Source: Bacteroidota bacterium
GTDB lineage: Bacteria; Bacteroidota; Bacteroidia; Cytophagales; Cyclobacteriaceae
Direction of reading: 5' to 3'
Assembly: GCA_947470895.1 (NCBI GenBank)
Contig: CANIVF010000014.1
Span: forward strand, 1-64,000
DNA length: 64,000 nucleotides
Shown: piece after piece, positions 1-64,000 of the stretch
Position numbering within the stretch: position 1 is the first letter of the stretch
How the letters are laid out: every line of letters starts with the position of its first letter
The notes under the pieces: model-generated
Database searches by the model: none
Told to the model about the DNA's origin: nothing
The model's input: only the letters and a program-made list of their open reading frames with translations
Program-made: the position numbers and the translations under genes

Positions 1-1
1 C

Positions 2-877
2 CTATTGTGGAGCATCACGGGTTACGCACAACAAGATCCGTTATATTCTCAATACCTGAATAACCCAATCTTGTTAAATCCTGCGTATGCCGGATCCAAT
101 CAACAATGGCAAACTACTGCTGGCTATCGATCACAATGGTCAGGATTTGATGGCAATCCCACCACGCTGAATTTCTCCAGTCATCTTTCGCTGGTGGATA
201 ATAAAGTAGGACTGGGTTTCATAGCCATTCAGGATAAAATTGGTGAAGTCAAAAACACCGAATTCAATCTGAACTATTCCTACCGGCTGGAGGTGAAAGC
301 AAACAAATATTTGTATTTCGGCCTTTCAACTGGTATGATGCGCTACAACTCTGATCCGGGCCTTCTGAATCTTCAAGTGAAAACTGATCCTGCATTTTAT
401 TATACCAATGAATTTCAATTCAACACCGGTGCGGGTGTTATGCTAAAAACAGAACAGTACATGATTGGGCTTTCGGTACCCAAATTGCTACCAACGAGTA
501 TTACTCAGGCGGATGCTACTGTTCAAGTATACAATCAGCACCTTTATTTGTTTGGTGTGTTTACTCACAACTTTAATGAACGACTCATGCTAAAGCCAGC
601 CCTATTATTCAAGGGTATAAAGGGTGCTCCTGTTTCCATTGATCTGAATGTAAATCTTGTGATTGATCAGAATTACGCGCTAGGATTACTCACACGAAAT
701 CTTAATACCATTGGATTGCTGGCTCAAATTAAAATGAAGCAATATAAATTCGGTTATGTCTTTGAGATGCCTACCAATCAATCACAGATGCAACGCCTCC
801 TCTCACACGAGATCAGCTTAACGTACTCATTGCCATTTCTTAATTTTCATGATCGATCGATGTTTAGTAATTTTTAA
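2..877 (+). CDS. PorP/SprF family type IX secretion outer-membrane protein (5' end cut off)
   Basis: The reading frame is open to the left edge, so the start and most of the signal peptide lie outside the window; a TTG at position 5 is unlikely to be the true start. The mature protein begins at an AQQDPLYSQY motif, which recurs at the same place in the second family member at 11763-12668. Alternating hydrophobic strands follow, typical of a beta-barrel, with family hallmarks such as NPAYAGS, YRSQWSGF and an LSHEISLTYSLPF end. PorP/SprF proteins sit in the outer membrane and help T9SS export or attach particular surface proteins, usually type B cargo encoded beside them. Here the large cargo gene at 1054-5559 follows. 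About 290 residues are visible against a usual length near 300, so little is missing. Confidence 0.88.
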   Translation, partial: LLWSITGYAQQDPLYSQYLNNPILLNPAYAGSNQQWQTTAGYRSQWSGFDGNPTTLNFSSHLSLVDNKVGLGFIAIQDKIGEVKNTEFNLNYSYRLEVKANKYLYFGLSTGMMRYNSDPGLLNLQVKTDPAFYYTNEFQFNTGAGVMLKTEQYMIGLSVPKLLPTSITQADATVQVYNQHLYLFGVFTHNFNERLMLKPALLFKGIKGAPVSIDLNVNLVIDQNYALGLLTRNLNTIGLLAQIKMKQYKFGYVFEMPTNQSQMQRLLSHEISLTYSLPFLNFHDRSMFSNF

Positions 878-1053
878 AAGATGCAACATGGTTAAACGAA
901 CAAAAACATCATCTGCCATTGCCATGTGTGATACGAATGCCTATGGATCTTTTTTTTTGAGGGAGCAGCAAAATCTCCCCCTGAAAAGATCATTAGTTTT
1001 ATTAGCCAATAAAAAAAGAACTATATCCTGTTTTCAAATTCAGATGAATTTAT

Positions 1054-4000
1054 ATGAACAAAAATGCTAATCGAATGAAGGGTGTGAAGTGGAGAATACT
1101 ATGCATAATATGCATACTTTGTTTTTTACTATGTCAGTTTTCATCGCTAACCTCAATAGCGCAGTTTTCAACCTTATACGATTTCGGAAGTAAAGTCAAT
1201 GGAACTTATCCGTACAGTGCACTTATTTCAGATGGAATTTTTCTCTATGGAATGACTTCCGATGGTGGTGCAAACCAACTCGGCACGATCTACAAAGTAA
1301 AACCCGATGGAACCGGCTTTACCCGATTACTTGATTTTGATGGAACCAACGGAAGTAATCCCTATGGCTCTCTTACCTTCGATGGCACCTTTCTGTATGG
1401 TATGGCCCGGAGTGGAGGGGCTAATGGCCAGGGAATTATTTTTAAAATCATGCCGGATGGAACTGGCTTCATTAATCTGCTCGACTTCAGTTATACAGCC
1501 ACTGGAGGATTTCCCTACGGTTCTCTTATCTCTGACGGAACATTCCTCTATGGTATGACCACGCAAGGGGGTTCAGCCTTTTTCGGTACCATTTTTAAAA
1601 TAAAGCCTGATGGAACCGACTATACTAAACTGTATGATTTCGATTCCACCAATGGAGCCACTCCCTACGGATCACTTATTTCAGATGGCCCATTCTTATA
1701 TGGAATGACATCACAAGGTGGATTAAGTGATTTCGGAACTATATTCAAAATAAAATCAGACGGTACCGAATATACCAGGCTATTGGATTTTAATGGTACA
1801 ACCAACGGAGGCATCCCCTTTGGATCGCTCATTGCTGATGGCTCCTCCTTGTATGGAATGACTTTTTATGGAGGCTCTGGCAATAAAGGAACGATCTTTA
1901 AAATAATGCCCGATGGAACCGGCTATACGAAGTATCTCGATTTTGATTTTAATACCTCAGGAGCTAATCCTAAAGGTTCCCTGGTTTCCGATGGCACATT
2001 CCTTTACGGGATGACAACACAAGGAGGAACAAATTTTTCAGGAACAATCTTTAAAATGAAAACCGATGGCACAGGCTTCGACAAACTAGTTGATTCGAGT
2101 GATAACGCCAGCGGTCCTTCTTCCGAAGGCACACTGCTCATTGATGAGGCCACTTTATATGGCGTAAAATCCACTGGTGGTCATGGGGGCCTGGGAACAG
2201 TTTTTAAAATCAATAATGATGGAAGTAGCTTTTCCAGAATCGTCAATTTCGAAATTTCGGGAAACACCCCAACCGGATCACTGCTTTCAGATGGAACGTT
2301 TCTGTTTGGAATGACATCGGTTGGTGGCGCTAATAGTTATGGAACCATCTTCAAAATAAAACCAGATGGAGCTGATTTCGAAAAACTTCTCGATTTTGAT
2401 GGGGATGGTAACGGAGGAAATCCATATGGATCACTTATTTCAGATGGCATCTTTCTTTATGGTATGACAAATAGTGGTGGCACCAACAACCTGGGTACAG
2501 TCTTTAAAATAAAACCCGATGGCACAGAATACCTCAAACTACTCGATTTAGATCTTGCATCCAGCGGAGGCAATCCTAATGGATCACTTTTTTGGTATGA
2601 CTCATTTCTGTATGGAATGGCCAGCAATGGTGGTTCAAATAGTTTTGGAACCATCTTTAAAGTAAAACCGGATGGAACCGAGTTTACCAAATTTCATGAT
2701 TTCGATTACTCCAACGGAGCATATCCCAATGAATCACTCATTTCGGATGGAATGTTTTTATATGGAACTACTAATCAAGGTGGAATTGATGGATTTGGAA
2801 CCATCTTTAAAGTAATGCCCGATGGAACTTCTTTTACAAAGCTGCATGATTTTGAATACAGCAACGGAGCTAATCCATACGGATCTCTTACACTCGAAAA
2901 TAATTTACTTTATGGAATGACAAAAAGTGGCGGCTTAACGGATAACGGAACGATATTCCAAATCAAACCGGATGGAACCAGTTTTGTTAAGTTGCTCGAC
3001 TTTGATGGCACTATTAACGGAGGATCTCCGTACGGCTCTTTTATTTCGGATGGAACATATTTATATGGATTAACCTTTGTGGGTGGTTTGTTGGGTTATG
3101 GCACTATGTTTAAAATTCAACCCGATGGCACTAGCTACAGCAAACTTGTTGATTTAAATCATGGAGCGAATCCTAAAGGTTCTCTTATTTCGGATGGAAC
3201 ATTTCTCTACGGAATGACAACCTATGGTGGCGCAAATAATTTAGGTACTCTTTTCAAGCGCTCAGTGGCTGCCGCTACTACGATTACCAACTTCACCCCT
3301 GCCGAAGGAGTGCCCGGCACAACGATCACCATCAACGGAATAGACTTTAATCCAACGCCAGCCAACAATATCGTTAAGTTCAACAACACCGTTGCCATAG
3401 TAAAATCGAGTACGGCTTCAACCTTAACTGTTATTGTTCCTGAAGAAGCCACATCAGGCCCCATTTCCGTTACAGCAAACGGAACAGATACCAGTATCAC
3501 TGATTTCTTTGTTTCGGATTTAACAATCATGGAAAATGGAATCGTTCAGAACTGCGATATTCTTTTTGTAGGACCTGAAGGGGGTGGTTATGATGACCTG
3601 ACAAAAACATTTTTACCGGTCAGTCCTACAGACAAAGTCAAAGTTTCATTTTCAATATTTTCGGTACAGGGTGATGTACTTTATGTTTATGACGGCCCTT
3701 CAACTTCATCGCCTTTGATTGCCGCTCTCGAGGGCAGTGTGTTGCCCAATGATATCGTTGCCGGTGGTCCAAGCGGAGAATTAACCTTTAAGTGGGTTTG
3801 GGGTGATGGTAATACCAATTGGGAAGCGAACATATCTTGCCAGTCTGTTGCTATTATTCAAGCTTGCAATACACCCTTTCTGGATCCGGGTGGAAATGGA
3901 AACTATCTTTCTAATGCGGATTATACACGCACCTTTTTACCCGTTAATTCCTCAGACAAGATCCGAGTTTCATTTTCCTCTTTTTCAACCGAAGAAGGCT

Positions 4001-5559
4001 ATGATTCACTATCGGTGTATGATGGCTCCTCAACTTCATCACCTTTGATTGCGATACTTGCAGGTGATATTCTGCCAAGCAATATAACCGCCACCGGACC
4101 CGATGGATCATTAACATTTGTCTTTCGATCTGATGGCGATGTTGAAAGTTCTGGATGGGAAGCCACGATATCGTGCATCTCTTCCAGTTCATCCATCACC
4201 ATTATCACTCAACCCAATGATGCCACCGTCTGCGAAGGAGCAATAGCCACTTTTACCACCAGTGCCTCGGGGCCAACAAATATTACTTATCAATGGCAAT
4301 TCTCACCTAATACCAATTCTCCGTTTACTGACATTACCAATGGCGGTGGTTATTCAGACGCAACAACCAATACGCTTTCCGTAAATACAACCAGTAATTT
4401 TGGATCGGGCCGCTATCGCTGTAAAATCAATGGCGATTCTGCCGCTGAAATATTCACCATCGATCGGGAGCTTTCCATCAACACTAAACCAGTTGCTCCG
4501 CAAACAATTAACAAAATACAATGTGGTCCGGGTGCTGTTACACTTACAGCGAGCGGGGGCGCCAATGGTCAATACCGATGGTACACAAAAGCTAATGGTG
4601 GTGTTTCTATTTCTGGAGAGGTGAATGCATCATACAGCACTCCTGCACTTACATCCACCACTACCTATTTTGTCTCTATAAACAATGGCTCTTGCGAAAG
4701 CCCGCGTACTGCTATTATCGCTACTATACTTCCACTTCCATCGAAACCAACCATCACGAGCACCGAACAGATTACTATTGGCTTAGTTCAGCTGTGTCTT
4801 ACGCCAATCACGTTGTCGGCCCCAACAGGGTTTAACTATACCTGGTCTTCCGGCCAAACGAGTCGACAAATTACTATTGTGCAGCCGGACAATTATTCTG
4901 TTGTTGTAAAAGATAACAACGGTTGCAGTAGCCTAGTTTCGGATGTTATTCAGGTGGTGATCAATACATCTTGTATAAACAATCCACCGGTTATAAATAC
5001 AGCCGCACTCATCACCACCATAGGCGGATTTATTTCGATTGATTTAACACCATTCATCTCGGATCCTGATAACAACCTTGATCCGAACTCGATACAGATA
5101 ATTGGCAATGGTACTGAAAATGGTGGGAAAACAACCTTGTCTGGGTTTATTCTTGACTTGGACTATTCTGGAATTATTTTTTCGGGCGATGACGTTGTCA
5201 CCATTCGCATTTGTGATCAACTTGGGGTGTGCATTGAAAAACAATTAGCCATCGAAGTAATCGGTGCAATCAATATCTACACGGGCATATCTCCCAATGA
5301 TGATGGAAAGAACGATGCATGGATTATTGAGCACGTTGATCTATTCGAAAAGAAAAAAAAGAATCATGTTACGATTTATAACCGATGGGGCGATGTGGTG
5401 TGGGAAGAATCCGATTACAATAATACTGATAAGGTGTTTACTGGAGAGAATAAAAACAAAAACGAACTGCCAAGCGGATCCTATTTCTATAAAATCGAGT
5501 TTCCTGACGAAAAAGGCGATGAGAGAATCAAAACAGGATTCTTGTCACTAAAAAGATAA
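1054..5559 (+). CDS. Giant T9SS type B cargo: GloVer-type repeats, IPT/TIG, two CUB-like and Ig-like domains
   Basis: A 1501-residue secreted protein. An N-terminal hydrophobic signal (about residues 12-37) is followed by 14 tandem units of about 51-52 residues (about residues 38-738) built on SDGTFLYGMT, GGxxxxGTIFKIKPDGT and LLDFD motifs, resembling the GloVer tandem-repeat class and probably forming propeller-like blades. After these come an IPT/TIG domain (about 745-825), two CUB-like domains with matching YDGxSTSSPLIA motifs (about 830-930 and 932-1035), Ig-like domains and a cadherin-like segment. The C-terminus carries a gliding-motility-type T9SS type B sorting domain (GISPNDDGKNDAW, TIYNRWGDVVW, SGSYFYKIEF). 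Surface display through T9SS is strongly supported; the ligand is unknown. The flanking PorP/SprF gene is the probable export partner. Confidence 0.9.
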   Translation: MNKNANRMKGVKWRILCIICILCFLLCQFSSLTSIAQFSTLYDFGSKVNGTYPYSALISDGIFLYGMTSDGGANQLGTIYKVKPDGTGFTRLLDFDGTNGSNPYGSLTFDGTFLYGMARSGGANGQGIIFKIMPDGTGFINLLDFSYTATGGFPYGSLISDGTFLYGMTTQGGSAFFGTIFKIKPDGTDYTKLYDFDSTNGATPYGSLISDGPFLYGMTSQGGLSDFGTIFKIKSDGTEYTRLLDFNGTTNGGIPFGSLIADGSSLYGMTFYGGSGNKGTIFKIMPDGTGYTKYLDFDFNTSGANPKGSLVSDGTFLYGMTTQGGTNFSGTIFKMKTDGTGFDKLVDSSDNASGPSSEGTLLIDEATLYGVKSTGGHGGLGTVFKINNDGSSFSRIVNFEISGNTPTGSLLSDGTFLFGMTSVGGANSYGTIFKIKPDGADFEKLLDFDGDGNGGNPYGSLISDGIFLYGMTNSGGTNNLGTVFKIKPDGTEYLKLLDLDLASSGGNPNGSLFWYDSFLYGMASNGGSNSFGTIFKVKPDGTEFTKFHDFDYSNGAYPNESLISDGMFLYGTTNQGGIDGFGTIFKVMPDGTSFTKLHDFEYSNGANPYGSLTLENNLLYGMTKSGGLTDNGTIFQIKPDGTSFVKLLDFDGTINGGSPYGSFISDGTYLYGLTFVGGLLGYGTMFKIQPDGTSYSKLVDLNHGANPKGSLISDGTFLYGMTTYGGANNLGTLFKRSVAAATTITNFTPAEGVPGTTITINGIDFNPTPANNIVKFNNTVAIVKSSTASTLTVIVPEEATSGPISVTANGTDTSITDFFVSDLTIMENGIVQNCDILFVGPEGGGYDDLTKTFLPVSPTDKVKVSFSIFSVQGDVLYVYDGPSTSSPLIAALEGSVLPNDIVAGGPSGELTFKWVWGDGNTNWEANISCQSVAIIQACNTPFLDPGGNGNYLSNADYTRTFLPVNSSDKIRVSFSSFSTEEGYDSLSVYDGSSTSSPLIAILAGDILPSNITATGPDGSLTFVFRSDGDVESSGWEATISCISSSSSITIITQPNDATVCEGAIATFTTSASGPTNITYQWQFSPNTNSPFTDITNGGGYSDATTNTLSVNTTSNFGSGRYRCKINGDSAAEIFTIDRELSINTKPVAPQTINKIQCGPGAVTLTASGGANGQYRWYTKANGGVSISGEVNASYSTPALTSTTTYFVSINNGSCESPRTAIIATILPLPSKPTITSTEQITIGLVQLCLTPITLSAPTGFNYTWSSGQTSRQITIVQPDNYSVVVKDNNGCSSLVSDVIQVVINTSCINNPPVINTAALITTIGGFISIDLTPFISDPDNNLDPNSIQIIGNGTENGGKTTLSGFILDLDYSGIIFSGDDVVTIRICDQLGVCIEKQLAIEVIGAINIYTGISPNDDGKNDAWIIEHVDLFEKKKKNHVTIYNRWGDVVWEESDYNNTDKVFTGENKNKNELPSGSYFYKIEFPDEKGDERIKTGFLSLKR
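1165..3270 (+). repeat. 14 tandem coding repeats of about 150-156 bp
   Basis: Each unit encodes roughly 50-52 residues with the pattern GSLISDGTFLYGMT, then GG, then GTIFKIKPDGT and a LLDFD end. Thirteen units are complete and the fourteenth stops after GTLFKRS. Unit 7 (around 2110-2250) is the most diverged, with DEATLYGV and NNDGSS. The DNA copies differ at many synonymous positions, so the array is old rather than a recent slippage product. Confidence 0.85.
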
Positions 5560-5634
5560 CGAATATCAAAAAATCGTACGCTACTCCTTATTGCTGGATA
5601 AACCATTCTATCTTCGTAACAGAACTTTATACCT

Positions 5635-7785
5635 ATGAAAAAATATCTATACCTGTTAATGTGTTGCTCAATACTCATGGTATCGTGCACTACAGAAAAA
5701 AAAGAAGTAACTGAAGAGCCTAAAGTTCCCACAGCGGAAAAGGTTGTCAAAGAACTATCGGGCAATCGCGTGGATAATTATTATTGGATGAAGTTATCTG
5801 ACGAACAAAAAAACGCTGCTCAAAAAGACGAACAAACGCAAAAAGTAATCAACTACCTCATCGCAGAAAATGACTATCTGAAAGTAAAAACCAAACACAC
5901 GGAAGAACTTCAGAAACAAATCTATGATGAGATTATAGGCAGGATTAAACAAACTGACGAATCTGTTCCATACAAGGATAATGGCTATTGGTACTACACA
6001 CGTTATGAACAAGGTCAGGAATATCCCATATACTGTCGCAAAAAAGAAACGCTAGAGGCACCAGAACAAATTCTCCTTAACGTGAACGAAATGGCGAAAG
6101 GACATGATTACTATTCCATCGTTGGCCTGAGCGTAAGTGAAGATAATCGCCTGCTGGCTTATTCCGAAGATTCCGTAAGCCGGAGAAGATACACGATCTA
6201 TGTAAAGGATCTGAGCTCCGGAAAATTAGTAGAAGCTCCGGTGCCCAACACCGAAGGACAGGTAACGTGGGCCAACGACAACAAAACCTATTTCTACACG
6301 AAGAAGGATTCAACTACACTTCGCTCCCGCTGGATCTACAAACATAAAGTTGGCAACTCATCGAATGCCGATCCGATTGTATCGGAAGAAAAAGACGAAA
6401 CATTCTACACAGGCATCTACAAAACAAAATCAGATAAATACCTGGTGATCTGGGCAGGAAGCACGCTCACTAATCACTACCAGATTCTGAATGCCAATAC
6501 TCCTGATGGAAAATTCAAAGAGTTTACTCCGAGAGAATCAGGACTTGAGTATTCTATCGATCACTACAAAGACAAATTCTATGTCGTTACCAATCTTGAT
6601 GCGCAGAATTTCCGGTTGATGGAAACACCCGATACTAAAACCAGCAAGGAAAACTGGAAGGAGAAAATCGCTCACCGCAAAGACACTTTGCTTCAGGGTA
6701 TTGAGATATTCAAAAACCATCTCGTACTTAGCGAGCGCGCCAATGCCAACACACTCATGCGCGTAATCGATCAAAAAACCTGCAACAAACACTACCTGAA
6801 TTTCGGAGAAGCCGCTTACACTATTTTTCCATCCATCAATCTTGATTTTGATACTGAGTTACTGCGCTATGGATACACGTCATTGACTACGCCAAACTCA
6901 ACGTATGATTATAACATGACCACCAAAGAGAGAAAACTTCTTAAGCAAACAGAGGTGGTGGGTGGTTATGATCCTGACCAATATCAAACAGAAAGACTTT
7001 GGGCTACGGCCGATGACGGCACTGAAATTCCAATGTCGATAGTTTACAAGAAGGGCATGAAGAAAGAAGGAAATAATCCAACACTTTTAAATGGTTATGG
7101 TTCGTATGGCGCCAGTATGGATCCTACCTTCTCCATCACCCGATTGAGTTTACTTGATCGTGGCTTTGTGTATGCCATTGCGCACATTCGTGGCGGACAG
7201 GAAATGGGCAGGCAGTGGTATGAAGACGGTAAGATGTTCAAAAAGAAAAATACGTTTACTGATTTCATTGATTGCGCTAAATTCCTGATCGAGGAAAAAT
7301 ATACCCAACCTGAAAAACTTTTTGCTTCCGGTGGAAGTGCCGGAGGGTTGTTGATGGGCGCAGTAGTAAACATGAGGCCCGATTTATTCAAAGGTGTGAT
7401 TGCCAAAGTTCCGTTTGTGGATGTAATCACCACGATGGAAGATGAATCAATTCCATTAACCACCGGAGAATTTGATGAGTGGGGTAATCCAAAAAACCCG
7501 GAGTCATACATGTATATGCTCGACTACTCACCGTATGATCAGGTGAAGCCGCAAAATTATCCAACCATGCTGGTGACCACCGGATTTCACGATTCACAAG
7601 TTCAATATTGGGAGCCTGCCAAGTGGGTAGCCAAACTGCGCGAAATGAAAACCGACAGCAATACGTTAATCCTTCGCACCAATATGGAAACTGGTCATGG
7701 TGGAACTACCGGAAGGTTTAAAGTCTATGAAGAAATTGCACAGGAGTTTGCGTTCATTGTTGATCTGGCCGGCATTCAGAATTAA
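5635..7785 (+). CDS. ptrB: Oligopeptidase B-like S9A serine peptidase, lipoprotein
   Basis: A 716-residue prolyl-oligopeptidase-family enzyme; members of the oligopeptidase B branch cleave short peptides after basic residues. The N-terminus is a lipoprotein signal with the lipobox Cys at residue 18 (LMVSC). A seven-bladed propeller domain covers about residues 70-430 and the alpha/beta hydrolase domain about 440-716. The catalytic triad is visible: Ser568 in GGSAGG, Asp653 in GFHDSQVQYWEPAKW and His688 in GHGG. Length is close to the family norm for membrane-anchored forms. It is the only enzyme among the secretion genes here, in the same direction, 75 bp after the cargo gene. It most likely acts in the periplasm. 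The symbol is by subfamily resemblance. Confidence 0.9.
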   Translation: MKKYLYLLMCCSILMVSCTTEKKEVTEEPKVPTAEKVVKELSGNRVDNYYWMKLSDEQKNAAQKDEQTQKVINYLIAENDYLKVKTKHTEELQKQIYDEIIGRIKQTDESVPYKDNGYWYYTRYEQGQEYPIYCRKKETLEAPEQILLNVNEMAKGHDYYSIVGLSVSEDNRLLAYSEDSVSRRRYTIYVKDLSSGKLVEAPVPNTEGQVTWANDNKTYFYTKKDSTTLRSRWIYKHKVGNSSNADPIVSEEKDETFYTGIYKTKSDKYLVIWAGSTLTNHYQILNANTPDGKFKEFTPRESGLEYSIDHYKDKFYVVTNLDAQNFRLMETPDTKTSKENWKEKIAHRKDTLLQGIEIFKNHLVLSERANANTLMRVIDQKTCNKHYLNFGEAAYTIFPSINLDFDTELLRYGYTSLTTPNSTYDYNMTTKERKLLKQTEVVGGYDPDQYQTERLWATADDGTEIPMSIVYKKGMKKEGNNPTLLNGYGSYGASMDPTFSITRLSLLDRGFVYAIAHIRGGQEMGRQWYEDGKMFKKKNTFTDFIDCAKFLIEEKYTQPEKLFASGGSAGGLLMGAVVNMRPDLFKGVIAKVPFVDVITTMEDESIPLTTGEFDEWGNPKNPESYMYMLDYSPYDQVKPQNYPTMLVTTGFHDSQVQYWEPAKWVAKLREMKTDSNTLILRTNMETGHGGTTGRFKVYEEIAQEFAFIVDLAGIQN

Positions 7786-8089
7786 AAATGAATACCGAGT
7801 GATCGATCAATTTAAAATCTTTGGGCAATTTTAAGTAGCATACGAACGCTGTTATCATTTAAACTTCCGAAAGAAGGTCTTTATTGACTTTATGGCGAGT
7901 ACGAACCTCGGCCCTGTTTTACCTTCTTTCAATAATTTTTGAATAAATCCCCTTTTTCAGGGATTTAATTAAAATATTCCGTCTTTTATTTTTAGCCCAT
8001 GATCATAACAACCCTCGAAAGGTCATGGCGGTCAGCGTTTGATCCACTACTAATTTTCATTAAATTTCATTAAGAAAATAATACATATT
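7786..8089. other. 304-bp gene-free stretch with nested inverted repeats
   Basis: No credible ORF is present. A perfect 10-bp inverted repeat (GAAAGAAGGT at 7869-7878, ACCTTCTTTC at 7921-7930) encloses 42 bases. It is followed by an 8-bp stem TAAATCCC (7944-7951) and GGGATTTA (7960-7967). Neither hairpin has a clean U-run, so they are not obvious intrinsic terminators. They could form the leader of the downstream beta-helix/cargo operon or a small structured RNA; I cannot tell which. Confidence 0.4.
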
Positions 8090-9226
8090 ATGAAAACCAT
8101 CTTTACGATATCCATCTTGCTTCTTGTTTCAGTTTCAGCGCATGCTACGGTACGTACGGTCAGCAATAATCCAACGCGCCCGGCACAGTTCACCACCTTT
8201 GCAACTGCTCAAACTGCCTCAGTGAATGGAGACACAATCTATATCTATGGTTCACCTTTTCAATATCCTGACATAACCATCAGCAAAAGATTGGTACTTA
8301 TTGGCGCAGGTTATAATCCAAACAATCAGTTTGGCCAGCCCACCAATGTTGCAAACATCATCCTATTTCGTGATACCGGAGTTAACAATGCAAGTAATAG
8401 CGTGATTATCGGAATACTCACTGGCCGCTTAGATATTAGTGGTATTATGTCTAACAACATCCGCGTCTTCCGATGTCGCTTTACAAGCTATATTAACATG
8501 TATGGAGGTTCTCCCGTAGGTTATGCCGATGGCTGGGTGTTATACAACAATATTTTCCAATCTTACATATATGGTGGTGGAAGCTCCAGGACTTCATCAT
8601 CAGCTACTAACATCGTGCTGGCGAATAATATTTTTGGAACCAACGGCTACGTTTATGACTTCAACAGCAACACCATCATTGTAGATCACAATATTTTTTT
8701 GGGAGCCAATAATTTCTATCGCACCTTCAACATTATTGTTAACAATAACATTTTTACCAGAACCACTGGTACCGTTTTTTATGGTGCCAACTCAGGGCCT
8801 GTGCTATGCACATTCAATAACAACTTATCCAATCAAACCACCATTGCAGACCCAACTACGTATACTCCTGCAACCAGCTTTATAAATACGTTTACAGGCA
8901 CAGGTGGGGGAAGCAATTTTGGTGGGGGAAATATTGTGGGTCAAGATCCCTTATATGTTTCAGTTACAAATTTTAACGACTATGTGGCCACTGCCAACTA
9001 CCGACTTCAAGCCTCGTCTGCTGGTAAAAATGCAGGAACCGATGGAACAGACTTAGGAATTTATGGTGGCTCATATCCTTTCCCCAGCGGTGGTGCGCCC
9101 GGCTCTGGTTTTGATACCAGTCCGATGCCCCCAATCCCACAAGTAACAGAGCTTAATATTCAAAACGCAACAGTACCTGTTAATGGTACCCTGAATGTGA
9201 ACGTGAAAGCTACGATCAACAATTAA
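8090..9226 (+). CDS. Secreted right-handed beta-helix protein
   Basis: A 378-residue protein with a clear signal peptide (MKTIFTISILLLVSVSAHA). The body is rich in short strand-turn units with repeated NNI and NNIF motifs (NNIFQSYIYG, NNIFGTNGYV, NNIFTRTTG), the signature of a parallel beta-helix of the pectate-lyase-like superfold. No catalytic residues can be assigned, so it may bind rather than cleave a polysaccharide. It lies 12 bp before the cargo gene at 9239 and is probably co-transcribed with it and the PorP/SprF gene. It has no T9SS C-terminal sorting domain; its last 30 residues (from PQVTELN) look like the start of a beta-sandwich that is cut short. Confidence 0.75.
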   Translation: MKTIFTISILLLVSVSAHATVRTVSNNPTRPAQFTTFATAQTASVNGDTIYIYGSPFQYPDITISKRLVLIGAGYNPNNQFGQPTNVANIILFRDTGVNNASNSVIIGILTGRLDISGIMSNNIRVFRCRFTSYINMYGGSPVGYADGWVLYNNIFQSYIYGGGSSRTSSSATNIVLANNIFGTNGYVYDFNSNTIIVDHNIFLGANNFYRTFNIIVNNNIFTRTTGTVFYGANSGPVLCTFNNNLSNQTTIADPTTYTPATSFINTFTGTGGGSNFGGGNIVGQDPLYVSVTNFNDYVATANYRLQASSAGKNAGTDGTDLGIYGGSYPFPSGGAPGSGFDTSPMPPIPQVTELNIQNATVPVNGTLNVNVKATINN

Positions 9227-9238
9227 GTTGAAATAAGA

Positions 9239-11758
9239 ATGCTGTTGCCCATGCGCGCTATTCGTCTACTACTATTCCTGATCGTCTCCACGGTTGGGTA
9301 TGCACAGAACATCAACCGGGCAGAGTATTTTATTGATGCTGATCCCGGTCATGGAAATGGCACAGCCGTTACAGTGAGTGCACCCGCAGCTTCCGTTAAT
9401 TTCAACTTCACTATACCTACCACTTCACTTAGCACAGGTTTTCATGTCACGGGTTTTCGCACACGCAAAAGCAGCACCGGCAGATGGAGTCATACCATGT
9501 ATCAGGCTTTTTACATTGTACCTCCAATAAGTAATGTAACCTCCACTACACTTACAAGGGCTGAGTATTTCTTCGATACTGATCCCGGCAACGGAAATGG
9601 TACTAACCTGCCCATCACCGCGGCAGCCACATTAAGTTTTGCATTTAACGTTCCGCTAAACGCACTCGCGCCTGGCTTTCACACCTTGCATGTGCGCACG
9701 AAAGACAACACCGGCAGATGGACACATGCCCATATTCAATCTTTCTATATTGTTCCGCCCATTACACCACCGGGTTCGGTCAACTTAACCAAAGCCGAAT
9801 ATTTTTTTGATGCTGACCCGGGACAAGGCAATGGAACTCCTCTTACTATTACTGGCGGAGCTACACAAAACAATTCATTCCTTATTCCTATAAATGGATT
9901 AACTGAAGGATTTCACAGACTGAATGTACGTTATAAAAACAACGCCTCCACGGCTGCATGGAGTCATGCGTTTCAGGGAACTTTTTATATTATTCCTTCG
10001 GTGGCACTTCCTGCACAAAACATCACACGTATTGAATATTTCATTGACACTGACCCTGGATTTGGCCAGGCTACTTCGGTTAGTTTTACACCTGCCCCCA
10101 CCGTTGATCAACCTACTGCCATTAATTTAACCAGCGTGCCCCCTGGAAATCATCTTCTTGGTGTTCGGGTAAAAGATGACAAAGGTTTTTGGAGTGACAT
10201 TATCACTTCTTCTTTTCTTATCTCTAATTGCGTTCCACCATTGCAGCCTGTTGCTGCTAACCAATCCAGGTGTAATGATGGAACTGTAACACTTACAGCA
10301 ACGGGTGCCACTGGTGCTCAGATATATAGATGGTACGATGATCAGATATTGAATAATATCATTTTTACCGGGCCGTCTTTCACTACACCTTCCTTATTGA
10401 CAAGTAAAACTTATTATGTGAGCATCTTCGATCCGGGCACAGCCTGTGAAAGCGGCCGCACGATTGTTTTGGCAACTGTTATTAATATTCCAAAACCTAA
10501 CATCAATCCTTCTGGATCAATTACCATATGCGAAGGCAATAGTTTTATACTGACTGCGCCTGCCGGATTCACTTCTTACGCGTGGTCAAACGGCCTGACT
10601 ACCCAACAAATCATCGTAAACACAAATGGAAACTATTCAGTAATAGTGGGCGATGGCACTTGCTCGAGCCCTGCATCTGATCCCATTGCGGTAATTGTAT
10701 CACCTAAGCCTGCAATACCAATAGTATCCACCAGTGGCACCACCGATTTGTGTGACGGTGGTTCGGTAACACTCTCCGCTCCAGCTGGATTTTCCTATCT
10801 ATGGTCAAGTGGACAAACAGGGCAAACCATTACTGTATCCACAGCTGGAAATTATTCCGTATCAGTGGCGGATGGCAGTGGATGTGCGAGCGATCTTTCT
10901 GCACCCATCCAGGTAAGAACATTTGTGCGCCCTACCAAGCCGGTGATCACCATAATCGGCAGCACCGCATTATGCGGAGCCAATACGGTTGGGCTGCTCG
11001 CACCTAACGGGTTTAATTTATATCAATGGTCCAGCGGACAAACGAATGCGGGTATCAACATCGTGGCAGCCGGCAATTATTCAGTGAGCGTAGGTAACAC
11101 GGCTAATTGTATTTCGGAAGTATCTGATGTTGTAAATGTTACCGCTACCGGTCAACCTTGCATAGGTGGTGGTGGTAGTAGCACAAACTTGCCTCCGGTA
11201 ATTGACACCAAACCATTGGCTGGTCTTATCGAAAGCAAAGTAACTTTTGATCTTACCAAAATTGTCAGTGACCCGGATAACAACCTTAACTTCTCAACAC
11301 TTCGGGTCATCAATAACATCACCTCTCGCGGGGCACCCACATCCATCTCTTCCACGTATGAATTGCTGATCGACTATAGCAACCTGCCCTTTACGGGGAT
11401 TGACCGCATCACCATTGAAGTATGTGATTTGGAGGGAGTGTGCTCGCAGCAGGTAATTGATATTGAAGTGGTCGGTGAAGTTGTCGTATTCAACGGAATC
11501 ACTCCTGATGGCGATGGCTTGAACGACATTCTCTTTATCAAATATGTAGATGTGGTGGAAGGCGCTGCTCAAAATAAAGTGACGATTTATAATCGATGGG
11601 GTGATGTTGTCTCTGAAATCGACAACTACGATAACCTGTCGCGTGTGTTTGCAGGTCAGACAAATTCTGGTAAAGATTTGCCTACCGCTACGTACTTCTA
11701 TAAAATGGATTTCTCGAATGGCAAATCGATCACGGGCTTCATAACCCTAAAACGCTAA
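9239..11758 (+). CDS. T9SS type B cargo with four EYFxDxDPG repeats and Ig-like domains
   Basis: An 839-residue surface protein. The signal peptide ends at VGYAQ; an in-frame ATG at 9251 is an equally good start and gives a cleaner signal sequence. Four units of about 75-80 residues each open with RAEYFxDxDPG and end with W(S/T)H and FYIVPP (about residues 22-330). An Ig-like domain and three similar Ig-like units (each with APxGFxxYxWSxGxT and GNYSVxV) follow, then a cadherin-like segment (DPDNNLNFSTL) and a type B sorting domain (GITPDGDGLNDI, TIYNRWGDVVSEI, ATYFYKMDF). The last 200 residues match the end of the other large cargo closely. The PorP/SprF gene starts 4 bp downstream, so export pairing is likely. 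Confidence 0.88.
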   Translation: MLLPMRAIRLLLFLIVSTVGYAQNINRAEYFIDADPGHGNGTAVTVSAPAASVNFNFTIPTTSLSTGFHVTGFRTRKSSTGRWSHTMYQAFYIVPPISNVTSTTLTRAEYFFDTDPGNGNGTNLPITAAATLSFAFNVPLNALAPGFHTLHVRTKDNTGRWTHAHIQSFYIVPPITPPGSVNLTKAEYFFDADPGQGNGTPLTITGGATQNNSFLIPINGLTEGFHRLNVRYKNNASTAAWSHAFQGTFYIIPSVALPAQNITRIEYFIDTDPGFGQATSVSFTPAPTVDQPTAINLTSVPPGNHLLGVRVKDDKGFWSDIITSSFLISNCVPPLQPVAANQSRCNDGTVTLTATGATGAQIYRWYDDQILNNIIFTGPSFTTPSLLTSKTYYVSIFDPGTACESGRTIVLATVINIPKPNINPSGSITICEGNSFILTAPAGFTSYAWSNGLTTQQIIVNTNGNYSVIVGDGTCSSPASDPIAVIVSPKPAIPIVSTSGTTDLCDGGSVTLSAPAGFSYLWSSGQTGQTITVSTAGNYSVSVADGSGCASDLSAPIQVRTFVRPTKPVITIIGSTALCGANTVGLLAPNGFNLYQWSSGQTNAGINIVAAGNYSVSVGNTANCISEVSDVVNVTATGQPCIGGGGSSTNLPPVIDTKPLAGLIESKVTFDLTKIVSDPDNNLNFSTLRVINNITSRGAPTSISSTYELLIDYSNLPFTGIDRITIEVCDLEGVCSQQVIDIEVVGEVVVFNGITPDGDGLNDILFIKYVDVVEGAAQNKVTIYNRWGDVVSEIDNYDNLSRVFAGQTNSGKDLPTATYFYKMDFSNGKSITGFITLKR
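9310..10225 (+). repeat. Four tandem coding repeats (EYFxDxDPG units)
   Basis: Four consecutive units encode about 75-80 residues each. The conserved skeleton is an EYF(F/I)D(A/T)DPG start, a central GxH, then R(T/V)(K)D and W(S/T)(H/D) near the end. The fourth copy has drifted most. I recognise the pattern from Bacteroidota surface proteins but do not know a function for it. Confidence 0.75.
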
Positions 11759-11762
11759 CATC

Positions 11763-12668
11763 ATGAAGAAACTACTACTCCTTCTTTTGATTGTGATTTC
11801 CGCGGTGACTGCATTTGCCCAGCAGGATCCCTTGTACTCTCAATACATGCTGAATTCGTTCATCATTAACCCGGCTTATTCAGGAATAACTACGGACCTC
11901 AATGCCTCCGTGATGTACCGCAAGCAGTGGGCTGGCTTTGAAGGAAGTCCGGTTACTTTCAATGCAAATGCCCACATGGCTTTATCGGGTAATAAAATGG
12001 GTGCAGGATTAATCGTGCTTCAGGATCAGATTGGTACTGATAAAACAACGGAGATTACAGCTACCTATGCGTATCATCTTCCACTCAATGACAAACTAAA
12101 ATTATCTTTTGGATTGCAGGGTGGCGTAATCAACTATTACAGCGATTACAGTGATATCAAGTTTAATCCCGCTGATACTAAGTTTACGAACTCCAGCGAA
12201 TGGAAACCCAATTTCGGATCGGGCCTATTACTGTACAGTGAAAAATTTATGATCGGATTATCTGTTCCTAAAATGCTGAAAGCAAGCTCAGCCATTGAAT
12301 CGGTGACTACAGCACTGTATACTCAGCATGCTTACCTGTATGGTGCCTATGTATTTCCGATTTCTTATCGCATTAAATTAAAACCATGGATACTCGCACG
12401 CGCGGTAAGTGGCGCCCCAGTTTCACTTGATTATGCTGCCTCCCTTAAAGTAGATGACAGCTACACGTTAGGATTCTTCACGCGTAATTTTTCAACCTAT
12501 GGATTTCTGGCACAAATAAATCTGGGAGACAACTTACGTTTTGGATATGTGTTTGAACTACCTACCAAGAATTCTGTTGGTACGCAATACAACACCCAGG
12601 AGATTACTTTGGGTGTGCGTTTGGGGGTACTTACCTTTCATAATATTGACGCAATCCATGATTTCTAA
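11763..12668 (+). CDS. PorP/SprF family type IX secretion outer-membrane protein
   Basis: A 301-residue full-length family member with signal peptide MKKLLLLLLIVISAVTAFA followed by the hallmark QQDPLYSQY, then NPAYSG, YRKQWAGFEGSP and LGFFTRNFSTYGFLAQ. It is clearly homologous to the partial copy at the left edge of the window. Only 4 bp separate it from the type B cargo gene upstream, a standard cargo/PorP pairing. In the T9SS, such proteins act in the outer membrane in exporting or anchoring the partner cargo. I see no clear terminator in the 57 bp before the convergent pyrD. Confidence 0.92.
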   Translation: MKKLLLLLLIVISAVTAFAQQDPLYSQYMLNSFIINPAYSGITTDLNASVMYRKQWAGFEGSPVTFNANAHMALSGNKMGAGLIVLQDQIGTDKTTEITATYAYHLPLNDKLKLSFGLQGGVINYYSDYSDIKFNPADTKFTNSSEWKPNFGSGLLLYSEKFMIGLSVPKMLKASSAIESVTTALYTQHAYLYGAYVFPISYRIKLKPWILARAVSGAPVSLDYAASLKVDDSYTLGFFTRNFSTYGFLAQINLGDNLRFGYVFELPTKNSVGTQYNTQEITLGVRLGVLTFHNIDAIHDF

Positions 12669-12725
12669 CAAAGCGGATTGCTCAATTGAATTAAAACTCA
12701 TCAGAATAAATTAAATTTTAACAGG

Positions 12726-13769
12726 CTAATTGTTTGACGATTTGTCAATCACGGCTTTATTGATGGACTTAATCAAGCCAGGTCCTTCATAGATAAATCC
12801 AGTATAAATCTGAACAAGATCAGCTCCTGCGTTAAGTTTATCGATAGCATCCTGTGCAGACATAATTCCACCCACTCCGATAATGGGATACGTTGGTCCA
12901 AGTTTAGCTCTCAAAAATGAAATTACTTCTGTGGATCGATCGGTCAATGGTTTACCGCTTAATCCTCCATTTCCAATGGCTGAAATCTCACCGGATGATG
13001 TGGTCAATCCTTGGCGTGAAATAGTCGTATTGGTGGCAATTACCCCATCTGTTTTTGTCTCTAATAATATCTCCACCACGTCATGCAACTGTGACTCATT
13101 CAAGTCAGGCGCTATTTTGAGCAAAATGGGTTTTGGTTTTCTCTTAACAAGACTCAATGCCTTTACCTCCGAAAGTAATTTCTTCAAGGGCTCCTTCTCT
13201 TGTAAGGCACGTAAGTTTGGTGTATTAGGCGAACTCACATTCACCACAAAATAATCGACATAAGGATAAAGCGCTTCGAAACATTTGTTGTAATCTTCAA
13301 AAGCTTCTTCGTTGGGTGTAACTTTATTCTTACCAATATTGCCACCCACAATCACGGTCGACTTCCTGCTTCGCAACCGCTCCACTGCAATCTCTACACC
13401 TTGATTGTTAAAACCCATACGGTTGATCACTGCCTGATCTTTGGGTAAGCGAAATAGTCTTGGTTTATCATTGCCGGGTTGTGGTTTCGGAGTGAGCGTT
13501 CCGATTTCAATAAAGCCAAAACCAAAAGCAGCTAATTCATCAATCAGCTTTGCATCTTTATCAAAGCCTGCAGCAAGGCCCACCGGATTCATGAAGGTTA
13601 TACCAAACAGATTTCGCTCGAGCGATTTGCTCTCCACCTCATGAAATAAACGCAACAATGTTAATACACCGGGAATTTTTCCGGCAACGCTTAAAACACG
13701 AAATGTGAAATGATGAATGAACTCCGGAGAGAATAAAAATAATACTGGGCGAATTACTAACTTATACAT
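12726..13769 (-). CDS. pyrD: Dihydroorotate dehydrogenase (quinone), class 2
   Basis: A 347-residue enzyme oxidising dihydroorotate to orotate in pyrimidine synthesis, passing electrons to menaquinone. Class 2 features are present: an N-terminal amphipathic membrane-binding segment ([17 protein letters not shown]), [24 protein letters not shown] with the catalytic Ser loop, TNTT and the FMN-phosphate motif GVGGI. Length is normal for class 2. It follows the DUF4136 gene by 13 bp on the same strand, so the two are probably co-transcribed. Confidence 0.96.
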
Positions 13770-13782
13770 TGCCTGGGTTGGC

Positions 13783-14313
13783 TTACTTCTTTCTCTTTTT
13801 TTCTTTCAATGTTTTTGGGTACTTCTTAAAACCCTTTTGCACAACCTGATTAATAATTTTGTCAATGTTAGTTGACATTTCCACGGTGGCATTTACTCTC
13901 CAAACTTTAATGTCACGACTATCATTCAAATCAATAACCAAACTACCCTGACGGTAATCCTTCAAATAGGTTCGTTCCATAGATCCTGGTGTTAAACCCA
14001 TCGGGCCTACATTACCCGCATCACTTCGGGAAAGCGTGCCCACTACATACGACACTACCAAATCAGCAGTAGAATCAACCCGGATTAAACCCTTCATCGA
14101 TAATTCCCGAGTCACGGACTCCTTTACCAATTTGTCAATTTGCTCGGCACTTACCTGACGTTGATCTTTTGGCGTTACCAACTCTCCTTCACCAAAGCGA
14201 AACGTTTTGTATTTAGTGTAATCCCGACTCTTATCATATTCAATTTTAAACTCTTGCCCACAAACCATGGCGGAGCTAAGAAGCAGGAAAGAAAAAATAA
14301 CTAGTCTGATCAT
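13783..14313 (-). CDS. DUF4136 domain secreted protein
   Basis: The frame opens at 14364, but the ATG at 14313 is the likely start because it gives a signal peptide ([19 protein letters not shown]) with a cleavage region just before QEFKIEYD. The mature part has the DUF4136 pattern: [15 protein letters not shown], a central [14 protein letters not shown] helix, DLVVSYVVG and SLVIDLNDS. These proteins are small periplasmic or outer-membrane-associated beta/alpha proteins of unknown function. The Lys-rich tail is unusual but short. It lies directly upstream of pyrD. Confidence 0.8.
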
Positions 14314-14454
14314 TGCACAAAGGTAATGAAAGTAGCACTGGATTAAACAACCCAAATGCCACATTTAGAACATTGTTTAAAATCAGCTTTAGGATAGAAA
14401 ACACTAGGTTAATACTAGTGCGATCGTTTATTTATCATTTGACTAGTCTTGATG

Positions 14455-14994
14455 TCAGAATTTATAGGTAATACCAAAGCTACCAACAGCTGCAGTTCCA
14501 CCACCAAACTCCAGGTTAATGGCAAATTGATCAGAGAAAAAATAGCGACCACCGATCTGAGCATCCAGACCAAGCGATGAGGATTTGCCGACAAAATTAA
14601 CTCCGTTAGATGATTTAACGTCTGACCAAAAATAATACCCTAGGGATAATCCGGCATAAAAATCCCATCGACTTGGAAGCTCCAATAACTTATTAAAATG
14701 ATAGTTTCCATTGAAGGAGAGAACGGTAAGCGATTGTCTGTACTCATTTCCTGTGCGGGTGAAAACATAATTCCTGAAAGACATCCGCGGACCAATGGTA
14801 ACGCTCTCGTGAACACCAATGTCAACACCAGCATAAATAGGTACGCCCCAATCCGAAAATCCAAAACCTCCATTAAACTGTTTGACACCATTACCTAATG
14901 TGCCCTGCGCAGACGAAACCGTGGCCGTCATTAATATAAAAAGGGTTATAAAATTTACTTTTTTCATCCAAGCTTTTTTTGAACTCATTGTCAT
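14455..14994 (-). CDS. Small outer-membrane beta-barrel protein
   Basis: A 179-residue protein with a signal peptide ending at VSSAQG, followed by alternating amphipathic strands and an aromatic C-terminus (GGGTAAVGSFGITYKF) typical of an eight-stranded barrel of the OmpA/OmpX superfold. ATG codons at 14994, 14988 and 14967 are all possible starts. Specific function cannot be assigned. It stands alone, with over 100 bp on each side. Confidence 0.72.
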   Translation of the reverse strand: MTMSSKKAWMKKVNFITLFILMTATVSSAQGTLGNGVKQFNGGFGFSDWGVPIYAGVDIGVHESVTIGPRMSFRNYVFTRTGNEYRQSLTVLSFNGNYHFNKLLELPSRWDFYAGLSLGYYFWSDVKSSNGVNFVGKSSSLGLDAQIGGRYFFSDQFAINLEFGGGTAAVGSFGITYKF

Positions 14995-15076
14995 TTAAAT
15001 TTTGGCAAGTGTAAAGTCAAGTTCACTTTTCTACAACACAGAAAAGCCATACTTGCATTAATACGGGTTCAACTTA

Positions 15077-15994
15077 CTAACTGCGCGGATGAAACTCCTG
15101 AATCACCTGTCGCAAATAGTCGCGATCGAGGTGCGTATAAATTTCCGTGGTGGTGATGGATTCGTGACCAAGCATTTCCTGCACCGCACGCAAGTCGGCA
15201 CCGCCTTCAATTAAGTGGGTGGCAAACGAATGACGAAACGTATGTGGGCTAATTTTTTTAGGAAGGCCAATTGTGGCCGCGAGGTCTTTGATGATCATGA
15301 AGATCATCACTCTGGATAATTTTTTTCCTCTGCGATTAAGAAAAACGTGACTCTCAGATTCTTTTTGCACAGGCACATGCACACGAATTTCATCCAGGTA
15401 TATCATCATGAATTTCAGTGCATCTTTCCCGATCGGAACCAACCGTTCTTTATTTCCTTTTCCGATCACACGCAAAAAACCCATATCAAAATATACATTG
15501 CCAATTTTCAGATCGACCAGCTCCGACACACGCAAACCTGAAGAGTAAAGCACCTCCAGTATAGCACGGTTTCGCGCACCTTCGGGCTTCGACAAGTCAA
15601 TCGCATCCAGCATTTTAACGATCTCTTCGTAGTCGAGCGTGTCGGGGAGTTTTCGTCCCAACTTTGGTCCTTCAATCAATGCAGTAGGATCCTTCTCGAT
15701 CATCTCCTCAAAGAGCAGGTACTTATAAAACGCTTTGATACCAGAAAGTATCCGGGCCTGGCTGAAGGCACTCATATTCAACTCGTTAATATATTGTAAG
15801 AATGCCTGAAGATGCTTCGATGAAACTACCAAAGGACTTATCGTGGCAAATTTCATCTCGATAAACTGGGCTAATTTTTCAACATCACGCACATAAGCAT
15901 GAATAGAGTTGGCAGAAAGCGAACGCTCCAACTTCAGATAGCTGCCAAAATTTTTAATATGGGTTTCCCAGTTCTTCAATATACAAATGTGCAA
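15077..15994 (-). CDS. xerD: Tyrosine recombinase XerD-type
   Basis: A 305-residue site-specific recombinase that resolves chromosome dimers at dif. A SAM-like N-terminal core-binding domain (about 8-100) is followed by the catalytic domain with all six active-site residues: Arg155 (SGLRVSEL), Lys179 (GKGNKERLVP), His251 and Arg254 (HTFRHSFATHL), His277 (LGHESITTT) and Tyr286. Length and conservation fit the housekeeping Xer protein rather than a mobile-element integrase, and no att repeats or phage genes are nearby. It is divergent from aroQ with only 19 bp between starts; a TTG 15 bp inside is an alternative start that would widen the promoter space. Confidence 0.93.
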   Translation of the reverse strand: MHICILKNWETHIKNFGSYLKLERSLSANSIHAYVRDVEKLAQFIEMKFATISPLVVSSKHLQAFLQYINELNMSAFSQARILSGIKAFYKYLLFEEMIEKDPTALIEGPKLGRKLPDTLDYEEIVKMLDAIDLSKPEGARNRAILEVLYSSGLRVSELVDLKIGNVYFDMGFLRVIGKGNKERLVPIGKDALKFMMIYLDEIRVHVPVQKESESHVFLNRRGKKLSRVMIFMIIKDLAATIGLPKKISPHTFRHSFATHLIEGGADLRAVQEMLGHESITTTEIYTHLDRDYLRQVIQEFHPRS

Positions 15995-16013
15995 ATTATT
16001 TTAACTTCGAGGC

Positions 16014-16439
16014 ATGAAGATACAAATCATAAACGGACCCAACCTCAACCTGCTTGGTAAACGTGAGCCAGATACCTATGGGAAACAATCCTTTGAAGAA
16101 TATTTTGAAAGACTCAAATCACGTTTTCCGGATGTTGAACTTCACTATTACCAATCGAATGTAGAAGGTGAGCTGATCAACAAACTACATGAAACGGGTT
16201 TTTCGTTTGATGGGATCATTTTAAATGCGGGAGCATATACACATACATCCGTGGCAATTCATGATGGAATTGCCGCTATCAAAACTCCGGTAATTGAAGT
16301 TCATATCTCCAACGTCTATGCCCGTGAAGAATTCCGGCACAAGAGTTTGATCACTTCAAAATGTATTGGACTTATTACTGGTTTTGGAATGGATGGATAT
16401 GCGATGGCGATTCAGCATCTTGTTGCGAAAAGTCAGTAA
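16014..16439 (+). CDS. aroQ: 3-dehydroquinate dehydratase, type II
   Basis: A 141-residue enzyme of normal type II length, which removes water from 3-dehydroquinate in the shikimate pathway. Motifs are complete: NGPNLNLLGKREPDTYG with the catalytic Arg and nearby Tyr lid, ILNAGAYTHTSVAI, and EVHISNVYAREEFRHKS with the catalytic His. Two other shikimate-pathway genes, aroB (59778) and aroA (61094), lie far away in the same window. Confidence 0.96.
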   Translation: MKIQIINGPNLNLLGKREPDTYGKQSFEEYFERLKSRFPDVELHYYQSNVEGELINKLHETGFSFDGIILNAGAYTHTSVAIHDGIAAIKTPVIEVHISNVYAREEFRHKSLITSKCIGLITGFGMDGYAMAIQHLVAKSQ

Positions 16440-16467
16440 TAAAATTCAATTCCAATCAGGAATACAT

Positions 16468-17070
16468 CTATCTGCTGTATTGATCCACCAACTCAAGTCG
16501 TTTCACAATAGAGTTCTTAGGCAATAGTGTGCCTGGTGACAATACTGCACTTGCTCCGATTTTTGAATGATCGCCAACCAAAGATCCAAATTTATCAACT
16601 CCGGTATCAATCACTTTCGAGTTATATACTGAGAATATTCGTTTATCCACCTTATCATTATGATAATTAGTAGTTATTGAGCCTGCTTCAAAATTCACGT
16701 GGCTGCCAATAATACTGTCGCCTATAAAATTAAAGTGAGCAACACTGCTTCTTGAACAGATGATGCTCGATTTGATTTCACAACCGGGACCGATCTCCAC
16801 TGACTCGCCCAGAAATACCCCACCGCGCAAATAGGCATGAGCACCGATGAACCCATTGGCAAAAATAATAAGTGGAGGTTTTAGCACAGCGCCAGGTTCA
16901 ACAATCGCAGATTTATGAACAGCAATACCATCACTGACTAAAAAATCATCATCAAGTTGTGGAATGATATCATTTATTATTCGTACGAGGATCTTTACAA
17001 TATCCCAGGGCATTTTATCGGCGTGTACTTCTAATGGGAAATCGTTAATAAAGTGCCGGATATCTACCAT
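16468..17070 (-). CDS. Left-handed beta-helix (hexapeptide) acyltransferase-like protein
   Basis: A 200-residue protein made largely of hexapeptide repeats ((I/V)GxxxxI-type units such as GESVEIGPGCEI, IGDSIIGSHVNF, VGDHSKIGASAVL). This is the fold of the C-terminal half of GlmU and of many sugar acyltransferases. The motif GSITTNYHNDKVDKR resembles the GlmU acetyltransferase loop. It lacks a nucleotidyltransferase half. A sugar-phosphate acetyltransferase role is plausible but the substrate is unknown. The convergent neighbour aroQ ends 28 bp away. Confidence 0.75.
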   Translation of the reverse strand: MVDIRHFINDFPLEVHADKMPWDIVKILVRIINDIIPQLDDDFLVSDGIAVHKSAIVEPGAVLKPPLIIFANGFIGAHAYLRGGVFLGESVEIGPGCEIKSSIICSRSSVAHFNFIGDSIIGSHVNFEAGSITTNYHNDKVDKRIFSVYNSKVIDTGVDKFGSLVGDHSKIGASAVLSPGTLLPKNSIVKRLELVDQYSR

Positions 17071-17182
17071 TTCTTAGTTAAAAGGATTTTGCTCCTATAT
17101 TACAAGGTATTTGCGAATAGGAAATAGAAATAACAGTTAATTTTTACATTGACCTGATCAGCTAAAATATAGTTAGGAGTCT

Positions 17183-17644
17183 CTAACTGTCTGCTGTGCC
17201 TCCTGTTGGTCTATTCGTTTTTGGCAACCAACTGCCTTCAAATTTAAATGTAAGCTTGCCTTTATAGTCATTGCAGTAAAAAGCAACTCTATCAAGTGTT
17301 GCATTTATTTCGTTGAGATCGAGGCCCGCTGCTTCTCTCAGAAACATCAGGTAGCTCCAATCATTTTTCTTACATATCCACGAACCGAAAAGCGTGTGGT
17401 TAATTTCCAGCAAATTCTGATAAAAACTTTCTATGTTTTTATCTGGAAGTACCAGTAACGGACTCATCACCTGAAAATACCAGCGTTCGGGGGTAGACGG
17501 AAAATTAAACACATCTATCCATACAGTAGACCCTTTATAGATCAGCGACCACTGTCCCTGATTCTGGCCTCGGCAAGCTACGGGGTCAACATTTAGTCCT
17601 TTCAGACTGGCTTCCACTAAGGCTGACGTTTGTATAAAATCCAT
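17183..17644 (-). CDS. YbjN-like domain protein
   Basis: A 153-residue soluble protein with the mixed alpha/beta pattern of the YbjN / secretion-chaperone-like family: LVEASLKGL helix, WSLIYKGSTVWIDVF strands, then MSPLLVLPD, LLEINHTLFGSW and LDLNEINATLDRVAFYCNDY. No catalytic motif is visible; such proteins are thought to act as chaperone-like or regulatory factors. It stands alone between the beta-helix gene and the decayed glycosidase. Confidence 0.6.
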   Translation of the reverse strand: MDFIQTSALVEASLKGLNVDPVACRGQNQGQWSLIYKGSTVWIDVFNFPSTPERWYFQVMSPLLVLPDKNIESFYQNLLEINHTLFGSWICKKNDWSYLMFLREAAGLDLNEINATLDRVAFYCNDYKGKLTFKFEGSWLPKTNRPTGGTADS

Positions 17645-17754
17645 AGTTGAATTTGAGGAAGTTTTTTAGTTTTTCAAAATCATCGCGTGCTTTTTTCAGG
17701 CACATTACAATTTTGCTTCGTCTGGCGGTGTCACTTATTTTACCTACACAAATT

Positions 17755-19476
17755 TTATTCTACTTTAACATGAGCGAACTGTTTACCTACACCATTCTCA
17801 TTCACTGCCTCAATCGTAAAAAAATAAGTCTTAGTTGGATCCATCGTATTCAGCCAATATTCGTTATTGCCATGAACCATGATGGTGGTGTATAATTTAT
17901 CCGGTGCAATTCTATAAGAGATGTTATAGGCATGATAACACCGGACTCCACTTGATGAAGGCACTTCGCTTATCTTTCTCCGTTCGCAATACAACGAATT
18001 GCTTCACTGCTTCTGGCCTGACAACATTTCCATTTCGAAATACACGTAATCCGCTAAGGGCAAATTTGCCTGTGGCATGTGGATGTTTTCCAATTTTATA
18101 AATCGTGCCTGCACAGATTTTGTTAGTTCAACATACTCATGCGGCATATCGGTTTTACTATTACTTTTATCAACCAGCTTATTCCACTTCATCCCATCAG
18201 TAGAATAATACATCTTATACTGATGATATTAGTCGGTTCTTTTTCCGAGCCGGTCGGATACAACATCCTGATCGGCATAATTGACTTGTATGGCATGAAC
18301 GGTACTGATTTTGCCTAAGTCCGTTTGTATCCATTCACCTTTATTTCCACTCGCTGCGCTCCAATACGTTTTCAGGTCTTCGTCATTCGCTTTGTTGGCC
18401 GTATAATTTCCAAATGTTGAAGATACAGCCAGAGGCTTGTTATAATTGAGCAACATCGAACCTGTAAATGAGCCCGGTGTAAATGAGCCTGGCGGATAAT
18501 CTTCGAATGTAGTGTTGCACCATATCACATTATCTTTATCGAAACCGGCAGGCCAAATTCCTAATCTTCTTTCAAAAGTATTTTTGACAGAAATCATGAT
18601 GGTACTGAGTGCCAATAGTTCTTATTATTGTCTTGAACCGTAGATCCATGGCCTGCACCACGGGCGAAGCCACCAAGTTTAGTGCTCAAAGGATCAGACT
18701 GTGCAGCAAACGGACCAAGCGGTGTTGGGCCAACAACCACTCCATCAGCATAGCCACTAAACTCGGTGCCTGGCGCTCCGTATTGCAGATAATATTTTCC
18801 ATTATGTTTAGTTACATGGGCACCTTCCATAAAGGGATCAAGAAATGTATTGTCCATGTGTTCTCCAAAACGTTGCCAAACAAAACGATCAGGCTCCAGC
18901 AAATACATTTCCTTTCGTGTGCCCAAGGCTTCATGGTTTTTCTGTTTAACTCGACACCATACAAAGGGAATCTATTGCTACTGCCATTGTACATGTATAA
19001 ACGTCCAACATCATTAGTAAAAAAATCAGGATCCCATCCTCCCAGGTCGAACCGTTCTACCAGCGGTTTCCGTTCGTTGGCTTTGGGATTGGTGCTCATC
19101 CAGATGGCAAAATCGCGCTCATACGTTGAATCCATTACAATAAAGGTGTCACCGATAATTCCAACATCGGGAGCACACCGTTCGTCATAGACTTTATTCC
19201 ACTAGCGAAGAAAAAGACGCGGATAGTATTTTCCCCTGAAGCATATCATGACTCATCCGATAGCACCATTGATTAGTACTGAATAAAATGTAGTCTCCTT
19301 TATAATTCACAAGCACGGAATCTGCAGTGGTGCGGTGGCGCCCCCATTCGCTGAAATTGGGGATAGGCGTATAGCCATAATCAATGTTAATGGGATTGCA
19401 ATACGTGGTCTGCTGGGCCTCACTCCAAAAGGCGCAGTGCAGAAGCAATAAGAAGATAAATAATTACTTTGTTCAT
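17755..19476 (-). pseudogene. Decayed secreted glycoside hydrolase family 43 gene with F5/8 type C and Fn3 domains
   Basis: The original start is probably the ATG at 19476, encoding MNKVIIYLLIASAL, but the signal peptide is already out of frame with the body. Body fragments in order: 19448-19194 (QQTTYCNPINIDYG), 19135-18812 (LGGWDPDFFTNDVGRLYMY), 18926-18594 (FMEGAHVTKHNGKYYLQYG, holding the GH43 catalytic-acid Glu), 18615-18229 (start of a discoidin/F5-8C domain, KGEWIQTDLGKIS), 18213-18004 and 17994-17755 (Fn3-like, SYRIAPDKLY). These need at least three further frameshifts, plus an in-frame TAA near 18229 and a TGA near 18004. GH43 enzymes remove arabinose or xylose from hemicellulose. 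The gene is clearly non-functional as one protein. Confidence 0.9.
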
Positions 19477-19614
19477 AGTCTGTCAAATTTAGCACTACAT
19501 CGTTAGCTGCCTTCCACGAAAGTGACAACGATTATTAGTTAATTTCTATGAGGCAAAGGATAAAAAGCATCGTTACAACAATTGTTATACTTTTACTCTA
19601 TAAATTCTAATACG

Positions 19615-20673
19615 ATGATATCCTTCTATCCCGGCCCTTCACGAGTGCACGATAAAATACCAAAGTATGTAAAAGATGCGTGTGAAAAAGGATTGTTGAG
19701 TCTGAACCATAGAAGCGATGAGTTCATGGATCTTTGCGAAAAAACCGTTTCCCTTATCAAAGCAAAACTGAACATTCCTAAAACCTATACCATCCTGTTT
19801 ACTTCTTCTGCTACGGAGTGCTGGGAGATTATTGCACAGTCGCTGATCAAAAAAGAAAGCCTACATCTATATAATGGAGGCTTTGGAGAAAAATGGTTCG
19901 AGTATACGAAACGTATCCGGCCTGCATCCAAAGCCTTTCCATTTGATAGCGAGCAAGAAGTAAATCCAAAAAACATCAAGGCAGCAAAAACTGAAGTTAT
20001 TTGTATTACACAAAATGAAACCAGCAATGGAACTCAAGTTAGTGATGAAGTAATTGCTTCTATTCAGAAAACCTATACTAGCGCCTTAATTGCCGTGGAT
20101 GCCACCTCATCCATGGCGGGAATAGCGTTGAATTTTAACCATGCCGATATCTGGTTTGCCTCCGTACAAAAATGTTTTGGACTTCCGGCTGGGCTAGCGA
20201 TAATGGTGTGTTCTCCAAAAGCCATTGAGCGCATAGCAACACTCAAAGAGAATAACCACTACAACAGCCTCCTGTTCATGACTGAGATGATGAAAAAGAG
20301 GCAGACACCATACACTCCCAATGTGCTGGGAATTTATTTATTGATGCGCGTTTTAAAGGATTCCAGGAAAATCGAGGCTGTCTATAAAAAAATTAACAAC
20401 CGAGCTAAAGAGTGGCAAGATTTCTTCAAAGAAGGAAAGAACTTGAAACTTTATATTCACAATCGGAACGTGATTTCTCAAACGGTAGTCACGATTACCG
20501 GGAACCCCCAATTATTGACTAAAGTGAAAGGTGATGCGAAGAAAAACGGATTTTTGCTTGGTGAGGGTTATGGAAAATTAAAAAATGAAACCTTTCGGAT
20601 AGCTAACTTTCCAGCCCTGAAAAAAAAGGAAATAAGTAATCTTAAGATTTTTTTGTCCTCGTATTTGTCATGA
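19615..20673 (+). CDS. Class V aminotransferase (PLP-dependent)
   Basis: The frame opens at 19582, but the ATG at 19615 starts the conserved segment MISFYPGPSRV, so I use it (352 residues). It has the class V fold: FYPGPS entry, HRSDEFMDL, TSSATE phosphate-cup motif, ALIAVDATSSMAG with the PLP-stacking Asp, and Lys186 in SVQKCFGLPAG as Schiff-base lysine. Class V includes phosphoserine and serine-glyoxylate/alanine-glyoxylate transaminases. The short length and N-terminus fit a phosphoserine-aminotransferase-like protein, but substrate residues cannot be read with confidence. It stands alone. Confidence 0.82.
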   Translation: MISFYPGPSRVHDKIPKYVKDACEKGLLSLNHRSDEFMDLCEKTVSLIKAKLNIPKTYTILFTSSATECWEIIAQSLIKKESLHLYNGGFGEKWFEYTKRIRPASKAFPFDSEQEVNPKNIKAAKTEVICITQNETSNGTQVSDEVIASIQKTYTSALIAVDATSSMAGIALNFNHADIWFASVQKCFGLPAGLAIMVCSPKAIERIATLKENNHYNSLLFMTEMMKKRQTPYTPNVLGIYLLMRVLKDSRKIEAVYKKINNRAKEWQDFFKEGKNLKLYIHNRNVISQTVVTITGNPQLLTKVKGDAKKNGFLLGEGYGKLKNETFRIANFPALKKKEISNLKIFLSSYLS

Positions 20674-20768
20674 TGTTCTCCTGGCAAGCCTTACGGCCTG
20701 TTTTCAATCTTAGCTAACATTCCTATGACAAAAATCATATTTCATTCCTTTGAATAAACCGTACATTC

Positions 20769-21134
20769 ATGTTAATGAAAATCAGAGCAAACCAGTTCTT
20801 AAAGGTTTTTATCACCTCACTTTTTGTGCTGGGATATCTAGCCCCAGCTTTGCCATTCAATTCTGATAAAGAAGCCAATACTTATCAAACCAAAACTCAA
20901 CTGACCGCTTTTCATCAACAGGGTTTATTGCTAGCCTTAATCCAACCTTTAACTGAAAACGAAGAACGCGAAGACGACAAGAGTTGCACGAGTAGTATTG
21001 AACTACCCGATTATGTTAGTTCGAAGCAATCTACCCTTGTGGTAGATCTGGAGTTGAACGAGATTTTCAAATCGTCCCTTTGCTTCAAGGTGGGTCCATC
21101 GCTCTTCGTGCTTCATCACTCATATTTAATTTAA
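20769..21134 (+). CDS. Small hydrophobic-N-terminus protein, unrecognised family, copy 1 (heads the hyf-like operon)
   Basis: A 121-residue protein I do not recognise from any named family. It has a hydrophobic segment (FITSLFVLGYLAPALPF, about residues 14-30), an acidic stretch (NEEREDDKS) and an end reading PSLFVLHHSYLI. Two relatives lie in this window: 33601-33957, sharing LLAPA, NEERE and an LHRVLLI end, and 33049-33399, with LFAP, EEKEKEEGSD and a KRSILI end. Each copy precedes a different unit of the carbon-uptake region; this one is 117 bp before the hyfB-like gene. It could be a signal-peptide or single-helix protein facing the periplasm. An in-frame ATG two codons in (20775) is an alternative start. 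Confidence 0.65.
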   Translation: MLMKIRANQFLKVFITSLFVLGYLAPALPFNSDKEANTYQTKTQLTAFHQQGLLLALIQPLTENEEREDDKSCTSSIELPDYVSSKQSTLVVDLELNEIFKSSLCFKVGPSLFVLHHSYLI

Positions 21135-21251
21135 CTACAGACATCATAAGCTGATCATAGCGTTGATAAGAGGAGTCACCCGCTTTGTAATCCAGCTTTA
21201 GCTCTACTGACGTAGTCGTAAGAATTTCATTGTTTCAAAAGGACATTTATT

Positions 21252-23228
21252 ATGAATATCATTCTTTTTAAAGTTGCCTTACTTCTTTCCTTCGGTATGT
21301 TTTTCATTCCGAAAAAAATAAAATATAGTTTTGGCCTCTTACTTCACCTCATGTTGATAATGGCCAGCACCAGTTGGGCATTCGCTGTACTTCGCGGCAC
21401 AATACTTACATTGGGGTTAGGTGTAGGCACGTGGAGTGGACCAATTACATTAGTGATTGATCAGCTCAGCGCGTATTTCATGCTGATCATTAACCTGATC
21501 TGCCTGTGCGGAATACTCTATGCAGGCGGCTATTTGCAACCGTACTTGCCTAAGAAGCGATCGGTATTTATATCACTTCACTTGTTTAGCTTTCTGTGGT
21601 TACATGGAGCGATGTTGCTGGTGGTTTCCATGCAGGATGGTATTGCTTTTCTTCTAGCCTGGGAGCTCATGTCCTTGTTCTCCTTCATCCTCGTGATTTT
21701 TGAAGCACAAAAGGAAGCAACTTTAAAAACGGGTATCAACTACTTGCTGCAGATGCATTTGGGCTTTGCGATGATCATGCTTGGGTTTCTGATTGCGGCC
21801 AATCAAACCGGTGATTTAAGTTTTGAAGGCGTAAATAATTTTTTTTCCCAATCCGATAACGTGCCCCTCTTCCTGGTTTTTTTTGCAGGCTTTGGTATAA
21901 AGGCGGGTTTCATTCCCTTTCATTCATGGTTGCCCCGTGCACATCCAGCTGCCCCCTCCCATGTGTCGGGCGTGATGAGTGGTGTCATGATCAAGATGGG
22001 CATTTATGGAATCTTTAGAATCAGTTCCCTCCTACAAAATAATTTGCATACGATTGGTATCATCGTGCTTGCTGCTGGAATCATCTCCGGTTTGCTCGGT
22101 GTGATCATGGCGATTATGCAACACGATTTGAAAAAATTATTGGCCTATCACAGCATTGAAAACATTGGCATTATTGGCATTGGTATTGGCATGGGCATCT
22201 TAGGAAAATCAACGGGATCTAACTACCTGATGATTCTTGGATGGGGTGGTGCACTCTTACACACCTTAAATCATGCACTCTTTAAATCGTTACTCTTCTT
22301 CACTACCGGTAATGTTTATTATGCTGTTCATAAAATAAACATGGACCATCTCGGAGGACTCGCCAAAGATATGCGCTACACATCCATGGCATTCTTAATT
22401 GCAGCACTCGCCATCAGCGGCATTCCTCCGTTCAACGGATTCATTTCAGAATTTCTTATTTACAATGGCATACTCACGCAAATGTCTAGTTCTACTTTTT
22501 CACATTCTATTTTAAGTGTAGTTAGCATTCTTGGTCTTGTCCTGATTGGAGGACTCTGCATTTACTGCTTTACGAAAGCATTTGGTTTGAGCTTTCTTGG
22601 AACACGCAGAGAAGAGCATCCTCACCCGGTGCAAGAAGTTCCCGCTATCATGTTGGTGCCCGCATTCATTCTCATCACATGTATGTTAGCCATTGGATTA
22701 GTCCCTTCCTTCTTTGTGAATGAAGTAGTTGGTGTTCTTCAAAATCTTACCCATACAACAGTAAACATAGACCCCTTATTACTTTCGCTGAACTCTATCA
22801 GTTATGTCAACATGATCTTAATTGTTTTAATTGGTGGTGTTATTGGGTTGCGCGCCTGGCAGCGATCATTCGTAAAAGTAGCAGTTGGCCCTACCTGGGG
22901 ATGTGGTTATACAGCCGGAGATTTCCGTCATCAATACACGCCTACTTCATATGCTGATAGTTTGCGTGAATTAGCAGATCCTTTAATTCAATATCATCGT
23001 GTGTACAAATCATTCGATGAACAAGAAATATTTCCACTACCCAAAACGTTCCACACCGAAAGCAAAGACCTGATCGAAGAGAAGACCATATTAAGTTGGG
23101 TGCATTTGATTGTGAATTACCTGCCGAAAGCAGGTATTGCCCAATCGGGCTTGATTAATCATTATCTGATCTATCCCATGCTTTTCTTACTCCTCATTGG
23201 TTTCCTCATTGTATTAAATATACTCTAA
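21252..23228 (+). CDS. hyfB: HyfB-like proton-translocating membrane subunit (NuoL/antiporter family)
   Basis: A 658-residue, many-helix membrane protein of the family of hydrogenase-4 subunit B and complex I subunit NuoL. Ion-channel residues are kept: the TM5-type Glu in AWELMSLFS, the Lys in GIKAGFIPFHSWLPRAHP, HVSGVMSGVMIKMGIYG, and the Lys and His of HDLKKLLAYHSIEN. Length fits HyfB/HycC. It opens a tight six-gene run to 28523 with gaps of a few bases or overlaps. It is probably one of the ion-pumping arms of a membrane complex. The name is by homology; the complex is not a hydrogenase (see the genes at 26213 and 27762). Confidence 0.88.
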   Translation: MNIILFKVALLLSFGMFFIPKKIKYSFGLLLHLMLIMASTSWAFAVLRGTILTLGLGVGTWSGPITLVIDQLSAYFMLIINLICLCGILYAGGYLQPYLPKKRSVFISLHLFSFLWLHGAMLLVVSMQDGIAFLLAWELMSLFSFILVIFEAQKEATLKTGINYLLQMHLGFAMIMLGFLIAANQTGDLSFEGVNNFFSQSDNVPLFLVFFAGFGIKAGFIPFHSWLPRAHPAAPSHVSGVMSGVMIKMGIYGIFRISSLLQNNLHTIGIIVLAAGIISGLLGVIMAIMQHDLKKLLAYHSIENIGIIGIGIGMGILGKSTGSNYLMILGWGGALLHTLNHALFKSLLFFTTGNVYYAVHKINMDHLGGLAKDMRYTSMAFLIAALAISGIPPFNGFISEFLIYNGILTQMSSSTFSHSILSVVSILGLVLIGGLCIYCFTKAFGLSFLGTRREEHPHPVQEVPAIMLVPAFILITCMLAIGLVPSFFVNEVVGVLQNLTHTTVNIDPLLLSLNSISYVNMILIVLIGGVIGLRAWQRSFVKVAVGPTWGCGYTAGDFRHQYTPTSYADSLRELADPLIQYHRVYKSFDEQEIFPLPKTFHTESKDLIEEKTILSWVHLIVNYLPKAGIAQSGLINHYLIYPMLFLLLIGFLIVLNIL

Positions 23229-23229
23229 T

Positions 23230-24135
23230 ATGCTTTCGATCATTCTCATTGTCGCCTCCGTCATTTTCTTTCCGGGAGTTATTGTAAAGACCAAGGCACT
23301 GTTTAGCGGAAGAAAAGGTCAGGACATTCTTCAACCATGGCACGATATCATTCGTCTTTTGAAAAAAGGAAGTGTGTACAGTACTTCATCAAGTTTTGTT
23401 TTTCAACTAGGTGCTCCCATCTATTTTGCTACGGTTATTGTAGCTGCTCTGTTCATTCCTTTTGAAGAGAACAACTGCATCATTTCCTTTTCGGGTGACT
23501 TTGTCTTCTTTGCGTATCTCCTGGGCCTCGGCCGCTTCATGATTATCATTAGTGCGCTCGATGTGTCCAGCGCGTTTGAAGGAATGGGCGCTAATCGTGA
23601 GGCATTCTACTCGTTGTTGATGGAGCCTGCATTTTTTATCCTGTTGGGTTCGCTGGCGATGTTTACAGGCTACTCGTCTTTTTACGATATCTTTGCAAGC
23701 CTTCATTATAACTCCTATTTCTCATTTATCATCGCGATCATAGCCGCCTATGTTCTGGCAAACATTACACTCGTGGAAACGAGTCGATTGCCGGTAGATG
23801 ATCCTCTCACTCATTTAGAGCTCACTATGGTTCATGAAGTGATGGTGCTCGATCACAGTGGTTTTGATCTGGGAATCATTAAAATTGCCAACAACATCAA
23901 GTTCATTCTATTCAGCATGCTAAGTGCTAACTGCCTGATTCCACAATCGCTGGATTTATGGATGCGCATCGGCATCCTATTCCTTATGCAGGTGCTTTTT
24001 GCAGCAGGAATCGGTTGGTTTGAATCCTTCCGTGCCCGCAACAAAATGATAATGAATGCGCAATACATTCTTTCCATCAACGCAGTAGCCATGATTTTGA
24101 TTTTTGCAGTGATGATCATTAAAAATAAAATATAA
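23230..24135 (+). CDS. hyfC: HyfC-like membrane subunit (NuoH family)
   Basis: A 301-residue membrane protein with about eight helices, starting 1 bp after the previous stop. NuoH/HyfC signatures are present: DVSSAFEGMGANREAF in the loop that faces the peripheral arm, and ETSRLPVDDPLTHLELTM followed by VHEVMVLDHSG, very close to the hydrogenase-4 pattern. In complex I relatives this subunit forms the quinone-side tunnel and the first part of the charge axis. Its acidic and His residues are retained, so the contact to the peripheral subunits is probably still in use. Confidence 0.9.
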   Translation: MLSIILIVASVIFFPGVIVKTKALFSGRKGQDILQPWHDIIRLLKKGSVYSTSSSFVFQLGAPIYFATVIVAALFIPFEENNCIISFSGDFVFFAYLLGLGRFMIIISALDVSSAFEGMGANREAFYSLLMEPAFFILLGSLAMFTGYSSFYDIFASLHYNSYFSFIIAIIAAYVLANITLVETSRLPVDDPLTHLELTMVHEVMVLDHSGFDLGIIKIANNIKFILFSMLSANCLIPQSLDLWMRIGILFLMQVLFAAGIGWFESFRARNKMIMNAQYILSINAVAMILIFAVMIIKNKI

Positions 24136-24138
24136 GTC

Positions 24139-24780
24139 ATGATCAATTTTATCATCGTACTCTTCATCATATCACTCATCTATTTAGCTAAGGTGGAAAT
24201 GGTAAAAAGTTATTTTACCCTCATGGCCCTGCAAGGTGTTTTACTTTTTGGTCTCGCCTATTTCGAATTAAAAGAAATTGACCTGGCTCACCTCCTCTTA
24301 ATTTTGGTGGAAACACTCGTATTCAAAGCCATCTTTGTTCCTATCTTTCTAAAGCGAATTACTAAGGAAAGAGTTCATCGTCATCATCATTTACCAATTA
24401 AAGGATACTATTCAGTGCTGATTAGCACTGCGATTGTCATTGGTTGTTTCATGGTATCGTATGCCATTCATGACGAGCTATCGATTAATGCCGATCACCA
24501 GGTCAAATATTTTACAGCGGCAATTTCGTCCATACTCGTGGGCTTATTCATGGCTATCAATAACCGCGACCTCGTAACGCACTTAATTAGTTACCTGGTG
24601 ATCGAGAATGGAATATTCTTGCTATCCCTTGCTCTGGGTGCCGAGATGCCGATGTTTGTAAACTCCGCGATCCTGCTGGATATTTTTACCAGCGTATTGA
24701 TCATGGGAATCTTCTTTAACAAAATGAAAGATTATTTCCAGAACGCAGACACTCAGCATCTCTCTCAACTTAAAGATTGA
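24139..24780 (+). CDS. hyfE: HyfE-like membrane subunit (contains NuoK-like part)
   Basis: A 213-residue protein with about six to seven hydrophobic helices, 3 bp after the hyfC-like gene. Position, length and the motif LLLILVETLVFKAIFVP match hydrogenase-4 component E, whose C-terminal half resembles NuoK. A Glu in a membrane helix (LVIENGIFLLSLALG) matches the NuoK-type conserved Glu. A basic, His-rich loop (KRITKERVHRHHH) lies on one face. Its stop overlaps the next start by 4 bases, indicating translational coupling. Confidence 0.8.
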   Translation: MINFIIVLFIISLIYLAKVEMVKSYFTLMALQGVLLFGLAYFELKEIDLAHLLLILVETLVFKAIFVPIFLKRITKERVHRHHHLPIKGYYSVLISTAIVIGCFMVSYAIHDELSINADHQVKYFTAAISSILVGLFMAINNRDLVTHLISYLVIENGIFLLSLALGAEMPMFVNSAILLDIFTSVLIMGIFFNKMKDYFQNADTQHLSQLKD

Positions 24781-26210
24781 TCGATATGATATATATTTTC
24801 TTTGCCCTTACTGCCCTCTTTGCTATACTCACCTACTTTATTCGCGTGCGTTTATTTAGTCATCTTATGGTATTCGTGTATATCGCCATGATGATGGCGC
24901 TTGCCGTTGATCTCTGGCCTCAGGCCGGAAAATCACTTAATACTTACTTCTTTAGCGATCGTCTAGGTTTAATTTTTTATCTCATTCTTGTTCTCGTGAG
25001 TTTATTCTCGGCCATACACTATGTAAAATTTGTGATTGACCGTAACGTAAAAATTTCAGATGTAGCGTTGCACAATGCGGGCACGATCTTCTTCACTGGC
25101 TCGATGGTGGGCGTTTTATTTACATCACACTTTGGTATACTCTGGGCCTTTATGGAAGCTACTACATTGGGTGCTTCCATTTTGATTTATCACAATCGCA
25201 ATCAGGATGCGCTCGAAGCCACCTGGAAATATTTGTATGTATGCTCCATTGGTATTGCCATTGCTTTCGCAGGTGTTTTGTTTTTAGGATTTGCAGCTCA
25301 ACAAATAGGGCACATTGATTTTTCATTTACTGCTATCAAAGCTGAAGCAAGCAGTCTTAATACAGTCTGGTTGAAAGGGTGTTTTCTTCTCATCGTGACA
25401 GGCTTCAGCGTAAAGATGGGATTGATTCCCCTATTCAATGTAGACATTGACGCGAAAGATGCATCTCCTTCTCAAGTAGGTGCCAGTCTTTCATCGGTGT
25501 TGATGAATGCCGGCTTCATATCCATATACCGTTTCTATGAAGCCTTTTCTGGCACAAGTATTTTACCATGGATGAATAAACTACTCATGATTGTGGGCCT
25601 GCTTTCGTTATTCTTTGCAGCCGTGTATATACTGCGTGTAAAGAATGTTAAGCGGATGTTTGCCTATTCCAGTATGGAGCATGCCTCCTTAGTCATGATT
25701 GCATTCTCGTGCGGAGGCCTGGGTTACTTTGCCGCCATTCTTCATCTGGTCATGCACTCCTTAGTGAAGTCTAGTCTATTTTTCCAGATGTCCCAAATGC
25801 ATAGAATTTTCGGCAGCAAACTGGATGAAAAAATCGGAAGCTATTTACGTGTCAATCCGCTTGGCGGTTTGGTGATGTTGTTGGGATTTCTTTCCATCAT
25901 TGCCATGCCACCATCCGGTATGCTGATCTCTGAACTGTACATGTTTCAGGCGCTGGTTGCTAAAAATTATTGGTGGGTGGCGTTGCTCGTGTTGCTACTG
26001 GTTTTGATTATCATTTACGGTTTAGCTGTAAAAATGCTCGGTATTATTTTTCTCAAAAAAAATACAGCATCCATCAACATGCAGGGCGCCACACCTTATG
26101 AATCCATCATGCAGTTAATTCTTATTGTGATTGTGTTCTACATCGGATTATTCAGACCAGCCTTTATTGTAGACACCATTCTACTCGCTATTCAAACGTT
26201 ACCCGCTTAG
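24777..26210 (+). CDS. hyfF: HyfF-like membrane subunit (NuoL/M/N family), diverged channel loop
   Basis: A 477-residue membrane protein of the antiporter-like family, close to HyfF in length. The TM5 Glu is kept (AFMEATTLGASIL), as are the KMGLIP lysine and KNVKRMFAYSSMEHAS. The usual loop after that lysine, HTWLPDAHxxAP, is replaced by FNVDIDAKDASPS, so the broken-helix region that normally holds a His and a Trp is remodelled with acidic residues. This may alter ion specificity or a partner-binding surface. It overlaps the preceding gene and is 2 bp from the next. Confidence 0.84.
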   Translation: MIDMIYIFFALTALFAILTYFIRVRLFSHLMVFVYIAMMMALAVDLWPQAGKSLNTYFFSDRLGLIFYLILVLVSLFSAIHYVKFVIDRNVKISDVALHNAGTIFFTGSMVGVLFTSHFGILWAFMEATTLGASILIYHNRNQDALEATWKYLYVCSIGIAIAFAGVLFLGFAAQQIGHIDFSFTAIKAEASSLNTVWLKGCFLLIVTGFSVKMGLIPLFNVDIDAKDASPSQVGASLSSVLMNAGFISIYRFYEAFSGTSILPWMNKLLMIVGLLSLFFAAVYILRVKNVKRMFAYSSMEHASLVMIAFSCGGLGYFAAILHLVMHSLVKSSLFFQMSQMHRIFGSKLDEKIGSYLRVNPLGGLVMLLGFLSIIAMPPSGMLISELYMFQALVAKNYWWVALLVLLLVLIIIYGLAVKMLGIIFLKKNTASINMQGATPYESIMQLILIVIVFYIGLFRPAFIVDTILLAIQTLPA

Positions 26211-26212
26211 TT

Positions 26213-27742
26213 ATGGAAACAACGTCATCACCGATCTCGATCCAAAATCAAAGTACAGTTCCGATCGCTGCCATACCGATACTTTATTATGATGAATTCT
26301 ATGCTTTAATCGTAGCGTGGATGAAGGAACCTCACCTGCATTGTGTAAACTATTATGCGTTTTGGAAAGTTGATGTCTTAAAATTCATATGCTGCCTGGC
26401 CGATGATGTGGCTAACGATATTAAAGTGCTATCGCACGAGATGCCACGAAAAGAAAAGATGCACCTCGCTTCCATCACCCGCGAAGTGTATGCCTTTCAT
26501 ATTTTTGAAAGGGAGATGGCAGAGAATTTTGGAATTGAATTTATTAATAATCCTTGGGTGAAACCCGTGCGCTACGCCTTCAACAGAACCAACCAAAACA
26601 ATGTAATCAACGACTATCCGTTTTATAAAATTGATAGCGAAGAGTTGCATGAAGTTGGTGTTGGCCCGATACATGCAGGAGTGATTGAACCCGGGCACTT
26701 TCGTTTTTTATGCAATGGCGAAACCGTACTGCACCTAGAAATCCAATTAGGCTGGCAACATCGCGGAGTGGAAGATTTATTTATAAAGAAACCAGCGCTG
26801 ATCCAGCAGACCGTACTTTCAGAATCCATTGCCGGTGATACTGCGGTGGGTCATTCCCATGCTTTTATTAATTTGATGGAATCCATGGGAAATGTGACCA
26901 TCGGAAGCCGATTAGCAATTGAACGCACCATCGCCTTAGAGCTAGAACGTATTGCTATGCACGTTGGAGACTTGGGGAATATGAATATCGGCTTGGCATA
27001 TCAATTAGCATCATCTGTATTTGGAACGTTGCGCACTCCGATAATCAACTATACACAAACTTGGTGCGGCAATCGATTTGGCAAAGGGCTCAACCGCGTG
27101 GGCGGAACACATTATCCATTTACGGATGATCTGGCAGAAAAACTGATCGAGCTGCTTGATCGTTTTGAAAAAAGCTTTGCTCCTATGAGCGAGAGGCTGT
27201 TCTCACTTCCTTCAGCACTCATGCGCATGGAGGCCATTGGCAAAGTAACCAAGACCCAGATGAATTTGATTGGTGCCGTGGGCATGGCGGCACGCATGGC
27301 GGGTATCAAACGGGATGTGCGCACTTCTCATCCTTCATCAGCCTACAAAGAATATGCTATCGTAAGCCATACATTAGAAAATGGAGATGTGTGGGCGCGG
27401 GCCTACTTACGAAAACTGGAAATTGAGAATTCAATCGCCTACATACGAAAACTAATTAACGAACTAAAACATATTAACGGGCCTTCCCCCAAACCGCGGA
27501 GTGCCGCTGATTATAAATTAGGTATCAACTCGTTTGGAATTTCTTTGGTAGAAGGATGGCGTGGCGAAATTTGTCATTGCGCTGTTACTGATGGAACCGG
27601 AGAAATCATGCACTATAAAGTAAAAGATCCTTCTGTCCACAACTGGATGGCATTAGCACTTTCACTGCGTGATTTAGAGATCTCAGATTTTCCGATCAAC
27701 AATAAAAGCTACAATCTCTCCTACTGTGGTCATGATCTATAA
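26213..27742 (+). CDS. HyfG/NuoCD-like large subunit lacking all [NiFe] cysteines
   Basis: A 509-residue fusion of a NuoC-like domain (about 25-135, with EVYAFHIFEREMAENFGIEF) and a NuoD/hydrogenase large-subunit domain (about 140-509, with HLEIQLGWQHRGVEDLF). In [NiFe] hydrogenases the metal is held by two CxxC pairs. The first, within ERICGxC, reads ESIAGDT here (Ala207 and Thr210). The second, DPCxxC near the C-terminus, reads NLSYCG (Ser503 and Gly506, with an off-register Cys505). It therefore cannot carry the NiFe centre, resembling the Ehr (energy-converting-hydrogenase-related) complexes. The histidine-rich quinone-site region (AVGHSHAF) persists. It probably docks onto the membrane arm as a structural or conformational subunit. 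Confidence 0.87.
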   Translation: METTSSPISIQNQSTVPIAAIPILYYDEFYALIVAWMKEPHLHCVNYYAFWKVDVLKFICCLADDVANDIKVLSHEMPRKEKMHLASITREVYAFHIFEREMAENFGIEFINNPWVKPVRYAFNRTNQNNVINDYPFYKIDSEELHEVGVGPIHAGVIEPGHFRFLCNGETVLHLEIQLGWQHRGVEDLFIKKPALIQQTVLSESIAGDTAVGHSHAFINLMESMGNVTIGSRLAIERTIALELERIAMHVGDLGNMNIGLAYQLASSVFGTLRTPIINYTQTWCGNRFGKGLNRVGGTHYPFTDDLAEKLIELLDRFEKSFAPMSERLFSLPSALMRMEAIGKVTKTQMNLIGAVGMAARMAGIKRDVRTSHPSSAYKEYAIVSHTLENGDVWARAYLRKLEIENSIAYIRKLINELKHINGPSPKPRSAADYKLGINSFGISLVEGWRGEICHCAVTDGTGEIMHYKVKDPSVHNWMALALSLRDLEISDFPINNKSYNLSYCGHDL

Positions 27743-27761
27743 ATATATAAATTTTTACCCT

Positions 27762-28523
27762 ATGCTGCTTATGGAAGAACTATATATATTAAAACGACTG
27801 GGCAAACAGTTTATTCCCGATGTAACCAAGCCACAACTACCTGGCCCCTTCAAAGGAAGACCCGAAATTTCATTGAAAAAAGTAAATGAAGACACACTAA
27901 TTGCACTTTGTCCAACAGGTGCTATTGTCAAAGCTCCCGTTCGCATCGACATGGGCATGTGTGTGATGTGTGGAGAATGTTCGTTTGCTTTTCCTGATAA
28001 AATTAAATTCACTACCGATTACAAAATCGCCACGAATGTGCGCGAGCGATTGATTATTCAAGAAGGAAACCATACTCCTATCCTGATCGATGAAAATAAA
28101 ATACGCAACGAAATAAGATCCTTGTTTGGCCGTTCACTCAAACTTAGGGAAATATCAGCAGCAGGATCGAATGCCGATGAAGCAGAACTCAACGCGTGTG
28201 GGAATCCAAACTTTGATATGGGTCGCTTTGGAATTGAGTTCTTGGCCTCACCTCGCCATTGCGATGGTATTGTCATCACCGGCCCTATTTCTGAAAATAT
28301 GGCCGAAGCAGTACAGGTATGTTATGATGCCGTGCCCAATCCGAAAATCCTAATCCTCGTGGGAACCGATGCTATCAGTGGTGGCATCTTTACAGGAAGC
28401 GGAGCATTAGACCGAAGCTTTCTGGATAAGTATAGCGTAGATCTGTTCGTTCCAGGCAATCCACCTCATCCACTCACTTTCGTCAATGGTGTGCTGGAAT
28501 TAATTCGGGCCAAGAAAAAATAA
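27762..28523 (+). CDS. Ferredoxin-NuoB fusion subunit without N2-cluster cysteines
   Basis: The frame opens with a GTG at 27726 overlapping the previous gene; ATGs at 27732, 27762 and 27771 also fit, and I chose 27762. Counting from 27726, the N-terminal ferredoxin-like domain has Cys62 (LCPTGAI) and Cys79, Cys82, Cys85 (MCVMCGEC): exactly one [4Fe-4S] set, while the second is gone (Phe89 instead of Cys). The C-terminal domain is NuoB/HycG-like (GRFGIEFLASPRH, DAISGGIF, VPGNPPHP). Aligned to the family, the four N2 ligands are Ser148, Asp151, Asp215 and Asn245. So a HycF-like and a HycG-like protein are fused and largely stripped of clusters. It is the last gene of the operon. Confidence 0.85.
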   Translation: MLLMEELYILKRLGKQFIPDVTKPQLPGPFKGRPEISLKKVNEDTLIALCPTGAIVKAPVRIDMGMCVMCGECSFAFPDKIKFTTDYKIATNVRERLIIQEGNHTPILIDENKIRNEIRSLFGRSLKLREISAAGSNADEAELNACGNPNFDMGRFGIEFLASPRHCDGIVITGPISENMAEAVQVCYDAVPNPKILILVGTDAISGGIFTGSGALDRSFLDKYSVDLFVPGNPPHPLTFVNGVLELIRAKKK

Positions 28524-28551
28524 AACGTGGTCTGTACTACTGCAGACCACG
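28512..28551 (-). terminator. Intrinsic terminator for the dabA-dabB strand
   Basis: A perfect 9-bp stem (CGTGGTCTG at 28526-28534, CAGACCACG at 28543-28551) with an 8-base loop. Read on the minus strand it is followed by a T-rich tract (28525 down to 28515). It sits in the 70-bp gap between the convergent operons; on the plus strand the downstream tract is A-rich, so it should stop mainly minus-strand transcripts. Confidence 0.75.
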
Positions 28552-28593
28552 CAAAAAATATACACAACACAATCTTTCTTACCAATCTCTTCG

Positions 28594-30462
28594 CTAAGAA
28601 GAACGGTAAGCCATTTCATAAATTGATTTAACATGAGGGCCAAGGAAGAGGCGCGCATACATTCGGATGATCGCCAATCCGTCAATAATAAACGTGAGCG
28701 ACACAATCAATGCAAGCATGGGCTGATCTTCATGAATGTGGGTAAAGATTAAATCTTCTCCAATAAAAGTAGGAGAGATCGGAAAACCAGACACGCCTAA
28801 ACAAGCCAATAAAAAGACTACTGCAAATTTTGGATGCTTGTAGGAATGACCATGAAACTGATCAAGGTCAATACTTCCCTCATGGGATTTCAACCATCTC
28901 AGGCTAAGGAATCCGAGAATACCGGCAATCGTTACACCGCTTAAATAGTAATGCACCTGACTGAAACTAAATTGCTCATTGAACGAAATCGCCAGAGCAA
29001 CCCAGAAGTGATTCATCACCACCAGCAACCAACTTACGCGGGCGTGCTTTCTTTCTGTGAATGCTTTGAGAACGGTGATTAACGCAATGAGTGAGAATAC
29101 ATACGGCAAGTATACTTTTATCTGGTCTGGTACAATCTCACGATTATACACACTAAACAATCCTATCAAATAAATAGGAATCAGAAAATAAATTACTCTC
29201 TTCAATGTCAGAAAATTCAATTTTCGTCCAGTCATTTTTAACGGATTCCAGAGATAGCGATACATGAGTGTATCCAGGTTCCACTCCTTCAAACACAACA
29301 TATATAAGGTGTACTCCATCCTTTTTGGGAAGGAGTCTTCAATAGTTTGAGGCCGGGGAATAAAATTGTAAAATTGCTCTCGGATCAAGTAACTCACTAC
29401 CGAAGGAGATACAAGCAATTGATAGGTTCTTAAGAACGCATTTCCCGCAAAGTGAATCAAGGCGAGATCTTCCAAGCCTGCAGCGAGTTCGATAAATATC
29501 AAACCAATTTGCGCGATCGAGGCGTAGGCAATCTGACTTTTAACCGAAGATTGAACACGTGCAATTCCAGTAGCGATTATACTTGACACTAAGCCAACCA
29601 ATGCGATGATGATACGAACAGAAAGCTGGTGATCCCAAAATGGAAATGTTCTGAATAATACAAACACACCTAAATGCACAGAAAGAGAACCATAAAAAAT
29701 AGCACTGGAAGGAGTTGGGCCTTCCATCGCTCTGGGCAGCCAGGATGAGAAGGGAAACTGTGCCGACTTCGCTGCAGCAGAAAGCAAAATCATCAAGGAA
29801 ATGAAAATCCCAATCCAGGTGTGATTTTGCAAATGACCGTGTACTAATTCGTAGTTATTCAATTTCAGGAACGTAATGTTCTCATGAAACAAATGATGCG
29901 CCATCCACATGGCCAGAATGAGACCTACGTCACCAATGCGATAAATAGAAAAAACTTTTACAGCATTCTTTACCGGCAGGTAACGATCGCGATAGAAGGC
30001 AATTAGAAGGAATGAAGATACACCTAAGATCTCCCATCCGATAAACAGAGTTTCCATATTACCCGAAAAAATCACCACGTTATACCCCACGTAAAAAAAG
30101 AGGATCGTGTTGAAGAATCGCTTATAACCGGGCTCGCGATGCATATAATACCGGCTGTAGATCGTAACTAAAAAAGTAAGGAATGAACCTACGAGCAAAT
30201 ACACTGCAGTTACCTTGTCAAAATAAAAATCAACAAAGAACTCGTAATCGGTGGTCCTGAAAATAACCAGCTCCTTATAATCTAAAGTAGGATAACCATG
30301 AAACAACCAATACACCAAAAATATCTGAAAGAAGATCAGGTGCGCGCCTACTGTGGCAAACGCGCTCCATGAAATAATATCTTCTTTGCTACGCGGAACG
30401 ACCAAACTAATTCCATAACCTACTATAGGCAAGAGAATAAAAAATTGAAGCAAGTATGCCAT
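28594..30462 (-). CDS. dabB: DabB, NuoL-like membrane subunit of the DAB bicarbonate-accumulation system
   Basis: A 622-residue, many-helix protein of the proton-conducting NuoL family. Channel motifs are kept: GWEILGVSSFLLIAFY with the TM5 Glu, AAAKSAQFPFSSWLPRAMEG with the central Lys, and SVKSQIAYASIAQIGLIF. It lies 8 bp after the dabA gene, the hallmark two-gene DAB arrangement (MpsA in staphylococci), in which DabB is thought to use the cation gradient to drive one-way CO2 hydration by DabA. The internal motif MEYTLYMLCLKEWNLDTLMYR (20 residues from MEYTL) marks the DabB-type insertion rather than a complex I NuoL. It converges with the hyf-like operon. Confidence 0.9.
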   Translation of the reverse strand: MAYLLQFFILLPIVGYGISLVVPRSKEDIISWSAFATVGAHLIFFQIFLVYWLFHGYPTLDYKELVIFRTTDYEFFVDFYFDKVTAVYLLVGSFLTFLVTIYSRYYMHREPGYKRFFNTILFFYVGYNVVIFSGNMETLFIGWEILGVSSFLLIAFYRDRYLPVKNAVKVFSIYRIGDVGLILAMWMAHHLFHENITFLKLNNYELVHGHLQNHTWIGIFISLMILLSAAAKSAQFPFSSWLPRAMEGPTPSSAIFYGSLSVHLGVFVLFRTFPFWDHQLSVRIIIALVGLVSSIIATGIARVQSSVKSQIAYASIAQIGLIFIELAAGLEDLALIHFAGNAFLRTYQLLVSPSVVSYLIREQFYNFIPRPQTIEDSFPKRMEYTLYMLCLKEWNLDTLMYRYLWNPLKMTGRKLNFLTLKRVIYFLIPIYLIGLFSVYNREIVPDQIKVYLPYVFSLIALITVLKAFTERKHARVSWLLVVMNHFWVALAISFNEQFSFSQVHYYLSGVTIAGILGFLSLRWLKSHEGSIDLDQFHGHSYKHPKFAVVFLLACLGVSGFPISPTFIGEDLIFTHIHEDQPMLALIVSLTFIIDGLAIIRMYARLFLGPHVKSIYEMAYRSS

Positions 30463-30470
30463 AACGTATA

Positions 30471-32966
30471 TTATGAAATTGAGTAGACGGGTAAATTTTC
30501 ATCGTGCGATTCAATCACACTCACTAAATCAGCAGCAACCTCTACGTGTTCTTTAATGGGTTGATAGAGTAAGAACTCACCTTCATTAAATACAGAAAGC
30601 TCTCGTGTTTCTGGATTGATCGCCACGAGATGTACCCAATTGTTGATGAACCATTCATAGGTTTCGGGTTGCTTTTGAATTACTTGTAACACTACATCAG
30701 GAAAATGTTCTACCACAATCAGGAGGCGCACAGGATCATGCACTTCAATCATCTGACTGGGTAAGCCTGGCCTCAAATCACCATCAATTCCATTGGCAAC
30801 ACCAAACAATCCCATTACGTTGTGCGGAAGTTTTGTGCCAGCACCCAACTTCTGATTATCTACGCGAGAGAAAAAATACTCCAGATTAATTCCTCCGCAA
30901 ACCGGGCCAAGCGGCCGAATGATACCTAATAAAAGTTTACCATCCAGATCAGTCGCATAGTCATACGAATTTAAAAAAGATCGTCTGTCCAAAAAGAGAT
31001 GACGCGTAAGATCTCTGCGCCCCACGATACACAATGAGTTTGTGGCGTGGTTGAGTTCCGGGCGTGGCTCAAATAAAGAAACCGACCGTATTCTGATTTT
31101 CTCATGAATTCGTTTTGCGCTCAGATGCGAATTGATGGATTCAAATCTTCTGGATCGCTCCTTCGCATTTAGATCTAATGCCTCTCTGAATACGTGTTCA
31201 GTTTTGGTATGAAGTTCAATATTTTTAGCAGTCAATGCAATCAAATCAAAGAACATCATCTCATCTCGGGTTGTATCATGTAATCCACCCACAAATTGTG
31301 TTTCATCAGGAATCATCAATCCTCGTGACCTTAATATGGCACGCACTTCAAGATGATTGGCCATATGACAAACCACACGTGAGTTAACCGAACCGGCTCG
31401 CCCCGAACAGGCACCACAATCGTACGCTGCAAAGTGCGGATTGTTTACACTACTCGATCCGTGACCGACTACGTAAACCAGATTTGAAAAATTCTTAATC
31501 AACCCAATACTGCGCAACAGGCCCTCCACGCGGTCGGCCATTTCTTCAATGGTAAATCCTACCTGTAAGTCATTCTCGCGATGATCCGGTTTAGTATTCT
31601 CAATGATCAACTTAGAATACTGATCCATGTGTTTGAATGACGATGCCGTGGCCGGCCCCATGGATGGTTTGAAAATATTGATGAACAAGCGAAGTGCTGA
31701 CCAAAAGCCAAGCGTTTGCGTGATCATCCAGCCGCGGAAAAGTGAATGAGAGTGCTTAGTAAAATAGGCGTCTTTCTCATTCTTTTTAGTAACACCGACT
31801 TCTTTGATCAAGAATTTTGGATTAACCGGAGCAGGACAAAGTTTCGTATAAAACTTTCCATGGTCAGGTTGAAAATAAAATTCTACTCCAAAAAAACCGG
31901 GCGTTCCAAATGTTTCGCAACTTGGATCCTCGTGTTCCAGGTATCTGCGTAATGAACATTCTCGATCATCAATGCAGAACATTGCCTGAAAACTGGGCTT
32001 GTCGATGCGCGCTTCTTGCTTAGTCTCTTTTAAACCAGCAAGCACCTCATCATAATAACTCCATTCAAAAGCATCCTGCCAAAGCGAGGTTACTTCATCT
32101 AATTCCGTTACAGGTATTTCGGCAAACAACTCAACAGGGCGATCCTTAATGACCTGCTCGAGTGGTAGCCATTCTTCACCGAAGTGGCTGTCGATCGCGT
32201 CAATTTCAAGTAGTAACTCAAAAATGATCAAATCATGCAGAGTAATTTTTTTATGATCTAATAACGTTTGTGGTTGATCTTCTACCGTAGCTACCATACC
32301 TGACCACCCCTGATGAGAAAACTGCTGATCAAAAACATATTGATCATACAATTTTTCATCGTGGCCCAACAAAATCTTCAATAGCGATTGTATGCCACAA
32401 TGCTCCGATATCAATAAATCTTTCGCACGTTTCGTTTTAAAGAAACTGGTAAAGCTTCCCTTTTCTATTTCTCTGATGGCGGTAAGGAAGCCCTTATTTC
32501 CAATTGGAAAATTCCACATGGAAATTCCCTGATCAAGATAAGAGCATAATATTCTAAAAAGTAACGGATGAACCTGCGAATCTAAATCAAGATGGTAGTG
32601 CTTCTTCCAATTAGATCGTAGTGAACCAATGCGTGGAGAGTCCTTATGATATTGGTTGTTTACAAGTTTATCCTTCCACTCGCCAACCAGATCGGGTCCT
32701 TTGCGCTGGGCAATTACCTTGGCCAGTATCACCTGATTTATTCTGCCCGATTGATAATGGGCGCGATACTCTGCAAGAGAAAGTGAAACACGGTAACCAA
32801 AAATAGCCGAGGCACTATAAATGGCTTTATTGAATTTCAGATTCTGAAATCCGTGTAGCGTGTTATGATGAATAAAGTCTTTGAGCGGAGCCTGAGCCGG
32901 CAAATAGTGCTTAAGCTCGTGAATTAAATGATGTTCATTAAATATAGTTGATGTATTCGTCTTCAT
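30471..32966 (-). CDS. dabA: DabA, zinc carbonic-anhydrase-like subunit of the DAB system (DUF2309/UPF0753)
   Basis: An 831-residue soluble protein. The zinc-site residues of DabA are all present at the right spacing: Cys331 and Asp333 (FCIDDREC), His502 (VVGHGSSS) and Cys517 (YDCGACSG). These match Cys351, Asp353, His524 and Cys539 of the Halothiobacillus protein as I remember it, with the same 15-residue His-Cys distance. Other family motifs are FIHHNTLHGFQNL near the N-terminus and FVGGLHDTTRDE. DabA hydrates CO2 to bicarbonate in the cytoplasm, energised through DabB. It is preceded on the same strand by the small protein at 33049-33399, an 82-bp gap. Confidence 0.93.
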   Translation of the reverse strand: MKTNTSTIFNEHHLIHELKHYLPAQAPLKDFIHHNTLHGFQNLKFNKAIYSASAIFGYRVSLSLAEYRAHYQSGRINQVILAKVIAQRKGPDLVGEWKDKLVNNQYHKDSPRIGSLRSNWKKHYHLDLDSQVHPLLFRILCSYLDQGISMWNFPIGNKGFLTAIREIEKGSFTSFFKTKRAKDLLISEHCGIQSLLKILLGHDEKLYDQYVFDQQFSHQGWSGMVATVEDQPQTLLDHKKITLHDLIIFELLLEIDAIDSHFGEEWLPLEQVIKDRPVELFAEIPVTELDEVTSLWQDAFEWSYYDEVLAGLKETKQEARIDKPSFQAMFCIDDRECSLRRYLEHEDPSCETFGTPGFFGVEFYFQPDHGKFYTKLCPAPVNPKFLIKEVGVTKKNEKDAYFTKHSHSLFRGWMITQTLGFWSALRLFINIFKPSMGPATASSFKHMDQYSKLIIENTKPDHRENDLQVGFTIEEMADRVEGLLRSIGLIKNFSNLVYVVGHGSSSVNNPHFAAYDCGACSGRAGSVNSRVVCHMANHLEVRAILRSRGLMIPDETQFVGGLHDTTRDEMMFFDLIALTAKNIELHTKTEHVFREALDLNAKERSRRFESINSHLSAKRIHEKIRIRSVSLFEPRPELNHATNSLCIVGRRDLTRHLFLDRRSFLNSYDYATDLDGKLLLGIIRPLGPVCGGINLEYFFSRVDNQKLGAGTKLPHNVMGLFGVANGIDGDLRPGLPSQMIEVHDPVRLLIVVEHFPDVVLQVIQKQPETYEWFINNWVHLVAINPETRELSVFNEGEFLLYQPIKEHVEVAADLVSVIESHDENLPVYSIS

Positions 32967-33048
32967 ACAAAGTGTGGCTGCCTGCCACTTTTAATTCAAA
33001 TAAGAAATTGAAAACGCGCAAAGGGCGCTTGGGGGATGAAAACCCTAA

Positions 33049-33399
33049 TCAGATCAGAATAGATCGTTTGGCAATATAAAGCGGAGTGCTTCCAAAGAAG
33101 CCCGAGGTGCGAACCTCTGGAAATTTATTTACTGATTCGGCAGTGAATGAAATGTACTCCGTTAAAACGTAAATCAAAGGCAGTGCAATGACGATGTTAT
33201 CAGAACCTTCTTCCTTTTCCTTTTCTTCAAATGGCATCTGGGCATCTGACTTACCAGGCATATTGGAAGATTTGGCAAGGCCTGTAGTTTTTGAGTAACT
33301 GTCAAGGTAGGTATGGAACGATCTGACTACAATCGGTGCAAACAAAAAGAAAACCAACACAATGCTTGTTAGGGTCAGTATGGGGTTTTTTAAGTTCAT
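33049..33399 (-). CDS. Small hydrophobic-N-terminus protein, copy 2 (heads the dabAB operon)
   Basis: A 116-residue protein with one N-terminal hydrophobic segment (LTLTSIVLVFFLFAPIVV), an acidic patch (FEEKEKEEGSD) and a hydrophobic C-terminal end (STPLYIAKRSILI). The layout, a LxAP motif in the helix and the Leu-Ile ending match the copies at 20769 and 33601, although overall identity is lower than between those two. I cannot name the family. It is upstream of dabA on the same strand. Possible roles are a membrane anchor, an assembly factor or a sensor of the transport complex. Confidence 0.65.
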   Translation of the reverse strand: MNLKNPILTLTSIVLVFFLFAPIVVRSFHTYLDSYSKTTGLAKSSNMPGKSDAQMPFEEKEKEEGSDNIVIALPLIYVLTEYISFTAESVNKFPEVRTSGFFGSTPLYIAKRSILI

Positions 33400-33404
33400 T
33401 AAGC

Positions 33405-33433
33405 CAAAGGTATGAAATTCTTAATGTCTCAAA
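33405..33433 (-). promoter_or_regulatory. Candidate Bacteroidota promoter for the dab operon
   Basis: On the minus strand TTTG (33433-33430) and TACCTTTG (33412-33405) are separated by 17 bases, fitting the Bacteroidota consensus TTG-N17-23-TAnnTTTG. The ATG at 33399 is only 5 bases after the -7 element, so the transcript may be nearly leaderless, or the true start codon lies further in. Confidence 0.45.
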
Positions 33434-33471
33434 AAAATACCGGAGACACGACTTTCAAAGAAATCAACTCT

Positions 33472-33526
33472 CAAAGAGTTCAAATGCCTGCATCAAACGC
33501 TATCAAAATCAGCAGAACAAAGAGTT
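33472..33526. promoter_or_regulatory. Direct repeat CAAAGAGTT x2 in the dab/SulP divergent region
   Basis: The 9-mer CAAAGAGTT occurs at 33472-33480 and 33518-33526, 46 bp start to start. The first copy is part of a small palindrome (AACTCT-CAA-AGAGTT, 33466-33480). Placement between the divergent small genes suggests a regulator site; no matching copy was seen upstream of 20769. Confidence 0.35.
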
Positions 33527-33600
33527 GAGAGCAGAAAAGAATTGGGCTGATAATAAAAAATGAAAAATATATCAGACATTTGCATGAATTACACGTATTC

Positions 33601-33957
33601 ATGCTGTTGAGATATAATAAGATTTTGAGAATTCTTGCCATCATCATCTTCAGTTTTGAACTGCTAGCTCCCGCTGTATTGTTGGGAGTGCCCGAAAGCG
33701 AAACCACTTCTCAGAATACCAATAATCAGATCACCGAGCAAAATAAACCGATTGATCTGATCGCTCACCTGATCTTTGAAGAAGTGAACAATGAAGAGCG
33801 TGAAGGAAAAGATGATTCCCTGATCAGCGTTTGCTTCATTGAAGTCTTCAACGAACTCCAAAAATTTGAACCTATTCAGGTTACCTGGTCGCTTCCTAGA
33901 GACCGGTTTGACATACAGCCTTCTCTCTATACTCTCCACAGGGTTCTTCTTATTTGA
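33601..33957 (+). CDS. Small hydrophobic-N-terminus protein, copy 3 (heads the SulP-porin unit)
   Basis: The frame opens at 33580; I use the ATG at 33601 because it starts right at the basic-hydrophobic signal (MLLRYNKILRILAIIIF). 118 residues: helix with ELLAPAV, an acidic segment NNEEREGKDDS, and an end reading QPSLYTLHRVLLI. Against copy 1 (20769) it shares the LAPA helix, NEERE and PSL(F/Y)xLHxxLI, so these two are true paralogues. No annotated domain is recognised. It lies 136 bp before the SulP gene, separated by two hairpins, and divergent from copy 2 across about 200 bp. Confidence 0.68.
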   Translation: MLLRYNKILRILAIIIFSFELLAPAVLLGVPESETTSQNTNNQITEQNKPIDLIAHLIFEEVNNEEREGKDDSLISVCFIEVFNELQKFEPIQVTWSLPRDRFDIQPSLYTLHRVLLI

Positions 33958-34002
33958 TTTATAATTTTCTGAACAACAGTTGTGGTCTCGTCACATCTGC
34001 TT

Positions 34003-34078
34003 TTGACTTTCCTAATAAAAGTCAACAATTATTGTTTTAAAGGAAATTTATCTACGTGTCGAATTCTATTCTCGACAC
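34003..34078 (+). promoter_or_regulatory. Two leader hairpins before the SulP gene
   Basis: Hairpin 1: TTGACTTT (34003-34010) and AAAGTCAA (34018-34025), 7-base loop. Hairpin 2: GTGTCGA (34056-34062) and TCGACAC (34072-34078), 9-base loop, ending 15 bases before the SulP ATG. The second has no U-run, so it is more likely a leader element or protein site than a terminator. Confidence 0.4.
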
Positions 34079-34093
34079 CCCTAATAATTAATT

Positions 34094-36283
34094 ATGAAGA
34101 CAACAGAAATCCCTAAAGATGGATTAGAAGGATTAAAGCAAAACTGGACCAACGATGCAGTTTCCGGCTTTCTCGTATTTCTTCTCGCATTGCCCTTAAG
34201 CTTGGGTATAGCCAAAGCCAGTGAGTTTCCTCCTGCTATGGGCGTGCTCACCGCCATGATTGGAGGCTTATTTGTAAGTATTTTTGCAGGATCACGTTTA
34301 ACCATAAAAGGTCCTGCTGCAGGACTTATTACCATTTGTGCCGGTGCCGTAACTGAAATGGGTGGTGGCACTGAAGGCTGGAAACTTGCGCTTGGTGTAA
34401 TTGTAGTAGCATCGCTGATTCAAATCGTATTCGGTTGGCTAAAGTTTGGATCACTAAGCGACTTTTTTCCGCATTCCGCTGTTCATGGAATGCTGGCTGC
34501 CATCGGTTTAATTATTTTCTCCAAACAAATTCACGTCCTGCTGGGCATTGATCCGGCCACCTTAAAAGGTAAGGAACCAATTGAATTATTTGAAATGATC
34601 CCTCATTCATTAATGAATGAAGACCCGCGAGTCACTATGGTGGGCATTATCAGTCTCATTATCATTTTTGGTTTACCCTTTATAAAAGGTAAACTTTTTA
34701 AAAAAGTGCCTGCGCCTGTCATTGTTCTTCTGGTCACTATCCCATTAGCCTGGATCATGGATTTCAAACATACCGAGCCAGCGTTTGATATGGTTAAGAT
34801 TGGCGAATTCTGGGGAGAAATAGGGATCAATGCAAACTTTAGCATGATCGGGACTTTCGTTTTTTGGAAGTATGTGATCATGTTCCTGTTTGTGAATAGT
34901 CTTGAGTCGCTCCTTACGGTAAAGGCGATTGATGGACTTGATCCCTGGAAAAGAATTTCCAATCCCAATAAAGACCTGATGGCCGTAGGTGCCGGCAATG
35001 CACTCGCTGGGTTACTCGGTGGCTTACCCATGATCTCAGAAGTTGCCAGAAGTTCTGCAAACATCAACTTTGGAGCACGCACAAGGTGGAGTAACTTCTT
35101 CCATGGCTTCTTTTTGTTAGTAGCTATGTTATTATTTATTCCAGTGATCGAAATGATTCCTAATACGGCACTCGCAGCATTGCTGATTGCCGTGGGTTAT
35201 CGTCTTGCTTCACCCAACGAATTCTTTAAAACGTATAAGATTGGTTCCGAACAATTGGTGATTTTTATAATCACCATCATTGTCACGGTTTCAACTGATC
35301 TGTTAGTCGGTGTAGGCGCAGGTATCCTGATGAAGTTTGTATTTCATATCCTGAATGGTGTTTCCTTTAGAAATCTATTTAAAGCCAAATACGAATTCAG
35401 TCATCAGGGCGATGAGTACTTTATTAAAGTTAAAGAATCAGCAATCTTCTCCAACTTGATTGGTTTTAAGAAAGCATTTAGCACCATCGACCACAGTAAA
35501 AAAATTACAGTCGATTTTTCAGATGCACATCTGCTCGATCACAGCTTTATGGAATACTTACACCACATGGAAGATGAGTGCGCTCATGCAGGTGGTTCGG
35601 TGGTGTCTGTTGGTTTTGATCGCTTCAAACCATTTTCAAATCACCCGTTGGCTGCCCGTAAGTATTCACCCGATAATGTGAATAAGCTGGAAATCAAACT
35701 GAGCCCGCGTCAGTTAGAATTGAGAAAGTTTGCCGAAAACAATGACTGGAGCTTCTTCCCTCAAAAAGTAAAAATTAGTATCAAGTACAAAGACTTTCCC
35801 ATTCAGAATGGAAATAAAATTCCTTATGAAGAAAATACATTAGGAAAATATGTGGAAGCCGGAAAACTTGAATCATCAGACATTACCCTGCAAGAAGGAG
35901 CAAGACACTCGCAGAGTGAAATTCAGATGACTATTTTACAAGTCTCTGAAACAGATCTTTTAATCCCTGATTTTGCATTAGAGCCTGAAGGATTGTTTTC
36001 AAAACTCTTTGAAGGAGTTTTGGGGAAAGATATTGACTTTTATAATCACCCTGTATTTTCCAAGAAGTACTATCTGAGAGGCCAGAATGAAGATCAGATA
36101 CGAAGTTACTTTACGGAGAATATCATTCAGTTTCTTGAAAATCGTGAAGAAATGCATATTGAATGCCACCGTAACAGGCTCATCTTCTATAAAAAACGTG
36201 ACCTGTTAAATCCTTCTGAAATTTTGTATATCGCCAAATTCGCTGAAGAGTTTTTATCAATTCTTCAAAATAAGGAAGCTTAG
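34094..36283 (+). CDS. SulP-family anion (probable bicarbonate) transporter with STAS and extra C-terminal domain
   Basis: A 729-residue transporter. The SulP membrane domain (about 1-430) has DAVSGFLVFLLALPLSLGIA, AGLITICAGAV and GGLPMISEVARSSANINFGA, a layout shared with BicA-type bicarbonate carriers. A STAS domain follows (about 440-520, KITVDFSDAHLLDHSFMEYL). The last 110 or so residues (from about 615, MTILQVSETDLLIPDF) form an extra alpha/beta domain I cannot name. SulP proteins carry sulfate, bicarbonate and other anions. Sequence alone cannot decide, but the DabA/DabB neighbours favour bicarbonate. A terminator follows at 36301, and a porin gene comes next. Confidence 0.87.
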   Translation: MKTTEIPKDGLEGLKQNWTNDAVSGFLVFLLALPLSLGIAKASEFPPAMGVLTAMIGGLFVSIFAGSRLTIKGPAAGLITICAGAVTEMGGGTEGWKLALGVIVVASLIQIVFGWLKFGSLSDFFPHSAVHGMLAAIGLIIFSKQIHVLLGIDPATLKGKEPIELFEMIPHSLMNEDPRVTMVGIISLIIIFGLPFIKGKLFKKVPAPVIVLLVTIPLAWIMDFKHTEPAFDMVKIGEFWGEIGINANFSMIGTFVFWKYVIMFLFVNSLESLLTVKAIDGLDPWKRISNPNKDLMAVGAGNALAGLLGGLPMISEVARSSANINFGARTRWSNFFHGFFLLVAMLLFIPVIEMIPNTALAALLIAVGYRLASPNEFFKTYKIGSEQLVIFIITIIVTVSTDLLVGVGAGILMKFVFHILNGVSFRNLFKAKYEFSHQGDEYFIKVKESAIFSNLIGFKKAFSTIDHSKKITVDFSDAHLLDHSFMEYLHHMEDECAHAGGSVVSVGFDRFKPFSNHPLAARKYSPDNVNKLEIKLSPRQLELRKFAENNDWSFFPQKVKISIKYKDFPIQNGNKIPYEENTLGKYVEAGKLESSDITLQEGARHSQSEIQMTILQVSETDLLIPDFALEPEGLFSKLFEGVLGKDIDFYNHPVFSKKYYLRGQNEDQIRSYFTENIIQFLENREEMHIECHRNRLIFYKKRDLLNPSEILYIAKFAEEFLSILQNKEA

Positions 36284-36300
36284 GCGATTATATGAATGTA

Positions 36301-36331
36301 GGGAGTGAATTAATTTCACTCCCTGTTTTTA
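36301..36331 (+). terminator. Rho-independent terminator after the SulP gene
   Basis: A 9-bp stem (GGGAGTGAA at 36301-36309, TTCACTCCC at 36315-36323) with a 5-base loop, then TGTTTTTATT. It ends 20 bp before the porin start, so the porin probably has its own promoter or depends on read-through. Confidence 0.8.
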
Positions 36332-36353
36332 TTACTCAAACTTATTTAAAGCC

Positions 36354-37688
36354 ATGAAAAGAATTATCGCTTTACTGGTTTTGCTTTGCCTTTACTATGT
36401 TACTCAGGCACAGGATAAACCGAAAGAAATCAATGAGTTAAAATTGAATTTAAATGATACTGGCAGCCGCTATATCAAGGCTACCTTTTTAAATCAGGTT
36501 TGGTTACGCTATGATCAGAGCAACCCCGGCACACGTGTTTTGGGCGAACCGAAAAACGAAACACTTGATATCGGTCTCCGAAGAACACGTTTTCAATTGT
36601 ATGGTCAGATGACCGATCGCGTGTTTTTCTATTTTCAATTCGGCCAAAATAACTTTAACTATTTGTCGCAGAATGCTGGCAATAGAAAATTACAAGCCTT
36701 CTTTCACGATGCATTGGGCGAGTATCGTGTAACCAAAGGAAATGAAAAGCTGATCCTGGGTGGTGGACTTACTATCGCCAATGGCCTCTCACGATTTAGT
36801 CAGCCCAGTGTATCCACGATTATGACTATGGATGTTCCCGTATTTGCACAAGCTACCGTAGATCAAACCGATGAGTTTTCAAGAAAGCTCAGCGCCTATG
36901 CGCGGGGTCAACTGGGCAAATTGGATTATCGTGTAGTACTCAGTGATCCGTTTCCGGTTACCACCAACGGCCAGCCAATTCCTGCCTTGTCAAACAATGC
37001 TACGTTTTCACAGCGTGGTCATCACAAGCAATATCAGGGATTATTTATTTATAATTTCTTCGATACCGAAGCACACACTACACCCTACATGACAGGCACG
37101 TATCTCGGCAAGAAGAAAGTCCTAAACCTGGAAGCAGGATTTATTACACAAAGCAAGGCCACCTGGACGAAAGAAGCTGCTGATACCATTTATCATTCCA
37201 TGAACTTGTGGTCTGCCGCTGTATTTTACGATGCTCCGGTTAATACAGAAAAAGGAACGGCTCTCAATGCCTATGTTGGCTACTACAATTATGATTTCGG
37301 TCCAGGATACCTTCGCTATAACGGTATCATGAATCCTGCATCAACGGTAAGCGGAATATACCCATCTGGCAGCCAGGGTAATGCATTTCCAATGTTTGGC
37401 AGTGGCAAAGTGTGGTACACTCAGGTAGGTTATCTGATGAAGAAAGATTTGCTGGGCGAAGGCAACGGAACGTTAATGCCGTATGCATCGTTGATGAGTG
37501 CCAACTATGATAGGCTGGATAAACAAATGAACGTGATAGACGTTGGTGTTAACTGGCTCCTGAAAGGACACAACAGCAAAATCACACTCGATTATCAGAA
37601 CAGACCCTTCTATTTGCAACAAGGCACTGACTTGATCCGAAATGGAAACAAGAGTCAGGTTGTAATGCAGTATCAGATTTTCTTTTGA
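36354..37688 (+). CDS. Outer-membrane porin
   Basis: A 444-residue beta-barrel protein. The signal peptide ends at TQAQD; the barrel has alternating strands such as RRTRFQLYGQMTDRVFFYFQF and an aromatic C-terminal strand (QVVMQYQIFF). The pattern fits phosphate-selective/OprO-P-like porins of Bacteroidota. Because it follows the SulP transporter, a role in bringing anions, perhaps bicarbonate, across the outer membrane is a reasonable guess. There is no TonB box, so passive diffusion is more likely than energised uptake. Confidence 0.8.
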   Translation: MKRIIALLVLLCLYYVTQAQDKPKEINELKLNLNDTGSRYIKATFLNQVWLRYDQSNPGTRVLGEPKNETLDIGLRRTRFQLYGQMTDRVFFYFQFGQNNFNYLSQNAGNRKLQAFFHDALGEYRVTKGNEKLILGGGLTIANGLSRFSQPSVSTIMTMDVPVFAQATVDQTDEFSRKLSAYARGQLGKLDYRVVLSDPFPVTTNGQPIPALSNNATFSQRGHHKQYQGLFIYNFFDTEAHTTPYMTGTYLGKKKVLNLEAGFITQSKATWTKEAADTIYHSMNLWSAAVFYDAPVNTEKGTALNAYVGYYNYDFGPGYLRYNGIMNPASTVSGIYPSGSQGNAFPMFGSGKVWYTQVGYLMKKDLLGEGNGTLMPYASLMSANYDRLDKQMNVIDVGVNWLLKGHNSKITLDYQNRPFYLQQGTDLIRNGNKSQVVMQYQIFF

Positions 37689-37710
37689 GTTTTAGTTTAA
37701 TTTGGATCTA

Positions 37711-37743
37711 TAAAAGGGGTGTTCGAAAGGACACCTTTTTTAT
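37711..37743. terminator. Bidirectional intrinsic terminator with GAAA tetraloop
   Basis: The stem GGTGTTC (37718-37724) and GGACACC (37729-37735) closes a GAAA loop. A T-run follows on the plus strand (37736-37742) and an A-run precedes it, giving a T-run for the minus strand as well. It serves the convergent porin and 37744-38238 genes. Confidence 0.85.
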
Positions 37744-38238
37744 TTAGTCTTTAATGGCAAACTTAAATAAACCTACACCCAGTGAAAGAAATATCAACAA
37801 CAAGGCAACCAACACAATCGTAAATTTGATGATTGCAAAATAGAATGCCATCGAAACCGTACCCTCGTTCATATCCGAAAGTGTGAAGAGCATAGCGAAG
37901 TTTTCTATTAAATCACAAGTTCCTGCAAACCAGATCCCGCGCGAAAAGAATTTCCTGGCCATCATTAATTTTTCATTATTTGAAAAAGCCGTGGAAACTT
38001 TACAGCCGAGGTCGATAGCCCAGCAATACAAGAATATAAATACGAAATCGAGGTAAATACTAATTCGTGCTTTTGATTCGCCGTCCATTCCCCATGTATC
38101 AATAATTTGCTGTGCAGATTCTATTGTCTTTGCCAGCTCAAACTGCACAATGTTAGTAGGTGTAAACGGTCGCATCAGAATAAACCAGCCGATGGTAGCC
38201 GCAGTAGCAATCCAGAACAATTTTACTTGTTTATTCAT
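37744..38238 (-). CDS. Four-helix membrane protein of unknown function
   Basis: 164 residues with four predicted membrane helices: LFWIATAATIGWFILM near the N-terminus, IYLDFVFIFLYCWAIDLG, GIWFAGTCDLIENFAMLF and a last one from FYFAIIKFTIVLVALLLIFL. Charged residues sit inside two helices (DFVF, DLIENF), a feature of small inner-membrane proteins with a binding or channel role. I recognise no family. It converges with the porin and is divergent from marC, with 61 bp between starts. Confidence 0.6.
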   Translation of the reverse strand: MNKQVKLFWIATAATIGWFILMRPFTPTNIVQFELAKTIESAQQIIDTWGMDGESKARISIYLDFVFIFLYCWAIDLGCKVSTAFSNNEKLMMARKFFSRGIWFAGTCDLIENFAMLFTLSDMNEGTVSMAFYFAIIKFTIVLVALLLIFLSLGVGLFKFAIKD

Positions 38239-38299
38239 CTCAACAACAAGTTAACCTGCCCAACGGAATTTCTGCTAATTTTGTGGTTCAATTTTATCC

Positions 38300-38869
38300 A
38301 TGGACATCAAAGAAATATTTTCCGTTTCCCTTATTCTATTCTCCGTAATCGATATTATCGGCTCTGTCCCCTTCATTATCCTGATCAAAAAACGCGAGGG
38401 AAGAATCTATGCGGAGAAAGCAACGATCATCTCAGCCGTGTTGATGGTGGGATTCCTGTATTTGGGATTATCCATTCTTAAATTATTCGGATTGGATGTA
38501 GCCTCCTTTGCCGTAGCGGGTGCCATCGTGATTTTCATAGTAGCCATGGAAATGATTTTAGGAATCACCTTGATCAAAGACGATCCTGATGCAAAAGGTT
38601 CAGGTTCAATTGTTCCACTCGCATTTCCCCTCATTGCCGGTGCTGGAACGCTGACCACCATTCTATCGCTGCGCGCGGTGTACGAAGAAACAAATGTGCT
38701 GATCGGAATTTTGTTAAACCTTGTTTTCGTATATCTGGTATTGCGCTCTGTTTCATGGTTGGAACGGGTAATTGGTAAATCAGGCTTTGCTGTCTTACGC
38801 AGAGTGTTTGGAGTGATTCTGCTCGCCATTGCTGTAAAAATTTTCAAGAGTAATGTATTACCTGCATGA
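38300..38869 (+). CDS. MarC family integral membrane protein (UPF0056)
   Basis: A 189-residue protein with six helices and the MarC-family motifs: LFSVIDIIGSVPFIILI near the start, a central DPDAKGSGSIVPLAFPLIAG with the PLAFPLIAGPG-like loop, and a C-terminal VFGVILLAIAVKI helix. Function of the family is unsettled (once linked, wrongly, to multiple antibiotic resistance). The stop overlaps the rnhA start by 4 bases (ATGA), so the two are translationally coupled. Confidence 0.9.
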   Translation: MDIKEIFSVSLILFSVIDIIGSVPFIILIKKREGRIYAEKATIISAVLMVGFLYLGLSILKLFGLDVASFAVAGAIVIFIVAMEMILGITLIKDDPDAKGSGSIVPLAFPLIAGAGTLTTILSLRAVYEETNVLIGILLNLVFVYLVLRSVSWLERVIGKSGFAVLRRVFGVILLAIAVKIFKSNVLPA

Positions 38870-39333
38870 TTCGCATCTACACCGATGGAGCGGCACAAGG
38901 TAATCCCGGTCGTGGGGGCTATGGGGTAATTCTGAAATTCAATCACCATGAAAAAGAACTCTCTGATGGATTTCGTCTCACCACCAACAACCGGATGGAA
39001 TTGCTGGCCGTAATCAAAGGTCTGGAGGCGATTACAAAAACGGATATTGCTGTTACCATCTACTCCGATTCTAAATACGTAGTTGACTCCGTTGAGAAAG
39101 GTTGGATCTGGGGATGGCAGAAAAAAAACTTTGCAAAGAAAGCAAATGCCGATCTATGGCAACGCTACATTCCCCTGCACCTGAAATACAAACCTAAGTT
39201 TGTTTGGGTAAAAGGTCATGCCGGGCATATTGAAAATGAACGCTGCGATGTGCTTGCCGTGCAAGCTGCCGAAAGTGGCAGGCTGCAAGTGGATGATTGG
39301 TACGAACAAAATAAAAATAAAGTCGAAGATTGA
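38866..39333 (+). CDS. rnhA: Ribonuclease HI
   Basis: A 155-residue enzyme that cuts RNA in RNA-DNA hybrids. All four metal-binding acids are in place: Asp in IYTDGAAQGNPGRGGYG, Glu in NNRMELLAV, Asp in YSDSKYVVD and Asp in ERCDVLA. The conserved basic handle region (EKGWIWGWQKKNF) is present. Length matches the bacterial enzyme. Confidence 0.96.
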   Translation: MIRIYTDGAAQGNPGRGGYGVILKFNHHEKELSDGFRLTTNNRMELLAVIKGLEAITKTDIAVTIYSDSKYVVDSVEKGWIWGWQKKNFAKKANADLWQRYIPLHLKYKPKFVWVKGHAGHIENERCDVLAVQAAESGRLQVDDWYEQNKNKVED

Positions 39334-39378
39334 ATTTTCAGGAATCCTGTATATTTAAATACCTATAACGAAACCGTT

Positions 39379-40287
39379 TTGTCAGAACCTGTCTCCATAC
39401 ATTTTTCATCAGGTAGCCTCACTGCCCTGAATATTTGTTTAGCCATTATCATGTTAGGGGTCGCACTGGATATCAAAGTAGAACACTTCACTAAATTGCT
39501 CAACCAAAAGAAAGCTGTGCTCACCGGGTTGTTTGCTCAATTCGTCATCCTTCCGCTTTTCACCGTATTGCTGGTAACTGTTTTACCCATCAGCAATGGC
39601 ATGGCCTTAGGCTTGCTACTCGTAGCTGCTTGCCCTGGTGGCAATGTTTCCAATTTCTATTCTCAAATGGCAAAAGGTCATGTTGCCCTGTCAGTAACAT
39701 TGACAGCAGTTTCATCCCTGGCTGCCTTTATTATAACACCTCTGAATTTTATTTTCTGTGTATCATTGGTTCCTTCGCTGTCGGGCGAATTGAAATCACT
39801 TGAAATTGATTTCTTGTCGCTCATGCTTAATATGGTTTCGATACTGCTGATCCCATTGCTAGTTGGCATGTGGTTGTCTGCACGTTATGGCTCGTTTATT
39901 AAAAAGATCGCTGGCCCCATCCGGATTCTATCGATGATGATGCTCACTGCGTTTATTATCATAGCGGTAGTCAATAATTATAAAGGCTTTGAAGCTTACC
40001 TGGCTGATGTTTTTTGGATTGTTCTATTTCACAATGGTTGCGCGCTGCTGATAGCCTATTATTTTAGTAAACTATTAAAAAATCATGAAGCAGTAAATCG
40101 CACAGTGGCTATTGAAACAGGTATCCAGAATTCCGGACTTGCACTGATTTTAATTTTTAATTTTTTTAATGGCAATACGGCCATGGCTGTGGTGGCCGCA
40201 TGGTGGGGAGTGTGGCATTTGATTTCAGGCTTCGCTTTTTCCGCATTCATGCGCAAGCGCCCAATAGTAGAATCAGTTCAATTGTGA
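39379..40287 (+). CDS. Bile acid:sodium symporter (BASS) family protein
   Basis: A 302-residue membrane protein with about ten helices and BASS motifs: GVALDIKVEHF, LLVAACPGGNVSNFYSQMAKG (crossover region) and ETGIQNSGLALIL. The start is a TTG at 39379; no good ATG is nearby. BASS proteins import organic anions with sodium; in bacteria substrates range from pantoate-like acids to bile acids. It is 45 bp after rnhA. Confidence 0.88.
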   Translation: MSEPVSIHFSSGSLTALNICLAIIMLGVALDIKVEHFTKLLNQKKAVLTGLFAQFVILPLFTVLLVTVLPISNGMALGLLLVAACPGGNVSNFYSQMAKGHVALSVTLTAVSSLAAFIITPLNFIFCVSLVPSLSGELKSLEIDFLSLMLNMVSILLIPLLVGMWLSARYGSFIKKIAGPIRILSMMMLTAFIIIAVVNNYKGFEAYLADVFWIVLFHNGCALLIAYYFSKLLKNHEAVNRTVAIETGIQNSGLALILIFNFFNGNTAMAVVAAWWGVWHLISGFAFSAFMRKRPIVESVQL

Positions 40288-40300
40288 TGAGATTTAAGAG

Positions 40301-41356
40301 ATGGAGAAATTAATTTATCATTCGCTAAAGCAATATTGTAAAACCGCACTCAGTTTCTATTTTAGTAAATGGCAGGTTCAAGAACTCGTGCCTATTCCTA
40401 AAGGTCCTGTCATTTTTGTTGCCAATCATCAAAATGCCTTTTTAGATGCCGTGCTCATCAGCTGTAGTTCAAGTCGTGAACCATGGTTTCTTACTCGTGC
40501 CAATGTATTTAGCAGCAAATTCGTCAAGAAAATTTTAGCCATTTTACAAATGATTCCTGTCTATCGCTTTCGCGATGGATTTAGTACGCTAAGGAAAAAT
40601 GATGAGGTTATCGACAATTGTGTAGAATTACTTTCAAAACAAAACTCCATTTTGATTTTTGGAGAAGGAAATCATAATGGCCAATGGTATTTGCGAGCAC
40701 TTCAAAAAGGATTTGCCCGCATTGCTATCGCGGCCGAAGCACGAAACGACTGGAAACTGGGAGTCACTATTGTGCCTGTGGGAGTTCAATATGAATCACA
40801 TACTGATTTTCGTTCCAGGGTACTGGTCACTTTTGGAAAGCCAATATCCGTAAAGGAAATTTTTAGCAATGAATTAAGTGCTCAGGAAAATATTGACACA
40901 ATGCTTAATAAGACCATGGAGGGAATCAAGCCTCTTATTTTAAACATCGATCCGGAACATTATGATAGCAGACTCGCTTTTTGGCTAGCTAACCGACAGG
41001 TGAAAAAAGACTTAGTGGATCAGTTAAAATTGGATCAGCAATTAGTAAAAGAAAATTCTATAGCTGATCTTGTTCAGGATAAAATAGAAAATCAAAAGCT
41101 TCAGTCTCGTTGGAATCCGATTCGTATGTACGAATCAATCAATCATTTTCTTCCAAGGTTTATTCTCCATTGGATATTAAAGAATAAAGTGAAAGACACT
41201 CAATTTATTGGATCACTCAAGTATGCGATCGGCATGGTGTTGGTGCCCGTTTTCTATCTCATTCAAACAGGATTGTGTTTCGTGATCTCACAATCGTGGC
41301 CTGTTACCATTGTTTACTTCTTATCTCTTCCCATCAGTATATTACTAAGACGCTAA
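40301..41356 (+). CDS. Lysophosphatidic-acid-type acyltransferase (PlsC family)
   Basis: A 351-residue membrane-associated acyltransferase. The catalytic NHxxxxD box reads NHQNAFLDAV, the acceptor motif FGEGNHNGQW corresponds to the usual EGT(R) motif, and VPVGVQYES is the third block. The C-terminus holds two hydrophobic segments (LVPVFYLIQTGLCFV, VTIVYFLSLPISILL). It is longer than simple PlsC (about 250), as in other Bacteroidota paralogues with a C-terminal membrane extension. It overlaps the convergent 41353-42693 gene by 4 bases. Confidence 0.87.
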   Translation: MEKLIYHSLKQYCKTALSFYFSKWQVQELVPIPKGPVIFVANHQNAFLDAVLISCSSSREPWFLTRANVFSSKFVKKILAILQMIPVYRFRDGFSTLRKNDEVIDNCVELLSKQNSILIFGEGNHNGQWYLRALQKGFARIAIAAEARNDWKLGVTIVPVGVQYESHTDFRSRVLVTFGKPISVKEIFSNELSAQENIDTMLNKTMEGIKPLILNIDPEHYDSRLAFWLANRQVKKDLVDQLKLDQQLVKENSIADLVQDKIENQKLQSRWNPIRMYESINHFLPRFILHWILKNKVKDTQFIGSLKYAIGMVLVPVFYLIQTGLCFVISQSWPVTIVYFLSLPISILLRR

Positions 41357-42693
41357 TGGATTTCTCGTTCCACTAAGCGAATTCCATAACGACTTAATTC
41401 ATTCAGCACAGGATCATAAATATCCTGATCAACTGGAATGGCCACACCTCTGCTTTTGATTTTACCTTCCAACAAAAGCTTTGCCGCAATAGCCAGTGGA
41501 AGGCCTACTGTTTTTGCCATGGCCGTATTCACTTCATCATCGCCCGTTACGGTGAGATGAGCCTGGATTTCTTTGGTTGTGCCCCCTTGACTAAATACGA
41601 AGCGATGCCACATCACGATAAAATCCTTATCTCCGGTTTTCAACTTCCATTTCTTATTTAAAATATGCTCAAGAACCTGCGCTGGCGTCCCAGAAGCTAT
41701 TCCAATTTTTTCATCCGAAAATAATCCACTCCATCGCAAACGAATCATCTCTTCACTTTCAGAAGAAAGTTTGAAATAGTTCATCAGTTTTTCTTCTGCC
41801 AATTCAGGTGACTGATTATCAAGAAAAGAATTAATGAATCCGGCATGGGTTATAGCTTCAACTCCTTCCATCTGATAAGTATCATCGCAGCAGCCTAACT
41901 GTACCAATACATGCCAGGCCTGACAATAGCCCTTATTTCTAAGTGTGCCGCGTAACATAGTTTTAATATTCATTAAGCCATAGGTTTCCATATACCTTAA
42001 AGAATCGCGGTTGGCATAGCCATCGTATTCGCCATAGCCCGGAACAGCGATGGGTGTAGTGCGTAGAAAAAGTTGCTGGTAGGGAATGAACTTATACTGA
42101 CCTTCTTGTAAAAATTTCGCAGTGCCTTGCCCAGCCATAACCACATTGCGCGGATTCCAGGTAAACTTATACCGCCAGGGATTTTCAGTGTCTGTTTCCG
42201 TGGCAATGAGTCCTCCGGTAAAAGATTCAAAGGAAGTGAGCGTTCCTCCCATTACCTTTATTTTATCAATAACCTGCATGGCACTCATGTGGTCAATGCC
42301 TGGATCCAAACCGCATTCGTTAAGAAAAAGAAGGTTATTGGCTTTAGCCTGATCGCTAAAAGATTTCATCTCCTCCGAAACATAACTTGCCGTGAGCAAA
42401 TGCTTTTTTTCAGTGAGGCAGATTTTCGCGACCTGTGGGTGTAAAGGAGCAGGCAATAAAGAAATAACCACATCACTGGCTGCAATCGCTTTGCGGCTTC
42501 GCTCCTGCTCATCAATATTAAATTGAATTGGCTTACCATAGGGTGAAATTCCAACCCGATCTTGCGCAGCCTGAAGTGAAATGTCGCCAACGGTAATTGT
42601 CCAATTATACTCGGATGCCTGAGTTAAAAGAAAGGAGATTAAAGATGAAGATGATCGGCCAGCGCCAACAACAAGAATAAATTTATGATCCAT
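41353..42693 (-). CDS. Saccharopine dehydrogenase-like NAD(P)-binding protein
   Basis: The frame opens at 42729, but the ATG at 42693 begins MDHKFILVVGAGRSSSSLI, the natural start of the Rossmann fold (446 residues). Other features: VVISLLPAPLHPQVAKICL, NECGLDPGIDHMSA and the substrate segment GGLIATETDTENPWRYKFTW, typical of saccharopine reductase / LYS9-type enzymes (lysine catabolism, spermidine pathway relatives). Without lysine-ketoglutarate reductase nearby the substrate is unsure; carboxyspermidine-type dehydrogenation is an alternative. Confidence 0.82.
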   Translation of the reverse strand: MDHKFILVVGAGRSSSSLISFLLTQASEYNWTITVGDISLQAAQDRVGISPYGKPIQFNIDEQERSRKAIAASDVVISLLPAPLHPQVAKICLTEKKHLLTASYVSEEMKSFSDQAKANNLLFLNECGLDPGIDHMSAMQVIDKIKVMGGTLTSFESFTGGLIATETDTENPWRYKFTWNPRNVVMAGQGTAKFLQEGQYKFIPYQQLFLRTTPIAVPGYGEYDGYANRDSLRYMETYGLMNIKTMLRGTLRNKGYCQAWHVLVQLGCCDDTYQMEGVEAITHAGFINSFLDNQSPELAEEKLMNYFKLSSESEEMIRLRWSGLFSDEKIGIASGTPAQVLEHILNKKWKLKTGDKDFIVMWHRFVFSQGGTTKEIQAHLTVTGDDEVNTAMAKTVGLPLAIAAKLLLEGKIKSRGVAIPVDQDIYDPVLNELSRYGIRLVEREIH

Positions 42694-42828
42694 AATGAAA
42701 AGAAAATCTAAATTACTGGAATTATGCATTAATGTTTCATAAGAATATTTGAGTTTGTTACCTTTCTACATCTGCATCAGGTCCTTATGAAGGATAATCC
42801 GTAATCACTTTTTTGAAATTTCTACTTT

Positions 42829-43299
42829 ATGAAAGAATTTGAAATATTTTATGACATCGAAGAACTTGATAACGAATCCAAGTATCTTGTCCATAAAGCA
42901 AAAGAAGCAGCCAACTTTGCATATGCCCCCTATTCTAAATTTCATGTAGGTGCGGCTATCATGCTGGAAGATGGAACTGTTTTAACAGGATCCAATCAGG
43001 AAAACGCCTCATACCCATTGTGTATTTGTGCAGAACGGGTGGTACTTTATACTGCGGCTACGCAACACCCCGAAAAACAAATTATGAAAATGGCTATTAG
43101 TGCACACCGTAAAAATCACAAGGAACTTTCACCGGCTTCTTCTTGTGGTGCCTGCCGTCAGGTAATGAGTGAATTTGAAGAAAGACAGAATAAACCCTTC
43201 GAGGTGATCTTTCTGAAATCAAAGAATGAATGGATTAAGTGTGCTTCTGCCGAAAGTCTTTTACCTTTCGTTTTTAAGCGCAACAATTTGCATGAGTAA
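42829..43299 (+). CDS. cdd: Cytidine deaminase
   Basis: A 156-residue homotetramer-type enzyme that deaminates (deoxy)cytidine to uridine in pyrimidine salvage. Zinc and catalytic motifs: CAERVVLYTA (Cys zinc ligand and catalytic Glu) and SSCGACRQVMSEF (two further Cys ligands). The substrate-site motif FHVGAAIMLEDG and NQENASYP are present. Length is usual for the small form. Confidence 0.95.
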   Translation: MKEFEIFYDIEELDNESKYLVHKAKEAANFAYAPYSKFHVGAAIMLEDGTVLTGSNQENASYPLCICAERVVLYTAATQHPEKQIMKMAISAHRKNHKELSPASSCGACRQVMSEFEERQNKPFEVIFLKSKNEWIKCASAESLLPFVFKRNNLHE

Positions 43300-43319
43300 A
43301 CACTTTAAATAATACTACT

Positions 43320-43682
43320 GTGGAAAATCTCGAGATTACTGGTTCAGAAACAACACCATCACTAAACTTTAGTCAACAAAAAAATCAATTTAACATTGAG
43401 GGGCGATCCTTAATGGAAGATGCCGGAAAATTCTATAAGCCGGTGCAGGAATGGCTGGTTGAATATGGCAATAATCCTAACCCCAAAACGGAAGTTAATA
43501 TACGGTTGGAGTATTTGAACACAGCTACTTCACGGCAATTTTTAGATCTGTTTAAAATCATGGAAAACGTACCGGGCGCTAAAGTGATCTGGTATTTTTC
43601 GGATGAAGATGAAGATATGGAAGAAATGGGACAGGAACTAGCTGAGCTCGTTACCCTTCCTTTCGAATTTAAAACAGTTTGA
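43320..43682 (+). CDS. SiaC family (DUF1987) regulatory phosphoprotein
   Basis: A 120-residue protein starting with GTG. The core ESLMEDA-like motif (GRSLMEDAGKFYKPVQEW), FRLEYLNT-like NIRLEYLNTATSR and IWYFSDEDEDMEEMG match SiaC, the anti-anti-regulator phosphorylated in the Pseudomonas SiaABCD signalling system. The Ser and Thr in the motif region (NTATSRQ) hold the phosphorylation site by analogy. No siaA/B/D genes are close here, so its partner must be elsewhere or different; downstream is the broken ABC transporter. Confidence 0.83.
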   Translation: MENLEITGSETTPSLNFSQQKNQFNIEGRSLMEDAGKFYKPVQEWLVEYGNNPNPKTEVNIRLEYLNTATSRQFLDLFKIMENVPGAKVIWYFSDEDEDMEEMGQELAELVTLPFEFKTV

Positions 43683-43706
43683 TGATCTGCAATCGATTCT
43701 GACAGG

Positions 43707-46574
43707 ATGAGTGAAGAAATACTAAAATCCCTAAATCAACTATTCGCTATCATAACCAAGCAGGATAGAGGTGTCACAGAAAACGAAAAACAATTTGTAA
43801 TTACTTTTTTCAAAAGGAATTAGATCAATCATCAATTCAATCTTACTTAGATGTCTATGACACGATATCCGTGTTTCATACACAAGTTGAACACCTTGAA
43901 GATGAGAGAACCTCAGTTCCATCCGTAAAAGATTCTCTCAAAACTCTTGCGATCCGCAAAAAAATAAACAAAAACCTAACTCAAAAACAGAAAGTAGTCG
44001 TACTAATTAAAATATTAGAGCTCGTTCATTCCGACAAGAATTTCTAAGCTCAGCGCATAGAGATCATCAATACGGTTTTTACTGTAGTTAATATTTCGCA
44101 GCACAAACATACACATAGAAGGTTTGCTTTTTCGGATAACCTATCTACGCTTAATTTTGTCAATATCCTGATCGTTAACGAAAGTAAATCACGACCTGGT
44201 AGCCAATAAAAACACATGGAGGAAATGCCTTATACCATAGCGATCTGGCTGCCGAATTCAATAATGAAATCCTATCCCAAAAACTTTTATTTCGTGTAGA
44301 AATTGAAGAGTGTAAATTCCACAATGCCAGTATCGGAATTCGCGAGGTTACCATCAAGGAAGGCCAGGGTAAACTAATGGGCAGCATGGGCGCCAGAGGA
44401 GCCGGTGAAACAACCTTATTGAATATCCTTGCGGGATTATAGAAATCTGCCAAACGAAAAATTCGCATCAATAGATTTGATATCTAGGAAGATAATGTTG
44501 AATTCGAGGGTGTAATTGGTTTCTTATCGAAAGATGATCTTTTGATTGAGGAACTTTCTGTCTACCAAAACATCTTCTTCAACATCAAACTTTGTTTTGC
44601 CAATCTTACTGAAACCGTTATTCACGATCGGGTAAATAAAGTATTGGAAGATCTGGGCTTAGAGCAACGAAAAGATCTTAAGGTTGGCAATGTATTAGCT
44701 AAACAAATCAGTGGCGGTCAGCGGAAGCGTCTAAACATTGCCCTCGAATTAATTAGAGAACCTGCTGTTCTATTTGTAGGTGAACCGACCTCGAGGATTT
44801 CGTCACGCGATTCCGAAAATGAAATCGATTTACTTAAGAAACTTTCAATCAAGGGGAAATTAATATTCGTGGCCAACCTTCATCTGACATCTACAAGATG
44901 TTTGATAAAATGATCATTATGGATACCGGTGGAATTCCAGTGTATTACGGAAACCCATTGAAGCTGTATATCATTACAAAAAAGTACCCATCAGTTAGAC
45001 AGTTACCGGGGTCAGTGTGAAATTAAAGGCAATGTAAATTTAGAAAGAAAATTTTTTTTGAAGCAAAGGATTTGAATGAATACGGACAATCTACCAACAA
45101 GAGAAAGATAACTCCTCCGCAATGGAATGAAATGTATAAGGCTGGTCATAAGCTCGGCCGGTTGGAGGAAGTGAAAGATGAGCCACCGCGTAATCTGCAT
45201 CTTTCAACCTGATTTAAGCAAATTTCAATTTTTACAAAAAGTGATTTGCTGGACAAGCTATGTAACAGACAATACTTTTTGATAACTTATTAGAAGCTCC
45301 GCTACTCACTATTATTCCGGCATTCATTATTAAATACAATAGTGCACCCAACGGCAAAGAATATATTTTTCGCTATAACGAAAATATTCCCACCTTTATG
45401 CTCCTGTCGATTATTGTTGCTTTTTTTGCGGGTTACAGTAAGAACAGAAGAGATAATCAGAGACAGAGGAATACTGAAGCGTGAATCGTTTTTAAATCTC
45501 AGATGGAGTAGTTACCTGATTTCGAAGTTCGCTGTTTTGTTTCTGATTTCAGCCATTCAATCCATTTTGTTCATTACCCTAGGAAATTTAATTTTAAAAA
45601 TAGAGGGAATGACTTGGGCTTTTAGCTTAGTTCTTTTTTCCAGATCTTGCCTAGCAAACATTATTGGATTAAACATCACATCAGCTTTCAATTCTGCAAT
45701 AACAGTTTACATACTGATTCCACTTTTATTAACTCTTAAGATAATTTTAAGTGGATTACTGTTCCGCTTCGATAAACTCAATGAATTAATTAGCAATAAA
45801 GGAAAAGTGGCCGTTATTGCAGTACTGATGGTTTCGCGTTTGGCCTAGGAGGCAATGACGGTTCATCAATTTAAAAACAATGAATACGAAAAGTCTTATT
45901 TTGAATATGAGAGAAAGGACTTCATTGCCGATTTCAAAGTGGACTATATTGCCGATGATTTAAAAAAAACCAAAATCAATTTATTTTGAATAATCAGTAT
46001 TCGAAAAATGATTCTACTCAAAAATCGATCACCAAAGAAAAGAAAATAATCTATGCTGGATTAAGGGCATAACCCTATCCGGAAGGAATTAAAAAATGGA
46101 TTTAAAAAACATCTTTTTAAAGGATGGATACACTACAGAGGCAGGAATTCTGTTAGATCACTTTTTTTCTTGATAATTATAAAAAGAATATATCATTCAT
46201 GCAAATTTACTCGAAAAGAAAATGGGATTTTATAGGAACAGGGGAATCGATATTATTGATGAAAAAAATAAAATTTTCAATGAAACCATTGCTGATCTTG
46301 TATAAAATAGCTCAGTCAAAGAAAGAATTCTGGAATACAAAGGAAGCCTAATTCAAAACATTTAACCCATCTTCCAATTGCATGATCCCGGTTACCGTCT
46401 GGATAACGAACCAAATTTTTTGTACCTGAAAAAAATCTAGCCGGCTATTGCATTAGCACCTTCTGGTTTGATCTGATTATTATCTGGCTTAGGTCAATGG
46501 TATGCTACCTCCTCTGGCATCTTGAATTTCTTCACAAAATCGTTGAATTTATTACTAGCTTCGGAAATCAATAA
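43707..46574 (+). pseudogene. Decayed ABC transporter fusion (TerB-like N-terminus, ATPase, ABC-2 permease)
   Basis: The ATG at 43707 opens MSEEILKSLNQLFAII, but the frame soon stops. Fragments in several frames carry the rest: GQRKRLNIALELIREPAVLF at 44717-44776 (ABC signature and Walker B), a run with KMFDKMIIMDTGG after 44880, TNKRKITPPQWNEMYKAG near 45100, and an ABC-2-like permease piece at 45342-45848 (SLILFSRSCLANIIGLNIT region). Walker A (near 44397-44420) reads GARGAGETT with Lys replaced by Glu; Walker B reads FVGEPT instead of FVDEPT. Many stops and shifts make it non-functional. I take the span as one gene ending near 46574, since the last piece resembles a permease C-terminus. 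Confidence 0.87.
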
Positions 46575-46636
46575 TACAAACCTCGGTTTTTGGTAACGAA
46601 GACTGAATTGTTAAATTTGTAATAAGCAAATCTAAC

Positions 46637-47530
46637 ATGATGAGAATTTTTGTCATTGGAGTACTAACTGCCTTTCTGGTCAGTTGCGCCACAGAAAAAA
46701 AACCTGACGATCAGGAATTCCTTAAAAGTATAGAAACAATAGAAGAAAAGACCGGAATTGATGAAGAAAAAATCAACTCCATTTTGGATCAAATTCCTAG
46801 TCCTCTTGAGAGTTCAGTTCTTCTTAAAGAATCAGGTTCCAAGTTTAATGGTTCGCTGCTGAATCAATCTGAAAACCTACCCAAATACAATAACAACTTT
46901 AAAAAAGCACTGAACCTGGGTGTTTATGGAACTGATTTAGGTTACACCAATATTTACCGGCAAAATCAGATTAGCATCGAATACGTCTCATCCATAAAAT
47001 CATTAGCCGATGACCTGAATATAGGTCAGTTTTTTGATGTGGAAACCATCGGAAGACTTGCCACCAACAGTAAAAATCTTGATTCGTTGCTCTTGATTAC
47101 AACACTTAATTTCAATCATATCAATCACTACTTGCAAACAGAAGGACGTGATAACTTAAGCGTGTTGCTTTTAACTGGCGGCTGGCTAGAAGCTATGCAG
47201 ATTACCTGCCAAGTGGCGACAAAAAAACCAAGCAAACAACTATTTGAAAAAATAGGTGAGCAGAAAATTATACTAGACCAAATTCTTGAGCTTTTTTCAT
47301 TTTACGGAGATGATGCAAGTATGGCAGCCTTGTTGAAAGATCTTGAGCCACTAAAGGCAGCTTATGCGAAAATCAACATTAACTACACATATAAAGAATC
47401 GTCCATGGAAATTGTAAACGGAGTAGGCGTGATAAAAGACAATAGTACTACTACTATTGATATCACCGAACAGAACATAGAAGAAATAAAAACGATTATC
47501 AATTCCATCAGAACTAAAATTATCAGCTAA
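46637..47530 (+). CDS. Lipoprotein of unknown function
   Basis: A 297-residue protein with a lipoprotein signal (LTAFLVSCATEKK, Cys at residue 17). The mature part is mostly helical, with acidic and Lys-rich stretches (EEKTGIDEEKIN) and repeated helix-like segments; I see no catalytic motif. It lies directly after the decayed ABC transporter and 17 bp before the secreted protein at 47548, with which it may be co-transcribed. Its role could be linked to that transporter, now lost. Confidence 0.7.
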   Translation: MMRIFVIGVLTAFLVSCATEKKPDDQEFLKSIETIEEKTGIDEEKINSILDQIPSPLESSVLLKESGSKFNGSLLNQSENLPKYNNNFKKALNLGVYGTDLGYTNIYRQNQISIEYVSSIKSLADDLNIGQFFDVETIGRLATNSKNLDSLLLITTLNFNHINHYLQTEGRDNLSVLLLTGGWLEAMQITCQVATKKPSKQLFEKIGEQKIILDQILELFSFYGDDASMAALLKDLEPLKAAYAKININYTYKESSMEIVNGVGVIKDNSTTTIDITEQNIEEIKTIINSIRTKIIS

Positions 47531-47547
47531 AATTGTTATAAATTAAC

Positions 47548-47973
47548 ATGAATAAAATTGCTTTCGTTATTCTGATCTTATCCTTCTTTTGCTTAGGAGC
47601 CAGCAACATTGCAGATCAATGTGACACGGATAAACTTGCTAATAATTGCATTCCAAAACTAACTGCAGGTTTTAACTTTTTAAAAAGTTATAAGGTAGAT
47701 GGTTCAACAAAAGATAAGGTAGAATATAGCTATGTGTTTATGAAAGGAACCCAGTACATGATTAATTTATGTGCAAATGGTGCGGATACCGATGGCGTTG
47801 TAGTAAGTATCCTGGATAAGGATAGAAATAAAGTGGCCTCCAGTAAAATAAACGGGCAAATCGTGTCTGCTATTAACTATCCATGCAACGCGTCTGGCAT
47901 CTATTATATTCAATATACTTTTGAGGATGCTACAAGCCGTTGTGGTGGTAGTGCACTTGGATTTAAAAGATAA
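47548..47973 (+). CDS. Small secreted protein of unknown function
   Basis: 141 residues with signal peptide (IAFVILILSFFCLGASN). The mature part is a beta-sandwich-like domain with five to six Cys residues (DQCDTD, NNCIPKL, NLCANG, NYPCNASG, SRCGGSA) that could form disulfides. Motifs such as YMINLCANGADTDGVVVSIL recall periplasmic or surface adhesive domains in Bacteroidota, but I cannot name a family. Terminated downstream at 47994. Confidence 0.65.
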   Translation: MNKIAFVILILSFFCLGASNIADQCDTDKLANNCIPKLTAGFNFLKSYKVDGSTKDKVEYSYVFMKGTQYMINLCANGADTDGVVVSILDKDRNKVASSKINGQIVSAINYPCNASGIYYIQYTFEDATSRCGGSALGFKR

Positions 47974-47993
47974 GAATATTACTATGTTGATAT

Positions 47994-48027
47994 AACAGCC
48001 ATGGTAATTCCAATGGCTGTTTTTTTA
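47994..48027 (+). terminator. Rho-independent terminator
   Basis: A 9-bp stem (AACAGCCAT at 47994-48002 and ATGGCTGTT at 48013-48021) with a 10-base loop and a run of T through 48026. It follows the small secreted protein and precedes the esterase start at 48032 by 5 bp, so the esterase probably has a promoter within or before this hairpin. Confidence 0.85.
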
Positions 48028-48031
48028 TACT

Positions 48032-48694
48032 ATGATGGAAGAGCAAGAACTAAACTTTAATTATAAAACCAGGTACTTCACCCAGGGAGAGCTTACTCCA
48101 GTCACTAATAAAATATGGTTCGTCCTGCACGGCTATGGTCAACTAGCCAGGTTTTTCATATCCAAATTCAATGTGTTATCAAAAGCAGGAGTGCATGTGA
48201 TTGCACCAGAAGGACTGTCCAAATTCTATCTGGAAGATGTTACCAGCAGGGCCCGCACTGGTAATAATCGTGTAGGTGCTACGTGGATGACCCGGGAGAA
48301 CAGACTTGCTGATATTGATAATTACCTAACTTACCTAAACACAATCTACCTGAAGGAAGTACCTCAAAACTTTCGGGGAGAAATTACCTTTCTGGGTTTC
48401 TCACAAGGGGCAACCACCGCAACCCGTTGGGCTATTGAAGGCAATGCGGTATTCAATCAATTAGTTTTATGGGCAGGTATTCTTCCCTCTGATATGAACT
48501 TTGAAACAGCTCATGAAAAACTAAAGGACAAGAAAATAATTGAAGTCTTCGGGAAAACTGATCCTTATCTTACAGATGAACGACTAAAAGAAGTTACATC
48601 ACTCCACGAGCGACTTAATATCAATCCTAAGCTTATTGAATTTGATGGCGGTCATGAAATAAATCAAGACGTACTTGTAAAGTTAATCCAATGA
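48032..48694 (+). CDS. Alpha/beta-hydrolase (carboxylesterase/phospholipase-like)
   Basis: A 220-residue cytoplasmic hydrolase. The nucleophile elbow is GFSQGAT (Ser), the acid is probably the Asp in GKTDPYL and the His is in GGHEI. WFVLHGYGQ contributes the oxyanion hole. This layout is that of the acyl-protein-thioesterase / YpfH-type carboxylesterase family. Substrate cannot be read. It converges with the SirB1-like gene, ending 11 bp from it. Confidence 0.85.
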   Translation: MMEEQELNFNYKTRYFTQGELTPVTNKIWFVLHGYGQLARFFISKFNVLSKAGVHVIAPEGLSKFYLEDVTSRARTGNNRVGATWMTRENRLADIDNYLTYLNTIYLKEVPQNFRGEITFLGFSQGATTATRWAIEGNAVFNQLVLWAGILPSDMNFETAHEKLKDKKIIEVFGKTDPYLTDERLKEVTSLHERLNINPKLIEFDGGHEINQDVLVKLIQ

Positions 48695-48705
48695 GTTAGT
48701 TTAAA

Positions 48706-49557
48706 TCAAACTCCTAAATCACCACCCTCGGAAATTTCTATCAAAAGGATTTTCACTTCTTCTGCTTTGGCATGCTCTCCCATTTTTTCAAATGACATTA
48801 CCAGATTCCTCAAGGCTCTTCGGATAATTTCCAGATTGCTACACGGCTCAAAGAATGATGCCTGAGGCACCAGATGAAGTTCGTTAATGTAATTTTCTAT
48901 GTCTTGTTTTGAAAATATTAAGCCTCTATTAAATGTATTGATATAGAACTGATGATTATCATCCTTATAGGTGAGAATGAAAAGATTAGGAAGGTTAACA
49001 CCAGCTACAGGGAGTTTTAACTTCTGAGCCACTAACATGTAAATCACGCACAACGTAATGGGATTCCCCTTCCTTGTTTCCAATACAATATTGATCATGG
49101 AGTTGCCTGGGGAATGAAAATTCTTGGTATTGGCACCAAACTTAAGCTTATTAAAAATCACACTATTGATCACCTTAACCTGATCGAAGGCATATAAATC
49201 AGGGCGAAACTCAAGCCACGTTTCATAATAGATTTGTTCTAGTTCTTGCTTTAATTTTTCTAGTTCAATATCGGGATATTGATAGGTGGCAATAATCCAC
49301 ATACCGGTAAGCAGGTCCTGTTCTTTGCTTTCATACCAGTTTTTAAGATGCTCCTTAAGCAAATCATATTGAAGTGTGTGAATTAACTCTTCAATTCTGC
49401 TTTGCACCGTTGGGCTCAAATTACTTTCCCACTCCTTTTCTAAAAATGGAATTGCTTCCTTCCCTAACGACAATATCTTTTCCTCTACGTGAGCAGCAAT
49501 TTGCTTATCCTCATCATCAAGAAGTGAGACCAGTGCCTTTAATTCATTCTCCGTCAT
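48706..49557 (-). CDS. SirB1-like transglutaminase-fold protein
   Basis: A 283-residue protein with a SirB1-N / Transglut_core2 domain: FNKLKFGANTKNFHSPGNSM, GNPITLCVIYMLVAQKLKLP and VAGVNLPNLFILTYK, the core with the conserved Cys and the HFYINTFNRG-like strand (FYINTFNRGLIF). An N-terminal helical region (about 1-80) and a C-terminal helical part (RRALRNLVMSFEKMGE) flank it. These proteins are not known to be active transglutaminases; the catalytic Cys is present here in LCVIYM. Function is unclear. Confidence 0.8.
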   Translation of the reverse strand: MTENELKALVSLLDDEDKQIAAHVEEKILSLGKEAIPFLEKEWESNLSPTVQSRIEELIHTLQYDLLKEHLKNWYESKEQDLLTGMWIIATYQYPDIELEKLKQELEQIYYETWLEFRPDLYAFDQVKVINSVIFNKLKFGANTKNFHSPGNSMINIVLETRKGNPITLCVIYMLVAQKLKLPVAGVNLPNLFILTYKDDNHQFYINTFNRGLIFSKQDIENYINELHLVPQASFFEPCSNLEIIRRALRNLVMSFEKMGEHAKAEEVKILLIEISEGGDLGV

Positions 49558-49618
49558 CTATGCAAGAATATTAAATTATTTTTCCATCAGCACTATTCAG
49601 ATTTTAAAAAAATCCTGA

Positions 49619-51244
49619 TCAGGTTTGAATAATTCCTGTGTTAAATTTTTCGACAGGTGCACAATTGGCTGCTGCAATACCTATAGAAATAACTTTTCTG
49701 GTTTCCAATGGATCAATTAATCCATCTACCCACAAACGAGCCGCGGCATAGTAGGGACTCAGCTGATCGTTATACCGATCTGTAATCGCTTTAAGTAATT
49801 GCTCCTCCTCTTCGATTGAGATGGTTTTTCCCTGGCCCTTAAGGGTGCTTACCCGAATCTGTAGCAAAGTCTTTGCTGCTGTACTTCCACTCATCACAGC
49901 AATTTGAGCTGTGGGCCATGCATAAATTAAACGAGGATCGTAAGCCTTACCACACATGGCATAGTTACCAGCTCCATAAGAGTTTCCTAAAATAAAGGTG
50001 AACTTGGGCACCGTGGAGTTTGCCATTGCATTCACCATTTTTGCTCCATCTTTAATAATGCCTCCATGCTCTGCCTTACTTCCCACCATAAATCCACTTA
50101 CATCCTGTAGAAACACCAATGGTATTTTGCGTTGATTACAATTCATGATGAATCGTGCTGCTTTATCCGCTGAATCTGAATAAATAACTCCGCCCATCTG
50201 CATCTCACCCTTCTTCGTCTTTACTACTTTTCGCTGATTCGCTACAATGCCAACAGCCCATCCATCAACCCGGGCGAAACCACAGAGCAGTGTTTTTCCA
50301 TATAAGCACTTATACTCATCAAACTCAGAATTGTCTACAATGCGTTTGATAATCTCAAGCATATCATAAGGCTTCACGCGATCTGCAGGAATAAGACCAT
50401 AAATCTCTTCCGCGTTTTCCTTTGGTGGCTGTGATTTAATACGATCAAAACCTGATTTCTCAAATGCACCGAGTTTGTCGAATAAACTACGAATGTGTTC
50501 AAGACAAGCCTGATCGTTCGGAAATTTATTGTCCGTCACTCCCGAAATCTCACAATGCGCAGTAGCACCACCCAACGCTTCATTATCAATATCTTCACCA
50601 ATGGCTGCTTTTACCAGATAGGAACCAGCAAGAAAAATAGAACCGGTTTTATCTACAATCATCGCTTCGTCAGACATAATGGGAAGGTATGCACCACCAG
50701 CAACGCAGCTGCCCATAATAGCAGCAATCTGAATGATGCCCATAGATGACATCTTCGCATTGTTTCTAAACTGTCTTCCAAAATGTTCTTTGTCGGGAAA
50801 AATTTCATCCTGCATGGGAAGGAAAACACCGGCACTATCCACCAAATAAATAATCGGCAAACGGTTCTCCATAGCAATCTCCTGTGCTCGAAGATTTTTC
50901 TTAGCGGTAATGGGAAACCATGCTCCGGCTTTCACCGTGGCATCGTTAGCTACAATCACACACTGTCTTCCTTTTACAAAACCGATGCCTGCAATCACCC
51001 CTCCTGATGGACATCCTCCGTGCTCCTGATACATGCCTTCACCAGCAAAGAGCCCCACTTCCAGAAAGTCTGAACCTTGATCAGTTAGACGGTGAATACG
51101 CTCGCGTGCGGTGAGTTTACCTTTTTGATGTTGCTCTGAAATTTTCTTTTCACCACCTCCGAGAGCAGTCTTTTCAGCCTTTAATCTTAATCGAGAACAA
51201 AGCTGTTTTAGCTGGTCCTCATTTTTGTTGAATCCCAGTTCCAT
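49619..51244 (-). CDS. Acyl-CoA carboxylase carboxyltransferase (beta) subunit
   Basis: A 541-residue carboxyltransferase of the methylcrotonyl/propionyl-CoA carboxylase beta type. The two crotonase-like halves are visible: N-terminal with GGCPSGGVIAGIGFV and GGAYLPIMSDEAMIV (oxyanion loop), C-terminal with QDVSGFMVGSKAEHGG and SYGAGNYAMCGKAYDPR. It transfers CO2 from carboxybiotin to an acyl-CoA. The biotin-carrying alpha subunit is not in the window. Sequence context leans to methylcrotonyl-CoA (leucine breakdown) but propionyl-CoA is possible. Confidence 0.92.
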   Translation of the reverse strand: MELGFNKNEDQLKQLCSRLRLKAEKTALGGGEKKISEQHQKGKLTARERIHRLTDQGSDFLEVGLFAGEGMYQEHGGCPSGGVIAGIGFVKGRQCVIVANDATVKAGAWFPITAKKNLRAQEIAMENRLPIIYLVDSAGVFLPMQDEIFPDKEHFGRQFRNNAKMSSMGIIQIAAIMGSCVAGGAYLPIMSDEAMIVDKTGSIFLAGSYLVKAAIGEDIDNEALGGATAHCEISGVTDNKFPNDQACLEHIRSLFDKLGAFEKSGFDRIKSQPPKENAEEIYGLIPADRVKPYDMLEIIKRIVDNSEFDEYKCLYGKTLLCGFARVDGWAVGIVANQRKVVKTKKGEMQMGGVIYSDSADKAARFIMNCNQRKIPLVFLQDVSGFMVGSKAEHGGIIKDGAKMVNAMANSTVPKFTFILGNSYGAGNYAMCGKAYDPRLIYAWPTAQIAVMSGSTAAKTLLQIRVSTLKGQGKTISIEEEEQLLKAITDRYNDQLSPYYAAARLWVDGLIDPLETRKVISIGIAAANCAPVEKFNTGIIQT

Positions 51245-51274
51245 CAGGCTTTAATTATTTAGTATAAATCAGAA

Positions 51275-52246
51275 TCAATTCTTTTTTTCTGCTCTAAGCT
51301 CCTCCTCTTCCTTCCTTCTTTCCTTTTCTATTTTTTTACTGCTCTTCCCTAAAGGAGCTAGAAAATGACGTGGATTATTATCAAAATGAGTAGCCAGGCT
51401 ATCCAGATGCACCAGCAAATTATTTAGGTTGTTATATAATGAATCCTCGGTCATTAGTTTACTTGCCGTATTATCACCCTTATTCAATTTACTTAACGTC
51501 TCATTCAATTGCGAGAGCGTGAGTTGAGTCTTGGCAATCGTTTCATTCAGCTGCATTTCCTTAAGAGAATCTGAAATGGTTTTAAAATTTTGTAACGTAG
51601 GCTTCAGTTCATTCAAAGTACTATTCAGATTTACAGCTACATCTTTGAAGTTACCCGACAAATTCTCCACTTTTCCGTTCGTGGTTTTTAATGTCTGGTT
51701 AATCAGATCCGGAGTTACCATGAGTTTTTCAAAAATTACTTCAAGCTGTTGCGAGTTTTTGGTGAGGTTATCTATGATCACATTAAATTTTCGCAATGTT
51801 GTTTGCATGTTGTCTGCGACTGGCGTAGCTGTCTCTGAAATCATATCCAACATCCCTTTAGCAACTTCCGTCAATAACGTATCATTTGGTTGCAGCGGTG
51901 TGGCAACTTTTCCTATAGATAGGAGGATCGATTTACCTCCCAGAAAATCGCTATTAAGAATTGCTTTGGTAGAATCACCCAATAACACATCAGAATCGAT
52001 ATCCAGCTCTACCAGGATTTTGTTCTGCTTTTCCTGCATGATTTTTATTTTACTTACCCTGCCTACAGCAAATCCATTGACTAGAATCTGATTAGATACC
52101 GACAGTTGATCTATATTATCATACACAGCATAGTACTTATTTGTGGATGAGAAAAAATCAATCCCTTTCAAATAGTTAAAACCGAGATATAATAACGCCA
52201 TGCTGGCGGCAACAAATAGTCCTACTTTAAATTCTCTATTCTTCAC
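51275..52246 (-). CDS. MlaD family (MCE domain) protein
   Basis: A 323-residue protein with one N-terminal helix (FKVGLFVAASMALLYLGFNYL), an MCE domain (about 35-110, DNIDQLSVSNQILVNGFAVG then VELDIDSDVLLG) and a long helical tail (about 150-290) that would form a bundle or tunnel. MCE proteins form hexamers carrying lipids between inner and outer membranes. No permease or ATPase gene is adjacent. It lies 6 bp after the amidase gene and is probably co-transcribed with it. The Lys/Glu-rich end (KKIEKERRKEEEELRAEKK) is a local oddity. Confidence 0.87.
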   Translation of the reverse strand: MKNREFKVGLFVAASMALLYLGFNYLKGIDFFSSTNKYYAVYDNIDQLSVSNQILVNGFAVGRVSKIKIMQEKQNKILVELDIDSDVLLGDSTKAILNSDFLGGKSILLSIGKVATPLQPNDTLLTEVAKGMLDMISETATPVADNMQTTLRKFNVIIDNLTKNSQQLEVIFEKLMVTPDLINQTLKTTNGKVENLSGNFKDVAVNLNSTLNELKPTLQNFKTISDSLKEMQLNETIAKTQLTLSQLNETLSKLNKGDNTASKLMTEDSLYNNLNNLLVHLDSLATHFDNNPRHFLAPLGKSSKKIEKERRKEEEELRAEKKN

Positions 52247-52252
52247 AATGGT

Positions 52253-53035
52253 TTAGTTTATCGATTCAATCTCTGTCTTATACTCTTTAAAAGCCCGATA
52301 TATTCCTGAAGCGATCAGATCCTGACCTTTTTCGCTGGTTAGGAAAGACTCCTCATTACCATTCGATAAAAATCCGGTTTCAACCAATACGCTAGGTGTA
52401 GTGGTCATCCAAAGTACTAAAAATCCAGCCTGTTTTACTCCACGACTGGATCTACCCAAGCGATTTTTAAACTGTCCTTCCACCTTCTGGGCAAACTTTA
52501 AACTATTTTCCTGATATGCACTCTGATTCAATGAAAATAAAATATAAGACTCTGGGCTTTTGGGATCGAACCCCTCATATTTTTCTTTATAGTTTTCGTC
52601 CATCAGAATCACAGAGTTTTCGCGCTTCGCCACTTCAAAGTTATTCTTATCCTTGTGTAGTCCCATGACATAAGTCTCTGTTCCAAAGGCATTGGCACCT
52701 ACAATCGAATTCGCATGAATGCTTATGAACAAATCAGCTTGATTTTTATTGGCAACATCTGCACGATCTTGAAATTCTATATACTTATCCGTTTTTCGTG
52801 TAAACAAAACCTTCACCCCTGGCATACTCTCTTCAATGTGTTTTCCAAGCTTAAGGGCGATTTTCAAAACCACCTCTTTTTCCTTCGAGCTTTTGCCCAT
52901 AGTGCCGGGGTCGTGGCCACCGTGGCCGGGATCAATAACAACCACATCAACCTTAGAATCAATACGGTTAGAGGTTCCTGAAAAATTTAGCAAGGTTATT
53001 GCTAATAGGATGAGTTTAATTTTGATATTCTTCAC
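52253..53035 (-). CDS. N-acetylmuramoyl-L-alanine amidase
   Basis: The open frame reaches 53167, overlapping the divergent LptD frame. I place the start at the GTG at 53035, which gives a signal-like N-terminus (MKNIKIKLILLAITLLNFSG) and leaves about 100 bp to LptD. It is an Amidase_3 enzyme (about 260 residues): VVIDPGHGGHDPGTMG with the first zinc His, KEKEVVLKIALKLG with the Glu, DLFISIHANS with the second His, and VLVETGFLSN with the catalytic Glu. It cleaves peptidoglycan stem peptides, usually in septum splitting. The MlaD gene follows. Confidence 0.88.
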   Translation of the reverse strand: MKNIKIKLILLAITLLNFSGTSNRIDSKVDVVVIDPGHGGHDPGTMGKSSKEKEVVLKIALKLGKHIEESMPGVKVLFTRKTDKYIEFQDRADVANKNQADLFISIHANSIVGANAFGTETYVMGLHKDKNNFEVAKRENSVILMDENYKEKYEGFDPKSPESYILFSLNQSAYQENSLKFAQKVEGQFKNRLGRSSRGVKQAGFLVLWMTTTPSVLVETGFLSNGNEESFLTSEKGQDLIASGIYRAFKEYKTEIESIN

Positions 53036-53065
53036 AGTCTTACTGATGTCTGAAGTATTTGCAAT

Positions 53066-53081
53066 AACTTTGTGCAAAGTT
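53066..53081. promoter_or_regulatory. 16-bp palindrome with -7-like element between amidase and LptD
   Basis: AACTTTG-TG-CAAAGTT (7-bp arms). The plus-strand TAACTTTG at 53065-53072 matches the -7 TAnnTTTG element for the LptD direction, with the transcript start expected about 60 bases before the GTG at 53139. No good -33 was found. It could be an operator for one or both genes. Confidence 0.4.
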
Positions 53082-53138
53082 GTGAATTTTTCACTAAAAG
53101 CTAAACTCCTGAAAATCAAATCAGAGACTGGAACTATT

Positions 53139-55862
53139 GTGTTGCGCATCATCTTCATTTCCCTCATTTCATTAATTGCTGTTTTGAATACCCGTGGTCA
53201 GGTAGAAAGACTTTTGCGTACGCCTTCAGGAACCCTGCCAATAAAATCTGACACAGCGACCAACAAAAAGTATACCTTAAACAAAAAGGATACTCTAAAT
53301 ACAAAGAACAAAGCGGATACCTTGAAGACACCCCCTAAAGGGGATATTGAAAGTACCATAACCTATTCAGCTCAGGATTCTATCATCTCCAACCTGAATA
53401 ATAAAATGATGTGGCTCTATGGAGCAGCTATTGTAAAGTATGGGATTATTGAACTCCAGGCTGAAGAGATTGTCATCGACTATGAAAAATCAAACATTAC
53501 AGCCAAGAGTCGGGTAGATTCTACTGGTCGTACATACGGGTATCCGATATTCATCAACGGAAATGAAAAATATGAGACCAAGAATATGGTCTATAATTTT
53601 AAAACTAAAAAGGCAAAGATATCTGAAGTTGTTACCAAACAAGGAGACGGTTTTTTACATGGCGACCTGGTTTATAAAAATGATAAGAACGAGCTTTTCA
53701 CCGTTGGCAACGCATACACCACATGCGATCTGGCCGAACCTCACTTCAGAATAATTTCCAGTAAGGCTAAAGCAATACCTGGCGATAAAATGGTATCCGG
53801 TCCTTTCTACATGGAGTTTAATGGAGTGCCCACACCATTGGGGTTTGCCTTTGGGATTTTCCCATCACCTAAGAAAAGTGCTTCAGGTATTTTGGTACCC
53901 ACGTTTGGTGAAGAACGCAGGCGCGGCTTTTTTCTAAGAAGAGGAGGTTATTTCTTTGATATCAATGAATATATCAAACTTACCATTACTGGCGATATCT
54001 ATTCGAAAGGGGGTGGTGCAATCAATATCAATACCAACTATAATACCCTGTATAAGTATAATGGCGCATTTAATTTCTCGTTCACGAATAATGTGAATAA
54101 CGAAAAAATAGAGGCACCTACCCGATCGAAAGACTTTCAACTCAGCTGGAGTCACTCACCACAATCCAAAGGGACGGGTAGATTCTCAGCATCGGTTTCT
54201 GCCGCCAGTTCGTCCTATAACAACAATAACTTTTTGGGTGTGAATTCCAATTCACAATCATCACGCATTGACAACACAACACAAAAATTAAGCTCGAGCA
54301 TTAATTACAGTAAGACTTTTCCTGGCACTCCATTCAGTCTTGGTTTGAACCTCAGGCATAATCAGGACTTAAGCACCAAGAAGGTTGATCTGGGTTTGCC
54401 TGATTTAAGTTTTAATATGAATAACATCTATCCGTTTAAAAATGTAGAGAAAAGTATGTTTTTGCAAAACATAAATTTCCGCTACACCATGACAGGCACC
54501 AACCAGATAACGAATTCGTTGGGGAGGGTTGCCAGGGATGCAAATAATAATTTGATCGATAGTATTGCTCCTTTCACCGCTGATAACTTCTCAACTTTTC
54601 TAAAAAATTCCCGTAAAGGAATACGTTTTTCAATACCATTAAGCACCTCATTTAAATTACTGAAGTTCATTACTGTGAGTCCGAATGTTAGTTATGAAGA
54701 GCGCTGGTATTTAGAAAAATTAAATTGGAATTATGATGATCGCGCAAAGCTCTTCACTGCAGATACCACTAACCAGTTTAATCGCGTATATAACTATTCT
54801 GGTGGAGCCAGTTTAACCACACGCATTTACGGAACTTATCTATCTAAAAATCCAAAAGCAAAACTCAAGGCAATACGCCATGTTATCAACCCATCGGTAG
54901 GATATAATTATCAGCCAGACTTCAGCGATCCGAGTTATGGCTATTACCAAAGATTTGATGTTACCGATGGTGTTGGAAATAAAAACGTAGTATTAAAGTC
55001 CCGGCATGAAAATTTCATTTATGGCACGGCCAGCCCAGGAAGAAGCAGTGCCATTAGCATGGGACTTAACAACAACATTGAATTGAAAGTACGTGGTGAA
55101 AAAGACACTATTGACAGAAAGATTCCACTATTTAACACACTCTCTATTGGAGGTTCATACAATTTCCTTGCGGATTCTCTTAAACTTTCAAACCTCGGTA
55201 TTTCTGCCAATACCAATATCATGAATGGCAAAATCAACCTTAATCTTGGTGCAACACTTGATCCGTATGAATACCGCAATTATGTGACGAACTATGACGA
55301 AAAAACAAATACTAATATTTATGCCGAAAAACGAATCGATCGACTGGTATGGAATTCCGGGGAGGTTGGAAGAATTACTCAAGCGAATCTAGCATTAAGC
55401 ACCAACCTGAATCCGAAAGGCCAGGACAAAGACACAGATACGCGTGATAAGATTGGAAAATCAGAACTACCCGATGCTGAAAAGAAATTCCTATTACAAA
55501 ATCCTGATGCCTATATCGACTTTTCGATTCCATGGAACCTCAGGATAAGCTATAATGTGGATTACCAAAATCAAATAAATTCAACTCCCAAAATAACACA
55601 AGCTATTCGTTTCAATGGCGACCTCTCACTTTCTGAGAAATGGAAGATTATATATAACTCAGGATATGATTTTGAAAACAAAGCTTTCACAATGACTCAG
55701 ATAAGCCTTAGTCGCGATCTGCATTGCTGGCAAATGAGTTTAAGTTGGACTCCGTTTGGAAAATATCAATCCTACAATTTCTCTATTGGCATTAAATCAA
55801 GTATGCTCAAAGACTTGAAGTTAGATCGTCAGCGCAACTTCTTCGATAACATTGCCAGATAG
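53139..55862 (+). CDS. lptD: LptD-like LPS assembly outer-membrane protein
   Basis: The frame is open from 52836 but the GTG at 53139 starts a signal peptide (MLRIIFISLISLIAVLNTRG), so I use it (907 residues). After a Lys/Thr-rich spacer comes an OstA-like jellyroll (about 65-260: WLYGAAIVKYGIIELQAEEI, DKNELFTVGNAYTTCDL) and then a large barrel of about 26 strands ending in an aromatic-rich stretch. LptD inserts lipopolysaccharide in the outer membrane with LptE. The jellyroll plus barrel order and size match the Bacteroidota LptD family. Symbol by homology. Confidence 0.88.
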   Translation: MLRIIFISLISLIAVLNTRGQVERLLRTPSGTLPIKSDTATNKKYTLNKKDTLNTKNKADTLKTPPKGDIESTITYSAQDSIISNLNNKMMWLYGAAIVKYGIIELQAEEIVIDYEKSNITAKSRVDSTGRTYGYPIFINGNEKYETKNMVYNFKTKKAKISEVVTKQGDGFLHGDLVYKNDKNELFTVGNAYTTCDLAEPHFRIISSKAKAIPGDKMVSGPFYMEFNGVPTPLGFAFGIFPSPKKSASGILVPTFGEERRRGFFLRRGGYFFDINEYIKLTITGDIYSKGGGAININTNYNTLYKYNGAFNFSFTNNVNNEKIEAPTRSKDFQLSWSHSPQSKGTGRFSASVSAASSSYNNNNFLGVNSNSQSSRIDNTTQKLSSSINYSKTFPGTPFSLGLNLRHNQDLSTKKVDLGLPDLSFNMNNIYPFKNVEKSMFLQNINFRYTMTGTNQITNSLGRVARDANNNLIDSIAPFTADNFSTFLKNSRKGIRFSIPLSTSFKLLKFITVSPNVSYEERWYLEKLNWNYDDRAKLFTADTTNQFNRVYNYSGGASLTTRIYGTYLSKNPKAKLKAIRHVINPSVGYNYQPDFSDPSYGYYQRFDVTDGVGNKNVVLKSRHENFIYGTASPGRSSAISMGLNNNIELKVRGEKDTIDRKIPLFNTLSIGGSYNFLADSLKLSNLGISANTNIMNGKINLNLGATLDPYEYRNYVTNYDEKTNTNIYAEKRIDRLVWNSGEVGRITQANLALSTNLNPKGQDKDTDTRDKIGKSELPDAEKKFLLQNPDAYIDFSIPWNLRISYNVDYQNQINSTPKITQAIRFNGDLSLSEKWKIIYNSGYDFENKAFTMTQISLSRDLHCWQMSLSWTPFGKYQSYNFSIGIKSSMLKDLKLDRQRNFFDNIAR

Positions 55863-55954
55863 GCTGACACTAGTTATGCCGTTGGCATAACTACTTAATT
55901 CCCTAAGCATATCTATCTGATCGATATGAGTAGTTTTAATCTAAACCCAAAAAA

Positions 55955-56597
55955 ATGAAACAAAACTTACCGTTCTCCTCTTAACGTTTAGTGGCCATTA
56001 ATTTGGTCAGGATTTGCCCGATCTCCAAACATATTCAAAAGATATAGGATTCAATACGAATTTCTTACTCAATGGAATTCTCAATGCCTCTGGAAGTCCA
56101 TTTGATTTTATGTTCAAGAAACAACGGAACTCCAACACAGCAATCCGGTATGGGGTTTCCGTTTTTGGTAATGTGTATATTAATAGTTTTACAAATCAAT
56201 ATTACCAATATGATAACTACTCATTCAGTTTTCTGTTGGGAAAGAGAAACAGAATCAGCTAAGTAAACGGTGGATTTTCTATTAGAGAGGTGATATAGCA
56301 CCGTATTATTATTATAACAAACAAGAATACCATTCAGCTGATCTGCTTGTCAATGAAACAATCAATAATGAATTTGGATTGCGGGCGACTCCTTTTCTGG
56401 GAATCCGATTTCAAATAAATGAACGATTATATCTGGCTACCGAAGCGTTACTGAGATTATCCTATGGAAGAAAGAAAAGCTCATGGAAATCATTTGATGG
56501 CTTAGGCAACGTAAGCGATCAATCATCACAAGGCTTCAATGCTGTGAGGTTTCAGGCATTACCCGCAACAGGAATTTCAGTTTTCTATCGATTCTAA
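55955..56597 (+). pseudogene. Decayed outer-membrane beta-barrel protein gene
   Basis: The ATG at 55955 gives MKQ, then shifts: the signal continues in another frame (KLTVLLLTFSGH), hits a TAA, and resumes as FGQDLPDLQTYSKDIGFN. The fragment at 56014-56262 ends after LLGKRNRIS; a further frameshift is needed to reach the last piece (56379-56597: ATPFLGIRFQINERLYLATE, ending GISVFYRF, an aromatic barrel end). At least three lesions in about 640 bp. It was a small barrel protein of about 210 residues; function cannot be named. Confidence 0.82.
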
Positions 56598-56599
56598 AA

Positions 56600-58330
56600 C
56601 TATTTCAACCATCCTTCAATTTCCTGAAGCGTAGGATTCTGTACAACATCCAACTTCAGTTTCTTTCGCATTCCCGGAATGTCATTGAATAGTTTTGTGG
56701 CTTTGATCTCTTTGAGCTGAGCGATCGATGTTATTCCTAATTTTTGCAGAATAGGTATCAACTCAGCACGCACACCAATAGATTCAAAATTATCAGCAGT
56801 GGCACCCTCGACTTGCTTTTCGGGTTTCATTTGAGGAAAGAAAATTACATCCTGAATAGAAGGTGAATTGGTCATGATCATCGACAGACGATCGATACCA
56901 ATGCCTAGTCCTGCAGTGGGTGGCATACCATATTCCAATGCGCGCAGAAAATCCTCATCCAACGTCATCGCCTCTTCATCACCACGCTTACCCAATTCCA
57001 GTTGCTCTTCAAAACGCTCTCGCTGATCGATAGGATCGTTCAACTCGGAGAACGCATTGCAAATTTCTTTGCGGTTACAAATGGCTTCAAAACGTTCTAC
57101 CAATCCTGGGCGGCTGCGATGCTTCTTCGCTAATGGTGACATCTCCAACGGATAATCGGTGATGAACGTAGGTTGAATTAACTGATGCTCACATTTCTCA
57201 CCAAAAATCTGGTCGATCAATTTTCCTTTACCCATAGTTTCATCCATGGGCACATGTAGTTTTTTACATGTATCGCGTAAAGCCACTTCATCCATTTCAG
57301 AAATATCAATACCTGTAAAATGCTCTATGGCTTCGTACATGGTGAAACGCTTCCAGGGACGTTTAAAGTCGATAAGATTATCGCCTACTTTCACTTCTGT
57401 TTTCCCATGAAGATCTATCGCTGCTTTTTCAATCATCTCCTCTACGAGGTTCATCATCCAGTTGTAGTCTTTGTAAGCGACATACAATTCCACCTGTGTG
57501 AATTCAGGATTGTGAAAGCGCGACATGCCTTCGTTGCGGAAGTCTTTCGAGAATTCATACACTCCATCAAATCCGCCAACAATCAATCGCTTCAAATAAA
57601 GTTCATTGGCAATACGCAGGTATAGCGTCATGTCCAACGTGTTGTGATGCGTTTTGAATGGACGCGCGGCGGCTCCTCCATAAAGCGGTTGCAATATGGG
57701 AGTCTCCACTTCAAGATAACCTTTATTATTTAAGTATGTGCGCATGGAGTTCACCAGCTTAGTGCGCTTCACAAAAGCATCACGTACTTGCGGATTTACG
57801 ACCAGATCAACATAACGCTGACGATAACGTTGCTCTGGATCCGTAAAGGCATCGTGCAATGTCACATTACCTTGCTCATCCTTTGTTTCCTTAACAACTG
57901 GCAGGGGTCTCAGCGACTTAGAAAGAATTTTAAAACTCGTTACATGGATGGATATTTCACCTGTCTGTGTAGTAAACACAAAACCTTTCACACCAATGAT
58001 GTCACCGATATCAATCAGTTTTTTGAATACTGTGTTATAGAGAGTTTTGTCTTCATCCGGGCAAAGATCATCTCTACGGAAGTATAACTGAATGCGACCT
58101 GATTCATCCTGCAATTCGGCAAAGGAGGCATTGCCCATAATTCTGCGCGACATAATGCGACCCGCGATGGATATATCTTTATATTCAATTTTTTGATTTG
58201 GATAATGCTGGTGTATGTCAGCAGCGGAGGCGTTGATTTCAAATAATTCGGCCGGATAGGGGTTAATTCCCAGCTTTACCAGTTCCTGTAAACTTTGTCT
58301 ACGGATGATCTCCTGTTCGCTTAATTGCAT
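56600..58330 (-). CDS. lysS: Lysyl-tRNA synthetase, class II
   Basis: The frame opens at 58363; the ATG at 58330 starts [17 protein letters not shown], the normal beginning of LysS (576 residues). The OB-fold anticodon-binding domain (about 50-175: [20 protein letters not shown]) precedes the class II catalytic core: motif 2 [19 protein letters not shown] and motif 3 [17 protein letters not shown]. An extra C-terminal tail of about 75 residues (from [14 protein letters not shown]) is a helix-hairpin-helix-like domain seen in Bacteroidota LysS. It charges tRNA(Lys). Confidence 0.96.
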
Positions 58331-58439
58331 GATGATCGCGATTTTATTAGTAATGAGGGTCAAAAATAATGAATTCAGGCCTCAATAAGGAATGGACAAT
58401 TGAAAATGGATAATGGACAATTCTTTCTCTACCGTAAAC

Positions 58440-59627
58440 TTAAGACTTACCGCTTTTTCTGCGGGCAAGCTCTTTTCTGATCATGGTAAGTTCCCGGCTG
58501 CTTTGACCTGCCACAGAAGTGTTTTCCTCTGCTCTGCGAATCAAATAAGGCATTACCAATTCAACAGGACCGTAGGGAACATACTTGGCAACATTATATC
58601 CTGCTTTGGCAAGATTAAACGAAATGTTATCGCTCATGCCCAGTAGCTGGGCAAACCACACGCGAGGATCGTTTGGGTTCATGCCGTGTTTTTCCATGAG
58701 CACAGCCAGGTATTGATTGCTGTATTCATTATGCGAACCACACATCAAACTCACACGCTGCTTGTTATCAATACAAAAGGCAAGGCCTTTGTTGAATGAA
58801 TCGTCTGTAGCCTGCTTGTTAGGATGAATAGGGTTAGGATAACCCATTTTTTCTGCACGTTCTGCTTCCTTCTCCATATAAGCACCACGCACCATTTTCA
58901 CTCCTAAAAAGTAATTGTGCATAGTAGCGATGTGATACGCATTGCGCAGATTATCCAACATATCTCCGCGATACATCTGATAGGTATTAAACACAATAGC
59001 ACGCTGCTGATTGTATTTCTTCATCATCTCATAAGATAGTTCATCAATTGGGTTTTGAATCCAGCTGTCTTCGGCATCGATCATTACCGGCACATTGTAA
59101 GCGTGAGCTTTCGCACATATCTTCTCTACACGATCATGAAAATGCTGAAATGCCTCTTGCTGTTCGGCTGTCAGTGTCTCTTTGCTTTGCACTTTCGTGA
59201 GCAGATCGATACTTACCAGGCCTGTACTTTTAAATACGGTAAACGGAATGGCTGGATTGCCTTTGGCTTTATCGAGCGTCTTTAAAATTTCTTCTGTGGT
59301 TCTGTCAAAGCCATCTTCGGTGTGAGCTCCTTCAGCAGAAAAATCCAGAATGGTGCCCACATGAAACTTACTAAGCGTTTGAATAGTACGCTCACTTTGC
59401 TTTATGTCTTCGCCTCCGCAAAAATGTTCAAATACCGTGGACCTAATAAGTCCTTTCAGCGGCAGATGCAGCGCCAGCCCTGCTTTTGCCAGGCCGGTAG
59501 CGATGCTCGAAATAGTGGGGTGGTTAACCACCGAAAAAATGAAATTTGCTTTCTTCAGTTCCTTATCACTTTTATAGGAGAAGGCCACCTGGGTATCATC
59601 AAACTGGACGTTGGGCTGAGCTTGCAT
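58440..59627 (-). CDS. Proline dehydrogenase
   Basis: The frame opens with TTG at 59648, but the ATG at 59627 (MQAQPNVQFDDTQVAF) is the better start, leaving room for a promoter element (395 residues). A TIM-barrel enzyme of the PutA/PRODH family that oxidises proline to pyrroline-5-carboxylate with FAD: VMIDAEDSW, GVKMVRGAYMEKE with the substrate Arg region, CGSHNEYSN, and LGMSDNISFNLAKAG with YVPYGPVELVMPYLIRRAEEN. It is the stand-alone form, with no P5C dehydrogenase domain. Divergent from aroB. Confidence 0.92.
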   Translation of the reverse strand: MQAQPNVQFDDTQVAFSYKSDKELKKANFIFSVVNHPTISSIATGLAKAGLALHLPLKGLIRSTVFEHFCGGEDIKQSERTIQTLSKFHVGTILDFSAEGAHTEDGFDRTTEEILKTLDKAKGNPAIPFTVFKSTGLVSIDLLTKVQSKETLTAEQQEAFQHFHDRVEKICAKAHAYNVPVMIDAEDSWIQNPIDELSYEMMKKYNQQRAIVFNTYQMYRGDMLDNLRNAYHIATMHNYFLGVKMVRGAYMEKEAERAEKMGYPNPIHPNKQATDDSFNKGLAFCIDNKQRVSLMCGSHNEYSNQYLAVLMEKHGMNPNDPRVWFAQLLGMSDNISFNLAKAGYNVAKYVPYGPVELVMPYLIRRAEENTSVAGQSSRELTMIRKELARRKSGKS

Positions 59628-59645
59628 AAGAGTCGAATTGCGGCA

Positions 59646-59653
59646 CAAATATA
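59646..59653 (-). promoter_or_regulatory. Candidate -7 element of the proline dehydrogenase gene
   Basis: On the minus strand TATATTTG (59653-59646) matches TAnnTTTG; a transcript starting about 7 bases on would give a short leader to the ATG at 59627. The -33 partner is weak. Confidence 0.4.
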
Positions 59654-59704
59654 AGAGAGCAGGCGATTATAAAAACGACTGTTCGTGAGATCGGTAAGAA
59701 TGTT

Positions 59705-59742
59705 ATTAAACCAATCTATTATTGACTGATTATTGGTTTAAT
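59705..59742. promoter_or_regulatory. 11-bp inverted repeat in the proline dehydrogenase/aroB divergent region
   Basis: ATTAAACCAAT (59705-59715) and ATTGGTTTAAT (59732-59742), perfect, 16-base spacer. The right arm overlaps a plus-strand -7-like TAATTTTG (59739-59746), 32 bases before the aroB ATG. This placement suggests an operator for aroB or for both genes. Confidence 0.5.
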
Positions 59743-59777
59743 TTTGCCAAAGTCGTTTCCATTTCTTCACAAAGCAG

Positions 59778-60818
59778 ATGTCATCATCCCTGATTTCTAT
59801 ACAGAATAACCCGAGCGAATTGCTGGCGGATTTTTTTGCCAACAGGCAATACTCTTCCATGGCCGTACTTACCGATACCAACACCTACAAATATTGCTAT
59901 CCCCTGGTTAAATCAGCATTGCCCCAACATTCGGTTTTTACGATAGCTGCCGGGGAGGAGCATAAAAACCTTGAGGCCTGCACAATTGTGTGGCAAAAGC
60001 TAACCGAACTACAATTTGATCGCCATTCTTTATTGATTGTTCTGGGGGGTGGAGTGATTGGTGATCTTGGAGGATTTTGTGCCGCTACTTTTAAAAGGGG
60101 AATCGACTTTGTGTTAATGCCTACTACCCTACTTGCCCAGGTGGATGCAAGTGTTGGCGGAAAACTCGGCATCGACTTCAATCAGTTTAAGAATCACATA
60201 GGCGTTTTTTGCGAACCCGTTGCCACGCTGATTTGTCCGGCTTTCCTGACAACGCTCCCCGCAAGGGAACTACGCTCTGGTTTTGCCGAGATTATCAAGC
60301 ATTGTTTGATCTCAGATAAAAAGATGTGGGATGTCATTAGGACTAAGTCCCTGGAAGATCAGGATTGGGCCACGTTGATTCCTCACTCTGTAGCATTTAA
60401 AAAACAAGTGATAGAAACCGACCCGCGAGAAAAAGGACTCCGAAAGATTCTCAATTTTGGTCATACCGTTGGTCATGCGATAGAAAGTTCTTTCCTGAAT
60501 TCAGGCAACCGCTTATTTCATGGTGAAGCGATAGCAGTGGGGATGATTGCTGAAGCTTGTATCGCAAAATCGCAAAATCTCATAACAAGAGCTGACCTAG
60601 TAGAGATCGCTACTTATATAAACCAGATTTATCCCAAAGTAATATTGCCTTCATCGTTTGATGAGATAATTAAGCTAATGGCTCAGGATAAGAAAAATAA
60701 AGGAAATAAGATTTTGATGGCACTGACCGAAGGAATTGGTAAGGCCTGCTGGGATGTGGAGGTTAATCCAGAAGAGATTGCAGATTCACTGAAGTATTAT
60801 CAGTTTGTTTACACATAG
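59778..60818 (+). CDS. aroB: 3-dehydroquinate synthase
   Basis: A 346-residue NAD-dependent enzyme converting DAHP to 3-dehydroquinate, second step of the shikimate pathway. NAD motif GGGVIGDLGGFCAATFKRG, substrate region TTLLAQVDASVGGKLGID and KNHIGVF, zinc ligands Glu in LRSGFAEIIKH, His in LNFGHTVGHAIES and His in LFHGEAIAVGM. Length is usual. The 3' end overlaps the convergent 60809 gene by 10 bases. Confidence 0.96.
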   Translation: MSSSLISIQNNPSELLADFFANRQYSSMAVLTDTNTYKYCYPLVKSALPQHSVFTIAAGEEHKNLEACTIVWQKLTELQFDRHSLLIVLGGGVIGDLGGFCAATFKRGIDFVLMPTTLLAQVDASVGGKLGIDFNQFKNHIGVFCEPVATLICPAFLTTLPARELRSGFAEIIKHCLISDKKMWDVIRTKSLEDQDWATLIPHSVAFKKQVIETDPREKGLRKILNFGHTVGHAIESSFLNSGNRLFHGEAIAVGMIAEACIAKSQNLITRADLVEIATYINQIYPKVILPSSFDEIIKLMAQDKKNKGNKILMALTEGIGKACWDVEVNPEEIADSLKYYQFVYT

Positions 60819-60997
60819 TGTACTTCTGAATCTTCAACCTCAGGTTTCTCTTTCTTTAACGATTGCTTAAGGTCCTCCGCTTTCTGGGTAACAAAGTCTT
60901 TTGTTTTCTTTTTGCGGTCGCCTGTTAGCAACCATGCTGCAAGCAGTGCTCCTCCCGCTAGGCCAAGGCCAATCATGATTTTCTTTGTCGTTGTCAT
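60809..60997 (-). CDS. YtxH-like small membrane-anchored protein
   Basis: A 62-residue protein: one glycine-rich helix (MIGLGLAGGALLAAWLLTG) followed by a basic-acidic helix (DRKKKTKDFVTQKAEDLKQS), the outline of YtxH/general stress membrane proteins. It overlaps the aroB stop by 10 bases in the convergent sense. Function is unknown; families of this type are stress-induced in firmicutes. Confidence 0.75.
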   Translation of the reverse strand: MTTTKKIMIGLGLAGGALLAAWLLTGDRKKKTKDFVTQKAEDLKQSLKKEKPEVEDSEVHYV

Positions 60998-61093
60998 CCT
61001 GCTGTCAACCTGTTTTTATATTAATTTGTTTCAAGTGTCTTAAAAAATCTAGCAATAAAAATTACTTTTAACATTCACTTAACGTAAGTACCC

Positions 61094-62338
61094 TTGGCAT
61101 CGTATCTCTCCATCTCAAAAACATCTAACGTATCAGGCACCGTTGTGCAATTATCCTCTTCCAAGAGCATAAGTAACCGAGCCTTGTTATTAAAAGCACT
61201 GACTGCTAACCAATCCGTTGTTAGTAATCTTTCCAATGCCCGAGACACACAACTGATGAACCGGTTAGTAGGCAGCGATGATAAAATTATTGACGTGCTT
61301 GATGCCGGCACGACCATGAGATTTCTCACCGCCTATTTCGCTGTCTCGGGGAAAAATAAAGTCATCACCGGCACACCCCGCATGAAGGAGCGACCCATTG
61401 GAATTTTAGTAGATGCCCTTCGATCGCTAGGTGCCACTATCGACTACCTCGAAAATGAAGGCTTCCCCTCCATTGAAACCAAGGGATTCGATCGCCAAAA
61501 AACGGACCAACTCACCATACCGGGCAACGTGAGCAGCCAATATATTTCTGCTTTGATGATGATTGCGCCAACGCTTCGGATGGGGCTTACCATTTCGCTG
61601 ACGGGAAAAATCGGAAGTGTGCCCTATATTGAAATGACGGCCTCATTGATGAAAGAGTTTGGTGTTACATGCCATCTTGATTTTGACAAACAAATCATTA
61701 AGGTGCCCTCAACTCCCTATCATGCAGCCAACGTAACGGTTGAGGCCGATTGGTCGGCCATTAGCTATTGGTATGGGTTTACAGCATTAGCCGAAAAAGC
61801 GGAAATTATTTTACCCAACGTATCAGAAAAATCGGTGCAGGGCGATCGTGTGATTGCAGACATCATGGCCCTGCTTGGTGTTCAGTCAACTTTCATCAAT
61901 AATACGGTAGTACTCGCCAAAAAGAATCACGCTGATAAAATCAGTTGGGATTTCAAAAATTGCCCTGACCTTGCTCAAACTGTTTTGCCTGTATGTGCAG
62001 CCAAAGGGATTATTGGTGAATTTACAGGGCTTGAAAGTCTGAGAATAAAAGAAACAGATCGTATTGCTGCCCTTCAAAATGAGTTAGGTAAAATCGGTGC
62101 GACCTTAACAGAACCCGAAACAGGGAAATGGATATTGACTCCGGGAAAAATTACCGGTGAAACTATTATCATAGAAACCTATCATGATCACCGCATGGCC
62201 ATGGGCCTTGCTCCCCTGGCAACGCTTACCAATTTGATTATTAAAGAACCATCTGTTGTGAATAAGTCGTATCCCGGATTTTGGAATGATATGCAGACGG
62301 TGGGATTTGGTATTGTGGAATCACTAGAGATAAGCTGA
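61094..62338 (+). CDS. aroA: 3-phosphoshikimate 1-carboxyvinyltransferase (EPSP synthase)
   Basis: A 414-residue enzyme making EPSP from shikimate-3-phosphate and PEP. The start is TTG at 61094; the next ATG is too far in. Motifs: SSSKSISNRALLLKA with the PEP Lys, LDAGTTMRFLTAYFA (AGTxxRF), PRMKERPIGILVDALRSLG, LRIKETDRIAALQNEL and DHRMAMGLAPLA. It is a little shorter than the 427-residue enterobacterial enzyme, common in Bacteroidota. The upstream gap holds no other gene. Confidence 0.95.
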   Translation: MASYLSISKTSNVSGTVVQLSSSKSISNRALLLKALTANQSVVSNLSNARDTQLMNRLVGSDDKIIDVLDAGTTMRFLTAYFAVSGKNKVITGTPRMKERPIGILVDALRSLGATIDYLENEGFPSIETKGFDRQKTDQLTIPGNVSSQYISALMMIAPTLRMGLTISLTGKIGSVPYIEMTASLMKEFGVTCHLDFDKQIIKVPSTPYHAANVTVEADWSAISYWYGFTALAEKAEIILPNVSEKSVQGDRVIADIMALLGVQSTFINNTVVLAKKNHADKISWDFKNCPDLAQTVLPVCAAKGIIGEFTGLESLRIKETDRIAALQNELGKIGATLTEPETGKWILTPGKITGETIIIETYHDHRMAMGLAPLATLTNLIIKEPSVVNKSYPGFWNDMQTVGFGIVESLEIS

Positions 62339-62358
62339 AGCTTGAGTCATCCATCTTC

Positions 62359-62391
62359 TAAAAAACTTCGGCCTACTCATCGTAGGCCGAA
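62359..62391 (-). terminator. Intrinsic terminator after the M42 peptidase gene
   Basis: A perfect 10-bp stem (TTCGGCCTAC at 62367-62376, GTAGGCCGAA at 62382-62391), 5-base loop. On the minus strand it is followed by a run of six T (62365-62360). On the plus strand no T-run follows, so it serves mainly the minus-strand gene ending at 62420. Confidence 0.85.
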
Positions 62392-62419
62392 ATAATTATG
62401 ATGCAACTTAATTCAGTAT

Positions 62420-63490
62420 CTATTTAATATATCTGAAATCATGATCAGGCTTCACCTGAAGCAATACATCATAAATCAGGTTGATCACATTCTCCACATC
62501 ATCCTTATGAACAGTCTCCACCGTAGTGTGCATGTACTTCAACGGAAGAGAAATTAAAGCTGATGCAACTCCCTCAGCAGAATATGCAAATGAATCCGTA
62601 TCTGTTCCAGTTGAACGGGACACAGCCTGTCGCTGGAACGGAATTTTCTTTTTCTGTGCTACATCAATGATCATCTTCAACACATTGTTTTGCACGGCAG
62701 GTCCATAACACAACACTGGTCCGGCACCACACTTCATATTACCACTTTCCTTTTTATTATACATCGGAGATTGAGTATCATGAGTAACATCTGTACAGAT
62801 GGCAAGATCTGGTTTAAGTCTGCGCGAAATCATCTCTGCTCCTCGTAAGCCAATTTCTTCCTGCACAGCATTCACCACATACAAACAGAACGGCAATTTC
62901 TTTTTATTTTCATGAAGTCTGCGTGCTACTTCGGCAATCATATAGCCCCCCATACGGTTGTCCAGTGCACGACCTGTAAGGTAATTTTTGTTTAATTCCA
63001 TCAACTCGTCCTGAAATACAGCCACTGTACCTACGTGTACGCCCATTTCCTCTACTTCTTTCTTTGACTCTGCACCGATATCAATGAAAATATTTTTTAA
63101 TGTAGGCGCTTCCTCTTTGCCTGCATCACGCACGTGAATAGCCGGCCAGCCAAACACACCTTGCACCACTCCTTTGGCGCCATAAATATTGACACGCATG
63201 GAAGGTGCTATCTGATGATCTGATCCACCATTTCTGCGCACATAGATATAACCATCATCCGTGATGTAATTAACAAACCAGGAAATCTCATCGGCATGTG
63301 CCTCAATCACCACCTTATACGTTCCTTTTGGATTGATGATACCAACGACTGTGCCATATACATCCACGGTATAGTCATTGATGTATGGCTTTATATAATC
63401 CAACCAGATCTGTTGGCCGCTTTGCTCGAAGCCGGTAGGCGAAGCGTTATTCAAATAGTCGAACAGGAATTTTTTACTTTTTTTATCCAT
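62420..63490 (-). CDS. M42 family metallo-aminopeptidase
   Basis: A 356-residue dinuclear zinc peptidase of the glutamyl aminopeptidase / PepA-like tetrahedral type. Ligands: His and Asp in IEAHADEISW, Asp in GRALDNRMGG, Glu pair in NAVQEEIGLRGAE, Asp in CTDVTHD and the late His in YMHTTVETVHKDD. It removes N-terminal residues from short peptides in the cytoplasm. Transcribed with a terminator downstream; 50 bp separate it from the dipeptidase end. Confidence 0.92.
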   Translation of the reverse strand: MDKKSKKFLFDYLNNASPTGFEQSGQQIWLDYIKPYINDYTVDVYGTVVGIINPKGTYKVVIEAHADEISWFVNYITDDGYIYVRRNGGSDHQIAPSMRVNIYGAKGVVQGVFGWPAIHVRDAGKEEAPTLKNIFIDIGAESKKEVEEMGVHVGTVAVFQDELMELNKNYLTGRALDNRMGGYMIAEVARRLHENKKKLPFCLYVVNAVQEEIGLRGAEMISRRLKPDLAICTDVTHDTQSPMYNKKESGNMKCGAGPVLCYGPAVQNNVLKMIIDVAQKKKIPFQRQAVSRSTGTDTDSFAYSAEGVASALISLPLKYMHTTVETVHKDDVENVINLIYDVLLQVKPDHDFRYIK

Positions 63491-63540
63491 AACACAAGAA
63501 TTTAATTAGAAACAAATCTATCAAATTGAAACAGGTATAC

Positions 63541-64000
63541 CTACTTCTCCAGCTCTTCAAAATCAATATTCAATACGGCAAATTTATCCCAGCCAACATA
63601 GTCAAAATGCCACCACTCGGTAATATATACTTTAAACCCGTTGCGCTCCATAACAGAAATAATGGTGTCTCTGTTCTTGCGAACTGCCGGGTCGGCTACA
63701 GGGGCTGTTGGCCATGATTCCTTTACGGGTGCATCATAGCCGGTGGGCATTTTTAATTCTTGCCTGGTCTTTAAATCAATCAGACTCATATCGATGGCAC
63801 ATCCCCGGTTATGTCGCGATCCTTTGTATGGGTTAGCCACATAGGTAGTATCGCCTTTCATCACTTCATAAAATTTTACGGTGGCTGAATACGGCCGATA
63901 GGCATCAAAGATTTTAATTCCATACCCAAGCTTATTGAAATCCTGTTGGGCTCTCATCAGAGCTTCGGCCACAGGCTTTCGCGCATAAGCACGGGCAAGA
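63541..64000 (-). CDS. VanX-type D-alanyl-D-alanine dipeptidase (N-terminus beyond window)
   Basis: The gene runs off the right edge; about 150 C-terminal residues are seen. They hold the M15D zinc motifs: SRHNRGCAIDMSL (SxHxxGxAxD) and ITEWWHFDY (ExxWH), plus the substrate loop FDAYRPYSA with the Arg. These enzymes split D-Ala-D-Ala, in glycopeptide resistance (VanX) or in peptidoglycan recycling (DdpX). With no vanA/vanH beside it, recycling is more likely. A GTG at 63972 is internal, since the frame continues upstream. Confidence 0.9.
   Translation of the reverse strand, partial: LARAYARKPVAEALMRAQQDFNKLGYGIKIFDAYRPYSATVKFYEVMKGDTTYVANPYKGSRHNRGCAIDMSLIDLKTRQELKMPTGYDAPVKESWPTAPVADPAVRKNRDTIISVMERNGFKVYITEWWHFDYVGWDKFAVLNIDFEELEK

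Follow-up and report, generated by a model that had tools for sequence, protein, structure and literature searches.

What does a relative of complex I do beside a CO2-hydrating DabAB pair, a SulP transporter and a porin, when its ligands for the NiFe and N2 centers are gone? A preliminary description of the window, by which we mean the whole 64,000-nucleotide stretch analyzed, proposed that a Hyf-like operon without redox chemistry had merged with dabAB into a dedicated machine. Its gene set and family assignments agree with the open reading frames and family matches, and are listed below.

20769-21134, + strand: sp1, 121 aa with a hydrophobic N-terminal segment, upstream of hyfB
21252-23228, + strand: HyfB/HycC/NuoM-like antiporter-like subunit; best solved relatives 6cfw_H and 7z0s_C
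23230-24135, + strand: HyfC/HycD/NuoH-like subunit; family match, solved relative 7z0s_D
24139-24780, + strand: HyfE-like membrane subunit; NF008556 match, under the model cut-off
24777-26210, + strand: HyfF/NuoN-like antiporter-like subunit; family and solved-chain matches
26213-27742, + strand: NuoC+NuoD/HyfG-like (EhrL-like) subunit, without NiFe Cys ligands
27726-28523, + strand: NuoI-NuoB/HyfI-like fusion (HyfIB); S, D, D, N in place of the N2 Cys ligands, but a single ferredoxin-type [4Fe-4S] site retained
28526-28551, no strand: hairpin between the convergent hyf and dab operons, likely a two-way terminator
28594-30462, - strand: DabB, NuoL-like ion-conducting subunit; DabB2 (9rd0_B) among the matches, outscored by NuoL-type chains
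30471-32966, - strand: DabA, CO2 hydratase subunit; PF10070, E 2.6e-220, also 9rd0_A
33049-33399, - strand: sp2, small protein upstream of dabA; relatives adjoin dabA in G395, G049 and G646
33601-33957, + strand: sp3, small protein upstream of sulP; listed ORF start 33580
34094-36283, + strand: SulP transporter with an extended C-terminal part, from the subfamily linked to DabAB and Hyf
36354-37688, + strand: porin-like outer-membrane protein; NCBIfam porin ExtI match under its cut-off

An Ehr-type operon beside dabAB

The six genes of the Hyf-like operon (21252-28523, + strand) are spaced by -17 to +3 bases, and their GC content of 0.42 is not unlike the base composition of the surroundings. 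dabB and dabA run convergently to them, 71 bases away. A hairpin flanked by A and T runs separates the operons (-18 kcal/mol, z -6.6 on the + strand; -16.9, z -4.0 on the - strand), so hyf and dab are probably two transcripts. Among the small proteins, sp1 has no Pfam or NCBIfam match at E<=0.001 and a weak likeness to sp3 (E 1.5e-5), which is 58% identical to its counterpart in a genome of the same genus (G646). The porin identity is likely rather than certain, since the ExtI match (E 2.6e-15) reaches only 56 of the 150 bits of its cut-off and there is no Pfam match at E<=0.001.

The pair on the minus strand qualifies as DabAB (DAC), as DabA (PF10070) keeps the catalytic Cys/Asp/His/Cys motifs (FCID, GHGSS, DCGAC) and is accompanied by a NuoL-like DabB. 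We take the zinc-binding residues to lie within these motifs. In cyanobacteria, NDH-1MS with CupA/ChpY ties a complex-I-like arm to inorganic carbon uptake; the likeness of the window, whose arm may likewise be tied to inorganic carbon uptake, is an idea only, and no Cup/Chp (CupA/CupB hydratase) families were found among the 20 genes scanned (18.6-41.4 kb). Motifs and gene pair are those of DAB2/MpsAB-type DabAB (9rd0; PMC13144422, in part), from which the window differs in that its pair sits between an Ehr complex and a SulP with its porin.

Judged by its sequence features, the Hyf-like operon is a member of the Ehr (energy-converting-hydrogenase-related) family. Its NuoD/HyfG-like large subunit lacks the CxxC pairs for NiFe, with AGDT aligned to the CGIC of HycE, and antiporter-like and NuoH-like membrane subunits are present. 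The missing NiFe Cys ligands set it apart from group 4 [NiFe]-hydrogenases and the absent N2 ligands from respiratory complex I, and no NuoEFG (NADH module) families were matched in the operon's genes. Like hydrogenase-4/formate hydrogenlyase (7z0s), the window has homologues of HyfB, C, E, F, G and I; unlike it, the window has neither NiFe nor N2 ligands, and no formate dehydrogenase or maturation families were found among the operon genes. Mrp Na+/H+ antiporters use NuoL/M/N-like subunits without redox, and Mrp chains 7qru and 6z16 are among the matches of the window HyfB; unlike Mrp, however, the window keeps NuoCD, NuoB, NuoI and NuoH-like parts. The Ehr family was reportedly defined by Marreiros in 2013. 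Its complexes, whose function is described as unknown or only suspected in the sections of PMC10284858 and PMC6349859 that we draw on, share with the window a Hyf-like membrane arm and a NuoCD/NuoB-like arm without NiFe ligands, whereas the window in addition lacks the N2 Cys, is linked to SulP and a porin, and lies beside DabAB. No published description of this Hyf-DabAB-SulP-porin arrangement was found, as judged by titles and abstract openings.

The membrane arm, described earlier as complex-I-like, is intact and retains the ion-path residues of its relatives in alignments: transmembrane Glu, Lys and His columns are kept in the HyfB-like subunit, acidic and Arg residues in the HyfC/NuoH-like subunit, and the membrane arm in general shows conserved Glu, Lys and His columns.

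A SulP subfamily as a statistical partner

The recurrent neighbors of operons without N2 ligands are SulP and the porin, both close by; three other neighbor groups have 3-4 members (window counted) but lie 3-7 genes away. SulP adjoins Hyf in L099, L100, L112, L212, L213, L215 and L217, as well as in L066, an N2-bearing sister, and lies 6 kb from Hyf in the window. Porin homologues occur near SulP in L066, L083, L091, L099, L112, L227 and L228. In a SulP tree, the DabAB-linked (10), Hyf-linked (7) and both-linked (2) proteins form one clade (19/19, support 0.91) that excludes all 23 unlinked SulPs in the comparison. Those next to EIIA-bearing Ehr operons belong elsewhere in the tree and were therefore left out of the support for a shared subfamily.

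This clade also tracks Hyf across 241 genomes of the window's order, occurring in 11 of 17 Hyf genomes vs 52 of 224 others (p=0.0006), and DabA or Hyf is present in 53 of the 63 genomes with a linked-clade SulP vs 23 of 178 without (p=7e-25); the SulP cut-off behind these figures was set by eye, the statistics ignore genome relatedness, and several contigs are short. Counting against the partnership, a linked-clade SulP is absent from 6 of the 17 Hyf genomes. Some SulP appears in the available flanks of only 8 among the 80 named loci, N2-less and N2-bearing ones pooled, and none at E<=1e-20 is present in genome G009, so the Hyf-like complex can do without SulP.

We suggest, with a probability of roughly 0.45, that the operon encodes a non-redox, ion-coupled Ehr complex that serves SulP-type anion uptake in parallel to DabAB. 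Lacking N2 and NiFe ligands, this complex I relative would pass no electrons by the known route and would instead be coupled to an ion gradient, acting much as an antiporter or as a module for ion coupling. It may energize or gate the neighboring SulP as this takes up an anion, most likely bicarbonate, with the porin providing outer-membrane access.

It is possible, if doubtful, that SulP carries sulfate or another anion, that the Ehr complex has nothing to do with inorganic carbon and is an antiporter of the Na+/H+ type, and that DabAB lies close by because the two share a part in pH or ion homeostasis. On the window SulP, the BicA model is outscored by the general SulP and DauA models, with all three under their own cut-offs (BicA 120 bits vs 880); a RuBisCO large subunit was not found in the genome, and DabA is absent from most searched genomes with near-relative operons. 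In favor of the bicarbonate reading, the best-scoring solved chain is 6ki1_A, presumably BicA, closely followed by 5da0_A. What speaks against the alternative is that Hyf-linked SulPs share a clade with the DabAB-linked ones, away from the unlinked proteins.

The N2 pocket and the remaining cluster

In the alignment to MbhJ (6cfw_J), all four Cys of the N2 [4Fe-4S] cluster are replaced in the window, by S, D, D and N, so that the complex is more thoroughly metal-stripped than the preliminary description had stated. An AlphaFold model of the NuoI-NuoB fusion (pLDDT 93.6) has 7z0s_G and 6cfw_J as its best structural matches. With both N2 and NiFe ligands lost from the sequence, electron transfer by the known route should be impossible. 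The proposed loss of redox chemistry nevertheless holds only for these known sites: the remaining [4Fe-4S] site (CP plus CxxCxxC) keeps its Cys throughout the alignment (82/82), and conservation this strict points to a possible role in redox or sensing.

Retention of the N2 ligands in the NuoB-like subunit is the commoner state in this alignment (47/82) and presumably not definitional for Ehr. The 35 proteins without them, the window included, are monophyletic when the N2 columns are masked (support 0.81; 1.00 without L117). Most share an Asp/Asp/Asn replacement (C140 to D in 32, C207 to D in 34, C237 to N in 34), every one is acidic at either position 140 or position 143, and at the thresholds used only three N2 Cys columns of HyfIB separate the two sets.

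These residues and the invariant ferredoxin Cys could be read as a cryptic redox enzyme, in which the Asp/Asp/Asn pocket (S/D/D/N in the window) binds a single metal in place of N2 and is fed by the remaining [4Fe-4S] cluster. We consider this unlikely. In further members, among which L214 and L215 each leave one motif unmatched, the Asn is exchanged for Phe or Tyr (L217, L220) and the second Asp for Glu, His or Asn (L213, L217, L220); thus there is no fixed ligand set, and a strict Asp/Asp/Asn metal site is ruled out. Nor is there an electron donor module among the operon genes.

DabAB and Hyf as proposed parallel partners

A survey of Bacteroidota, the check proposed in the preliminary description, does not support a dedicated Hyf-DabAB machine: Hyf and dabAB coincide no more often than chance predicts, an outcome that the description itself had named as refuting. 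Among 395 genomes, 17 have the Hyf-like protein (E<=2.4e-68), 30 have DabA, and 2 have both, vs 1.3 expected by chance. In the 241 genomes of the order, the counts are 17, 64 (65 with one broken fragment) and 5, again at chance level (Fisher p=0.78). DabA is missing from 33 of the 37 searched genomes with near relatives, a soft absence given that genome completeness is not stated. Neither DabA nor DabB was found in the flanks, many of them short, of the 80 named loci, with DabA of G395 just past a contig end. We therefore reject an obligate machine; the SulP subfamily, rather than DabAB, is the statistical partner of Hyf.

The side-by-side arrangement of Hyf, DabAB, SulP and porin stands as a shared setting, not as a general merger. 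The closeness of Hyf and DabA recurs in the nearest relative (G395), where a single contig has the starts of hyfB and dabA within 2.4 kb of each other in a different gene order, and loosely in a Saprospiraceae MAG (G396), where hyf and DabA are ~17 kb apart. Together with the 71 bases in the window, these distances would suit one physical machine in which the Hyf arm replaces or extends the DabB ion path. Such a machine is improbable on the co-occurrence counts and the missing DabA in relatives, and also because a DabB still accompanies DabA in the window, G395, G396 and G646, the last has a DabAB-SulP-porin block without Hyf, and transcription is likely separate.

The hyf operon is under purifying selection. 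Five Hyf proteins are 67-80% identical to those of the nearest relative at saturated synonymous sites, which make omega ratios incalculable (pS 0.82-0.86 vs pN 0.12-0.23), and DabA, DabB, SulP and the porin are similar (pS 0.79-0.86, pN 0.15-0.20). A decaying relic hitch-hiking beside dabAB, for which the lost metal sites and patchy presence in related genomes might be cited, is rejected on this pS/pN contrast, the intact frames, and the wide, monophyletic N2-less clade with its mostly shared replacement.

Under our preferred reading of a non-redox complex serving SulP, DabAB would be a separate CO2-hydrating pair in the same SulP-porin setting, and the two would be parallel partners of one SulP subfamily. 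The complex has been retained in evolution, probably because the half of it that moves ions aids the import of bicarbonate or a similar anion. More tentatively, a monophyletic complex-I-like clade may have given up electron transfer to become an ion-gradient-driven partner of SulP, a second counterpart of DabAB in the supply of inorganic carbon that arose independently, its N2 pocket having become acidic and perhaps able to bind an ion or conduct protons.

In complex I, electron transfer at N2 drives ion pumping at a distance, within the membrane. A natural family that lacks N2 but keeps the rest lets one ask cleanly what the quinone/NiFe cavity and the membrane arm can do without redox, and the company of SulP, porin and DabAB suggests a first testable function for Ehr complexes in Bacteroidota.

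Gene arrangement and the association with DabAB

The six-gene complex-I-like operon (Hyf) lies in a cluster with the genes for the CO2-hydration pair DabA and DabB, a SulP transporter, a porin-like protein and three small proteins (sp1, sp2 and sp3) located before and between the main genes.

20769-21134: sp1, small protein
21252-28523, + strand: six-gene operon (HyfB, HyfC, HyfE, HyfF, NuoC-NuoD-like, NuoI-NuoB-like)
30462-28594, - strand: dabB, facing the hyf operon
32966-30471, - strand: dabA, facing the hyf operon
33049-33399: sp2, small protein
33601-33957: sp3, small protein
34094-36283, + strand: SulP, past dabB-dabA
36354-37688, + strand: porin-like protein, after SulP

A strong hairpin flanked by A and T runs separates hyf from dabB. 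The window's genome yielded a single DabA match and no match to the RuBisCO large subunit. All three small proteins have N-terminal hydrophobic segments and ...LI C-termini, with weak likeness of sp1 to sp3 and of sp2 to sp3 (E about 1e-5 each), and their relatives adjoin dabA and sulP in three genomes (G049, G395 and G646).

The preliminary description inferred here a Hyf-like arm merged with DabAB into one CO2-hydration machine, an association that is not borne out by co-occurrence across Bacteroidota. Among 395 genomes of the phylum, 17 carry Hyf, 30 DabA and two both, where 1.3 would be expected by chance; in one of these two (G377), Hyf and DabA are on separate contigs. Within 241 genomes of the window's order the corresponding counts are 17, 64 (65 with one fragment included) and 5 (p=0.78). 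DabA is present in 4 of 37 searched genomes with near-relative operons, twice as pieces at contig ends, and in none of the flanks, many of them short, of 80 named loci (the best 80 of 582 confirmed stretches from a genome-collection scan). A DabB/NuoL-like protein, 29% to the window DabB, lies near a Hyf operon at L216:7385; its host, G448, gave no DabA in the genome search of the window's order.

The side-by-side arrangement itself does recur, in another order, in the window's nearest relative (G395/L099). One G395 contig opens with most of hyfB, followed by a small gene, an aminotransferase, a small gene and dabA-dabB, while the L099 contig opens with the remainder of hyfB and continues to SulP, the porin and the window's downstream genes. 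The two contig ends share 71 of 72 bases; thus, the same genes have been kept together in a different order. In the Saprospiraceae genome G396, Hyf and DabA seem to share a contig with about 17 kb between them, a reading based on an equal-sized contig and a matching SulP position. The same-genus genome G646 (L228) has an aminotransferase-dabB-dabA-sp2-sp3-SulP-porin-MarC-RNase H block without hyf, and no Hyf match was found there in the genome search of the order; G049 has a similar block from which the porin is absent. These blocks indicate that Hyf is optionally gained by, or lost from, a DabAB-SulP island.

Metal sites in the window and its relatives

Window residues were placed on ligand columns by HMMER alignment to solved chains. 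The first CxxC of HycE corresponds to AGDT in the NuoCD-like protein, and the cysteines of N2, the [4Fe-4S] site of the NuoB-like subunit, in MbhJ correspond to S, D, D and N in the NuoI-NuoB-like protein, whose structure model (pLDDT 93.6) best matches E. coli FHL (7z0s_G) and MbhJ (6cfw_J). The NuoI-like part retains the CP of its first motif and the CxxCxxC of its second, which we take, from the ferredoxin ligand pattern, to be sufficient for one [4Fe-4S] cluster. The term "metal-stripped" therefore holds for the replaced NiFe and N2 cysteine columns, but not for the complex as a whole.

Clear homologues of the NuoCD-like protein (E<=2.4e-68) occur in 17/395 Bacteroidota genomes, and none of the 17 carries NiFe cysteines in the two alignment regions covered, the first motif and the C-terminus. 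This absence is common to the window operon and the energy-converting-hydrogenase-related (Ehr) complexes; passages of PMC10284858 and PMC6349859 present it as the Ehr hallmark and describe Ehr function as unknown or at most suspected.

N2 cysteines are retained in 15 of the 17 phylum homologues; the window lacks four and G009 three. In an alignment of 82 NuoI-NuoB proteins (the window, 16 from the phylum sample and 65 from the best 80 of 582 stretches), 47 have all four and 35 do not. Asp occupies position 140 in 32 of these 35 proteins, S, A and E accounting for one each; D at position 207 and N at position 237 occur in 34 apiece, and 25 have kept C at position 143. A tree built with the N2 columns masked groups all 35 in one clade (support 0.81, rising to 1.00 when L117 is excluded) whose sister, G101, has N2, and at the column-test thresholds used three N2 cysteines are the sole HyfIB columns dividing the two groups. 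The D/D/N pattern is looser in nine additional N2-less proteins of the order to which the window belongs (L223 duplicates L117 and is not counted): the second Asp can give way to E, H or N, and F, Y or N can fill the final position. A fixed metal site is therefore not proposed. Near the window's type, two hyfB genes stand in tandem or nearly so in L106, L107, L109, L111-L116, L120, L121 and L133.

SulP as a probable common partner

SulP adjoins Hyf in L099, L100, L112, G436, G583, G614, G486 and the N2-bearing sister G101; the window SulP lies on the opposite side of dabBA from Hyf. Any SulP occurs in the available flanks of 8 of the best 80 of 582 loci, N2-less and N2-bearing pooled. In a tree of 50 SulPs (47 from 23 genomes mostly bearing such loci, three from other loci), all 19 with a link, 10 to DabAB, 7 to Hyf and 2 to both, group in one clade (support 0.91) in which DabAB- and Hyf-linked members are intermixed. 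The SulPs branching outside it comprise 23 with no link known and 8 from beside Ehr operons of the EIIA type, one of the unlinked ones (L262, G486) being the nearest branch.

A survey of the 241 genomes at E<=1e-149, a cut-off set by eye, gave 67 SulP rows in 63 genomes, of which 30 lie <=15 kb from DabA, 4 from Hyf and 1 from both; the remaining 32 have no DabA or Hyf within that distance, and 10 of these come from genomes with neither gene. At this cut-off SulP is present in 11/17 Hyf genomes versus 52/224 others (p=0.0006, with genomes treated as independent, which flatters p-values) and missing from 6/17.

The window SulP (729 aa) has a long C-terminal region past the matched transporter part, and its linked relatives fall into two size classes, 728-750 aa and 530-590 aa. 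N2-bearing Ehr operons in L071, L072, L073, L075, L076, L157, L166, L173 and L175 are accompanied by an HTH-PTS_EIIA_2 protein together with a SulP from a different subfamily; the EIIA assignment comes from Pfam in L071 and from a home-made profile or from place and length in the others. At L080:6939-9140, SulP, STAS and EIIA are fused into one protein within such an operon. Outside the window, a second SulP in the same genome (contig C20:39355-41437) directly adjoins a beta-carbonic anhydrase match.

Selection and a proposed non-redox role

L099, a Cyclobacteriaceae MAG, is the window's closest relative; five Hyf proteins compared between the two are 67-80% identical with saturated synonymous differences (pS 0.82-0.86; HyfB, split between contigs, stands outside this comparison), and DabA, DabB, SulP and the porin are similar (70-76%, pS 0.79-0.86). 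The Glu, Lys and His positions of the membrane arm match solved HycC, MbhH, HycD and NuoN-like chains in alignment and are conserved across the clade. The ion-moving arm is thus intact and under selection. With N2 and a terminal site missing, the complex should be incapable of carrying electrons along the known route.

The lost redox sites, the intact and selected ion arm and the shared SulP subfamily are most simply explained if the complex is a non-redox, ion-coupled device backing SulP-type uptake of an anion, probably bicarbonate, in parallel with DabAB. Its weak points are the N2-less operons without SulP, including that of G009 (no SulP in the genome at E<=1e-20), the unexplained strict retention of one FeS site, and a SulP substrate that is only probably bicarbonate. 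Passages of PMC13144422 on the DAB2 structure liken DabA2 to carbonic anhydrases and DabB2 to proton-conducting subunits of complex I, and propose coupling to the protonmotive force. By analogy with DAB2 as so described, a non-redox use of complex-I-type subunits for inorganic carbon is therefore credible.
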